This document shows, piece by piece, positions 1 through 64,000 of a stretch of DNA of 64,000 nt; position 1 is the stretch's first letter, and each line of letters begins with the position of its first letter. Origin of the DNA: Antedon mediterranea (lineage: Eukaryota > Echinodermata > Crinoidea > Comatulida > Antedonidae); NCBI RefSeq assembly GCF_964355755.1, contig NC_092672.1, positions 19,216,501 to 19,280,500 on the forward strand. Reading direction: 5' to 3'. The position numbers were made by a program, and so were the translations under genes. The notes under the pieces were generated by a model. It saw only the letters and a program-made list of their open reading frames with translations, ran no database searches and was not told the DNA's origin.

Positions 1-1781
1 AACATAGAATATTGTTTGTGTGAACATTTTTTTGAGTATGCCACCGTAATGTTAAGCAAACAATATATTCATATTTTTAAAGTATGATTTTATTTTCATG
101 TTTTTAGGAGACATCTTTAGATAATAATTTATAGAAATAATAGATTTCAACATTTTGTACATCAGGTCATGACCATCGTTATCATGTGTATCATTCTTAT
201 GGTTATTATGTACGGTAGGCCAATTTAATAATCATCGATTATTTTGCATAATCAGCAATACATGAATCCAAATTCGTTTTACCTTTATAATTATTTGTAG
301 TACTGTTTCTCTTATTTAGTACAGTATCAAGATCGACATTAAGTAGTTTCAGTAATAAGATAATTAAATCTGCCGTCTAGGCCTAATATATAAACGATAT
401 AACGAAGAAAGCCATGTATTTTTCTATACTTTTATTCTTTCTATTGCATTATTATTAGAGTAGTTTTATGTATACAGTACTTTTTTTGTGATTACTATTT
501 TTAGCCACTCCTACTTTTTGTAATTTTATTGTAATGTACCGCAATAAATACACAAACAAAAATAATGTAGGCCTATACATTAGTAGGCCAACATCTATTG
601 TTAATTAACTAATTTGATTCGTCGTAATTAACATTTTTTATATAGTTAAAACTAAACACAAAAGCCTTGGTGTGATAGTCCTGTATTACACACAACCATA
701 CGCACTTTTTTTTTTTGCTCACTGTCGTACACGAATCATCTAAATCAGAAGTTGTATGCCTATTATTTATAGGGTTTAAGTTAAAGGAAACTATAGAATT
801 TCTAAAATATGATTGCAAAATATGTCTTTGGAAATGTATACTGTAGTTTAAATTATATTGTAAATTTGAGACATTAGTCAATATAGAAACCGAATAGACA
901 CGGTTTAGAAAAATAATGGACGCGTTTAAATCAAGATGATACAACAAAATCCGCACAAGAAACTCAAATTTCAATGCTGAATCAGATTATCGCAATGAAC
1001 TCAATTATTTCATCATTTTATTCATTTTTTAAAAAGTGCATTTTAAGATTACGTTGTAAAATAAAACGAGACCTACGTAAAATAGTTCAATTTTTCTCGA
1101 TATAATTGCCGGAGCTCTGGATACATGAGCCTCACTTTAAAATGAGAATGTAATTGATACAGAGGTGCTTGTGTCTGCCCAATACGACTGTACTTACATG
1201 ATTTATGTTCAATAAAAAAAAAATCGTATTTCTGTTGTCCTCTATGAAGCGAAGAGGAAAACGACCTGCTTTTTATTGTGCTTTAGTTTTTAAACGGATT
1301 TGTTGTTTCTGTCTACAGTCTATGAGAGTTATTATCTTGTTGAAATCTTAAATTATTTCTATCAACAATGTCCTAATCATTGTATCTGTGCAATGCTCGA
1401 ATTGTATACGTACTAAAAAGAGCAGCTCGTTACAACAACCAACATACCACAACATTAATATTTAGAATATAACATCTATATAAAAAATATAGTCATGACG
1501 AATAAATTGTGTTTTCCAAAAGTGTGTAACTTTCCTTATTTTTTTCTGGCTGTTTTATTTTATTATTTTCATTAAGGTTTCGCATATTTTATTTGTATCT
1601 CCATTTACATCCACAGATACCCACAATATTGTCATTTTTCATTATTTTGGATTTATATAAAGAATGTCTGTTATCGGTGTAACAAAAAAAATCACAAATT
1701 TACGACTTTACCGAAAAAATGTTTTCTGTTTGGCGCCCGTCTTTCATGAAGTAACGTCGACAAGATGATCATCTTTTTCAT
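1..1781. other. AT-rich non-coding stretch
   Basis: No gene is recognisable. A 121-codon minus-strand open frame at 609-974 has low-complexity AT-driven composition (Asn, Ile, Leu, Tyr, Phe) and no family resemblance, so it is not called. Several AATAAA words occur, as expected by chance at this base composition. Confidence 0.6.
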
Positions 1782-2209
1782 ATGCATCCAAAATCGACGA
1801 AGTTGTCTTGGTGGAGGTATATCGCTGGTGATTTTGTTAGTCCGTATCTTTTTAATTTTACATCAAAAGTGTTTCTTTGTATATGAAAAATGTTCTTTAA
1901 TGAAATAATATGTTACTAAAAGATACATTATCAGGCAAAATAATTCGGTAAAGGTAATTATGTTTTTAAAAAGTTTTATGAGTTCTGCTACTTATTTTTA
2001 AAAAAATCATACGTAAAGTCTTTAAATTCTATCATTCTATAAATAAAATAGTTGTTTTTAGCTATAGAATAATGGATATTAAAAATGATAAAACTATTTG
2101 GAAAACAAAAACACCAAAAAAGTCTGATCAACTTTACGGCATGGAAGATTTAAGAAATAAAGAGAAGGGCTTGTTGAGACGGATGCTTCATAACAAGGCA
2201 CGATCGTAA
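1782..2209 (+). CDS. Candidate two-exon small basic protein, 60 aa
   Basis: Not recognised as a family. Exon 1 is 1782-1816 (ATG, 11 codons plus two bases) and ends at a good donor (GAG then GTATAT). Exon 2 starts at 2062 after a TTTTTAG acceptor; its one leading base completes the split codon, so the phases match. The frame then runs to TAA at 2207-2209. The product is lysine-, arginine- and tryptophan-rich, starts MHPKSTKLSWW and ends LLRRMLHNKARS, with no signal peptide or membrane segment. The region just upstream (GGCGCCCGTC, ACGTCGAC) is richer in CpG than its surroundings, compatible with a promoter. The length is close to the size at which chance frames occur, so this is only a candidate. 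It could instead be the last exon pair of a longer gene. Confidence 0.3.
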
Positions 2210-2510
2210 ATTATTTTTTATCTCAAGAGTATTAGCGACTTTTACCACCTGATTTGGTCTACCAGATCGTAAATTTTTCACCACTTATTGTTCGTTTAGG
2301 AAAATTAAAAATGCTCTCGTCACCTCATTGGGTTGAGGTTTACTAATGTACTTTATGAATGCATGGTTGCTATCATTTAAAATGTCTACTGATGCTGGAT
2401 ACAAATTATTTCAAACAGAGGGAGCCCCACTGACTACGCCGATTCAGATTTCTCCAGATATGTTTTGACCGTCAGAATGAAGACAGGAGCATCACATGGC
2501 TCTTTAAGTT

Positions 2511-2855
2511 GTTAGGATTAGTGTTAGGGTTATGATTAGTGTTAGGGTTTAGGATTAGTTTAAGGGTTAGGATTAGTGTAAGGGTTAGGATTATTGTTAG
2601 GGTTAAGGATTACTGTAAGGTTAGGATTAGTGTAAGGGTTTAGGATTAGTGTTAGGGTTATGACCCGGGGTTATGAATAGTGTAAGGGTTAGGATTAATG
2701 TTAGGGTTTGGATTAGTAAGGGCTAGGATTAATGAGGGTTATAGGATTAATGTTAGGGTTAGGAGTAGTGTTAGGGTTAGGACTAGTGAGGGTTAAGATT
2801 ATTGTAGTGTCAGAATTAATGCTAGGGTTACGTTTAGTGTTAAGGTTTGATTATT
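2511..2855 (+). repeat. Interstitial telomere-like minisatellite
   Basis: About 345 bp of degenerate tandem units built from GTTAGGGTTAGGATTAGT. TTAGGG, the metazoan telomere hexamer, alternates with TTAGGATTAGTG variants. The array is too degenerate to be a working telomere and is flanked by ordinary unique sequence. The open frame across it (2732-2914) is only the repeat translated. Confidence 0.85.
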
Positions 2856-2859
2856 CTTG

Positions 2860-5270
2860 GTGTAAGTATTTCTCTTTTCTCCATGTTAATGATTCTGTCT
2901 TGGATCGAATATAGCTCTTTATTTTCGGTATTTCATATGGAATTATCGCCATAAAATAATTGTTAAATGAACGACTATAAGTTGTACAAATATACATTTG
3001 TTATTTTGCTCGGTATTTGAATAGCCTACCATTATACTTTGACTTTTATAATTAAAAATTATAGAAATTAAGTTGTTATCATTCTATCCTGTATGACAAC
3101 AATCGATAGGACTACTGGATTTTGACAACTCATGACGTGGGCTTTGCCATTCATTCGTCAAAAGTAGTGAAAAAGAGCTATATATTTATATTTTTCGAAA
3201 TGTTAGGCTTAATTTGGCGGCCTGTACAGCTCTGTCAAAATACCTTTTGAGCGCTGCCACATTACTTAACTAATTAAATCTAGGAAATATCGAAGCAAAA
3301 ACGTGCCTAAGTAAGATGAACATTGCGGAATGATTTAGTTGAACACTGATTAGCTTGGTTTTGTTGATAAACATAGTTGAGATACTCAAATCAGTTTTAA
3401 TAAACATGTGATCTAAGCGAACGAATAAAAACTTTAACAGTTAGAATAAATTAGTCTCAATTCGTAACATTTATATGAGGACAGTATATAGAGATTGTTT
3501 GGGTTAGGACTTTTCTCTTACTGTGTAAAACTCACAATTGAAAAGTCCAATTTTATTACCTACATAACATCAACTTTAAAAACATTGTATTCAATTCTGA
3601 ATGTTAGATGTTTCAATAACCTCTCAAACTATCTATGGATTAAGAAATAGACGAAAATAACTAGGATAACAACTCCTACTTTGGTTGCAATTTTATTGTA
3701 TGGATTGCTACAAAGAAACACCAAGAGGCCTTAGTTAGGCCTAATTAGTATTCAGTTGGTAATGTTTAAATGTTTAAGTGAGCCAATACAAGTTAATACG
3801 GAATGGTTTAGATATAAATGTGTTAAAAATGTGTAGTAAAAACAATCAGATCCAATTCAACGCAACATACAACTCTATTGACAAAATCAGAAATTGTTCA
3901 AGGCCAGCTAAACGTTATATAGATCCACTGCCTATGGCCGTGTATATCGTAAATGATACAAACAATATTTCATATTTTCTACTATTCATTTTAGGCTAAA
4001 CCCGGAACCCCCTTTAAATGAAATAAACCGACACAAACTTGAAGTTCATGGAATTATTAAAAGTACATCCAATATTGTAGTGATATGACATTAGCATGTC
4101 ACATAAAGTTTGGTAGTGTAGACACTGACAAAGCTTCAGAACATACCTCAATATTTTGTATAGATATTTTAGGCTTATGTCATGGTTATTATTAACGAAC
4201 ATTACCAGCATGCACATTTCTATCAGAACACCTGCAGACAATGCTGGGAAAAACAGAATAAGAACACAATCTTACTAATCAACCAATCGATTTATTCAGA
4301 TTTACCAACAAGATGGGGAATAGATATACCCCTAGAGTTTAGATTTGTTGCTGCAGAATTACCTACAAGATGGGGAATAGAAATAGGCATAGAGTTTGCT
4401 GCAGTATATCTTTACCGTTATTACCCCCTAAATGCTACAAAGTAGTTCGCTATGATATTAAACCCATATCAGTCTGTTACATTTCTGTCATCATGATCTC
4501 GTTCGGTTTTTGATTTAAACAGTGTAATCTAAAAAACCATTGTGACGTTACGCTGACTTTGAAACTCTATTCCATGTGTCAATTTTGTGTCGTCGTTGAC
4601 TAAAATTGTCGTGTTTAATTTTGGTGACATTAGCCGCAAATAACTGAATTCATACGGGAAACTAAGTCGCCTATTTTCTACATTTAGTGTCGATTAGCAC
4701 AGACTTTCTCCGCTCTATTTCACACCATACCCACGAGTATTTTGGTGAACTTCCATAATAATTTTTCTTTATTACTGTTTGGCCAAATATAGAATAGTTG
4801 TCAGTAATATAAGGCCGGCGTATTTAGTTTTAAAAGAATTAATATGTCGAAAGCGGCTGCATTGTTATATTTAAAACATCTTCACATGACAATGACCATT
4901 TTATTATCACAATATTAATTTTTAGTAGAATTATTCGTAATTGGATAGATGATCAACATGTATTTTAAAGTTAGTAGATTTCAGAATGTATCACAATCAC
5001 TGAATTGGTTCCTTGTTAGAAATAGAATCGAGAGACAGTCCAGCGCGCGTAATTACAAAAGTTTTATAAACTATAGATGGCGCTTTAACATTTTGATACG
5101 TTTTGTCAATTAACATTTCTGTCCAACTCCACTTATACAAAAATACTGAAGACCACCAGTTTAAAATCAAAATGTTTAGATTTACAATATCAAAGATACC
5201 GTTTTCAATGGGTAACTGGAATTGGGCAAGCTAGTCTGACTTATACTAAAATGATCTCAGTTAAAGATGT
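2860..5270. other. Non-coding stretch with one MITE fragment
   Basis: No gene found. A 65-bp MITE half-copy at 4071-4135 is annotated separately. A short imperfect tandem repeat at 4303-4400 (unit around ACAAGATGGGGAATAGA, two copies about 65 bp apart) creates a repetitive open frame that I do not regard as a gene. Confidence 0.6.
4071..4135 (+). repeat. Fragment of the GTGTAGACAC MITE family
   Basis: The sequence from GTAGTGATATGACATTAGCA to the terminal AGTGTAGACACTGACAAAGC matches the right half of the fold-back element at 42336-42501 and, more weakly, the element at 52885-53005. The left inverted arm is missing. Confidence 0.55.
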
Positions 5271-5274
5271 ATTG

Positions 5275-5325
5275 TCCCTTTAAAAAAAATTTTTTTGTGG
5301 AATCAGTCAAGGGGACAATACATCT
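5275..5325. mobile_element. Minimal TTAA-flanked MITE (copy 1)
   Basis: A 51-bp element with termini AGATGTATTGTCCC and its inverse GGGGACAATACATCT around a short A/T core. It is preceded by TTAA (5271-5274) and followed by TTAT, a one-base variant. The same termini bound the copies at 12481-12826 and 57462-58010. TTAA duplication is known for piggyBac and Kolobok transposons; AG...CT ends would suit Kolobok better. It encodes nothing. Confidence 0.75.
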
Positions 5326-5329
5326 TTAT

Positions 5330-7145
5330 TAAGTTTATGGCAAAATTCATGGCAATACACTTAGTTTATTGTGTTACGTGGCTATAAAATAATATAAATG
5401 TTTATGCTTTTGATACTCACGGCATTCAATATTACAGTACCGTACCGCATTCATCCGTGGGAATATTATCTAGGCCTATGTTGTATTTATGAGTTGATTT
5501 TATTTTATTTTGTTAGAAAAATCATTATAAAAAATACATACAAAGTAATAACATTAATTACTGAAAACACTAACTACAGATGAATATATTTATAAAATAT
5601 TTTCCAGGATAGCCAAAAAGCGTATTAGCTTATTGCTGTTTGGATCATTTTAAGAGTTATAATATATGTTTCTGTGATTGACATGATGTTGATTGACCCA
5701 ATGACACGTCCCCACTAACATATTAAACTTATAAACGCGTTTTATCAATAATGGACCATCAACGTATCCACGCGAACCTCCACTACGTTACGGTATTTCT
5801 TTGAAAAGGTTTTATTAACTTTTCCACTTTCTTATTAAAATTCTGACTAATTGGTTTTCTCCGTGTTCTCGTCAATCATTAACGGGGTCAATATAAGGCA
5901 TAAAGGAAAAGATTATTTGGATTTGCTTTTTTGTTTGGTGTTTCTTTTGTTCGAATAATCCTTCGCGTTTGATTGGCCAAATCACTTATGTTGCGCTTAC
6001 GTTGCGTCTCTAGGAACCAAGCAATTATTGTTGATCCTTGCGTTGCGTCCTATCTTTTACAAAACCACAAATAAAATCAACCTTATCCAGTCTGAATGCA
6101 ATCATCTCGTGCCACACAAGCCGCTCACGCCTCTCCAACAAAAAAATACACTACCTTCCTCAGCAATTGCTTGAGGAAGGTAGTGTGAGAAACGCTGTGG
6201 CATTTTTATTACTATACATCATCAATGATAGTAGGCCTACACCACCAAACTCTTAAGAAAATGTAAACATCCGTGACAAGCTGTTGATAGAACTGCCATC
6301 TACTGATGATAGAAGACCCATTGAGAGATATCTTGTTATTAGAAACATACGGTAAGTAGGCCTATCGTTACTCTCTCATCAAGAATATTATCTACTGGGG
6401 ATCGGACAGCAGCCATTTAAAGGTAAAATAGAACATATCTTGATGATGTAGTTTACACATCAAATGTCTTCAAATAAATGAAAATATATATAAAGCTGAG
6501 AATCAAGCGGAAAATAGATATAGGCATATAGGCTACTTTGCAAGTTTATAAGCATATTCTATAACTGTAACAGTGTTAATTTCTTGTAATAATATTAACG
6601 TTATTTTGATTTGATTTGATTTATTTCGATACCATACAAAAATCATTTTGACAGGTACCGGGGATAGCCCTCTATCTAAAAGGGATTTACATCCTGGGGT
6701 CAGCCTAGTCACTTGTGATAGCATGTTGAATTGCTTGTTATTTAATATCAAGAAACAATCCCCTGCTTAGTTTGGCTCACAAAAGTGCAGGAGACGCAGC
6801 CTGGCCTTCTCTACTATCTCTATAGGCCTACTGATGATTCTTTGTTCTTCTAGGCCTAAGTCTAATAGAATGTTGGACTAGGCTTAAGACTTAGCCCTAC
6901 CTAATAGGCCTACCACACCTCTTCTCATTGCAGCTTTTACCGCGCCGCGATGCAACAAATATTAATGTAGTCAGCGGGATTTTTTTCATCAATTTATATG
7001 TGATGACGTCGTGTATTATATCGCCAAGATGATTGGTCAGTTCTTCCGTTTTAACGTTGCGATATCGCTTGAGTTGTTGCAGAGTGGGGTATTGGCCCAT
7101 GGGCTTTCATTTGAAAAGGGATACAATTTGATTTATTACTGTTAC
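5330..7145. other. Non-coding stretch with a hairpin and a LINE 3' end
   Basis: No gene found. A near-perfect 39-base hairpin lies at 6148-6186 (arms CACTACCTTCCTCA, loop around GCAATTGC). A LINE 3' remnant at 6606-6785 is listed separately. The 67-72 codon open frames here show no family resemblance. Confidence 0.5.
6606..6785 (-). mobile_element. LINE 3' end remnant
   Basis: Read on the minus strand, the segment ends in an AAATCAAATCAAATC microsatellite tail. It is preceded by a GC-richer 3' UTR-like block (GACCCCAGGATGTAAATCCC). Short tandem tails of this kind are typical of CR1/L2-type LINEs. No reverse transcriptase is attached. Confidence 0.5.
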
Positions 7146-7279
7146 TTTGCACAAAGAATATATATCACAAGAATGAGTATTCCGCGATTTTTGCATGAGA
7201 AATTTGTAACAGAGAGCTCCAGTGAGTGATGCCCGCCCTCATAAGGGCGGATGTATACATACTAAATAAGACTTGATTT

Positions 7280-7782
7280 AATAGATATTATACATGTCAC
7301 ATTAAATATAATTATGATAATAGTTTTTGAAATTGTAAACTATTTTATAATACTTATTAATTAACAAACTAGTGTACATTCACTTTTACAAACAATTATT
7401 TACTATCATGCTAAGTTAGTTCACAAAAAAGGCCTAACACAGCAACACCAAAAATAAACGAATCGTTACTCACACGGCCTATTCTTTACCATTGCCATGC
7501 CGTGTACTACTCTACGCCCGGTAAATTAAGTATTGTTAAATAGATATTATACATGTCACATTAAATAGAATTATGATAATAGTTTTTGAAATTGTAAACT
7601 ATTTTATAATACATATTAATTAACAAACCAGTGTACATTCACTTTTACAAACAATTATTTACTATCATGCTAAGTTAGTTCACAAAAAAGGCCTAACACA
7701 GCAACACCAAAAATAAACGAATCGTTACTTGATTCTTTACCATTGCCGTGTACTACTCTACGCCCGGTAAATTAAGTATTGT
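7280..7782 (+). repeat. 259-bp tandem duplication
   Basis: Copy 1 (7280-7538) and copy 2 (7539-7782) start with AATAGATATTATACATGTCA and run to CGCCCGGTAAATTAAGTATT. They differ by a few substitutions and small deletions, including loss of a CACACGGCCT segment in copy 2. The near identity points to a fairly recent duplication. No open frame. Confidence 0.9.
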
Positions 7783-8891
7783 TTTTATGATATAAATTAA
7801 TATAAAATACATGTTATTAATAGGACAAAATGTTAAATGTCATTAACATTTATTTGTTTTACCAGAAAAAAGTTAAATATAGGAATATTATTAAACTATC
7901 CTTCGTGAAAACGCGTAAACACCAACACGCCCGGTCACACGCTATCGTAGCGCCCGGTTGATAAAGCAAACTGTTTATACGGCAGTTTTTACTATATAAA
8001 TTGCATAAAACGAACAATTAAATATCCAAATAGTATTTAACATGATGTTGGCATGTAGTTGATAACATTTTTTATCATGAAAAAACTACCGGTGGTTCAG
8101 CACAAAAAGTTGTATACATCCCAGATACATCCACACTTATGGCGGCGCCCTACCACATGGACAATCAGAGCCATATATATAAAGAGTTACGACATTGAAA
8201 ATTAGAAGCCATTTTTGTGTCAAAGAATTCGCACGCTGAGGGCGCGCGCGTCTCTTTTGTATAGCGTTTTCCTGTAGTTCCATGCATTATTTTTAGATTT
8301 TGTTGTCAATGAAATAACGCTTAGATTCCGTTTTTATTTTAGTAAATAAAGTTAGTAATGGTATTAATTTGGTAACATATATATATTGTGTCTATAATAA
8401 CAAAAGAATAAATGCTAGGGCCTACATGCAAGTCAGGATACATCAAAGCATGAACCAATACAAAAAACACACAAATTCACCCCTCTTTTTATACAGTATA
8501 TGGCTCTCTGTGTGTTTTTGACACAAACTTTCAGAGACTCGTTCATCATTTCATTTGTAATAATTTGCCTTTATTATTTTAATATTGTTCATACCTATTC
8601 AATATATTAACAAATATATCCACGACACTTTATTATTTTATTTAGTCATCAAAGCATGCATTATGAATTGAAAATATTACATAATTGTTATTAATGGGAC
8701 GTAGTTATGGGATGTTTTGTTCCAAAATCAATCAATCGAACGTTATAATGTACTAACGTACGCGCGCGCAATATTCTTTGGCGCAAGTGGTTCTGTTCGC
8801 TGTGCACGTCGATATTCCACCGTAAAATGTGCAATTACATTTTTTTTAATATAAGAAAAAGTTTAAAGTAATTTCTTGCTCCTATACTTCA

Positions 8892-9966
8892 GGCCCTGTT
8901 CAGACCCATGGCGTTAGACCGTTTTAGCGTACAACGTTACTATCAAGGTCACGTTACAAACCGCAGAGAAAAAAACGAGGTGTTCAGACCCATAGCGTAC
9001 GATTATCGTTACAACGGAAGTACGTCATCCAGGTTGTTTCTAGTTGCATATTCATGTGCTCTTACCCACGTGTTTTCATCATTATTTCCACTGTATATAG
9101 GCCTAGATCTCAGCCCTACAATTATGACAAAATTTGCCGTAAATAAAACATACCTCAGCATTTATTTAAGAAAAATATAGTAAAGCCAAATTTCTGTTTC
9201 TATTGTTTTTATTTTGTAGTAAAACACATTTTCCCCAGGCTCTTGTGTTACGAAAATAAAGCAGGCCTCGTAATGATGAAGAAAACAATGATTGTGATTA
9301 GTCTATCCAGTCCAGTCAAAGATATATATTCTTTGGTCCAGTCGGTTGAAAATAACCCTTAACTTGCTAATAAAAGGGACACAGCTCCCCCTTGTTTGTT
9401 TACTGATTTTTTTAGGAGTTAGGGGGTTTTCAGCATTAAACTTGTCCAGTCTAGTCTGCCTTGATGAATGAGTGACTTGATGTCCCACGCTAGTTTTTAG
9501 CTTGAATGAAATGCGTGAATGGCTCTAGGCCTAGCTAGGCCTAAAAGCGGATGGGATCGTAGTCCCTATGTTTAAATACAAGGTGCATGTATTTATGTCA
9601 TTTGTTAGAAAATGTAATGGTAATCAGTTGATAATAGTTTGTAGCCTTTGTAACAGTTGTATTTGTAGTGTAGTTAGGCCTTATTTATTCTGGCCTTTTT
9701 GTTATTGAAATCCATCTCACACATTGACGATACAAGATGTCAGCCTAGGTCAAACCTTGTTTCGCGTCATAACAGGAAACGTTCTGATTGGATACAACGT
9801 TGACTTACAGTAGCGTCGTACGCTAAAACGGTACTATCAACCGTTTTCCACTACAACGCTACAACCGTTGTACGACGCGTTGTACGCTAATCCCCAACTG
9901 TTCAGACACACATTCTTTTAGCGTCGTACGCTAAAACGGTCTAACGCCATGGGTCTGAACAGGGCC
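8892..9966. mobile_element. DNA transposon with 41-bp perfect TIRs, non-autonomous
   Basis: The ends are perfect 41-bp inverted repeats starting GGCCCTGTTCAGACCCATGG, extended to 45 bp with one mismatch. A second, diverged copy of the terminal motif lies just inside each arm (8981-9003 on the left; around 9896-9925 on the right), so each end carries two tandem units. Flanking triplets are TCA (8889-8891) and TTA (9967-9969). An imperfect 3-bp duplication of this kind would fit PIF/Harbinger, whose plant MITEs begin similarly, but the superfamily is uncertain. No transposase frame survives in 1,075 bp. Confidence 0.8.
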
Positions 9967-10204
9967 TTACATGCATTAACGGAGACAAGTTTGACACAAA
10001 TTGATCTGCATATCACGTGACTTAAATCCAATGTCGTAACTCTTTATATATATGGCTCTGTGGACAATATTACTGTAACAGGGAAAATCGCGGATTAGGC
10101 CTACTCATTCTTGTGATATATATTCTTTGCTTTGCATAATAATTCTATAGCAAACTTTGAAAGACCGCTACGAAAGCCTATTAGGGCCAACAAAAAAATA
10201 ATAT

Positions 10205-10728
10205 TGCTTTCAAAAATTCGAAATAACGAATTATTAATTCGTTTTTTCGAATTATTAATTCGTTATTTCGAATTTATTTAAGTAATTTGAAATTTCGAAT
10301 TAATAATTCGAAATTTCGAATTATTAATTCGAAATTTCGAATTATTTATTTCGTTATTTCAAATTATTAATTCGAAATTTCGAATTATTAATTCGAAATT
10401 TCGAATTAGTAATTCGTTATTTCGAATTAATAATTCGAAATTTCGAATTAGTAATTCGAAATTTCGAATTACTAATTCGTTATTTCGAATTAATAATTCG
10501 AAATTTCGAATTAGTAATTCGTTATTTCGAATTAATAATTCGAAATTTCAAATTAGTAATTCGTTATTTCGAATTAATAATTCGAAATTTCGAATTAGTA
10601 ATTCGTTATTTCGAATTAATAATTCGAAATTTCAAATTAGTAATTCGAAATTTCAAATTAGTAATTCGTTAATTCAAATTTTTAATTCGTTATTTCGAAT
10701 TAATAATTCGAAATTTAGATTTAATAAT
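10205..10728. repeat. Palindromic AATTCG tract
   Basis: About 520 bp of tandem units of the form GAATTANTAATTCGAAATTTC, with CGTTATTTCG variants. Each unit is nearly self-complementary, so the tract can fold in many registers. The same tract, at the same distance from the integrase frame, is found in the inverted copy (31735-32155), so it is part of the element and not a host satellite. Confidence 0.9.
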
Positions 10729-10797
10729 TCGACCTCTGCCCTTTCTAATGACATCCCAACCATCCCGGATTACTTTAGCTAATGCAATCTGGTCACC

Positions 10798-12154
10798 ATG
10801 CGTCCTGAAAACCATTGGATTAGATTATATTTCAATCGTAGCTTAAATTATCAAGAGATTATTGAAATGTTAGCAGAAGATCATGATATTTTGATAAGTA
10901 AACGGACATTAAAGCGAAGGCTGAAACAAATGTGCCTTAGTCAAAGAAAACGGCATTCTGACGAACTGGAAGTCGCTGCGTTCATTGAAAGCCAATTACA
11001 GACGTCAGGGATGCTACATGGGTACAGGTGGATGCACATTCGTTGCACACAAAATGGGTTAAACATAGATAAAGAGACGGTCAGAATAATTTTAAACCTT
11101 CTTGACCCAGAGGGTGTCGAAGCAAGAAGGAGACGACGACTACACAGAAGAATTTATCATGTACCTGGCCCAAACTATATCTGGCATATCGACTCGTACG
11201 ACAAACTTAAGCCATACGGCATTTGTATAAATGGCTGTATAGACGGATTCTCTAGACACATAATATGGCTAGAAGCTTACTTTACTAGCAGCAATCCAAA
11301 AGTTATAGCCGGCTATTACGTAAATTCTGTTCGCCAAAAAATGGGTTGTCCAAAGTCTATTAGAACAGATTTCGGAACTGAAAATTCTATTGTTGGTCCA
11401 ATGCAACAATTTCTTTGTAATGAGAACAGCAGTTTTATACAAGGAACAAGTCAGCATAATCAACGAATTGAGAGTTGGTGGGGCATTCTCAGAAAACACT
11501 TTACTCAGTTTTGGATGGACGCCTTTGAACAACAAAAGAATGACGGTAGATATGATGGAGGTCTTATAGACAAATCTTTATTCCAATTTTATGAAAATTA
11601 TCCAGGTAAGCAGTACAGCAATTACATTGTGTGCTATGCATTATAGTCCCCAAGTACGACAATTATAATAATAATTTGGGCTTTCGCAACAATTTGAAAA
11701 GCAAACAATATTAGCCTAGAATTAAATCACTCCTCTTTTATTTACGATATTGTTTTTTTTTTCACGGTATAAACTGTCATTAACTATTTGTTTTTACTGT
11801 ACTGTATTATATTTGCCTTTTTTAAAGGATGAACTGGACTCGGTTGCAAATGAGTGGAATGCCCATCGCATCTCAAAATCGAGAAATAGCCATGGTCCGT
11901 TTGGACGCCCGACATTGATGTACAATGTACCATACTTATTCGGGGGACAAGAGTGTATTATTCCCGTTGATGTGGCTAAAGTTGAAGTTTGTGAAAGTGA
12001 ATCCATCTTCAAAAGCCAGATTCCATGCGATAAGGACGTGTTCGACTTATGTTCCATATTCTTGGAAGAAAAGCAGCTATCGATGCCGAAAACATGTGAT
12101 GAAGGTTTGCAGTTATACAGCAGTCTTAGAAATATGTTTCTTGACGTCATCTGA
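10798..12154 (+). CDS. Transposon integrase (DDE core, rve-like), probably spliced
   Basis: The first segment (10798-11605, about 269 codons) begins MRPENHWIRLYF. It has a helix-turn-helix-like region at residues 17-45 (LNYQEIIEMLAE) and an integrase core with candidate catalytic residues D132 (WHIDSYDK), D191 (IRTDFGTEN) and E225 (QRIESWWG). This spacing is normal for the DDE fold. A GTAAGC donor follows at 11606, and an acceptor at 11827 opens a second segment (11828-12154, DELDSVANEWNAHRI to TAA-like TGA stop) that fits the C-terminal part of this metazoan integrase family. The donor leaves one extra base while the second segment needs phase 0, so joining them directly breaks the frame. 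Either another donor is used or one base has been lost. IS3-like eukaryotic transposons are a possible class; that is inference. Confidence 0.8.
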
Positions 12155-12480
12155 TCAACTGCCACAGCAAGCACGTGATATCACATTATCATGTTATAAA
12201 TCGTTTTTTTTTTATTAATTAATTGTCGCTGTGATATTATTTCCAATACAAAGTTAGAATTGCAACGAACACAATGTAATGAATACAATATAAACAATTA
12301 TATTTATAGTATTATGTTCAGTTGGTGATGATCAGACAGAATTGTGTTATGTAGCTGTACAATACAGTAAAACAGATGTAATTTAACAACAACATTTTGT
12401 TTATTGAAACTTTAATAACAGTATTTTATTTCTGAAACAATTACAAAACTGTTGGCTACTAAAATTTGATCATAATTTAA
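12155..12480. other. AT-rich stretch after the integrase
   Basis: No gene or repeat recognised. It probably contains the unlocated right end of the integrase element and ordinary flanking DNA up to the TTAA at 12477-12480. Confidence 0.5.
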
Positions 12481-12826
12481 AGATATATTGTCCCCCTGAA
12501 AAAATATTTTTTTTAATTGTTTTGTTGAATATGTTATTTTAATGTCACATAATAGTTATTCACTTTCACAAAAAAATGGGTCTGAAAAAAAATTATTTAC
12601 CTAAGAAAACTGTAATTTAAAGCAAATAAATGGTCAAATTGGCTGGAAGACAATGAGTTTTGGGGTAATTTAACTGTTTAACTGTTTTGTCTTTCTATAG
12701 GTGAAATAATTTTTTTTTCTCGTTTTTTTTCTTATGGAAACAACTTCATTAAAACTGCAAAATGGCCTATTCAAAGTCCGATTTAAAAAATCTTTATTCT
12801 TCCTTAATTTGGGGGACAATACATCT
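12481..12826. mobile_element. TTAA-flanked MITE (copy 2)
   Basis: A 346-bp element with termini AGATATATTGTCCCC and GGGGGACAATACATCT, flanked on both sides by TTAA (12477-12480 and 12827-12830). The interior is T-rich and similar to the interior of copy 3 (57462-58010), for example around ATAGTTATT and AAAATGGGTC. No coding capacity. The right-hand TTAA supplies the stop codon of the adjoining HECT gene. Confidence 0.88.
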
Positions 12827-13721
12827 TTAAAGTTTTCCAAAACCCTTGCCATTTATGATGGCTTCCTCCATTAGAGTTGTGAATTCCAATGGATCGACAT
12901 ATCCACGGGGGAGGTGTAAATCCAACCCACATGTACTGGCTGTCGGGTAACCTCTCATCTTTCGCTCCTTACTAAAAAAATTTATATGTATCTGGTTGCT
13001 AAAACCAAGAGGGGGAATTGAGTCAGCACCAGTAACAAATGTTAGGAAGTCTCCAAGGGATGTCTTGGTCTTTTTATCTAAAATGCATAAAAATAAAAAT
13101 GTTAAACATTATGAAATAAAAAATGTATACTTTTTTCGTCTACCATTTACCCTTTCACCGCTCTTATTAGCATACTTTCGTTTTGGTACAAGGAATTACA
13201 AATAGGGTATAGCGGTATAGTTCTTCAAGGTAAAGTTTGTTCGTGAATACACACAACCTTGTTTCTCTCTCGAAGGGCTATATTATATAACTGTAAGGAA
13301 ATACGGTATTGTATCGTTTCGTTTCGAGCCCTGGGGGTACCTAATTTTACTTTGGATATTCATTCTCAGCCCGAAGGATTGGGGGGGGGGGGGGTATCTC
13401 AACACCCCTCCCCTCCCCCTGCATGTAACGCCCCATCTAGAGTTTACTTTAGTTTACATTAAAATAAAGATATAAATACTGTATACAATACCTTCCGACT
13501 CTTGTAAGAAAACCTCCAGACAATACACTGTGCCTTCCTCTTGACTTCGTAAATTGGAGCCTGCCTCTGAATATTCAACTGTCATTAGTGTCTTTAGTAC
13601 TTGCCGTGTCAGTCTTTTCCCCTCCAGAGTGAAAAGTGGGACAAATTGGTTTGGGTAATCTCTTACGTTTTCTCAAAGTACTCCCAATCCTTCAGTGAAC
13701 TGTCGGATTTCACTATGTGTT

Positions 13722-15348
13722 CTAGATTAGGAGAAAATGAATGCACCATGTAAATTATAATCACAATTAGCAAATAAAATGTGTTCACATTCATACGACC
13801 TGCACAATAATTCCAAGCCTTGATTTAAAGTTCAGCAATTTTACAGAAGAATCACCCAGAGCAGCCGTCAACCGACAAATAAAAACCAAAGGAGAATTTC
13901 ATTTGGATGGATTTCGATGGATTTTCCTTCACGATGCTTTTAAATCCTAATGCCAAAATGTTTCTCCTGTCCTGAACTAGACTTAAAATGGATATGAAAG
14001 GATTTTAAAATTTCACAAAAATTACTTTGTATGAATCCTTTTAATGTTAATAAACAGCACACAAAAAATTAGATTCAAATACCTAGTAGAAATTGAGAAA
14101 TAAACAAATTAAATTTTGGTATAAAACGTCCGCAAAATGGCCGACCAACTGGCACGCCATCTTAATTTTATGAACGTTCTATACGCACGTACGAGATCGT
14201 CAAATTTAGAGTTTGAAACACCCGGGGTTGTAGCCACGGCAGCAGTCGTTTTGTGATTGGTTAATGAATTTTAATACAGTCCAATCACCGCCTTGTCTCG
14301 TTCGCGGACTGTGTGTGGTGTAAACAAACCCATCCTCCTACACGAGACTCGCGTGTTGCAAGCTCCCTGTTGCTGCAGTCGTAGAAAATATCGATATTTC
14401 ACAAATCAATAAAAAGTTATGTCTGCAAAGATTGTACGTGAAAAGAAGAAAGTGTGTATTTGTACTTCTCACACTAAACCACTCACGCAGACTACAAATT
14501 AGGCTAGGTCTAGTAGACTATAGTTTCTTCTAAATTCGCTAGTAGTAGGCTAGGCCTACACATGGTCCATGGAGTTACTCCATGGTCTACAGTACAAGAG
14601 AGTACTGTAGTAGTCGCCGGTCCACCGACGAACCTTCAGGAAGTGGACAAGGCGCGGGCGTAGACGTATGTAAAAGGCGACGTAAATAAAAAAGGTAAGC
14701 TTGTGTTGAACTTGTTTTTGGCTCTGACTTTTGTTATTGACTAATATAGTAATATAATAATACTAATAATTAAAGTAGAGCAGAGGTGAGGCAGAGAGGA
14801 TTATTATAGTTTAGTTAGGAACTGTAGTGTAATTAAATAATAACCTCTTTCTGTTTGTTACCAAGTCATAAAATATAATACTATATTACATAGCCTATGT
14901 AAATACGCGAACGTGATTGGTTGAAACTGCATCACATGACTACCGCTGCGAGGATCGTAAATCGTATATATCCTCGAGAACGATGATATTGACTGTGTAA
15001 TTTTCGCGTAATTATCGTGTCCCCTGTCATTAATCATATAAATTCTCGAGTACGATGATATTGACTGTGTAATTTTCGTGTGCAACACTCGAGTTTGCCG
15101 ATAAATAAACAAAAGTCATCTACTCGATCTTGAACTCGGGTGGAATTGTCACTCCATCGCAAGACAACGTTTCATCCGCTGGGCCACGGAATTTGCTTGA
15201 AGAAATTAATCTTCTAAACTATTTAAGCTATGCATACATAGCGCCCTCATTTGTTATAAGTCCACCCTAAATGTGATGAAACACCGTTTGTGATTGGTCA
15301 ATACTCACGGTAGTAACCTAGTAACTAGTACGCGCTGAACATCCGGTG
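13722..15348. other. HECT intron segment with CpG-richer block
   Basis: No convincing coding exon. Around 14100-14700 CpG density rises and two inverted CCAAT-type sites occur (GATTGGTTAATG, CCAATCACCG), so an unrelated promoter is possible. A 36-codon frame starts at ATG within CCATGGTCTAC (about 14580) and stops just before a GTAAGC donor at about 14696; too short to call. Two direct repeats around GATGATATTGACTGTGTAAT lie at about 14982 and 15054. Confidence 0.4.
14140..14700. promoter_or_regulatory. Possible CpG-rich promoter
   Basis: A locally GC- and CpG-rich block in AT-rich surroundings, with ACGCACGTACGAGATCGTC, two CCAAT-type boxes about 40 bp apart, and a donor-like AAAAAG/GTAAGC at its downstream edge. 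It could be the first exon and promoter of a plus-strand transcript leading to the exon-like frames at 17725 and 18271. Weak evidence. Confidence 0.2.
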
Positions 15349-15357
15349 ATTCGGCTC

Positions 15358-17715
15358 GAATACAGGTCAACCCGTACCCATGCCAACTCGTACCCACCAA
15401 CTCGTACCCAAATTTTGGCTTACTCGTACCCAAAATTTTGGCTGACCCGTACCCATCATTGGCTGACCCGTACCCATCATTGGCTGGCCCGTACCCAAGT
15501 TTAATGCTATTTAAAGTATATTTATATTACATTTAAACCCAGTTTTATTAAATTTTTAGATACCAATCATATGTTCGATATTATAATGGCAAAAACTATT
15601 GACCTAAAATGTATAATAATATGTACAGACTCGTACGTAAAAAGCACAGCTTTCATCGTATTTGCGTACGTCGTATTTATTGGTAAAGTTAATACTTGAG
15701 GGCGCTGTTTTATATGGCTCTGTGGAAGATGTCAGTGGTCGGCTGTGCTGCATTCTATTTTTTTTTCATTTATGAGTTATTAATCTATTATTTTCTACGA
15801 ATAGTAGTACACGGAATTGAAATACCCACTAGTCTGTGATGATGAAAACTTGAATTATTAAAAGTAAACATAAATATCTTTTATACATAATTTGTATTTT
15901 CATTTTATTTTACAGATAATGAAGTAATGTGCTTTTTGAAAATCGTTTTAAAACGAATGGTTTTTGTTGTTTTGTTTTGCAAGTTTTGGAAAATATTAAA
16001 CTGTTTTAACATTTCGAAAATATTTAATACATTTTTAAATAGTCACTCGTATTTTAAAATCACGAAACTATTTAAGTGGATACCAGCCTCATTGCTGCTA
16101 TGAGCATTTAGTAGTAGATTAGATTATTGCCGTTTATCTAGTATACAATGACGGATGTAAGAGTAATAATAAAAGGTAACTACTGTACTAACCTCCAATA
16201 ATTTAACATTTAATTACAAACGACGACATTTGCTGTTATTACGTTTTCATTTTATAATGATTATTACTGTATTATTATGACTAAAAACCGAAATAAATAC
16301 TACTAAAACTTAAAAAAATCATCTTATCGCTGACAGATACGTAAGAACTCAGACACGTGTAGGTAGGCCTTCAGAACGTTTATATTATTTTAGTAAATAA
16401 GACGACATCCGTTGCCATGGAAAAACGATCGTAGTTCATTTCATTTGTCTTATTTGACACATTATAGAATGCGTATTTTTTTTTAAAAAAGGGAATCCCT
16501 CGTCAGCAAAAACACGTAGCTGTAAGTTATTGAGGAAACATCTACCAAAAATGTTTAATTACCGTAAACAAACAGATAATTTTACTGAATTATTTAAGAA
16601 AAAAAATAAATAGAAAACGATCATACGCCACATTGAACCTTTTGGACACACTACAAATGGACCCGTACAAATGCGTTTTTTTTTTTTTTATAATAAAGAG
16701 GAATCCCCATTCAGCAAAAACACGTAGCTGTTATAGAAGAAAATCTGCCAAAATGTTTAATTGCCTTAGGCTACAGTACGACAGTACGTGTATATGATCA
16801 TTTCACTGAATTATTAATAAATAAAATATATGGAAAATGATCATACGTCATTACTAAGTCGTCTCTTTGACGCCGGCCCTATAAATGCGTGTTTTTTATA
16901 ATAAAAGGTTAATCCCGGTCAGAAAAAACACGTAACACGAAATCTACGAGTAATTCGACCCCATAGCCCGGCAGGCTTTTCGCTTAAAACAGGGTGTTGT
17001 TAATTCAACCAATTTTAAATATACCAAATACAATAGAAATAATTACTTGATCGAATGTAATCAGGGAAGATAATTAGAATAAAATAAAAGAATAAAAATT
17101 GATAAGTATAAAATTATACGTTGTTGGTACTTTACCTGGGCTTAATTGAATTGTAATACTAACTATACAACAGTTAAAATATTTTTTTATTAATTAATGT
17201 TCTCTTACGTAAATAAAAAAGACACATCAAACATACGTTTATAAAACTATAATACTAGATTTAAATAAATGTTAACAAATATATGCCTAATTAAACGAAG
17301 TCTACAATCAAATCAATGGTCATTTTTATTAGCACACATTTCACCGAGACCTGTATGTAAAATAAAAAAACAATTTAAATATAAAAATATTCATACGGCA
17401 AAAGCATACCACTAGTTTTACGCCGATCAAATCATTACAAGTAATTATTCAAATTGGGTACGAGTAGGCCAAATAATGGGTACGAGTAAGCCAAAAATGG
17501 GTACGGGTAAGCCAAAAAATGGGTACGAGTAAGCCAAATACTTGGGTACGAGTAAGCCAAATATTTAGGTACGAGTTGACATGGGTACGGGTTGGTTTGG
17601 GTACGGGTTAGCCAAAGTGGGTACGAGTTGACCAATTATTTGGGTACGGGTTAGCCAAGTTGGGTACGAGTTGGCATGGGTACGGGTTGGTTTGGGTACG
17701 GGTTGACCAGCACCC
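15358..17715. mobile_element. Foldback-like element, tandem-array TIRs, family I
   Basis: The left arm (15365-15500) is a tandem array of ACCCGTACCCA / ACTCGTACCCA units separated by GCCAA or TTGGCT. The right arm (17455-17709) is a longer array of the inverse unit (GGGTACGAGTAAGCC, GGGTACGGGTTGGCC). Both ends read RGGTCAACCCGTACCC inward, or with one change. Direct 9-bp flanks ATTCGGCTC lie at 15349-15357 and 17716-17724, a good target-site duplication. The AT-rich interior has no protein frame but has three copies of a block (GGAATCCC, CAGCAAAAACACGTAGCTGT) at 16488, 16698 and 16906, and a GAAATCTACG block at 16938. Those blocks recur in the element at 42680-45193. Tandem-unit TIRs and 9-bp duplications are known from Drosophila Foldback elements. 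Confidence 0.85.
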
Positions 17716-17724
17716 ATTCGGCTC

Positions 17725-18294
17725 CTCTCGAAGATCGAGAGAAGACGAATTGTTTATTCGGCCTACCTGATTATAATGTTATTATTAATAGGCTTATTGA
17801 TGGAAATTCTTCTGTTAATTTAAACGACCTAGGCCCAAGTGAATATTTTATTGCCAAGGAATCATTAATTAGTAATTATCTGTATATTATTCTTCGCAAG
17901 GTAAGGTGTCTAGGCAGGCTTGTTTTAAATACAATACAAATACTATAGGAGGCCTAGCCTAGCTTCACCCAACCCAGCAGACTTGTTCTTGGCTATATAA
18001 TATAACAGATATTGCCTTTTATATCGGTTAAATATAAGATTTGACATCCCCTCGGGAATGATATTAAGTTCTCGGGGAATATATATTTCCCTCAGCTGGC
18101 GCTTCGGGAAATATATATTCCCTCGAACTTAATATCATTCCCTCGGGGATGTCAAATCTTATATTTAACCTCTAAGCAGTCAATATCTGTATAATAGTAT
18201 AGGGCCTAGAGGTAGGATTGAATAAAAATAATAGTTCATTTCCATCCATTTATTGGTCTTATCTTTGCAGATTTATGGAATCAACAGTACATGA
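17725..18294 (+). CDS. Exon-like frames of an unknown gene
   Basis: Not recognised. From about 17725 an open frame (CLFGLPDYNVIINRL, then DLGPSEYFIAKESLISNYL) runs to AAG and a good donor GTAAGG at 17900. A TTTGCAG acceptor at 18270 opens a short in-phase exon 18271-18294 (IYGINST then TGA), and AATAAA words follow at about 18331 and 18555. The residue composition looks more protein-like than random AT-rich DNA. Against it: no ATG lies in this frame outside the repeat array, and after virtual removal of the element at 15358-17715 a TGA sits just upstream in frame. A further upstream exon, loss of the start by the insertion, or chance are all possible. Confidence 0.25.
18026..18170. repeat. 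145-bp near-perfect palindrome
   Basis: Arms of about 65 bases (GGTTAAATATAAGATTTGAC, then CATCCCCTCGGGAATGATAT onward) face each other around CAGCTGGCGCTTCG. An outer inverted pair CAGATATTG (18006-18014) and CAATATCTG (18181-18189) extends the structure. It contains three near-identical CCCTCGGG-type motifs per side. Probably a fold-back MITE with almost no spacer; it could extrude as a cruciform. Confidence 0.9.
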
Positions 18295-18559
18295 GATGGC
18301 TTTGAAGAACTGTAATAGTACTACTGTAGTAATAAAATTGTAAACATCAAATTATATGGCAGAAATAGTGTGTGGAATGAATTTTATTGAATATATGTAT
18401 CATAATGAGTTTGGAACAAGCAGGATTTTTCAAACGGGACATAAATTACTTTTGAGACCTGAGTGATACATTTTAATTCTATCAACACCAGCCAGCTCCA
18501 TCATATTCAAGAGATGGATTCTTTCATAAATGTCCATTGTACATAGTATTTGGCTAAAT

Positions 18560-20364
18560 AAATAAAAAAAGAAGTACAGTAGTGGTTTATTTGTTTACAT
18601 ACCCAGACCCATTTAGATGGTTAAAAACAAACACTATATGTACTGTCTGGTAGTACATTACCATAGTTACAGTATGACTGTAACCCTAGCACTCGCGTCT
18701 AAAGAATTCTATTATGCATATTTTACTATTCTTCATAAATATTTAGTTCTGTAATTTTAATTGTCTGCGCTCATTCTATACTTGGTGTCTTAGTATACTG
18801 CATAAATGTATCGTGCAAGCATGATCCAAGTAGCATCTATTATAAAGTACGCTGGGCATCTTTCTATTCACCTGAAAAAAGGAAAATGAATAAGCACATG
18901 TTTATCTGCCCTCAAAACAAAATAATAATTTAGTATAATGTATTATGTAGGTTTGATCAACAGTTTAAAATAGCAATGCTCAGTATCTGTTACCTTAATA
19001 TTATAATTTCCATTCCAATCACTAAATACATTTGCTTATCCCGTCCATCAATTATCATAGTTGCACTCCAATTATAGACCTGTAGGTAGGTAAAAATACA
19101 AATGAATTGTTTATTTACTGTATACTGTACTGTATATGATACAAGCTGAAATACCCCTAACTAGGCCTGGCCTGTTATAACCTTTATTACTACATTAGAG
19201 AAAATCCACCTCTATTCATTTTATTGGGAATCATAATATTTAGTATTCAGTGTTGCCTAGCCTAGCTAGGTAGGCCCTAGGGCGGCCTGTAATAACAAAA
19301 AAATATTTTAATAATGCGTTAGTCAGGACACTACAGCACACAACAATATTAATAAACGTACTTATAAATAATGTGTATATACATAATACAGTAACACAAT
19401 TGTGCCTACCATTAACACCCTCAACGATACATCAAGGAGCATACGCTCTCAGCTCACCTCTGGCCGGGCGACTAAACACCGTATCCAGCAGTCATCACTA
19501 CTAAAAAGGCCTAGCCCCTAGGCCTAGCTAGCTCCAGGCCATGGCATTGTCAAACACCATTTACTCGTCCAACCGTTTCTTCAAAACGATGTTAACACCC
19601 GTGTTAACAAGACGATGTGGACGAATTTCCATCAATTTCAGTTAATTACAACGAAATAATAATAAAATGAATGTTTCAATAATACGTGTATAGCGAAATA
19701 AACATCGCTCGCGAGAGGAGGGTGAGGGTCGAGAGTGAGGCCAAGGTGGTCGACTCTGTGATTCTCACGCATGCGCAAAATAACTCCGTGTACCCAGCAA
19801 GATAGGCATTTGGCTATGAATTTCGTAAAAGATGGCCTTGAAAAACGAAATTAAAATCCGTTTAAAAAAAAACATGGTTGATAATATGAATTAATTTTAT
19901 TCGATTAGGCTAACATACTTATCCAAGAATAAAAATATCAAAGCGATAAGTAATTACTACCATGCTTTTGCATCAATCAATGATTTACTGCTAAATTCCT
20001 ATCTCTGTAATACAAAAATAACTTTTAGTGACGTCACAAAAAGTTTTTCACAGGTTTCTCAGGGGCGTTTTGAGGGCGTTGTCATCCTCCAAAACATTAA
20101 GTATGACTATGGCAAGCTTAAAACTGATTGATCTACACGTTGAGCCAATAAAATGATATTGCTAGGAACCCTTTCATATCCATTTTAACCCCTTGTGATT
20201 TTTCTTAAGGAAATATGCATAATGATACCGTACTATTTCTTGGATTAAAAAGGGCTAGTAACTATTGTTTACATACATACATATCTATATCTAGTTTACC
20301 CGCGTCTAACACTGAATAACCATGTGCTTAAAATATATTATCATTACTAGGCCTGTTACGTTAC
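18560..20364. other. HECT intron segment, mostly featureless
   Basis: AT-rich with scattered AGGCCTA words. The only structure seen is a CpG-richer part at 19430-19800. Confidence 0.5.
19430..19800. promoter_or_regulatory. Possible promoter-like CpG block
   Basis: It contains GGCCGGGCGACTAAACACCG, a run of GAG/CGAG-rich sequence, and ACGCATGCGCA, which resembles the NRF1 core GCGCATGCGC. No transcript start or exon can be attached to it, so the call is tentative. Confidence 0.2.
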
Positions 20365-20835
20365 CTGTAAAACAAAAAATGCTTCAACAGACTTGACACG
20401 ACTTGTTGTTTTTGATTGAAATCCGAGTTATACAACGTCATGACTCCTTGATCTGCCACCCAATCCGATAATTCATGTGAAATAGTACGGTACTCATCCG
20501 TCGTTTGGCAATTTGCAATCTGGATAAAAAGATACTGTAATCAAATTCTTTACAAATATACAAAAATTAAATACAAATTCATCGTAAGCCTATTAGGCCT
20601 ACACGTGTGATAAAAGACAATGTAGGTCTACACGTTTTGCCGCGTGTATTATAGGCCTATTAGGTTTGGGTTAAATAAGTTTATTGTGGTTTCTGTAGGC
20701 CTACGTGTTTTAAAAAATAATCAGACCGTAAATAACAAAATTTATATTTAAAAAAATGTAAAAAAGAAATTGTATTAATTTAACTTTTGCTATTTTAATA
20801 TTTATTTATTTATTTTTATTTTATGTCTTTAGGCA

Positions 20836-21105
20836 ATGTGGCCAAGGATTACCAATAGTGAATTAATCACTGTCCTATCAGATAGGTGGTAATCCCCCTG
20901 ATACAGGGGCTATTGTGTGAACCAGTTCACCGGGGTAACCCCCTACTCTTTTTCGAATAATGAACTGGGTTCTTTAAAGTACACACAGGTTATAACTGTG
21001 TACACTGGACCTACGGTTTATAGTCCTTATCCGAGAAGACTTGTTCCACCACCAGAACTAGGAGCGAGTCGGCCTCGAACCCTTGCCGATGTTAGTAAAA
21101 GTTAA
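20836..21105 (-). mobile_element. tRNA-related SINE
   Basis: On the minus strand a B-box-like GGGTTCGAGGCC occurs near the start, followed by a conserved-looking body (TCTTCTCGGATAAGGACTAT, then GAACCCAGTTCATT) and ending near a GCCACATTGCC motif. A B box plus a non-tRNA body is the layout of tRNA-derived SINEs. The A box is not clear, so the 5' end may be truncated. It lies in the HECT intron between exons 21235-21499 and 20365-20519. Confidence 0.6.
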
Positions 21106-21779
21106 ATTAATAACATTTCTTAAAAATGTTATAAATAAAAAGTCCGTTAGGTAACGTATAGAATATTTTAACATAACAAATATTCCCATAAGTTATTTGA
21201 TGCCTTGTTAGAATGGTAAACGAAAATCACTTGCCTTTGCTATCTTGCCTCGGACATCTATGTCACACACACTATTAACGTCCGAAAATCCATTTGACTT
21301 TAACCCACACATTAGCTTGAAAAGCTCTGGTTGCAAAGTTGGTAAGCCCGGACCTCCATGCAATAGACTCCATGCAACGAAACTACCAGCCATAGCATAT
21401 TTGCGTTGCTCTAATAGCTCTATGTTATGGGTAAAATTTTGTTTCCCCACTTCTCCTTCCAGCACTCCCAACTGTTCGCAAACTGCTTTCATTAGTAGTC
21501 TATATAAATCAAAGTGCACAATAAGAATTATCAGAAAAGCGCAACCAGTATACATTGTTTAAAATAAATATTGCTCAAAATGTTACTGTAACAATAAAAT
21601 ACACACATACATACATACGTGCGTATACACTGGGCATACGAAACCAAAGATACAAAAAAATAAAAAAGTAACCAACAACGTCCAAACCAAAAAGTATGAG
21701 GGATACGCCTTTGTCATTAACTAGATTTTTTGTCTACAATTGCATTCCGGCCAGTACCCCAGCCAAGTGCGAAGGCTTG

Positions 21780-21857
21780 TTTCGCACGGTTCAACATCCG
21801 TCAGGGGGTATCTGGAACCCGCCGTATCTGGAACCCGCCCCGCCTGTTACGCCACTG
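21780..21857 (-). mobile_element. hAT-like terminal fragment
   Basis: Read on the minus strand it begins CAGTGGCGTAACAGGC and continues GGGGCGGGTTCCAGATACGG. CAGTGGCGTA-type starts are common in hAT transposons. A duplicated GTATCTGGAACCCGCC unit lies inside. No partner end was found, so this is a remnant. Confidence 0.5.
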
Positions 21858-22492
21858 TATATAGTGTTAATTATAGGGAGTTTTATAAAAAAAATTATAC
21901 AAATAGCACTATAGTACATTGCAAGAATAATCACCAAGTACTAACAATATAAGACAATGTTTAGTTGAGCATGCACATAGATATCAGTAATGTGTCCAAT
22001 AAAGGTCCAAACCCAACATTTCTCTTGTAGGTCTTTCTTTCTTTCTTTCTTTATTCTTTCTTTCTTTATTAAAAACAAACCAATTGGCAGCAAATCTGCT
22101 GAATTGCATGGTAAGGGACAATATACATTCAAAAGACAAGTAAAGTAATAGTCATTATTAAACAAAATTATCGCAATTACAAAATATATGTAAATGTAAA
22201 CATAACGTTAAAAAAAAATAGTCTTATTGCAAGGATATAGTATATACATTATTACTTAATTACAGTATAAAAATATAATCTTAAATTTAAGTTGCAGTAT
22301 TTACATTGGTTTCTTAATTAAAGTCGACTTCAGACAAATAGATAATTACAATTATACATTTACAAAAACATTAAATACAAAATTAAATGAGAATTAAGAA
22401 TAAAATGAGTCAAATTCAAGAAATTTCTACTAGGCCTATATGTCAAATTAATTAATATCTGGTTACATTATACATTTATTTTCTTTTATTAT

Positions 22493-24843
22493 TTAATCAA
22501 TACTGTTGAGGCAGCGAGTGAGAAACGGGATTGCACTGTTTCCATATCTATTTGTCTTATTTTTGGGGACCTGGTATGTATTACTTTTCCGTAAGGCCAT
22601 ATTATGCGTACTCATATTTCTCGGAAACCACTCAGCATATCTATACGCATTAGCACATTTCTTTGCAAATTCAATGCAAAGTTGGTAACGTCTCTCAGTC
22701 ATGGTATGGAGTCCCAACTGCTTCAGTGATTCCGTGTATGATACGTAATCCGCACCCACGATAATGCAATAGGGTTGGTGAAATCTGTCCATAATAGGTT
22801 ACTTTTCTGTCCATAATAGGGGACTTTCTGTCCATAATAGGGACTAGAGGGCGCTGTTGTTTGTCCATAATGTTAGGCGGTTCCTTCATAAAACAAACCT
22901 GCATAGCCTTGCACTTACTGGGGTTGAGCTCGAGACGGTTGTCCGTTGCCCAAGCATCCAGATCCTGAACATCCACTCCAATCTGGCTGGGTTGATTTGC
23001 GGGACGAACTTCTACAAGGCTGAGGTCATCAACATACTTAAAGCTTTCAGCCAGAGACTCCTCAGAGGCATTATTGATAACTACCATGAAGATTATGGGG
23101 CCTAGCTTGGTGCCTTGTGGGACGCCACAGGAAAGCGTCTCCCACCGTGACAAGGCAGAGTGGTATTGCACTCGTTGGCGACGAGATGTAAGGAAGTTTG
23201 TTATCCATGGCAGTAACTCGCTTCTGACACCAAGCTCGAAGAGTCTCTGAATAGCTAAAGTATGATCGATACAGTCAAACGCCTTGGAAAAGTCCGTCAC
23301 AATAAGGGTGCCAACATTCTTACCCTTGTCTGTACCTTTAAAAAACAAATCAAGTATTTCAATAAGATGGATGATCAGTGGATGATCCTTTTATGCCACC
23401 ATATTGGTTACGATCAATTTCTTTACCTATATCTTCCATAACCCAGTTGGAAACAAATCCCTCGCATACCTTTGCAAGAATCGATGTCAAAGATATTGGT
23501 CTTAATTTAGAGATTGAGGCAGGGGTAGTCTTTGGGATAGGGGAAATTGTGGCATCCTTCCACATTTTAGGAACAATTCCCTCTTTTAGAGATGAGTTAA
23601 ATAAGTCACAAACGGGAACGCTAAACTCGCACGCGAACTCTTTAAGAAGTCTCCCAGGGAGGCCGTCGGGTCCAGCCGCTTTCTTACTTTTCAAATTTTT
23701 CAAGTTATTGTACATTTCCCACACTTCAATCTTAGGTGGAGCATTTGCAGGTAGAAAGGTAGGTAATCGTTTTAAGTTGATTGGGGGTCTACCTTGGGTG
23801 ACAGAAGCAAATTCATTACTTATAGCTTCTGCTATTGCTTTGTTATCATCTGGTTGGACTCCTGGGACAGTAATAATGGCTCGCAGTTGGCATTTGTTTG
23901 TTATTAGTTGAATACCTTTGTGCCAGCCAGACGGGTCACTTGACTTAAGATTTTGAATGCGATCTCTGTAATGGAATTTCTTTGCCTGATCTATGATTCG
24001 TATAACTTTGTTGCGCAAGAAACGCCAGAGAAACATCTTTTTCTCAGCAAAAGCAATCTGTCGTTTTCTAATTAAGTCTTTTATCTCAGTAGAGATCCAT
24101 GGTTTGTCCTGAGAATGATGTTTAATTAATTTAGTAGGGAAGTGATTGTCAATTGCATCCTGAACGGTAGTGTAAAATGCATCAGCCTTATCAGATGTAG
24201 AGGATGCATCAAGAACTTCATACCAAGGATGATTGGTTATCCATCTTCCAAACTCATAAATACAATGTTTACGTAATGGCCTAACTAATCGTTTAATTTG
24301 TTTACCCGTTTTACTACATCCGATTGGTGGCAGGTAGATGGTATTATGATCGCTTCTTCCAATCGGAGAGCATACAATAGGCTTCTTATAATAGTTCTTT
24401 AAATTAGTAATTACCAAATCTAATATGGCATCACCCCGGGTAGGCTCGTCTATAATCTGCTTCAACGAGTGAGCTCTACATAGCGGATTTATATTTAGTC
24501 TGTTAAAGTCGCCTAAAACCAGAACGCCTGCTTCTGGGTGGGCAGCTTTTAAAGTATCCAAAGATGTTATAATATGTTCAATCAACACCTCTTTAAATTC
24601 TGAGTTTGGAGGAATAATATATACTGCACAAATGAAAATTGCTGACACGACGCGTGGTAGACGATGAGGACGTACTCGAAGCCATATGCATTCCAATTCA
24701 TCTGGGACAATGATGTTATTTAATGTACTTACAGGTAGGTTGTCCTTGACATAAACGGCCACTCCACCCCCACGCTTTCCACTTCTCGTCGTAGTAAAAA
24801 CATTAAACCCGCTTACTGCTATATAGTCATTATCAACCTTATC
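22493..24843 (-). pseudogene. LINE endonuclease-reverse transcriptase remnant
   Basis: From high to low coordinates: an AP-endonuclease part with VLVLGDFN (about 24510) and GRSDHNTIYL (about 24350), then the reverse transcriptase with AAGPDGLPGRLLKEF, LRPISLTSILAKV, VTDFSKAFDCIDH, SCGVPQGTKLGP and the catalytic FKYVDD box (about 23025). A frameshift lies between 23348 and 23365, just after GSSTDH. At about 22784-22874 some 80-odd codons expected between the palm and the C-terminal part are replaced by a short repeat array. The C-terminal part resumes in another frame (IIVGADYVSYTESL to YGNSAIPFLTRCLN). The copy cannot make a full protein. Confidence 0.9.
22784..22874. repeat. Four TCTGTCCATAATAGG units inside the LINE
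   Basis: Direct units TCTGTCCATAATAGG at about 22784, 22808 and 22830, plus TTTGTCCATAAT at 22860. They sit exactly where LINE coding sequence is missing and include AGAGGGCGCTG between units 3 and 4. This looks like the residue of a tandem-array element or a repair patch. Confidence 0.75.
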
Positions 24844-24845
24844 TG

Positions 24846-24960
24846 ATTGGGGTGTGTAGAAAGCGACGACCTCGAATTGGACGACCCCAACGACCCGGGC
24901 GACCTCGAATTGGACGACCTCGAATTGAACGACCCATAACACGAAACCGACGACCCCTAT
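24846..24960. repeat. TTGGACGACC repeat at the LINE breakpoint
   Basis: Several units of CCTCGAATTGGACGACC / CCCCAACGACCCGGG in direct orientation. The first 55 bp, starting GGTGTGTAGAAAGCGACGAC, is repeated nearly exactly at 26367-26418, where it joins an unrelated repeat. It marks a duplicated or mobile junction. Confidence 0.7.
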
Positions 24961-25227
24961 AATAGCCTAGCCTAGGCCTAAGTATGGTATAACCATGGAG
25001 TATAACATCCCGAAGCCGAACATAACCAAAGATCTTTAAACCATACCTTATATAATACTCGCAAGCAAGCAATTGATTGAAAAAATACAGAAATATCGCC
25101 ATTTGATACTGAATGTGTCGACACGAACAAACGAACAGATATGGAACGCCAAGAGTGCATCATTAAAACTGCATTCGACTCGATTAGCACACGAAATATC
25201 ATAAACATGGCAAACCTTTTTTTTTTC

Positions 25228-25345
25228 AGCGGCAGGTAAGGTTTTACCATGGAGGTATCTATTTTACCTCTATGGTTTGACCAGCTCCATGGTTTGACCA
25301 TGGAGGTATACAAATATTTTTATATACCTCCATGGTTTGACCGTA
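25228..25345. repeat. Cluster of CATGGAGGTAT hairpins
   Basis: Alternating CCATGGAGGTAT and TACCTCCATGGTTTGACC units in both orientations, able to form several overlapping hairpins. Related short copies occur at about 37398 (CATGGAGGTATCTCCATGGT) and, weaker, at 44310. Confidence 0.65.
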
Positions 25346-25403
25346 TACAATGCATGTGCGAAATGTAAAGCTTTCTTATGGCCCTCCCCATGCAGGATTA
25401 GGC

Positions 25404-26182
25404 CAAGTTGAGCCGCCGACAAGTTGAGGCGCCGCCAGAAAAACGTTATTTTCTATGAAACGCCAAATGCTTACTTTCGCCGGTGCTCGTTACTATTTAA
25501 TAGAAGTTCTATTTATATTAATTATTAGATATAACGATGTATATTCCAAAGTTTATATATCACGGTTTTTAGTATATATTATTAAATATTGTAATTAAAG
25601 AGAAATAATTATGAATATCTGACTTGTAGATTCCAAAATATAAGGCCTAAAACATGACCGAAAATGATCGTTTTTAGCCAAAAATGACGTAAACATGTTG
25701 CCCCCTCAGGCGGCAGTTGAAGTAAAATAATTGCATAAAATCACCGTTTTTTAGTAAAATATTTTGTGTATTAACATTGTAAAATTCAATAAAATATGAT
25801 ATTAAAAGATAGTAAATAAAAAATAATAATTATTTAACCTCATTCGAAGAATATCAATACTCTATTAGTCCTGAGAGACAACGTGATTTTACGTGGTAGG
25901 CATACACGCGAGAAAAATATTATGGAGTGCACTGCATTTTTACCTTGAAAGATTAAAAACAATTAAATTATTAAATATTACTACTTTCCTTTGCTGTTTC
26001 AAACCAACAAAATTGTAGTATGTAATCATTATTTATTTTCATGACACAATAAACCTAAAGAGCATGAACTTATGTAGGGCCTACTAGGACACCACTCTAT
26101 CACTACGCGAAATGTCATAAAAGACGCACTGGCCGTTTTTCATAGAAATTACCGGCGGCTCAACTTGTCGGCGGCCCAACCG
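25404..26182. mobile_element. Inverted-repeat element, array TIRs, family III
   Basis: The left end has two units (AAGTTGAGCCGCCGAC, AAGTTGAGGCGCCGCC) and the right end has the inverse (GGCGGCTCAACTTGTCGGCG). Inside both arms a TTTCTATGAAA motif follows (25450 and inverted at 26136). A related CTCAGGCGGCAGTTGA occurs internally at about 25706. About 780 bp, AT-rich interior, no protein frame, no clear target-site duplication. Confidence 0.75.
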
Positions 26183-26193
26183 GTCATATCCCC

Positions 26194-27274
26194 CCGGGCC
26201 GCGATTTTTTTTTTCGTACATAAGTTGGGGACCCCTTCATGAAACGTCACAAAATAAACATGAATAATTCATCAGTTAAATTTTCTTGTTCCGTGTGCAC
26301 CCAAGCGTATAGCAACAAGAAGTGATTACACAAGTGCGGTACGATTCTAGGCCATGGCAATCAGATAGGGTGTGTAGAAAGCGACAACCTCGAATTGGAC
26401 GACCCCAACAACCCGGGCGCGATTTTTTTTTTCGTACATAAGTTGGGGACCCCTCATGAAACGTCACAAAAATAAACATGAATAATTCATCAGTTAAATT
26501 TGTTGTTCCGTGTGCACCCAAGCGTATAGCAACAAGAAGTGATTACACCAGGGAGTTGTCAACTCCCTGATTACACGAACAACTGCGATATGATTCTTTC
26601 TACAGTAGGCCTAGGATTCTAGGTCAATTCACGTGATTGCCTTCGCGCACTATTCTTCACACAAAATGTGTCGAGTCGAGGCTAATCGACAGCTAGGCAA
26701 GACATTAAACTAAGTAGTAATTCATTGGACATAGCCCAAAGAAAGCTTAGACCCACAAGAATAAAGAATGTGTATAATTTGTGTACTGTATTTTTTTAAT
26801 TCTGCTATTTTATTATCAAGCAATATGCATGAACTCAAAGGAACTTTAAAATGCGCTTATATGAACACATGAGATGGGAAGATTAGACCCACGAGAATAA
26901 AAAATGTATTTTTGTGTAATGTTTAATGTTTAATTTTGCTGACTTATTACTCGGATTGTGTCATACCTAACACACACACGTCACACACACACACACACCG
27001 TACCCACACAGCTACTACTAGAATAGACATGGGTTTAGAGACTAATAATTAGGCCTATAGTATTAATAGAAACTATAATTTTAACACGTAATTCTTTAGT
27101 AATAAATTATATTAAAAACACCATAAACAAAGGCTGATTATTTCGACAATCCACACAAAACGCTGCTATTCTTCTATGAAATCGCACGCCGCAACAACAG
27201 CGAAGATAGGCCTAGAATCGTACCGCACTTGTGTAATCACTTCTTGTTGCTATACGCTTGGGTGCACACGGAAC
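26194..27274. repeat. Three copies of a CGTACATAAGTTGGGGACCC repeat
   Basis: Copy 1 at 26194-26350 and copy 2 at 26411-26548 are direct and share GCGATTTTTTTT, CGTACATAAGTTGGGGACCC, CATGAAACGTCACAAA and GTGCACCCAAGCGTATAGCA. Copy 3 at 27209-27274 is inverted and carries only the GTGCACCCAAGCGTATAGCA to CGATTCTAGG part. Copy 2 joins the GACGACC repeat described at 24846. The arrangement suggests local duplication followed by inversion. Confidence 0.8.
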
Positions 27275-28490
27275 GTGGCAGGCTGAAGGCGCTTGACCTT
27301 TGACAAGATCGCCTAAATTTTTAGTTTTTAACTTTACAATACTTAGTGTTGTATATTCTGGTACAGCCGCTCCATGATCTCTTTGCTTTTCTTCCTTATA
27401 TCTTTACTCTTTTTAAAAGTTTTACTAACGATTTTTATTAGGTTATATGCATTATCATGCATATAACCTCTTGATTCTGTCAAAATCTTTATTTATTTAT
27501 TTATTTATTCTTTCCTTAGCACTATTTTGTCCGTGAATTATCTTGATATCAGTTTCATCTATTTAAGTCAATTTTTCAGAGTATATTCCTTATGGCCAGG
27601 AATCGATGTGGTTATATTTTCACGATGCGTAATCAAAAATTACGCGGTCTACGCGCGATTTTACGAAATCACGTTTGTAATCATATCTTCACAAGCATGA
27701 ATCACAATTAAACAAAATTTGGTACTCATAAATTTCAGGTCATATTTCATCATATGGCAATACAATTACGTGCGTAGCGCATATAACGCTTGCGTACGCG
27801 CGCTTAAAATGTTCAAAATTGTCAAAATTTATTTTCGATGAAATTAGAGTACGTTTCAGGCAATTTTAAGCGTTTAAAAAATTGCCATGAGTGCGCAGAT
27901 TTTTGCACGCGCACTGCGCGTTATACGTTAATGCGCACTCTTTTTGTCCGATTTCGGTTGTACAACCTTTCTTTAATAATATCATCATATTTTATTCACT
28001 TTTCAACGCGTAATTGCCTTATACGAGCACGTCAAAAGTGACAGGCTACGCACGTGTAAGTTAACAAAATGGTGAAAATATGCTAAATTTTAAAATTAAT
28101 ATAGATCGTCAGAATGCTCGGGAACACATATTTTTTATTTCATTTTCTTGAAGTGTATGTATCTTATGTATGATTTATTATTAAACTAAGAGAACAAAAG
28201 TTGATTAAGCCATAATTAATTGCATATTAAATTAAAAAAAATTCATTTCGACAATCAAACAAATTATGACATTTTCTTAGGCCAAAATAACAAACTTAAC
28301 ATTAACTTTCTTCCTCCAAAAGTTCATATATTAAAGTTAAAAGTATATAGTTTGACAGTGCATCATTTTTGTACATTTTTAGAGATGTCATCATAGTAAA
28401 AAATTATAATTCATTGCGGTATGTAATAATCTATCTGCACCAAAGTGGTTACTGCATAGTAAATACACGGAGGAATTTTTCTACAATTTT
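27275..28490. other. Non-coding stretch with CpG-rich dispersed repeat
   Basis: No gene. A near palindrome AGGTTATATGCATTATCATG to ATAACCT lies at 27441-27470, and part of it recurs at 28868-28882. Between about 27620 and 28050 CpG-containing words (ACGCGCG, TGCGTAGCGC, ACGCGCACTGCGCG) are far denser than in the surroundings; this looks like an old mobile element rather than a promoter, because no exon adjoins. Confidence 0.45.
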
Positions 28491-28495
28491 TAGAC

Positions 28496-28572
28496 AGTTG
28501 TGTATGGCTCGGTGGTGTGTGCTCGTGTCTATGGCACTCAAGGTACCGAGATCGAGTCTCACCTTTGGAAAC
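28496..28572 (+). mobile_element. tRNA-derived pseudogene or SINE head
   Basis: An A-box-like TGGCTCGGTGG (28505-28515) and a B-box-like GAGATCGAGTC (28548-28558) are spaced as in a tRNA, followed by AAATAAGA and a T run at 28581 that could end RNA polymerase III transcription. Acceptor-stem pairing is poor, so a working tRNA is unlikely. Confidence 0.5.
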
Positions 28573-28644
28573 GAAATAAGATTTTTTTTTTATTATTCGT
28601 ATTGTTTGTTCAAATTTATTTCTTAGTGTATATATTATACACAT

Positions 28645-30980
28645 GATTTATAATGAAATCTAGATAAAAAATAACTTATGTCTTTATTATTATGTAACAG
28701 CAAATGTGGTTTATGACATTATACGCAGAGGGATCTTTGATCGGATTGTGATACCGGCTATTGTATTCGCGTTAGCAAGGTCCTATCATATATTATAAAT
28801 AATTAAAGAATCTGAGAAAATCAATGAATCAAAATATCTTTTAAAAATCAATTATCTTTATTAAAATCAATGCATATAACCTATAATTCGTCATAGTGAC
28901 GAATTAAATCTAGTTTTATTTTATTATAGGCTATTTATATTTTTGCTTTATGTACACGACAACTAACGATCAAATAACAGTTTTTCACATCGCAACTTAT
29001 ACAACGTAATTTTGAAAACTACAACCATTTTCCTATATACATACAACGTACATTTCTAGTTTAACAAAAACATTTTTCTAAACTAAACTTTCTATTATTT
29101 AAAAGTCGAAGATAGCCAGGTCTCGGGTCCATTCTATTGTCGCCACAGATTGATATCTTCATCAGTACTTCTATGAATGGATGATTAGGTGGGAACACGA
29201 ACGCTAGTTGATCATACCCAGTACCGTTTTGATCGTACGATTAATCGGGAAACCACCTTACGAAATTATATAATAATAAAATAACATCAGTACGTATATT
29301 GTTCGTTTTACTATACTAAATCTTCAATTTTCAACTATTGTACAATTCTTGATTTAAACTGTTTTGTTTTTACTTAGATGGTCTGTGATTAGTTTTTTTT
29401 TGTTTAAACTATACCGTACTTTATCATCTAGGGGCGTATCCGGTGGGTTGGGTGGGGGGGGGGATGCTGTCGTTCCCCCTTCTTTTTTCAATAAAACAAA
29501 TTGAAATTGAAATTGAAACGGTCGGCGAATCAAAATTTCACAAACTCACATTAAGGTTGACACCCCCACCTCTCTTTATATTCATTGTTGGCTAATCTAT
29601 CATCCCTTGTCATTAATTTATAATGTTTACACTCTTATGTTTGACAATAAAGTTGAACGTTAAGAAAGTATTGTCATATTGATTCGAATATCAATACAGT
29701 ATCAAGGGCGGGTCTACTACCTTGTCATATGCCATTTGGCAAGTCCATGAGGGGGCGGGTCAAAGAATTTAAAATAGAAGGGGAGAGGGAGTAGAGGTAA
29801 TGTTTATCAATATGACATGTTCATTTCAACTGAGAAGCAAACAAAAAAGAGGAAGGTAAAATTTCCCGGCTATAAGATTTCAATTTCCAACAACATTTGT
29901 CATTTCGCGTCTCGGACGTAAATTGAATCCGCCCCTGAGTATTGTACGTTTTGTATACCATTTGTTTGAAAAAAGAATCCGTGTACTATAGTAGGCCTAC
30001 AGGAATTTTTTTGAAAATGGCCAAAATATCACCTTTTTTAAAATACAATTATTATGCGATAATATTGCCATATGCGTATATTGTGTTATCAACATGTTAT
30101 AGAGCTATAGTTGCATTCCTCTATAATATTTTTAAATAACTGGTGCAAGACATAATCTGTCAGTCCATGGCAGTATTTTAAATATTAAATGTATCATATT
30201 ATTTTCATTGACAGAATATCGTAATCCCATAAACTCGTTATGATCGATGAAATCAACGGCTAAGCTGCAACGACTTGTTGCTATTGTAATGTATCAGAGT
30301 TATATACAATTCCAATATTTAACGTTACCACACGTCACACCAACTGAGTTCAAAAAATTGCCCCACAAAAGTCCAGTAAGAAACTGACCAGATGTTTTTC
30401 ATGAATACTACTTGTAACCAATATATCTCTAAAATAACAGTTTATCTAACCTTAGAGAACTTTCCCATCGTAAAACAATTCAAGAATGACAGTTTTTAAG
30501 TAGAGAATTGACAACGATATCTATCATTGAGATATACAATTTTCTCAAACTACTTTGTCTTGCCTATACCTAGATCGTGGATCAACTAGGACCAATTTTA
30601 TATCTAAGCTCAAAGACGATTAATGATGACATATGCAATGAACAGAAGCCGATATACCCCCAGTCTCAACAGAGCCCAGAGACACCTCACTGAGTCACTT
30701 CATCATAGGCACACCTACAGAGACACACCTCATTCACAACATCATCATCTATCATCACCGATCGACTGATACCCTGTAGTAGTATTTATCGTATCGTATC
30801 GTATATACGAACTCAATTGCAACCAAGCGAGTAAAGTCTCAATACCGGGCTCATCAGTCTAAAACGTCTCCAATTATATTACACTATATTTAAAATTGAT
30901 CCATATACATTTAAAAACAAATGTATGTAAAGAGGCCCTTAATCTTACTCTGGCGGACACTTTAGTTAAATGCGATATTA
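28645..30980. other. Non-coding stretch
   Basis: No exon recognised. It contains a possible hAT-like element (29432-29936), a GAAATTGAAATTGAAA microsatellite at about 29500, and an inverted GAATTCGTC-type palindrome near 28886. The minus-strand frame running past the broken integrase at 30874 is read-through into flanking DNA. Confidence 0.45.
29432..29936. mobile_element. Possible hAT-like non-autonomous element
   Basis: The left end TAGGGGCGTATCCGGTGGG faces an inverse right end GAATCCGCCCCTGA (about 29923-29936). CAGGGGCG-type ends are common in hAT elements, but the inverted match is only about 13 bp and no target-site duplication is clear. Confidence 0.35.
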
Positions 30981-30987
30981 ATAATAA

Positions 30988-31669
30988 TTTTCTGAGAATG
31001 CCCCAACAACTCTCAATTCGTTGATTATGCTGACTTGTTCCTTGTATAAAACTGCTGTTCTCATTACAAAGAAATTGTTGCATTGGACCAACAATAGAAT
31101 TTTCAGCTCCGAAATCTGTTCTAATAGACTTTGGAAAACCCCCGGGACAACCCATATTTTTTAGCGAACAGAATTTACGTAATAGCCGGCTATAACTTTG
31201 GGACTAGCCATATTATGTGTCTAGAGAATCCGTCATTTATACAAATGCCGTATGGCTTAAGTTTGTCGTACGAGTCGATATGCCAGATATAGTTTGGGCC
31301 AGGTACATGATAAATTCTTCTGTGTAGTCGTCGTCTCCTTCTTGCTTCGACACCCTCTGGGTCAAGAAGGTTTAAAATTATTCTGACCGTCTCTTTATCT
31401 ATGTTTAACCCATTTTGTGTGCAACGAATGTGCATCCACCTGTACCCATGTAGCATCCCTGACGTCTGTAATTGGCTTTCAATGAACGCAGCGACTTCCA
31501 GTTCGTCAGAATGCCGTTTTCTTCGACTAAGGCACATTTTTTTCAGCCTTCGCTTTAATGTCCGTTTACTTATAAAATTATCATGATCTTCTGCTAACAT
31601 TTCAATAATCTCTTGATAATTTAAGCTACGATTGAAATATAATCTAATCCAATGGTTTTCAGGACGCAT
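30988..31669 (-). pseudogene. Broken integrase of copy B
   Basis: Starts MRPENHWIRLYF like copy A and keeps the HTH-like part and WHIDSYDK. Against copy A it has lost 9 bp after GICIN (three codons), has a larger deletion after HIIWL that shifts the frame to a stop at about 31190, and gains bases near 31140 (a CCCGGG stretch). It then resumes with FPKSIRTDFGAEN and QRIESCWG before ending. Not functional. Confidence 0.88.
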
Positions 31670-31734
31670 GATGACCAGATTGCATTAGCTAAAGTCATCC
31701 GGGATGGTTGGGATGTCATTAGAAAGGGCAGAGG

Positions 31735-32155
31735 TCGAATTATTAATTCGAAATAACGAATTAAAAATTTGAATTAACGAATTACTAATTTGAAATTTCG
31801 AATTACTAATTTGAAATTTCAAATTATTAATTCGAAATAACGAATTACTAATTCGAAATTTCGAATTATTAATTCGAAATTTCGAATTATTAATTCGAAA
31901 TAACGAATTACTAATTCGAAATTTCGTTCGAAATTTCGAATTAATAATTTGAAATAACGAAATAAATAATTCGAAATTTCGAATTAATAATTCGAAATTT
32001 CGAATTATTAATTCGAAATTTCGAATTAGTAATTCGTTATTTCGAATTAATAATTCGAAATTTCGAATTATTAATTCGAAATTTCAAATTACTTAAATAA
32101 ATTCGAAATAACGAATTAATAATTCGAAAAAACGAATTAATAATTCGTTATTTCG
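31735..32155. repeat. Palindromic AATTCG tract of copy B
   Basis: About 420 bp of the same GAATTANTAATTCGAAATTTC-type units as at 10205-10728, somewhat shorter and with different unit order, showing that the array expands or contracts within the element. Confidence 0.9.
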
Positions 32156-32377
32156 AATTTGTGAAAGCAATATTATTTTTTTGTTGGCCTTAATAGGCTT
32201 TCGTAGACCGCTGATACGTATTGATCCTATAATCTCATGCTGTGGTTTATATTAGACTAATGTTTCCATTAAAATACATAGTTGTTTAGTTTAAATAAAC
32301 ACCTTTGAAAACTTGATAAAAACCGAAAAAAAAACCTGTATAACATTATAATTAACAATCATTGGTTTTGTCTAAAT

Positions 32378-32465
32378 GTGGGACGATTCGGCCCACAAAG
32401 TGGGACGTTTCGGCCCACGGGCCGAAACGTCCATGGCCGAATCGTCTCATGGCCGAATCGTCCTG
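32378..32465. repeat. Minimal fold-back array, GGCCGAATCGTCC unit
   Basis: Two units in one orientation (GGGACGATTCGGCCCAC, GGGACGTTTCGGCCCAC) are followed directly by three inverse units (GGGCCGAAACGTCC, TGGCCGAATCGTC twice). It has the same plan as the large array-TIR elements but no interior. A single related unit, GTGGGCCGAATCGTCC, lies at about 34325 in SDR intron 1. Confidence 0.8.
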
Positions 32466-32574
32466 GAACCGTCAGCAAGTCCAACAACAACCATTTGCTG
32501 ACAATGTATTACAATGGAATAACACTTAAATGTATAACACACCCTATTACTAATAATAAAAACCAAGATTCGAT

Positions 32575-33905
32575 AGTACAGTATGTAAATGAGATATAAA
32601 TATTCGGCAATACCGTACGTAAATTATTATTGCAATACTGTATAAAGATTCGATAGTATGTAAACAAGATATAAATATTCGGCAATACCGTACGTAAATT
32701 ATTAATGCAATACTGTATAAAGATTCGATTAAGTCTGTAAATGAGATATCAAGATTCGGCAATACCGTACGTAAATTATTAATGCAATACTGTATAAAGA
32801 TTCGATAGTATGTAAAAATGAGATATAAAAGATTCGGCAATACTGTACGTAAATTATTAATGCAATACTGTTTAAAGATTCAATGTAAACGAGATATAAA
32901 GATTCGGCAATACCGTACGTAAATTATTAATGCAATACTGTATAAAGATTCGATAGTATGTCAAATGAGATATCAAGATTCGGCATGCAATACCGTACGT
33001 AAATTATTAATGCAATACTGTATAAAGATTCAATAGTACATATGTCAAATGAGATATCAAGATTCGGCAATACCGTACGTAAATTATTAATGCAATACTG
33101 TATAAAGATTCGATATTATGTAAAAATTAGATATAAACAATACCGTACGTAAATTATTATTGCAATACTGTATAAAGATTCAATAGTATGTAAACGAGAT
33201 ATGATTTGGCAATACCGTATACGTAAATTATTAATGCAATACTGTATAAAGATTCGATAGTATATAAACGAGATATAAATATTCGACAATACCGTACGTA
33301 AATTATTATTGCAATACTGTATAAAGATTCGATAGTATGTAAACAAGATATAAATATTCGGCAATACCGTACGTAAATTATTAATGCAATACTGTATAAA
33401 GATTCGATAGTATGTAAACAAGATATAAACATTCGGCAATACCGTACGTAAATTATTAATGCAATATACTGTATAAAGATTCGATAGTATGTAAACGAGA
33501 TATAAAGATTCGGCAATACCGTACGTAAATTATTAATGCAATAGGCTACTGTATAAACTTCGATAGTATGTAAATGAGATATAAATATTCGGCAATACCG
33601 TACGTAAATTATTATTGCAATACTGTATAAAATTCGATAGTTAAATGTAAATGAGATATAAATATTCGGCAATACCGTACGTAAATTATTATTGCAATAC
33701 TGTATAAAATTCGATAGTATGTAAATGAGATATAAAGATTCGACAATACCGTACGTAAATTATTATTATTATTGCAATACTGTATAAGGATTCAATTGCA
33801 TATAAACGAGATATAAAGATTCGGCAATACCGTATACGTAAATTATTATTGCAATACTGTATAAGGATTCAATAGTATGTAAACGAGATATAAAGGTTCG
33901 GCAAA
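32575..33905 (+). repeat. 70-80 bp satellite, about 17 units
   Basis: The core AATACCGTACGTAAATTATT recurs at 32609, 32684, 32761, 32839, 32909, 32989, 33069 and onward to about 33826, with unit length varying from 70 to 85 bp. Between cores lie GCAATACTGTATAAAGATTC and a GAGATATAAA segment. The repetitive open frames across it (for example 33157-33672 on the minus strand) are only the satellite translated. It ends about 300 bp before the SDR start codon. Confidence 0.92.
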
Positions 33906-34201
33906 ATATATTTCGATATATGTATTAGTTAATAGTAAATACAAATAAAATATACATTGATTTATCGGCAGGCAAACTTAATTATTATAGAAATATAAAG
34001 ATTTGATAGTACATGAGTTGGCTTATATTTATTTAGCTGTAACTCAACTCGCCATAGGCCATGGCGTTGACAACGACAATCAAAGATTAAAGCGCACATG
34101 GCGTTCCATACTCGACCGCTTCGACCATACTCCTTGCTGACTACACACTATCTTTTTGGCTGAGCTGAGAAACACGAACGACGCACACAGTTTTTACAAG
34201 G

Positions 34202-37200
34202 ATGACTTCTTTACATGGAAAAGTTGCGTTAGTTACCGGTAATATTTTAATTTAAGTTGATTCAGTAGCTACAGATGCTTATTGGAGGCCTTACCTGGCG
34301 TACTACTAAGTTTCAGCCCAAGAGTGGGCCGAATCGTCCCGGATTCGCTTGTCGTGTTTAGGAGTCCGCATCCTAGACTAGGGCCCGGTCCTACTACTAG
34401 CCTAAACACCAAACGGAAACAAACGAGAATCGGAATGTTGCAAATACCTATAAAACGAGAGTTTTTGTTCATTAATTATAAAAATCCAACTTTTATAGAA
34501 AAAATCCTCCGAATTTATGTTAAAAACGATGAATTTAGCAACACAAACTTAACCAAACGAGAGTATCTATTATGACACGCCCATCGTGCCTTTAATTATA
34601 GAAGATTAAGAACAATGAGTATCGTTTATCATTTGTGTTTTTCTTAATAATCTTTTTAACAAAAAATTGTTGCCCAAAAACAAAGGTTATCACAAATAAA
34701 TATAAATAATATATGTGTGAACGAATACAGTATCCAACAAACATGATCCCCAAATTGCATTAGTTGGTGTTGTAACTTGTAGGGCCAATATGGCCATAAT
34801 TAACTTAGTAGTAGTAGTACAGTCCGAGCAAACTTAATAATATTTTAAAAACATATAGTACCTTGATTAAATAATACCCCTTTTACACTATCACCGAAAA
34901 TCCAACCACCCCGGTGTGCTCTCCCCGGGGTGAAACGAAGCTGAACGGTTTTCCGGTGTACCTTCTCTGGTGTAGTCGAATGTACACCGGAGACACGAAG
35001 TGTAAACGGTTTTTGTGGTTCAACACCGAGCTGTTAAAGGTCATTGACGTGAGAATGTAACATGTTGTTACAGAAATACAATATATTATGCAAACAAAAT
35101 AGGTTTTTTTGCTTAAAATACACCTTTTTTGCTTAAAACAATAATTGTACGATATGTTGTGCTGTTCGTTATTTTCTTTTAAAGGCACAAACAAATTTCT
35201 GCTGAAAATATTGAAATGTTTGTGTGCATTCTACCTTACCAGAAAGCCTAAAATAATGTAATATTGGTGTAACTCTACCCTGGCCGATTCTAGTAGGCCT
35301 AATTATTGAAAAAGGGAAAAATATATATAATACTGACGTCTCAATGGATGAAAATGATATCTTTTTTAGGAACTGAAAAAGTACCATATATTAATTTTCC
35401 TTCATTGATTGTTATGCTAATTAACAAATACATTTTTTATTTTAAATACTTACCGTACCTACCCTATTTTTACGGCAACCTAACAATTTAGGGCCTATTT
35501 AATGTACGTACAGTCTACAAGGCGGAAATGCAGTCATTTTAAAAAGAAAAATAATTGTTAGGCCCTAATTTTTAAAATAATAAATGATAATCTTAATAGC
35601 CACAAAGAAAATATAACCCTGAACTATATTCAAAATTAAATAAATTGTGTGTAAATTCGGATTATTATGTTTTTATATGAGATTTGTCGATATGTTCCAG
35701 TGTTTAAATGTTTAAACCATAGTCAGTTAAGTTCCACGTGTGCGCTTGCAATAGTAATTTGATTGACAGCACCGGGGTGATCGATGTAGTGTAAATGGGC
35801 GCAACTCGAGTTCATCTCGCAGTTTTTTTGGCTAGTGTAAATGGAAATTGCCTCCGAGTTCAACTCGTGTTCCTCTCTCAGTCGATAGTGTAAAAAGGGT
35901 ATAAAAAACAACCTTTTATTTACCAGGTTTTATGTACAGGTAGCTGTAGACGTTACCGGTCCATCATCTCTTGTACAGGTTTCGTGACAGCTGCCATTGG
36001 AGCACTGAATGCTTGTCAGTCAGTATACTGTACAAGAGTGATGTGACACTTTGTAATTGTTTTTTATTTCTGTTTTTGTATATCTCCGAGAAAACATAAT
36101 TTCTATGATATTTTATATGCAAATGACAATAAATAAAAGTAATTTTCCACTGATGAATGAATGAATAAAACTACCACTTTATTTTGCAGGGGCAAGTTCT
36201 GGAATAGGAGCAGAAGTTGCAAAGCATTTTGCATCTTATGGTTGTTACCTAGCCATAACAGGGAGAAACAGTAGTGCATTACAAAAGACTGCTCAAGTGT
36301 GCCAGGCAAATGGACTTCCTCAAGACAAGGTTAGCTTTAACCATAGATACTACTCGTTATAATACTAGACAGCTAAGTGATGTGAACAGGGGAGGAACTC
36401 TTCAAAACATAAATAATAAATAGTAATAATAATAATTTAATAATTTTACAATATTGTTAATGGCGATAAATTGAATTTATTTTTTGGTAACATTTTCACA
36501 TAAATAATTTACCAAGAAATTAATTCATTCTATCGCCATTAAAAATTATTGTAAAAACTGTACTGCATTAATTAAACTGTTCTGATGCGGTTTTTAGTAA
36601 TTATTAAATTATTATTACTTTTATATTTATTCGATGGTTATCCGATCGTATCAGAATATTCTCATAATGACATAGTGGTGCATAACTGAGAGTATTGGGC
36701 CAATGCGATGCATCCATATTCAATGGTACTTCTCGATGCTGGAGTGCTTGTGTTCTTGACTTTAAAATTTTATCTCAATGGTTTTAAAAAAAGAAAACCC
36801 ACTCACTTATGTCATTTGATAACATACACTCTATGATGAAACATGTTTTGATTCAGTTGCTGATAAAATGCAATAAGAAAATAAAAACATTTTATTTCAG
36901 GTGCTGTGTATAACGGCAGATTTAACAATTGAAGCTGAAATGAAAACAGTATTAGAAAAAACTCTCAAACATTTTAACTCCCTTGATGTTTTGATAAACA
37001 ATGCTGGAATTGTTACTCCTGATTCAATAGAGACGATAACACTACAAAATTTTGATGCTGTATTTAGTATTAATGTACGGGCACCTTTTCAACTACTACA
37101 ACTGGCAAGCCCACATCTCATTAAAGCTAAAGGTATATATAAATGTTCTGCACCTCATTAAAGCTAAACAAAATTTCAAGTAACTTTTAGGTTGAACAAT

Positions 37201-40200
37201 GACAATATGCCCTTGTTCAGGGTATGAAATCCTTTTGACATTAAAAAGCTCAACATATTAACTATTCTGTCCAGACATTTGGTATGGCTAACATAACAAC
37301 AATATCTTATACATAATTAGAATATCGGTCAGCTACAACTAACTAAACAAATTCAATATTCCAATGAGCTTGTGCTGATGTGTAGGGTTAGTTAGATCAT
37401 GGAGGTATCTCCATGGTTAGATTAGAGCCCAAGTAAGCAGCAGGTACTGAGAACCAACAAGTAACTTTGTATCAGGGAGCTACAAATGTTTCCCTTATTC
37501 CAACCAATAGTTTTTGACAATATGTACTTAGTCCGTGTTTCCGCAAAAAACAGGGTTTAACCGGTTCTACTCAAGAAAAATTAACCAATATTATTATTGA
37601 ATAAATGTTTAACCTTTGACCTGAAGGACAAATTTTTATGTTCTGATTTGTGCACTTAGTTGTTTGGTAGGTAATGACTGACCGTGCACTTTATTTTTAA
37701 TTAATTACCAGATAATTTTTTTATGACTGGGGAAACACGGCCTTAGTATCAATATTAAATTCAAAGGTAATTGTAATCTTTTCTTTTATTTAGGAAGTGT
37801 TGTAAATATTTCAAGTGTAACTGGTAAAAGGGCTGTAAGTACATTCAGGACATCTAATATTTTTTTATCTAATTTTAATTATTCATTTCATCATTATTTT
37901 TCACTAAAAGTTGAGATGATAAATGTGTATTGTTATCTTCTATTTCAGTTTCCTGGTCTTCTTTCTTATTGTATGTCCAAGAGTACTATAGATCACATGA
38001 CTGTTTTTATCTTCTATTTCAGTTTCCTGGCCTTCTTTCTTATTGTATGTCCAAGAGTACTATAGATCACATGACTGCATGTGCTTCTCAAGGTAAGTTG
38101 CAACATTAGTGTAACTATTGAATGACAACTGCTGATCAAGTTAACCAAAGTTAGTTGGAAAAAACGAAGCCCCACCTCCTTTGTCTGTAAAATTAATCTT
38201 GAAATCAAGTTGTCTATGCTTTTTGTGAAGATAAACTATTTGAATATCAAAGGAACAAGGTGATTTAATGGCAAATAATTTGGGATGCATATATAATGTA
38301 TATAATCAAGTGTATATCATACCTGTACATTCATTTTACAGTATAAAATAATGGTGTTTTGATAACAAATATGTAAAATTGGCAGGTAATGTCTAAACAA
38401 TCATTTTGAAAAGAAGCCACCTTCATTAGGTTGCAAAAGTAATCTAGAAAAGAAGCCCATTTTAAAAAGAAGCCCACTTAAGAGTGTGGCTTTTTTAGGT
38501 TACGGTATGTCATTGTTACTTCCTTTTTCATTAGTCAAGCAGAGCTTGAAAACCTATTTTGTGGGCCAAATGTACTAATAGATCATAAACAGATCTTTAG
38601 TCACATGCCCTTAAACTAGTTCAACAACATACCATATCAATAATTACTCTTTTTTTTAAGAACTTGCAATTAAAGGAGTCCGAGTAAATGCTGTAAAGTA
38701 AGTATTTACAACCATATTACAAATTAAAGGGCACTTGGAGAGTGTATCCCTCCACCTACAGTAATTTATAATTTTCCTATATCAAATTTATCCCAAAACA
38801 TTTTTTGCCTTAGTAAGGTAATTAGACCTGATTGCACTAAATAGCAAGTTTATTTTAGTTTATGTTGTTTGTAAGAATAAACTCTGACCCTGAGACATGA
38901 TATGAACTCAGGACCAATAGATTGGATAGCAAGCATCAAACATTTACATTCTATTGCTGACAAAGCACAAGCATTCACCAAGTGGAATACCACTCTGCCA
39001 AGTGAAAAACTTTCTAAAAAATGACAGTTTAAATCCTCTATTTTATTATATAGATATTTGCAGTATACCTTTTCTTAAAAAATATTGTATATTATGCAGT
39101 ATACAAAAACTAGTTTTAGATTGCTTAAAAGTCACTTTGAAACTTTTTTCAGCCCTGGTGTTATTATAACAGAAGTACACAAAAGAGGTGGAATGTCTGA
39201 TGAGATGTATGCTAAGGTAAATATTCACACGCTTCAATTAATCACATATAATATTTTGGCCTCTCCAAGATTTAAATAATGACTAATGTTCAATGTGTAA
39301 TGTAATGCACGCCTAAGATATTACACCTCATGTACGACTAGACTAAGAGTAAAATATAAAAGTTAATTATATCTCAACCGTAATAGTAATAGTTACTAGC
39401 GATTATTCATTTACCTGACGTTTTGCCAACTATCAGTTGGCTTTCTCAAAGTGTAGTGACACGTATGTCACGTTGACCTCTAGATGACGCTGAGTTAAGG
39501 AATCCATCTGGATCAGGAAGATCCCCAATTTTAATAGAGATGAGGCCGGTTACAAACTCAGTCAAGTGTGGACCAATGTGTTGACCCCGTCATCTAGAGG
39601 TAAACGGTGACATACGTGTCACTACACTTTGAGAAAGCCAACTGATAGTTGGCGAAACGTCAGGTAAATAAAATAATCGTTATTTACTATTACTATTACG
39701 GTTGAGATATAATTAACTTTTATATTTTATTAGTAATACCAACCAAATGAATCTTTTTAATGATAGACTAAGAGTGAATATTAAATGTAAAGTTGTTTCC
39801 TGGGAGAGTGGTTTTCAATTGTGAAATTCACAAAACCTAGAACACATGAGAATGTATCAGTCAGTTATGGAGTTAGAACCCTCAATCTAGAAAACATGAG
39901 AATGTATCGGTCAGTTATGGAGTTGAAACCCCAATTTAGAAAACATGAGAATGTATCAGTCAGTTATGGATTTGAAACCCTTAATCTAGAAAACATGAGA
40001 ATGTATCAGTCAGTTATGGATTTGAAACCCTTAATCTAGAAAACATGAGAATGTATCAGTCAGTTATGGATTTGAAACCCTTAATCTAGAAAACATGAGA
40101 ATGTATCAGTCAGTTATGGATTTGAAACCCTTAATCTAGAAAACATGAGAATGTATCAGTCAGTTATGGATTTGAAACTCTTAATCTAGAAAACATGAGA

Positions 40201-40600
40201 ATGTATCAGTCAGTTATGGATTTGAAACCCTTAATCTAGAAAACATGAGAATGTATCAGTCAGTTATGACGTTCAAACCCCCAATCTAGAAAACATGAGA
40301 ATGAACTAGTCTGTATTACGTTCAAACCCCCGACATAGTGTTACCAGACACCAATTAAACAACAAAAACCATGTTTGAGGAAGCTCTGCATCATCTACAT
40401 TAATAGTTTGATGTGAATTCTATTTTTAGTTCCTTGAACATTGTAAAGAGACTCATGCAATGGGACGCCCAGGAACAGTGGATGAAGTAGCCAAGTTAGT
40501 TACATTCCTTGCATCAGATGAATCCTCATACATCACAGGAGAATCTATTGCCATTGATGGAGGACGTCATGTTCTTATGTCTTCACAACAGAAAGTTTGA
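34202..40600 (+). CDS. Short-chain dehydrogenase/reductase (classical SDR), 263 aa, 8 exons
   Basis: Exons 34202-34238, 36190-36329, 36901-37132, 37794-37834, 38023-38092, 38661-38697, 39153-39216 and 40430-40600 join without phase conflict into 263 codons. The fold is a Rossmann NAD(P)H-dependent oxidoreductase: cofactor motif TGASSGIG (12-19), D66, NNAG (92-95), active-site N117, S144, Y157 and K161 (YCMSK), then NPGVIIT (186-192) and the C-terminal [11 protein letters not shown]. The length is typical for classical SDRs. There is no signal peptide or membrane segment, so it is probably a soluble enzyme; similar invertebrate proteins are often named FabG-like, but the substrate cannot be told from sequence. 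The start is chosen because [13 protein letters not shown] is a standard SDR N-terminus. Introns carry an inverted-repeat element, a SINE, a fold-back and a 50-bp satellite. An upstream duplicate of the exon 5 acceptor exists at 37949. Confidence 0.95.
34874..35902. mobile_element. Inverted-repeat element in SDR intron 1
   Basis: The ends ATACCCCTTTTACACTATC (34874-34892) and GATAGTGTAAAAAGGGTAT (35884-35902) form a 19-bp inverted pair with one mismatch. Subterminal parts repeat GTGTAAA-type words (AGTGTAAATGG). No protein frame in about 1 kb, and no clear target-site duplication. Confidence 0.65.
37933..38077 (+). repeat. 74-bp tandem duplication across SDR exon 5 acceptor
   Basis: Units 37933-38003 and 38007-38077 differ by one base in the exon part (GGTCTT against GGCCTT). 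Each holds a polypyrimidine tract, AG, and the first 55 exon bases including the catalytic YCMSK codons. Only the second copy continues to a donor. Using the first acceptor reads through the second unit out of frame to TAG within ACTATAG. Confidence 0.95.
38885..38943 (-). mobile_element. SINE fragment in SDR intron 6
   Basis: On the minus strand GATGCTTGCTATCCAATCTA, GGTCCTGAGTTC and TGTCTCAGGGT match the tRNA-derived SINE at 57306-57402. The 5' A-box part is absent. Confidence 0.6.
39350..39730. mobile_element. Long-armed fold-back in SDR intron 7
   Basis: Arms of about 135 bp (39351-39488 and 39588-39730) pair over AAAAGTTAATTATATCTCAA, TTTACCTGACGTTTTGCCAA, GCTTTCTCAAAGTGTAGTGA and CATCTAGAGG. 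The loop is about 100 bp. The motif CCAACTGATAGTTGGCGAAA followed by CGTCAGG resembles terminal sequences of Penelope-like elements, which is inference. No coding capacity. Confidence 0.85.
39835..40330 (+). repeat. 50-bp tandem repeat, about 10 units
   Basis: Unit around GAAAACATGAGAATGTATCA, GTCAGTTATGGATTTGAAAC, CCTTAATCTA. The first and last units are diverged and the central ones nearly identical. It lies in SDR intron 7, about 100 bp before the last exon. Confidence 0.93.
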
Positions 40601-40849
40601 TTAATAGTGTAGTTTGCTACTGAATTTTGGAAGGCAAATCTACAGTGTATTCATTCATATACCCTACAGTACACATTAAAATAATGTGCAAGTGTATATA
40701 AAATAGAGATTTATATAACGACAAAAATTCGAAATCGTAAGACAGTATTCAAATACTTGAAGTAGATTTTCAAATATTTTACCAGAAATGTCAGTAATAA
40801 ATAGTCAAAGCGTTTAATATGTATGAATAATAATTTAAACTTATTATGT

Positions 40850-41148
40850 ATCCATGTCCTTCAGAATCAGATGCTCATGCTATGTCAGTGTATATCACTT
40901 TATGTACAGTACCCATGCCCATCAGAATCAGATGCTCATGCTATGGCAGTGTATATCACTTTATGTACAGTATCCATGTCCATCAGAATCAGATGCTCAT
41001 GCTATGGCAGTGTATATCACTTTATGTACAGTATCCATGTCCATCAGAATCAGATGCTCATGCTATAGCAGTGTATATCACTTTATGTACAGTACCCATG
41101 CCCATCAGAAGCAGATGCTCATGCTATGGCAGTGTATATCACTTTTAA
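40850..41148 (+). repeat. 61-bp tandem repeat, almost 5 units
   Basis: Unit around CATGTCCATCAGAATCAGAT, GCTCATGCTATGGCAGTGTA, TATCACTTTATGTACAGTAT. It starts 250 bp after the SDR stop and about 50 bp after an AATAAA (40796-40801), so it is either in an extended 3' UTR or just downstream. Its period of 61 opens all three frames; these are not genes. Confidence 0.93.
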
Positions 41149-41869
41149 CTTTGATACAAAGGTTCTATGTTATCTATAGACCTCTACTAAATTCTGACAG
41201 TTTGTGCTGTATAATCATTAATTTAAAAATTCTTATGTGACCATACAAATTACAAAGAGTTAATCCACATTATTTGCATCAGGCAATTTTTTTGGGTGTG
41301 ATTAATTTTCAAATACAGTATTGATATTGGTATATTGTAAGTGAATTAATGTTAATGACGTACAGTGAACAAAATAAACTCTGGCCAACAACTCTGTGTT
41401 TAAATGAACAATACATCAGTCATTTATAATAAATGGGATAAACTCAATAGATACAATATTGACCCCGAAATGATGAAGTCTGTACTCGTATCATATGTAG
41501 TGTATTCTTATAATCTTATTTTGTAGGCAAAAAGATAGCAAAAGATGAGACGTTAAAATGTATATATGTTTTGTTCCTTTAAAATCGTTAGTCAAAATGT
41601 GATGTCTTTCCTCAAAACTTGTTGTTCACTCGGAATAGTCTCGGAATAGTAACGTCCCCTTCAAATATTTTGTTTCTTCAAGATATTGTTTCGTAGGGTT
41701 TGTAGATATTGGCTCAACAATTTAAAAATATTTATTACGTAAAGAAAGATATAATTATCCTCTACCTGTATATGCTCTAGGTCTAAAAAGTCCAGGCAAT
41801 CTGTGGATTGACCCAAAACAAATTGCAATAGTTTCAAAACTTGGTTTTTTCTGATTCTGTGATTATCGA
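41149..41869. other. Downstream flank of the SDR gene
   Basis: AT-rich and without exons or recognised repeats. Another AATAAA at about 41371 could serve a long 3' UTR. Confidence 0.4.
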
Positions 41870-42335
41870 TATTTCTCGAAAATAGAGTTCGCCACTAAAC
41901 TTTTCAATATTGTGTTCTATAGAAAGGTCTATAAATAAATTTCAAAAACAGGGACCATAAAATATCATGAAACACAGACCCCACTGAAACTTCTCAATAT
42001 TGTGTTCTATAGGGTGGTCTCTGTTCTTGAGATTTCATGAAAACCTCACTAAGACTTCTCAATCTTATGTTCTAGGGTCTGTCCCAGAGATTTCGATATT
42101 ATGTTCTTTAGCAAAGGTTTCTGATTTTAATAAATCTTGAAAACCGAGACCACCTTATAGAATAAAACATTGAAATATTTAGTATGGGTATATTAATAAT
42201 TAATGACATAGTGATTAGTTTTCAAGAAATCTCGAAAACACAGATCCCCATTAAAACTTCTCAATATTGTGGTCTCTGTTTTCGAGAAATCTATAAAAAT
42301 ACAGAGGCAATACTAGAAATTCTCAATATTGGGAT

Positions 42336-42501
42336 AAGCTCTGTTTATACTATCGAACTTTATGTGACAAAAAGTATGTGATGTGCCCAAATAATGGTAG
42401 TGATATGCTAAATTAGGGTAGTGGTATGACATCATCATGTCCATATATGGGGACATCACATTTTTTTTCTCACATAAAGTGTGATAGTGTAGACACGGCT
42501 T
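42336..42501. mobile_element. Fold-back MITE, GTGTAGACAC family
   Basis: Arms AAGCTCTGTTTATACTATCG, AACTTTATGTGAC on the left and the inverse CACATAAAGTGTGATAGTGT, AGACACGGCTT on the right, continuing inward to GATGTGCCC / GGGACATCAC. About 166 bp and non-coding. Relatives lie at 4071-4135 and 52885-53005. Confidence 0.8.
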
Positions 42502-42759
42502 CAGATTCGATTTATTAAGTCATTTATACCTCCATGTTCATACATAGTATAATGATAATTGTTTTCTAGGCAGGATAACACAGGCATAACAACACACACA
42601 TACTATTTACATTCGTGATCAACTTGGAACTAACAACAACAACTGATCAAGCAATATAAAATACAACAGACCGGGTGCAGGTCAAGTCGGCCCCAAACCA
42701 TCTCGGCCAAAGTCAAGTCGGCCCCAAGTCAACTCGGCTTCAAGTCAACTCGGCCTCAC

Positions 42760-44085
42760 CAGGGGCGCAGCCAGTGGGGGGGTCACGGGGGTCCTGACCC
42801 CCTTTTTTTTTTAGAAAAAATAAATAAAAACATGAGACAACAATACAGATCAAATCATCCTGGAGATACTGTGGAAGATTACTACCGAGCACTATTACCA
42901 AATCAACTTCTTGATCATTTACAAACCGAGTTAAAAACCCGTTTTTCTTCCGATAACAGGCCATGCTTTAAAATATTTGGCGTAGCACCCGAGTCTATCG
43001 TGAAGTGTAATGTTGAAGAAGTCTTCAAGGAACTTGAATTTGGTGCGATGATCTGCCAAGACACGAACATCTAATTCATTCCGAGCTTCAGTGATGGAAG
43101 AAGCGACTGTGTAAAATTAGCGGATCCAATCCAGATGTGTTCCCGAATGTGCGTTCACTTCTTCTAATCGCGTAGGCCAATTCCCGTAACGTCTGCTGAA
43201 GCTGAGCGGAGTTTTTCGACTTTGTGGAGAACGAAAACCTGTTTGCGAAATCACATGTCTTATGAGCAGCTTTCGGGATTGTGCCTCATGAACATACACT
43301 TTAACATGAACATTAATACAGAGAATGTCATTCGCGAATTCTGTCTCCAAGCCGAGAAGAATGTTCCAAACTTATGTTTAAAGATGCATCACGCGATGTC
43401 TAGAGCGCCGTTATAGTAACTAACGTAAAATGTATGATAATAATTTAGAAGTTAGTTATTACAATTATGTATAAGCTATCACCTATACTATACATTCGAA
43501 CAAAATAGGTATATTTTTAAACAAAATATTGTATGTACTGGGTATGATAAGCGTCTCACATACACACGGAGCCAAGATAGCTTCTTGGACTTGCACAGTG
43601 TATGAACTCTAACCTTACGGTTCTCATTTAATAATATCACTCCATGCTATCATTCTAATTTCTTTTTTCAAACTTTTGCAACTCTGCGTTCATTTCATGC
43701 AACTTTTGTATTGGTGAAAAAGGAGGAATTCAAATAATCCCTCCTCTGAGTTTACAGCCTCTCTACACAAATCAACAAACAAGCAAGAAAAAAAGTGTTT
43801 GTCTGTGGCAGCCTGGAATATAAAAATGTTCTGTAATAAAAATGAGAGTTGTTTTTGTTTTCTTTGTTTCAGTTTATTAGTGTTAACATTGTCATATTTG
43901 TGTGTGCGTAAACCGATTCAAATGATCTAGATTGCGCTAGACCGCCAAAGCTTCCAGGGCCCCCTGGACCCCAACCGGGGCCCTTGGCGGCCCCCTGGCC
44001 CCCAGCCCATGGTTGCTCGCTTCGCTCGCAAAATACTCACATATTGGTTGACCCCCCCATTAATTCTTTGCTGGCTGCGCCCCTG
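42760..44085 (+). mobile_element. hAT transposon, internally deleted, nested
   Basis: Inverted ends CAGGGGCGCAGCCAG and CTGGCTGCGCCCCTG, flanked by CTCAC on both sides (42755-42759 and 44086-44090). The element sits inside the left array of the family II element. Removing it with one CTCAC restores CTCGGCCTCACGTCAACTTG, which matches the inverse of the opposite arm around 45063-45089. The right subterminal GC-rich part (CGCTTCGCTCGCAAAATA, GGGCCCTTGGCGGCCCCCTG) is shared, inverted, with the element at 49762-51354. Confidence 0.93.
42832..43416 (+). pseudogene. hAT transposase remnant
   Basis: The first piece (42832-43074) reads TVEDYYRALLPNQLLDHLQT and ELKTRFSSDN, typical of the middle of hAT transposases related to the 52-kDa repressor group. 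The second piece (about 43140-43416) holds the C-terminal dimerisation signature PVTSAEAERSFSTL, TKTCLRNHMSYEQLSGLCL, with at least one frameshift between RSLLLIA and PVTSAEAE. N-terminal zinc finger and most of the catalytic core are missing. Non-functional. Confidence 0.88.
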
Positions 44086-45763
44086 CTCACGTCAACTTGG
44101 CCAAAAACTAATCGGTCAACTCGGCCACAATAAAGTATGGAACGCAAAAAGTGCTTAATATTATTATGATTATTACTATCCACTCTTTAAAAAAAATTAA
44201 GAAATAAGAAAATAAAAAAATGATATCATTGCCGATATGAATAGAAGTACCCGCGTTTTACAAAAACACGTGCAGGTACCACATTTTAGTAAATCGAAGA
44301 CCATCATGGAGCTATTATAGCTCCATGGTTCCACCATTTGGCCATAGAAAAATTATCGTACTGTACATATCGTTTTTGTCCATGATTTGCGTTTTTAAAA
44401 AAGGGGAATCCCCCGGTCAGTGAAAACACGTCGTAGCAGTTGTAGATATCGAAATAGCTGCCAAAGGCACAGGGAGGCGCAGCTACGAATTCAGATTTCA
44501 GGTTTCAGATGTTGTCGCCTAATCAAATGCATACACTGAAGAAATCTACGCGTGATTCAACCATAGCGTTAACATTAATTAATACCTCAATGATTCAACC
44601 AAACAATCCAACCAAACAATCTTATTACACCTAATATATGTACTCTCATATCGGACATGTTTATTGAATTTTGACGCACGAATGAACATACGCGCCCACG
44701 TACGTGCATCATCATATTGGGTGTATGCCTACAATGTGTTCCTATTTATTATCAAAATGTTCATATTGTAATCATTAATAATAGTATGAATGCTAGCTTA
44801 TTAATCAATTGTTTGTTATGCGCAATTTCAGAACAATTTGTGCAATTTGAAATTTTATTAAACGTAATAAAGAAAAATTGGTGAAATCCTTCTTTTTTTT
44901 TTTTGCTAAAAGTATTATTGTCTAAATATTAATATTCATTAAAAGTCAGAATTATTCATAGGTAATAAAATGTGAAGAAATATTATTTTATCAATCCCCT
45001 TCCTTTGCACCTTTTGCATTCCATAATTTAACGGGGCCGAGTTGACCGATTATATTTTGGCCGAGTTGACGTGAGGCCGAGTTGAATTGAGGCCGAGTTG
45101 ACTTGAGGCCGAGTTGACTTGGGGCCGACTTGACTTGGGGCCGACTTGACTTGGGGCCGACTTGACTTTGGCCGAGACGGTTTAGGGCCGACTTGGATCG
45201 AAATCTAAACCTAATGACCGATCTCATTGTTGTGCAGTCTAAGAGGGGGTCGTTATTGTCAGGACTTTTTGAAATCGAAGATCCCCACTAAAAATATTTC
45301 AATATTGTATTCATACTGGGTCTCTGTTGTGCGGTTTTCGAAAACAAAGACTACCACTAAAAGTTTACAATATTAAGTTTTACGATTTTTGTTGTTTTGT
45401 CGTAAAACACAGTAGGAGTTTTGAGAGACCTTAACTAAACAGGGAAACCAACTTAACACAATTATTGAAAACTTTTACTGTGAACAAAGATCTCTACTCA
45501 AAAATCTTCTCAATATTGTATTCTGTACCGTGTTTCTGTTTTTGGGTTTTTGAAAATAGAGACCCCTCCCCGACAAAAAGTTCACAATATTATTTTCAAG
45601 AGGTTGGGTTTTCTCTGTTTCTGTGAAATAATGAAAACAGAGATTCCTACTAAAAATAATTGTGTTTTAGGTGGAGCCTTTTGTTTTCAATATTACTTAA
45701 AAACATAGACCCCGGCCCACTAAACTGTCAATATTATGTAATTTATACAGTACAGTAGGGGGA

Positions 45764-45870
45764 GCAGGCTGGTTTCTCCCTGGGACATTTTCCATTGCAC
45801 ATTTTCCCATGGACATTTTCCACGAGAAATGTTTCCCCCGGGGTCAAATGTTTAGAGGGAGTCCAGCCTA
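45764..45870. repeat. Small GGACATTTTCC array
   Basis: Three direct units (GGGACATTTTCCATTG, GCACATTTTCCCATG, GGACATTTTCCACG) and then inverse-like GAAATGTTTCCCCC. The outer motifs AGCAGGCTGG and CCAGCCTAG are inverted. It resembles a short, interior-less array-TIR element inserted in the satellite block. Confidence 0.55.
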
Positions 45871-46364
45871 GAACAGTAGGATTAGTCTCTATTATCAAGA
45901 TGTATTGAAAGCAAAGACACCATTAACATTTTTCTAGGTGTGTTCTAGAGGGAGAGGTCTCGTCTCTGCTTGCAATGAATTGTAAAATCCCTACACAATA
46001 TTGTGTTCTAGAGGATAGTCTCTGTTTAAAAAAAATAAATCTTGAGATTTTTTTAAAACGAGTGGCTTCACTCAAATTTATCAATATTTAGTTATATAAT
46101 AGGGTGGTTATGTTAGACTAGACTGACCCCACTACAAATTCTCAATATATTTGTTCTATAGACTAGAGACCTCACCAACATTTCTCAATATTTATGTTCT
46201 ATAGGGTGGTCTCGGTTTTCGATAAACCTAAGAAATAGATACATTTATTAAGAATGTTAGTCGCTTCTTACCCCATACTATTCATGAATATAGTGGCCAT
46301 CTTGGATTTTGAAGGGCATCTTGGATTCGAACTTACATTCTAAATTAAAAGATACATGCTTGCT

Positions 46365-46450
46365 GAGGATGACATATCCACTTTAAAAAGTTTGGAAAGA
46401 ACATTTTTAAAAGTTCTTTTCCAACTTTTTAAAGTGGATATGTCATCTTC
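46365..46450. repeat. 86-bp hairpin
   Basis: Arms GGATGACATATCCACTTTAA, AAAGTTTGGAAAGAAC and their inverse face each other around a short AT loop, with very few mismatches. Probably a minimal MITE. Confidence 0.88.
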
Positions 46451-48943
46451 ATTATTAAAATAGCCATGAGTTTTATCCTGGGTTGGACCAGTGTAACATT
46501 TTTTTTTTTCAAATTTTGAGTGTTTCTATTTAAATTTATGTAATTCCGTACCAAATTGCGTTTCACCTTTGATATTGTAAAGTTAAAATGACTATATATA
46601 GGCAAAATATTGTAAAACTGTGTTATAAAAAATATGTAATAAAATTTCATTTTTACTAAAAATATAATTCTTGAAAAATTGTAATTTTTGATAAAAAAAT
46701 TCAAAAATTACCATTTTCACCCAAAAACTTTGCATTTTTGCATGTAAACATATCATGTTTGGTATCATTAGATACATAATTAGAATTGCTATATATGATA
46801 CTTTATTTAATGAAATATGTTACATCAGTCATAAGTTATATCTAAAAAGTGATTAATACCAAATTGTTCTTATTATAATATGCTATTAAGTTATATTTTT
46901 ACTAAAATAAAATTGTTGAAAAAAATGAACAAAAAATTCAATTTTCACCCAAAAACTATATCATGTGTGCATGTAAAATTAATAAGTTTGCTATCATTAG
47001 ATAGATAATTCAAATAGCTATTATATGATACTTCATTTGATAAAATATTTTATACCAGTCTAAAAAGTGATTAATACCAAATTTGACATAATTGACATCT
47101 AATGACCCCTAAATTATATGTTCCACTAACCAGATTTTGGTAGATTTTGAAAAGAAAGTGTCCTACTAGTTACTGAATCAGATAAAAAAGGTTTGAAAAC
47201 TATTGCAATTTGTTTTTGGTTACACCCTTTTATTCATAGATTTCCTGGAAATCTCCACATAGGCCTACTATTATTTCCGTAAGTATCACAGGAATATTTG
47301 TAATACCAGCATTGCATTGATATCACATGTAGTGCCTGTATAATAAGGTTAGGTTAAGGGTTTAGTTAGTACTAGATGTGAAACACATGTGAACTATATG
47401 ATACTTTGGAAATAGATACAGTACCAAGAATCGACTGAATTTAAAGCAAATTACTGTATCTGGTTTAATTTAACCGTTTATTTTATACATTTTATAAGTG
47501 AAATAATTATTTCTATTATGTTTTTTACACAATTATATTTTTCACCTTCTCTTTAATGCAATTTCCGGGCAAGTAGGCTGCATGTTCATATTCTGAAATT
47601 GTTTCCTACCGAAGTGTAACCATGGTAGGCCTAAGGTTTTTCGTTTATAAAATTCATAATCTCATATTATTCTCTTACATCCCTGACACAAAACCCTCCA
47701 ACCGTCCCAGCAATGTCCTAACTTGTATACCATCCCCATAAGATGTGCGCCTTCCCATGGAAAACCATCACCCGCTTCTGACACAGGCCCTTACAGCCGC
47801 AGACCGCAAAACTGATGGCATGAAAAACATTAGTTCCTAATAGTAACCGTACTGAGATTTTTAATTCAAGGATGCAATTTCCGGGTTAAGTGAAAGTAGG
47901 CCTACATATTCTCAATTGTTTTACTCCAGACATGCGCCTAAGGATTTTTAGAAATTTAATTTAAAGAGTTATTTTAAAATTCTGATGTACCCCCTGACAC
48001 CAATCTTGCAATTTCCACAATTTCAGTTCCCATTCAAAACTCATCCTATGCCTTTGTGACATATGCCCATGTTTTCACGCAGCCGTGGCATAATTGCACC
48101 ACAATTAATATTTAAAAGTTGAGCAAAAAATAATAATTTTCTACTTTTCCATCATCCCTATTAGTCTCAATAATGTATACCGTAATATGTATCATCCGTT
48201 ACTGTATTTATATGTTAATCCTGTTATTGGCGAATTGTTTGGTTGGTTTGAGTTTTAAAAAGATTAATAAGAAATTAAATAAAATAATGTTAAAAATTGT
48301 TGAAGAAAACCAACGATTCAAGACATGAACGAAATAATCTATATATAAATTTACGTAAGGGCAAAATTCGGTAAATCGCGCCTTACTTTTCGAATTTGTA
48401 CTCGATGGTATATAAAGTTGGTTCGTACTTTCGGTACTGATTTTAACCACCTGATGTAACCCTGTTTACTAATTAAATTAAGTTAGATAATTAGTTATTG
48501 ACGATTAAAACGAATTTAGGTTCAACGATTTGCCCCAAATAGGGGTGTTTTCCGATCGTGGTATACACTGTCTAATGGATGTCCGTCTTGAAAAATACCC
48601 GCCACAAAAATGCGAGGAGGCTTCGCATTTTCCTATCTCCTCCTACGATAATTGTTTTTAATGGCTGAAAACCGGTTGAACAGCTAGAGTACACCATCAT
48701 AATGTTGAAGACAGGCCGATTTTCTTTAAAAAATACTATTTTGATAGATTTAATATACGATATACAAATCTATTGATTTGCGATGAATGGAACATCCCAA
48801 TCTCTCAGTCTGCCAGAGTTTGGTTTAACACAAGTACTGTAGGTAAATTTATGAGCCCTTGGTTTAACACATACGGTAGGTAAATATATGGGCCCTTTGA
48901 GAATAAACTTGCGAGATTGTGGATAGGCTCTTGAAATATTTAT
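46451..48943. other. Non-coding stretch with two direct duplications
   Basis: No exon found. One pair is 46709-46866 and 46935-47085 (shared TTTTCACCCAAAAACT, TATCATTAGATA, AAAAAGTGATTAATACCAAA; offset about 226). The other is about 47560-47700 and 47875-48010 (shared GCAATTTCCGGG, AGTAGGC, CATATTCT, CCCTGACAC; offset about 315). Both are diverged and non-coding. Confidence 0.55.
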
Positions 48944-49299
48944 ATATACCTCTAAATACAGTAAAACATTTGCGATTTAATACTTTTTTTATATAAACAC
49001 ATTATTATATACAAATAAACTTTATACTGACAGTTCTTTCTCAACGTTTGTATTAATTGATAATTACCAAATATAAACGTCGTAGTTGTGTATCGTGACA
49101 TGGTACTTTAATATTTCAATCGATTATGACAGTGACAGTGTTAACTAAACTAAATAAAGAATGTTCTCTAATATAATTAGGAATCTCTTGCCATACACGG
49201 GGAAAATTAGTGTACAATGAATATTTAAAAGAAATAAATAAATAAATAAAATAAAAAAAGTATTAAATCGCAAATGTTTTACTGTATTTAGAGGTATAT
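48944..49299. mobile_element. 356-bp MITE with 45-bp TIRs
   Basis: The left arm ATATACCTCTAAATACAGTA, AAACATTTGCGATTTAATAC (48944-48990) and the right arm (49254-49299) are perfect inverse copies over about 45 bp. Interior AT-rich, no frame. The short flanks are too AT-rich to define a target-site duplication. Confidence 0.88.
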
Positions 49300-49761
49300 T
49301 ATTTATAGGCCTATAAAACATGAAAAAAATATTTCGTTACTGAGTGGATAAAGAATAATAATATTTAAAAATTGTTCCTCTTTGTACCTATCCGCTTTCC
49401 CATCCCTCAACCCTAATGTTACATACAAAACACAAATTGGGTTTCTTTAAATGAGTCCAAATCAAAAACTTGATTTTGTGATAAGTTTCTCCATCGGAAG
49501 TAATTCCCAGGGTGCTAATTTTAGTTGACTACATAAATCATCGTGTCTATTTATTCGTTTCTGTAAACGACAATGTATATAGTCCTGCGGTACGTACATT
49601 TGAAATGGCCAGTTTTGTTACGCTGAAATTACTGTGTATTCGAGAACCATCTGTGGGCACGACCTAGATGGTACGCGAGCGAAGCGAGCGTACCATCTAG
49701 TCTTATGTAATTTTACTATTACATACACTGTATGTATAGATAACATCCTGTCTGTACAGAT

Positions 49762-51354
49762 CAGGGGTGGCGCCAGGATTTTCCCGACGCGGGGGCTACA
49801 TTTCCCGACGAAGGGGCTATGCGAGTGAAGCGAGCATCACTAGGCTGGAGGCCAGGGGGCCGCTAAGGGCCCCCGGTGGGGGTCCAGGGGGCGAATCCCC
49901 CGGAAGCAACGCGTTCTAGCGTCATTTGAGGTCATTTTAATCAGATTTAGGGTAGCCATTTTTTCCATTTTTTATAATGCATAAATAAAATACTGCGTAC
50001 AAAAAAACGATGCGCGATGACTGTTTCAATCCATATTTTTCAATTTAAAAAATAAAAGTTCAAAGAAAATTTAGAAAAATAGAGTTGGAGGTCCCGGAAA
50101 TTGGACTTATTATACTTCAAAACATGAAACAAAATATATAAGTCCCTATCATGGTTGTGACTGAGCTAAGAAATGTTTGAAAAATAGAGATGTTAGGTCC
50201 CGGAAAATGCACTTCTTGTACTTCGAAATATGACCAGCTTTATTGTTGGGGCTGAGCTAAGAAAATGTTTAAAACTAGAGCATCAGGCCTAGAGGCTTTA
50301 AAAACGCAAGCGTAGACGTTTTTCAGTCGGGGAAATAAGTTTATTCCTCCCAAGTGTATGCGTGCGTACCATCTGGACTTCCGAGTGGTGAGAAATTCAT
50401 GACATACAGGACATTGAAAATGTAATAACTTAGCTATAATAAGATGTTGGCTAAGCGAAAATGGCATGTTTTTTTGTTTAGTAATGGATGAAAAATTTAT
50501 TTTAGGTGCCCCACGGTACAGAAGGTTACTTGTAAATTAAAAAATTGGTGAACATACGAACAATTAACATAATTCGTTTTTGCTGTAATGTAGCGTACGT
50601 CGACGCAGTACACGACGTAACCGTCAGTAAACTTCGCCTGGAAAATAACTACAGTACACATTTTGGTCCCTGGATGGAACATGATATCACGCGTCTCGAC
50701 CCGACGTTGAACGATTCGTACAAATCGATACCGCCAGACAAGTGCGAACCTAGCTATTGTTTTCTATAGTAAGTTAGATCGCTGGCAATAATGAATGCAT
50801 ATAAAGTGCATAATATCACTCTGACGTACTCTCACGGTCAATGAAACGTCGCGGTTTTCTAGGCGCTGAAGCTAGCTACGAAGTGAACGCGAACGCTTTT
50901 TACTGTATATTATATTCCCCGACAAAAAGTACCCGTGTTCCCTTCGGTAAACGTCGGTAAACTTCGCCTGGAAAATAACTACATTACACATTTTGGTCCC
51001 TGGATGGAACTTGATATCACGCGTCTCGACCCAACGTTGAACGATTCGTACAAAGGGATACCGCCAGACAAGTGCGTACCTAGCTAATGTTTAGTAGTAA
51101 GTTAGATCGCTGGCAATAAATGAATGCATAAAAGTGCATAATAGCCCTCTGACGTACTCTCACGGTCAATGGAACGTCGTGGTTTTCTAGGCGCTGAAGC
51201 TATATGAATTGAACGCGAACGTTTTTTACTGTACTCTATATTATATTCCCCGACAAAAAGTACCCGTGTTCCCCGACGAGGTGGGGGGGGGGGGGGTAGG
51301 CTCCCCGACGAGGGGGATAGAGCCCCCGTAGCCCCCCCGCTGGCGCCACCACTG
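49762..51354 (-). mobile_element. hAT-related element with internal 330-bp duplication
   Basis: Ends CAGGGGTGGCGCCAG and CTGGCGCCACCACTG are inverted with one mismatch. Twelve identical bases, GTCTGTACAGAT, flank both sides, but the flank is itself a 20-bp tandem repeat, so duplication length is ambiguous. The left subterminal part (GCGAGTGAAGCGAGCAT, GGCCAGGGGGCCGCTAAGGG) matches the inverted right end of the hAT at 42760-44085, so the two are related and opposite in orientation. Inside, 50627-50956 is repeated at 50957-51280 (GTAAACTTCGCCTGGAAAAT, GATATCACGCGTCTCGACCC). No transposase frame is recognisable. Confidence 0.85.
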
Positions 51355-51469
51355 GTCTGTACAGATAACATCCTGTCTGTACAGATAACATCCTGTCTTC
51401 TAGTATTCATTACAACTTGTTGGGATTGTTATAGGAGTTTAATAATAGAAATCGAATGGAAGATTAGTA

Positions 51470-51720
51470 TGTAATAATAATAATAATAATAATAATAATT
51501 TATTGGAAACTTCACTTTTACACAACAGTGCATGGTACACTTTGATGATAAAGGTGCGTCCAAGTAATACCATGTAGTATGTAATAATATGTATAGATGT
51601 CGAACAATGATTTCTATAATTAAATTCTATAGAATTAATATGCATTGTGCGTCTATGAAAGAAATTCATAGACCATGAAAACGTTGTGAGCAGAGAAAGC
51701 CTACTATTAACTATGAGCAC
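51470..51720 (-). repeat. LINE-like 3' tail with TAA microsatellite
   Basis: On the minus strand an AT-rich, stop-poor stretch ends in CAATAAATTATTATTATTAT. A trinucleotide tail after AATAAA is typical of degenerate LINE 3' ends, but no reverse transcriptase part is present. Confidence 0.35.
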
Positions 51721-52544
51721 TTGCTATGAGTATAGTGTTAAAGCAGTTGTACGAATTTTTAAGATTTTGACCAGCGTTAGATCGAAAAGTACTTAACGAC
51801 CATTATGCTTTCTGGCATGTAGGGCGGCAACGACAGACTTGCACTCTTGTAAGAGAAATCGAACTGTAAGTCCAGTTTATTACAATTTATGAGAATTTCA
51901 GTTTAGCCAATCGTGTTTTTAAAATGGCGGGTGGATGTTTTGCTAGCTCCAGTCCCACAATATAATGGATTGCGCATGCTTATTATTTGTTAGCGTGAAG
52001 AATCATCTGCGTTGGTGTATATCAAATAAAGTGTAATCCTTTTATTTGTTAATAGGTGCTTTATTTGTGAGTTGATTTGGCTCTCAGTATGAATTACATT
52101 TAGTTTCGCCAAAATAGTTAAGCTTTTGTTTTTCTTTTGGGTCTCCGTTTGAGCAAATGTAGCTGAAAATCTAGTCTGTAACAGCATTAGACCTGATTAA
52201 TTTATGAAAAGTTTTGAAAGTTTATCATTTTACAAGTTTCCGCATGAAATAAGGTACTATGTTTTAATGAAATTTGTTGAAATGAATTAGTTAATTTTGA
52301 AAGTCATTTTATATGAGTAGCTGGCTCGTGTGATCTACAGCGATGTATTTTGCTTATTAAGCTACCCCTGTCCAGATTTGATCAAACAACGAGCCATTGT
52401 ACACTCAGTTATCAGCTTTACAATAATTAATTCAAGTTATAGAAGACAACTACAAACTATAGATACCGTACCCACTGAGCCATTTGTTATCAAACTGAAG
52501 TTATTAAATAATTCAGTCCAGTAATTTAAAGATTGTACATAAAT

Positions 52545-52770
52545 AATAGGAGTTGGATAGCCGGGTTCAATGCCCGACAACTCCCAGCTCACTCAGCTGT
52601 AAAATGAGTACCTGGTTGAAAATACTAGGGAGAAAAAAGGCGGCGTGGAAAGGAACTGGCCACCTTACCACATAATGCCGAGGCTTGGTACAATGAGCTC
52701 CTAACAGCTCATTCCCCTACGTTCAGAGAACACGGGACTCACCTTACATAAATAAACAAAAACACGTCAA
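52545..52770 (+). mobile_element. tRNA-derived SINE, 5' truncated
   Basis: The B box GGGTTCAATGCCC (52563-52575) is followed by a conserved-looking central domain (CCAGCTCACTCAGCTGTAAA, ATGAGTACCTGG), a body with GGAACTGGCCACC and AATGAGCTCCTAACAGCTCA, and an A-rich tail (AAATAAACAAAAACA). The A box is lost. Confidence 0.75.
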
Positions 52771-52884
52771 TATAACTTTTTGACTGTATCAATTTATTCT
52801 TTTGAAATTTGCAGAAAAATTACTTAACTTCATCAGTGTTAGGTAAGTTCTAACATGTTAAATGCTAACTAACTATACTACTAG

Positions 52885-53005
52885 CTCTGTCTACAAAATC
52901 AAAGTATGTCAAAAAAAATGTGATGTGGACACGATGTTATATCACTACAATATTTGAGCACATCACACTTTTTTGCCAATAACTAGTCTGATAGTGTAGA
53001 CAGAG
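52885..53005. mobile_element. MITE, GTGTAGACAC family
   Basis: Ends CTCTGTCTACAAAATCA and TGATAGTGTAGACAGAG, interior with ATGTGATGTGGACAC, GTTATATCACTAC and CACATCACACTTTTT. Related to 42336-42501 and 4071-4135. Confidence 0.7.
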
Positions 53006-54016
53006 TTGTAGACAGAATTGTTCCAAATGGGTCATTATGAATCTAAGAATGTCTAGGCCTAATGCTTTGACAATTTTAACTGAACCTAATTATCATATTG
53101 GTAAGTCTACAGTGTTACAGCTGTATGAAGTAATGTCTTCCACTCACAACGTACATTGATAGTAATTTGAAAATTGAATTTCATAACCCTTGGGTAGCTG
53201 CTTTAAGATTTTAGTGTACTGTACTTCTTAATAGCAAATAAAATACTTTTGTTGGTTCCATACAGTATTGGGTATTTGTTCACTAAGTAAATAAAAGTAA
53301 TAATAGGTAACTGAATAATGAATTGGCATGACTCATTATTCTAGGATTCTTTTCAACATGTTATTCTTTCACTTTCGTATTATTCCATACATCCTTATCA
53401 CATATACAAAGCTAAACAACAAGCTTCACTTTGGAAAAGTTTTCAATGATTTCTCAACAGTTCTGCCATGGGTGAGATTGTAATTTACAAATAATGTCGC
53501 GGGGCGGGGCAGATATTTAGCAAGTTTCACATGGCTTTCATTCAAGGTTTTGAGTAACACAAGATTGAGTACCCTTCTGACTGGGGCCTGCCAACGCTTC
53601 CTAGAGCATTTTAGGTATATGAAATAGGTTAAGTCAGATAAATAATTGTTCATTATGCAAGAATGCTACAAAATTATACTGAAAACTAAATTAGTAATTT
53701 CACAACATTCTGTCATTTGTTTTTACATTTCTAGTAAAAACAAAACTAATTCTACGTTGATTTCATTAATATGTTTCCTGTTAAGGAACATTTAAAAATG
53801 TTTTTCTAACCGTACTACATTTGCTATGTCGACCAATCTGTTTTTAATTGTTTATGGTGGTTGATTTAATAGAATTAGGCCCTAAGCTGCTTTTATTGTT
53901 TGTATTGTAAGCCTATTCGTATTATAATCTACTAAAAGTTTACTTTATAGACCTAAACCCTTGGTTCTTAAACATCTGTTTTAACGTTTGTTCTTTGAAT
54001 AGCACAAGGAAATAAA

Positions 54017-57000
54017 ATGGGTCTCAAGGAATTTTTTTCTAAAATATGTGCTTGCAATGGTATTCAAGTAGGTGTTTTTAATTTTTAGTATGATAATAAA
54101 TATTAATAATAAGTGAATTATAAACCCTAGGCTATGACAACGAACACATTTAGTGGGCATTTATATCTATTTTTCTGTTCATATTTTATAGATTCCTAAT
54201 ATTGCTCAATTTGATGCCATTGATATCTGCCAACATTTGATTCAGTTGAACATGCAAGACAGTAAGAATGAGGTAGACATCTTTCATCAGGGGCCGATTG
54301 GGATCGATTTGACTCAATCTTTCAAAATATGAAAACAAAGGCTTTGACCTGTATATAAAATGACATATACATTACGACAAGAATAAAATTCATTTGGTTC
54401 TAGACTGTATAAAATAAATATGTTGGCGCACATTGCGTTTCAAATGGATATAATACTCCAGCTTGAAATGTATAGTTTCCCGACAAAAATCGAAACGCCC
54501 ACTGGAATACTAAACATGAAAAAGACAATAACTACAGACAAATACATATTGCCTGGTATCTTCTCTTCTCCTAGCATTTTGATGTTCTTGTCGATTGATC
54601 AAGGACACTGATTGAACCAGTATATCATGGTTTGATATTACGTTACTACTTGTCTATCAATCTCCGTTACGATCTTGTTCCTCTCAGTCTCGAGTTTTGT
54701 TTAGAGTAACACCAAACTTTGAAAGGCGACATACTGATCCGAATGATTTTTTTAAGGAATCATAGTACCCTACTGAACTTAATAAATTGAACAATGTGAA
54801 TTATTTGTAACATTTTGATTTTGATATTTGAATAGGATAGCGATACAGCATTGATTTTGGGTGCCTCATTTGGTAATGTCAGTATATGTCAGAGTTTGAT
54901 CGACGCGGGAGCAAATGTTACATTACAAGATAAAGTAAGTCATACATTATAATTATTATTTGGATAAATTAAATCCAAATTTGAGTAACTCAAAAGTGCT
55001 ATTTATAGATTGAGCTATACTTTCGTACTTTGAGAAAAGGGCTTATCTACAAAAAGCTACTTTTGAATAATTGACCAAAACATGTTTTTGTTTTTCATTG
55101 CAAAAGTTCATGTAGTATTTTATTTTCAAATAAATATATTTCAAAAGTACATTATTAACAAATATCTGAAATAATTTTGTAATTTAGATCAGGTAATTTG
55201 TAAACAATTTACATATATAAAAAAGGCTTTTCTCCTAAGAGCATTTATCTGCCTCATTATTTATTTATCATACTGTTATCTGATTGGCCAATTGCTGTAA
55301 TTGAGGCCTTTTATCAAATTCTAAGCCCCAATAATAATTATTATTGTTCTAAATTTCATGTTTATAGACATATTTTGGGATAACTTGTCAATTCAAGTGA
55401 TAATAAGACAAAAATCTTATTTTCGAAAAATAAATGTAGTTAGTCCTTTTCTCAAAGTAGGGCAGTATAGATTTATTTATTTATTCTTTCTTTATTCTGC
55501 AGGCACTTTCAGTACTAGTGCACTGATTTTCAAAGTGGTAAAGTAATTGGAAATATCATAACAAACATAATAAAGTAAAGACAAAGAGTAATCAAAATAA
55601 TAATAGAGAAAATATACACTAAAAAATAGATTGATACTGTACAGGGCAGAATTAATGATAGTGGGTGTTTATAAAACAAATAATGAATGTTATATGTTTG
55701 TGTTATGACATTAAATTCGGTGAGAAATAAATATTTGTTATATTTTTCCCTCATGAATTTATTTGTACCACCGTACTTATAAACATAAATTAATTGTATA
55801 AAATACACTTGAGTCCGTAAGGACACACCTATTTTGATGTTTTTGTGTGGTTAGCATTTTAGTTTATAAATAAATATAAAAGTTCACAAAAAAACAGACC
55901 TCGTTTGGTAAATAAAGTATAAATGAATTTTACTTTTTCGTTACTCTGCACTCATTGTACGTAAGATTCCTGAATGGTATAATAGTTTTGTGTTTTTCCT
56001 ATCTGTACTTGACAACAGCAAGACAACACTTAACAATAATGTTCGGGTGGGAAATAACATACTATGTTATTGTATATAAAAAGGAGAATCGAATAACGAA
56101 AGATAACGAAAAAGTACCACAAGTGTTTTTTTACATTGGTATGACATATTATAACCTGAATAATGTTTTCAGAATGGAGGTTCACCTTTGCATTATGCTG
56201 CAGCCCATAGCCATAGATCTGTATGCGACATTCTAATCAAAGCAGGAGCTGATGTGAATCTTCCAAACAATGTAAGTTACACAAAACTAGGTTAAATTAG
56301 GTTTCTTGTAAGATATACTTTGATGTGATTTTAAATTTAATTTAAGGTAATGCACAGTAATAACATACAGTAGTAATGAAATATTTAACCTTGTCCGTTT
56401 AATTAATATTAAATTTGACAAACTAACTTCACATTAATTTATTTGGAGCAATGAAGAGTATCAATCGTTTTGTCTGATATGTTAATGTTGTAAATCATTC
56501 AATAGGCCTGCATTTGTTAAATAAATCAATTTTAAGATTTAAATGTTTTGTTTGTTGTTCTAATGCTGTATAAACCACTTCATTAATTTAGATTAGTGTT
56601 TAATTGGACATGACTAGGTTTAAAAACAACCTTTTCTGTGCTTTCTATTTCACCACTGCCTGTCTAACCTTAGCCAACATTCCACTTAACTCCGTGATTT
56701 TCCATGCCAACTTTCCATCCAATCGGCAACTCCAAATACTCATTTTCTCATACTCCATTGCTCTCAATCATCCTGATTTCACAGTATTCAGGTGTGTGAT
56801 TACGAATTAGCCCTACACCAAATAGTCACCATGATACTTACTTAGCTTAGATGTGATTTATTGTAAATTTATTTCGTGATAGGCCTAATTAGCTTTTCAA
56901 AAGAAGATTAAGTTATAATATCTGGCTAAACCTCTGAGAAGAAAGAAATCTCATTGATGGAATGGCATCGACATCTATATTTTTTAGTAATTTATATTTT

Positions 57001-60000
57001 ATCAAAGGTAGCAGTCGATCGCAAACACTTCCAAAAAGTGTAAACGTAGTGGACAACTTGCCCTACGTCAATCAAATATTGAACACAGAAATTAAATTAG
57101 ATGAAGTCATAAGTGCATTAAAAGCACAAAAAAGGGTAAAGCCCGGATTTTTTTTTTTTTTTATTTCATACTCATCCAACAGCGAGTAACCCGCCAATTA
57201 CAGGATGGATAAACTATTTAATAATTTCACAAGACAAACATATACACAAGATGCTCTACATAAACAAAGACTTATTATTAAGTCTTTGGGAGTGGAGTTG
57301 TAAATTGTCATGAGAAAAAAACCCTGACATATGACAGGACTTGAACCCAGGACCCTTAGATTGATAGCCAAGCATCATAACCACCAAGCCACAGCTCCAC
57401 TACAATATTGATTGTATCATGAGCGAAATATTAAAATGTCTATTAGATATGAGAAAGTTAAAGATGTATTGTCCCTTTGAGTAATTCCAAAAAAATAAAA
57501 AATAAAAGATTTCGAAAAAAAGTGGGTCATTTTGAAGTATCATAATAGTTATTAACTATCACCAAAAATTAATTTGTCGAAAAAAAAATCATTTAACTGA
57601 AATACAGACGTTTTTTTGTTAAAAAAAATAAAAATAACCAGTCAAAGTTTTCGATCAAAACATATCCCATAATGAAACGCGCTTGTTTTGCTACTCTGTA
57701 TGCATAATCATAAAACTTCCTCACGATCTGTGTGAAAATACCTTCTCAACCATGACGAGTTGTAAACAATCCTAATTAGCATATTCATAATGCGTACTCG
57801 TGGTTTGAAATCTTTGTTTACTTTCGCTCGCGACGATTTTGCAGACGAAATGTAATCAAACTAATTTACTTGTTAATTACGTAAACTTGTTGCTTTTGGC
57901 TTGAATTTTCGACTTAAAGTGAATAACTTTAATATTACTATGATATGGCCAATTTAAATTTAGAATATTTTAACATTCATTTTTTTTGTGTTTCAAGGAA
58001 CAATACATCTTTAAGCTTCTCTTCAATTTAATATTTGTCAGTGGGAATTTTCCTCAACGTTTGGCCACCAATGTAATTATACCAACTGGAGGGTGAGCTC
58101 GCTTCGCCCGTTTCCCCTCTAGGAAGTGAAGACGGATGGTTCTCGGAATGATAATGACTCGGGTAAAAAGGTTGTAGAAGGACCCTTGGACGTTTTCTGT
58201 CGGTTATCATAAAATGCTTGATATTCGTAAAACTAAACCTACTCTGTTTACAGTGTCTTAGATGATTAATAACATTTTAAAGTATAGTTTTTATTGTTTG
58301 GTAGGGCCCTTGTAGGGCGGAGGTGGGGAGGCGGAGTTCATTTGAGGGAGGTACTTATTCGAGGAATACGTTTGATTTTTTTAGTTTTTATAATATGGTA
58401 ACATTTACAATCCAATAAAATCCTCTAATAGATATGAAAAGTGGTAAATAGTATAATTGTGTTATAAATATAATACAAAATGCTATTATATTATTATTCT
58501 AAGTGATGTTTTATTGGGATGGTGTTTTAGGCGTTACCATCCTAATTAATAATTAATACATTATTTAGTTTAAACATCTTTTGAAACTAACTTCCGCGAC
58601 AGAGTGGGCCATTTCGGCCTAAGAAGGAAGACGCGTTAGACGGCTTTCAACATTGGCAGAAGTTTCTCAGGGTCTTATATTAACGGGACATAGATAGCCC
58701 ACAGTTATAACTGTCAGCTTACTCAATAACTCGGCTATCTGGGTTTCACTCGATTTCAAACAAACAACAAACAGTATTGTACTATTCCCCACAATATCTC
58801 TTTATACGATGCTTTATGGCGTATATTTAATTTGATATTTATTCATTTGCAGTATAATTTTTTTATTTTGCTACAAAAACTAAAATGGCTTTCCCGCCAC
58901 CAACGGCCAACTTAGTTGAAACCAGGAAATTGCAAATTACTTCTACCGCGCATAGTTAAAAATCTACCAATGAAATCAGAATTTTTGTTTCAAAACCCTT
59001 TATAATATCTTCCTAAGATAGAAATATGGAACAATATCGTAATAGTGAAAATCAATGTTTCTAATCTAATCTACGTTTCGCGGTATAACAGGTAGGTATC
59101 CAAGGCGGAGATTTGTCCCGAAGTTTTTCCATTGTGTTCGCCTATGTCAGAATTAACCATAATTTATATATAGATATACAAAATAAGAGGAAAACTTCTA
59201 AATCTCAAAATTATAGAGGGATATCTCTGATACCAACAATAGCTAAGGCTTTCCTCTATATCATAATAATAGATTCATAGACTGGGCAGATGAGTAACAT
59301 TTTGAATCAGGAACAAGCCGGGTTTAGAAAAGTATATCGAACCCTTGATAATATATTTATTTTGAACATGTATCAACATATTTATTGATTCAAATGAAAC
59401 TAGCTCTTCAAAGTGACGTTGCAAACGTCAATTACTCTATTCAAAGCTGAAGTCTTGTTAAAATTAAAAATAAATTATCGAACTTCCTAAATAATGAAAT
59501 TGGTAATGGTCACTATTATCATCTCTTTTATTTAATATCTTTCTACAAGACTTAAGTGTTTATTTAAATTCCACAAAACAATCTAATAAAAATACTGTGA
59601 AATTAATCACATATTATATGCAGACGAGATGACTGGGTATAACGGTCCCCTAAATGTAAACAAAAAGGCAAATGAAAGTATTGAAAAATGGTTTTATAAT
59701 GGAAACTCCAATGAAATTGTTGATTCGTTTAGATAGCTTGTGGTTGTATTCAGCGAAAATGGAAAGTGGAATAATACAATAGATACTAACTGTTGTCTAG
59801 CCAAAAAAAAAATGCATTATTATATTCATCTATTATATTTTCAATGAAATTTAGCATCAAACAAAACTAATGAATGATTTGAAAGTAATAAAAATATTAT
59901 GTCTCAGAAATAAGCGGATTTTATATAGTTTAATTGGTATTATTGTTGAAAATGTATACACTTTGTAGATATGCCCTTGTAATCGGAAGTAATGTCACAA

Positions 60001-63000
60001 CTCTTTCAGTTCTTTCAGAAATGGGCGTTTTTCGATAAATGTAACTTGCATATTAATTACTATTATATCTTAAACACTAGTAAAGCAAGATTCTTATCAA
60101 AAAGTTAAGAATTCACTTTATTAAATATGTGCAAATGCAATGAGGTTGAAAATCACTTTAATCACCAAAAAATAAAGTGTACTTTACTAATGAAAAAAAA
60201 AATGAAAAAAGTAATTAATACCCTGGTAAGATGTGCTTTTTGAGAATTAATTATTTTGCTGTTAGGACTATGTAAATTTAAACATGTGTATTATTATCGA
60301 TTATTGTACTTGGGCCAGTGGCCTACATACTATTTAAAAAATAAATAAATGAATGAATGTCGTAGTTGGAAAGTATTGAAAACTGAATGTTACGTTAAAA
60401 GGATAACGTTTCATGCAAGGGAATGTTTTTTTAAGCTATAGTATTGGGTAGCAGTAATTAGGTCGATAATTCAAACTACTAGAAATTGCAACGAAATGGA
60501 GTTAGGGAGTTTAACCTGTAGAGTACAAATGTATTCATTGGTAGTAGTATAATATAGTAGTATAATGTATTATGAACTATATTTTCAGAAGGGACATTCG
60601 CCTCTGACTGGGGCTGCACTTTATGGTAATTTTGATATCTGCAAGGCTTTAGTGAGAGCAGGAGCTAATGTGAATCATCAAACAGACGTAAGTACACATT
60701 GGTGTAGTTACACCATATATTTCTTTAAAAATGTTTGTTGAAGAATATAATAGATTTTGTTAAATTCTAAAAATTTAAATAGTAATTTGTCAAAGTATGT
60801 AAAGAGATATAGTTGTTAAATGATTTGTTTTGGCAAACCAACAGTAGATAGCTTTAGATACACATTTTCAAAATAAATCACTTCATTATTTGGTTCTAAA
60901 ATGCATACCTTTGCATTTATTGGACGGTAACCTGGTCTCTATTAGCTCTATTGCCATTATTATTATATTAGTTGAATGGTGAGAATATTTCATTAGTTGA
61001 AAGATTGAGTGCTTATTTTTAACGAGGCAGAGCCGAGATAAAATGAAAGCAGTCTACTTATTTGTTTTATAACACACCTACTTTATCAATCGTAAAATCA
61101 TTAATGTTAGGCCATTGAAAAACGCGGATCTGTCAACAAACTCGCGTGGAAAAAAATCACAACATATTTACAGGCTAATCACCATTAGATTTCAGTTTTA
61201 TATTAGGTAGAACAAACCGAACAACGCGTGATGCATAATTAAACAATCAAATGACAAGCATATAAGCATGTGTGTTATAATACATTATTAATTGGTTAGA
61301 CGTAAACTTATTTTGCAAGAGCAATTTTCCACTTTTTTTTAACTTATCCTTATATTGCTAGTTTAAATTCTTTGTTTCGTTCCTCTTAAATGGTATAATT
61401 GCATTTTTATTTTCTTGATTTAAAACATGCAGTATGATTTATGCACGTTAATATTTTTAACTTATTAGAAAGGAAACACAGCTCTTCATTCATGTGCCAG
61501 GAGTGATCTTACTTACGATGCACACAGAAATACCATGCTGTTTTTGATGAAGGAATGTGCTGATAAATCTGTCCATGTCCAAAATAAGGTAGGTTGACAT
61601 TAAAAATATTAAGATAAAATGTTATATTTTGTTTTATTTTAAAAAGTAAAATACAATTAATAGAGTAATATTTTTAAGTTAAGGGTGTATTGTATATACG
61701 TATAAGGTATGGTACCCCAAAACATAAAATGAAGGTCAATTAAATCCGACTTCGAATTGGTTATTCTGTAGTTTTAAAAAAGTTAATCACTTGACGAAAA
61801 AAACATGTTTTCACTTTCATCGAGGTATTATAGATTGGCTAGAGGGCGGACTCCAGTGTTATCGCAGTTCAAAAAGTGATTCTTTATAGAGAGGGAACCA
61901 ACAAGATTGCGGCTGCAACTAAACTATTTCATGCGCTAGTTATGCCCCTACACTACTGTCACGCACTACGCCTAACGTATTTTGCGCATGTCAAAAAAAT
62001 TCCCACGCGCGCGAATTTTTCTACGGGGTATGAACAAAATATTTTTTCCAGCTTTTTCTAGTAATTAAAAAAAAAACATCTCTCCTTAAATCATGACATA
62101 TGAATACGTTGAATTAGACGATTTCCGCGTCTTTTAGTTTAAAATGTACAAACTATTGTCAAAGTCATGCCTATTTTGAATGAATGTTGTGACCACGTAT
62201 GGCCACTCGAAAAAGGAAAAAAAATATATGAATTTTGTCTCTTTCGTCATAGCTCAGCCTATTTAATAGAACGCATCTCGCTTATCCTACCTCAATTTGT
62301 AAATATTTGCTTGCTCCTTCAATTTTCTTCATAAAAAGTTACAAACATTTTTAATTTGATGACGTCATCATGTCAAAAAATTTGATTTATTTTCATCTTT
62401 ACTTTAAATTTTAATCTGTTATAGCTTCTCAGAATGAAAAGTAATACACATGATTAAAATGTTTTCTGGAAGCTGTTCGTCATGGTTCATCATAATTAAA
62501 AGAGCGCGCATCTATATTCTACATATTCGAAGCTCTTCAACATGTAAAAATAAAAATCGATAATTCACAATTAGTAAATAAAATTTAACTGCAATGCACT
62601 AACTTTACAACATTCTCAGAATCATCGTGAGTTAATCTCCGCCATGATTTTGGTAAACTGTTGCCGTGTTATAACGTCATACGTCCACTACACATGTCAG
62701 AGAGAGAGAGAGAGCGAAGGGCAAATTGCCACTGAACAAGTTATCTAATTTGGCCAGTCACCATGGTAACGTGCATATCATAAAAATGACATCAGAGGGT
62801 CAGGCAACAAAGTGTAAATTTAAATTGGGAACTATATATATATATACATTTCAATGACTGGCTGTTTTTTAATGCATTTTGTAATCACAATATGTATTAT
62901 TTACATAACATTGTTTTACCTTTAATTTACAGTCTGATCAATCTGTAGTTGATTTGTATAATAAAAACATGTGCAAAAAGTATGATAATGACCTTCGGTC

Positions 63001-64000
63001 AGCTCAGAAAGAAAAATTACTTCAACTATTGAAAAGTAAGTTTCTAATGAAGTATATTGAATATTGATATAAAGTTTGCAGTAAAACACGTATATTAGTT
63101 CTTAAAAGAACTGTTGAGTTTCTCGACGTTTCGATCAATATGAGGAGTGAGAATGCACTAATAAAAAGCTCTATCAATACTGCAGGTATTTACACATCTT
63201 ATTCTACTTTTGTTTCAGGTACATCCTTACCAGACACAGATATTACATCATCAGGTATGAATAGTATTTTATCAAAGTTTAACGAAGACAAATTGTTGTT
63301 GATTTTAGTTTTTTTTTTTAAATTGATTTTGTTTTTGTCTTTTTTAATCATCTTTAATTGATATTCAGCAGATAATATATATGCATTGTAAAAACTGTAA
63401 GTATTGAGAAAAATAAACAGACTGAAAAAGTGGCGTTATGGAAAAGGACTAAGATTATACGGTACTGTTACGGCTACTATATATAAGAAAAAATACAATT
63501 AGTTGTGTAAATGTGTCATCCACGTGAAAACTTAAACGTGTTTGAATAATGTCAATATGGGAATGTCCTTGTCTGTCACCTCTTCCACACAAAACTCCAT
63601 ACATTTCTGTTGTATCTGTTTTTACTATTTTATTTTTTTACCTATTCTGAACATAATGCTATACAACAACACTTTCAATATTCATTTATTGAATAGCAGG
63701 CCTACTTTATAACTAAACTCTGTTCATGTTAGACTTAGACATTCCATATGCAATTACTGCTCGTGGCAAACGTGTTGAAAAAGCTTACATTGAAGCATTG
63801 AAAGAGGGTACCATTGAAGTGAATCTTGGAATGCTTAAAGTGATTGGTCAGGAAGGTGTGGGCAAAACTTGCCTAATCAATGCTTGTCTTGGAAAGAAGT
63901 AAGTATAAGTTAAACGCACAGTTTTATTACATTGTTCAAGTAAAATTGATATTACACTCTTCCCTTCTTCTACAACTTATATTCCAGATTTAACAATAAC
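54017..64000 (+). CDS. Ankyrin-repeat / Roc-type GTPase gene, 5' part
   Basis: Exons 54017-54067, 54192-54272, 54836-54934, 56173-56271, 60589-60687, 61469-61588, 62933-63035, 63219-63254, 63733-63898 and 63988 to the window end join in frame for about 289 residues. Residues 18-44 form a partial ankyrin unit. Exons 3, 4 and 5 are each exactly 99 bp and encode one 33-residue repeat (ALILGASFGNVSICQSLI, SPLHYAAAHSHRSVCDILI, SPLTGAALYGNFDICKALV). Exon 6 carries a longer, degenerate repeat. After a basic linker, exon 9 has TIEVNLGMLKVIGQ and the P-loop GQEGVGKT (268-275), the start of a Roc-like GTPase domain that continues past the window. ATG at 54017 (MGLKEFFSKIC) is the first in frame. Such proteins are expanded in marine invertebrates, with suggested signalling or immune roles; the role here is unknown. 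Confidence 0.9.
57306..57402 (-). mobile_element. tRNA-derived SINE
   Basis: On the minus strand an A box TGGCTTGGTGG (57381-57391) and a B box GGGTTCAAGTCC (57337-57348) are spaced as in a tRNA, followed by TGTCATATGTCAGGG and a T run. The same sequence, truncated, is in SDR intron 6. Poor stem pairing argues against a functional tRNA. Confidence 0.65.
57462..58010. mobile_element. TTAA-flanked MITE (copy 3)
   Basis: A 549-bp element with ends AGATGTATTGTCCC and CAATACATCT, flanked by TTAA at 57458-57461 and 58011-58014. It is the longest of the three copies and shares interior words with copy 2. Inserted in the decayed LINE, so it is younger than that LINE. Confidence 0.88.
61589..62932. 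other. Ankyrin gene intron 6
   Basis: No exon or complete element seen. A GA microsatellite lies at about 62700-62715 and a CpG-containing patch (ACGCGCGCGAATT) at about 62005. A TGACGTCATCATG palindromic site occurs at about 62360. Confidence 0.45.

Follow-up and report, generated by a model that had tools for sequence, protein, structure and literature searches.

Related families of nonautonomous DNA transposons with tandem-array termini and a shared interior in Antedon mediterranea

The window, the whole 64,000-bp stretch analysed, contains two nonautonomous elements whose long terminal inverted repeats are built from short tandem units, an anatomy of the foldback type (Table 1). The array units are GGGTACGRGTTGACC and GGCCGAGTTGACTT, and the tips of these array-armed elements are denoted GGGTGCWGGTCAA. 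Element 1 has exactly the limits given in an earlier note on this DNA and is flanked on both sides by a perfect 9-bp target-site duplication. Element 2, placed there at 42680-45193, was found to exist with slightly wider limits (42673-45205), and no matching target-site duplication was seen at the ends of this copy. It is interrupted by a 1.33-kb hAT-derived insertion that is missing in the other family-2 copies, with an apparent 5-bp duplication (CTCAC), broken frames and a hAT dimerisation domain (PF05699, E = 4e-7). The hAT insertion aside, neither element carries a transposase frame.

Table 1. Features of the two elements in the window.
Feature	Positions	Strand	Remarks
Target-site duplication, left of element 1	15349..15357	.	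ATTCGGCTC
Element 1 (family 1)	15358..17715	+	nonautonomous, 2358 bp
Element 1, left tip	15358..15370	+	GAATACAGGTCAA; outer 6-7 bp asymmetric, then the shared GGTCAA
Element 1, array of left arm	15365..15497	+	reverse complement of GGGTACGRGT units
Element 1, shared interior block, copy 1	16492..16517	+	AATCCC..CAG..AAAACACGT
Element 1, shared interior block, copy 2	16700..16725	+	
Element 1, shared interior block, copy 3	16910..16934	+	
Element 1, second shared interior block	16939..16956	+	GAAATCTACGAGTAATTC; 72 genomic matches, control 0
Element 1, array of right arm	17455..17709	+	GGGTACGRGTWRRCC units
Element 1, right tip	17703..17715	-	reads GGGTGCTGGTCAA inward
Target-site duplication, right of element 1	17716..17724	.	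ATTCGGCTC
Element 2 (family 2)	42673..45205	+	nonautonomous, about 1.2 kb without the hAT insertion
Element 2, left tip	42673..42685	+	GGGTGCAGGTCAA; 12/13 identity with right tip of element 1
Element 2, array of left arm, outer part	42680..42759	+	resumes past the hAT insertion at about 44086-44131
hAT-derived insertion in element 2	42760..44085	+	terminal inverted repeats CAGGGGCGCAGCCAG
Element 2, shared interior block	44405..44431	+	GGAATCCCCCGGTCAGTGAAAACACGT
Element 2, second shared interior block	44541..44558	+	GAAATCTACGCGTGATTC
Element 2, array of right arm	45033..45199	+	GGCCGAGTTGACTT units
Element 2, right tip	45186..45205	-	reads GATTTCGATCCAAGTCGGCC inward; 82 genomic matches, control 0

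Each of the two families is young and has at least 40 copies in the genome, with a median K2P divergence of 1.8% in family 1 and 4.7% in family 2; the lowest K2P between copies is 0.0008, i.e. some are nearly identical. Exact target-site duplications of 8-9 bp flank 20 of the 27 family-1 copies having both ends and 18 of the 22 two-ended family-2 copies, three of the 18 being one duplicated locus (38/49 for the two families pooled). Duplications of 8 bp are by themselves also compatible with P or hAT elements. The terminal pattern GGGTGCWGGTCAAVNCGNMCC has 250 genomic matches and none in the reversed control. Over the outer 110 bp the arms are 85% (family 1) and 91% (family 2) identical, and the outer 7-bp tips are asymmetric, GAATACA/GGGTGCT in family 1 and GGGTGCA/GATTTCG in family 2. 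Terminal variants are CC/CC in all 25 family-1 copies with both ends read, while in family 2 the GT right ends are paired with GT (n = 17), AT (n = 3) and TT (n = 1) left ends. Dispersed in the genome, with fixed ends and target-site duplications, families 1 and 2 are nonautonomous cut-and-paste DNA transposons. A third family has the tip, the array and the first bases inside the array of family 2 around a different interior, and its terminal variants are CTCGG/CTCGG in every pair.

As the earlier note had read, the interiors of elements 1 and 2 carry two kinds of block in the same order and on the same strand: AATCCC..CAG..AAAACACGT (at 16492, 16700, about 16910 and 44405) and GAAATCTACG.GT.ATTC (at 16939 and 44541). 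The three blocks of the first kind in element 1 are copies of an interior tandem repeat of about 186-210 bp and not independent sites; this repeat is expanded in some family-1 copies (e.g. L077). The likeness of the interiors survives alignment and shuffling. The single-copy match between the two elements has E = 2e-5 in a search against the whole window, and the local-alignment score of 39 (reverse strand 16) compares with 17.1 ± 1.9 in 300 dinucleotide shuffles, of which the highest scored 26 and none reached the observed score, so that chance is excluded. The consensus sequences of the families share a co-linear match of 136 bp (69%, E = 4e-9). A genome-wide search with the second block gave 72 matches, each in the form specific to one family or the other or differing from it by a single base, and none in the reversed control. 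Common descent of the interior is supported by these comparisons. The interior of family 2, about 0.9 kb long, aligns only partly to family 1, the remaining interiors being not recognisably similar, and the co-linear shared patches are spread over several hundred bases with 69-87% identity, about the divergence of the array units.

This partial alignment would also be expected if a piece of interior had been captured between the families via ectopic recombination or gene conversion, in which case the ends would share an older ancestry than the shared core. Galileo copies with terminal inverted repeats (TIRs) and interior from different subfamilies exist (PMC3573991), and family 3 shows that cores are able to change under the same ends. 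We nevertheless consider such a chimera unlikely, as the shared patches are co-linear and about as diverged as the array units, and a junction at which identity rises sharply was not seen.

In a search for an autonomous partner, MULE, IS1595 and P domains were mapped against the listed ends and cores. None could be placed convincingly inside an element, and no transposase turned up between ends of this kind. MULE domains do occur in the genome, some within long frames; intact frames are those at C2:13049051, C3:23577446 and C5:26129873 and five copies of 651 aa. The nearest relics or frames lie roughly 5 kb away from a family-3 end (C4:10911178) and some 4.5 kb past a family-2 copy (C2:13049051), positions that chance could explain. 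Within 30 kb of the listed ends, P domains are represented by one short relic, 3 kb away from an end of family 2. Several candidates for an autonomous copy were rejected. Two long elements spanning one end to the other owe their length to an expansion of the family-1 interior repeat plus a 1-kb insert (L077, 4.1 kb) and to a Gypsy retrotransposon inside a family-2 element (L079, 5.2 kb); L092, which covers part of a 4.4-kb copy of family 3, showed only noncoding DNA where it was read, with a further small insert. A candidate composite transposon, suggested by GGATACAGG ends that face outward about 5.5 kb apart, proved to be a palindromic repeat of more than 7 kb (L076) with family-1-like array relics in both arms and without a long frame. 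A MULE domain near short tandem repeats (L072) resembles an exon-intron gene with unrelated arrays, the single ends L081-L085 are array remnants or small derivatives, and neither an array nor a long frame was found in the sequence examined at the L055 flank, by a 709-aa MULE frame.

As no autonomous partner was found, we infer the superfamily assignment. In hAT elements the duplications are 8 bp and the tips CA..TG; here every tip starts in G, and duplications of 9 bp are many. The 8-9 bp range falls within the 8-11 bp of Mutator (MULE) elements (PMC6446971). The mixture of 8- and 9-bp duplications also fits Merlin, IS1595 domains occur in the genome, and tandem repeats are known in some Merlin families (PMC8101967). 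A Merlin (IS1595) transposase, with the anatomy arising by convergence, is nevertheless improbable, given that the listed ends and cores have no IS1595 domain within 39 kb and that array-built TIRs with asymmetric tips are documented for the Mutator/Phantom element Tm1 (PMC3169594). The transposase is presumably of Mutator type, and the elements appear to work like Mutator elements.

The tandem units of the two elements, called unrelated in the earlier note, are homologous. The outermost 13 bp agree at 12 positions (GGGTGCTGGTCAA vs GGGTGCAGGTCAA), and 11 of 15 positions agree between the outermost array units, a match that 0.7% of shuffled units equal at any rotation. An array-to-array alignment joins GGGTACGAGTTGACCAATTATTT and GGGGCCGAGTTGACCGATTATTT (E = 6e-6; score 25 vs a maximum of 15 among 500 shuffles). 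Within the element, all 30 family-1 loci hold only family-1 units and 29 of 30 family-2 loci only family-2 units, the remaining one having none; no mixed-array element was seen among these loci. Gene conversion between the arms of single copies was not seen either, within-copy and between-copy likeness being 0.852 vs 0.852 and 0.914 vs 0.910. Since the arms of one copy are not more alike than arms across copies, rewriting of the arrays is not taking place within individual copies, and together with the lack of cross-family arrays in the sampled copies this indicates that they are inherited. Judged by sequence, the end repeats of families 1 and 2 are diverged versions of each other and were not swapped in.

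The proposal that a single mobile family keeps its core while its arrays undergo active replacement or rewriting, leaving the termini less conserved than the interior, could draw on the many positions at which the arrays differ between families that have the 136-bp patch and GAAATCTACG.GT.ATTC in common. It is very unlikely in the face of homologous tips and units, arms that are not homogenised and the lack of mixed copies. Family 3, with family-2 ends around another interior, has the ordinary pattern of a conserved terminus and a changed core, the opposite of what was proposed. Transposon ends are usually the most conserved part of an element, and the apparent exception to this rule is corrected here: the outermost tip is kept, and what drifts from lineage to lineage is the amplified unit alone. 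Insertion of an unrelated third repeat into both families, as the source of the shared block, is hardly credible, for although the family-1 block sits in a tandem repeat, the genomic matches to the second block include no third form and insertion boundaries or duplications around the block are seen in neither family.

Most probably, the elements are sibling nonautonomous Mutator/Foldback-type cut-and-paste transposons from a single ancestor. Each has asymmetric outer tips of 6-7 bp followed by the GGTCAA-type motif common to the families, and its arms consist of 14-22 bp tandem units that extend the terminal unit itself. A transposase made elsewhere would bind these units as a multimerised binding site, pair both arms, excise the element and reinsert it, duplicating 8-9 bp of the target. 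After the split the unit would have been altered in all repeats at both ends of each lineage, to ..CCCGTACCC in family 1, ..GTCGGCCC in family 2 and ..CTCGGCCC in family 3, the simplest route being concerted turnover within a source copy and a subsequent burst of copying, while a patch of the interior remained recognisable. On this view the arrays, probably multimers of a transposase-binding site, diverged separately in each lineage. It is rather doubtful that the unit acts as a "password" for recognition by the transposase and turns over en bloc, every repeat in either arm changing together when a new family is founded; the fixed outer tip would then be an anchor, and the genome would hold several families that share a core but are incompatible with one another. 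With at least three young families having homologous yet distinct units, this one genome would offer a natural test set for co-change of binding and repeated end sites; published data on transposase binding to such sites were found mainly for Drosophila Galileo.

The elements are of a recognisable type of transposon, and the families themselves are new. The sea urchin TU elements of Liebermann et al. (1983) are reportedly foldback elements with long inverted repeats, an outer domain of short tandem units and modular interiors, and in this they resemble the present families. Galileo, a P-superfamily element of Drosophila, also has long, internally repetitive TIRs with several binding sites for its transposase, TIRs that have diverged between subfamilies, and many internally deleted copies (PMC3573991, PMC3688188), but has 7-bp duplications, a P transposase and chimeric subfamily copies, of which none were seen here. 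The Mutator-related Rehavkus has 9-bp duplications, a minisatellite near an end and animal hosts (PMC6446971); its minisatellite is described only before the 3' TIR and its transposase has a PHD finger, neither of which could be matched here. Tetris, a foldback element of Drosophila virilis, is likewise gene-less with long repetitive TIRs and 8-10 bp duplications, and was assigned to Mutator by inference, no autonomous copy having been found (PMC4079207, where the TU elements are also cited); its TIR units are about 220 bp long and it does not have a family pair of diverged short units. Tm1 of root-knot nematodes (Mutator/Foldback, Phantom subclass) has asymmetric 7-bp outer motifs, TIR units of 13-15 bp and 8-10 bp duplications (PMC3169594). 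As here, its asymmetric tips lie just inside the duplication (Tm1 A2 reads GGGTAGG inward, compared with GGGTGCT/A), its arms contain variable numbers of tandem units, and its copies are mostly gene-less and MITE-like. The Tm1 unit, CGATTCAGTATCCGC, is unlike those found here, so the present elements are not members of Tm1 itself. One transposase-coding copy of Tm1 is found in M. incognita and none was found here, and Tm1 is reported to be senescent, whereas several families with diverged units coexist in this genome, some of their copies nearly identical.

Elements 1 and 2 are real and represent new families (families 1 and 2) of an already known kind of transposon, and they have a core in common. 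The short shared blocks lie in both elements at the positions, in the order and on the strand that the earlier note gave, and the similarity of the two interiors survives alignment, array removal and shuffling. Interiors without arrays had a top local score of 39, against 17.1±1.9 (maximum 26) in 300 dinucleotide shuffles, and the reverse-strand interior scored 16. Single copies from elements 1 and 2 match at 87.5% over 40 bp (E=2e-5 against the whole window), while consensuses drawn from 22 and 15 copies of the two families align over 136 bp at 69% (E=4e-9), with two further matches to other block copies and an AT-rich co-linear match upstream (E=5e-5). All three element-1 blocks are copies of a single interior tandem repeat; in one 4.1-kb family-1 copy (L077) this repeat has a period of ~186 bp and forms two expanded stretches flanking a ~1-kb insert. 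The GAAATCTACGNGTNATTC block has 72 genome-wide matches, each of them having the form of family 1, that of family 2 or a single-base variant, compared with 0 in the reversed control.

In element 1, 7 detectable units of GGGTACGRGT type lie in the left inverted arm and 13 in the right one, as in most genomic family-1 copies. The hAT-derived piece that splits element 2 has CTCAC on either side and is absent from the remaining family-2 copies, most of which are 1.0-1.3 kb. A second fragment of this piece, 78% identical and on the opposite strand, lies at window 49820-49942.

Features of the window (contig 3, 19216501-19280500, of the 354-Mb genome), family 3 loci and family tips
Feature	Position	Details
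Element 1 (family 1)	15358-17715	perfect 9-bp flanking duplication, ATTCGGCTC
Element 2 (family 2)	42673-45205	arms built of GGCCGAGTTGACTT units
hAT-derived piece splitting element 2	42760-44085	PF05699, E=4e-7
21-bp self-complementary unit arrays	10215-10732 and 31735-32159	AATTCGAAATTTCGAATTAAT type; about 21 kb apart
77-bp-unit array	32580-33904	17 copies
50-bp-unit array	39837-40303	9 copies, 95% alike
61-bp-unit array	40848-41145	5 copies, 95% alike
Family 3 loci L086, L087, L088, L092	C1:11713619-11717690, C2:24875810-24877858, C8:8259730-8264100 and others	young; family-2 type ends and array; different ~2-kb interior
Family 1 tips, inward reading		GAATACAGGTCAACCCGTACCC and GGGTGCTGGTCAACCCGTACCC
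Family 2 tips, inward reading		GGGTGCAGGTCAAGTCGGCCCC and GATTTCGATCCAAGTCGGCCCT
Family 3 tips, inward reading		GGGTGCAGGTCAACTCGGCCC and GGTTTCGATCCAACTCGGCCC

The earlier inference that the two families have unrelated termini is wrong. The best-matching tips agree at 12/13 positions, at the exact ends, and the outermost units agree between families at 11/15, a value equalled by 0.7% of shuffled units at any rotation. Family-1 GGGTACGAGTTGACCAATTATTT aligns with family-2 GGGGCCGAGTTGACCGATTATTT at E=6e-6. The array-versus-array score of 25 (maximum 15 in 500 shuffles) is inflated, because shuffling destroys periodicity. A terminal pattern covering all types had 250 matches and its reversed control 0.

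Nor did we find, in this sample, the swapping or rewriting of arrays around a kept core that had been proposed. Family-1 units occur in 30/30 family-1 loci and family-2 units in 29/30 family-2 loci, with units of the other family inside the element in 0/30 of each. The variable tip dinucleotide of family 1 is CC at both ends in all 25 copies with both ends read. For family 2 the right end is GT in all read, and the left ends paired with it are GT (17), AT (3) or TT (1). Arms of the same copy are no more alike than arms of different copies (0.852/0.852; 0.914/0.910), therefore arms are not homogenised copy by copy.

Family 3 was found in about 30 copies; many are 97-100% identical, and the typical length is ~2.05 kb end to end. 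It has an array of family-2 type plus the adjoining AAAGTATGGAAYGCAAAAAGTGCT segment. A tip variant, CTCGGCCC, occurs at both ends. No family-1 or family-2 core was detectable in the family-3 parts read; family 3 stands to family 2 in the usual relationship, with ends conserved and core changed. The copy at L092 carries a small insert (about 1620-2390) with inverted ends GTCGACTCCGCCTAAGTCGAA, which we take to resemble a pogo/Tigger-type MITE. An apparent first coding exon that carries a GTAAGT donor (L092 3239-3450) immediately precedes a short array and tip of family-2 type.

Ends, arrays, duplications, copy number and homology are all directly observed. A transposase supplied in trans may bind the repeated unit; in Galileo, tandem TIR repeats hold several transposase-binding sites (PMC3688188). 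Tm1, itself a Mutator/Phantom family, has the same anatomy as here, including asymmetric 7-bp tips (PMC3169594). Foldback elements are mostly assigned to Mutator, as was inferred for Tetris from its 8-10 bp duplication (PMC4079207). The positions of MULE, IS1595 and P domains were compared with those of all listed ends and cores, and no autonomous partner was found among the matches listed, which for two end types comprise 100 places and cover contigs 5-11 incompletely. The nearest MULE domain among these is a frame-broken relic (L093) lying about 5 kb inward from a decayed end of family 3; 0.1-0.3 such coincidences are expected by chance, a rough estimate that takes about 430 strict ends with 6 kb apiece, 36 MULE matches and one direction. 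About 4.5 kb past a family-2 copy there is a 709-aa MULE frame (C2:13049051). The simplest history would be a single ancestral element that split, with unit turnover in each lineage's source copy and then separate bursts. The point worth keeping is that several families coexist with homologous yet distinct units.

Exact duplications flank 20/27 family-1 copies (9 bp, 11; 8 bp, 9) and 18/22 family-2 copies (8 bp, 17; 9 bp, one), three of the 18 being a single duplicated locus. Median pairwise K2P is 1.8% for family 1 (minimum 0.0008) and 4.7% for family 2. Internally deleted derivatives occur, such as L078 (458 bp), which holds little besides arrays. At C1:10.13-10.97 Mb (L058-L060 and further matches) one family-2 copy is repeated at least 6 times; the three read have the identical target duplication TTTACAAA, so it probably belongs to a larger segmental duplication. 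Two family-1 elements lie head to tail, a few bases apart, as a double element (L025/L026; C6:23956722, 23959095). At C3:16164085 and 16164212 a family-1 right tip faces a family-2 right tip, with about 0.1 kb between. A palindromic repeat that exceeds 7 kb and lacks long frames (L076, C3:9412900-9420900) has family-1-type array relics in each arm, ~5.5 kb apart, a spacing that recurs at no fewer than 7 genomic places.
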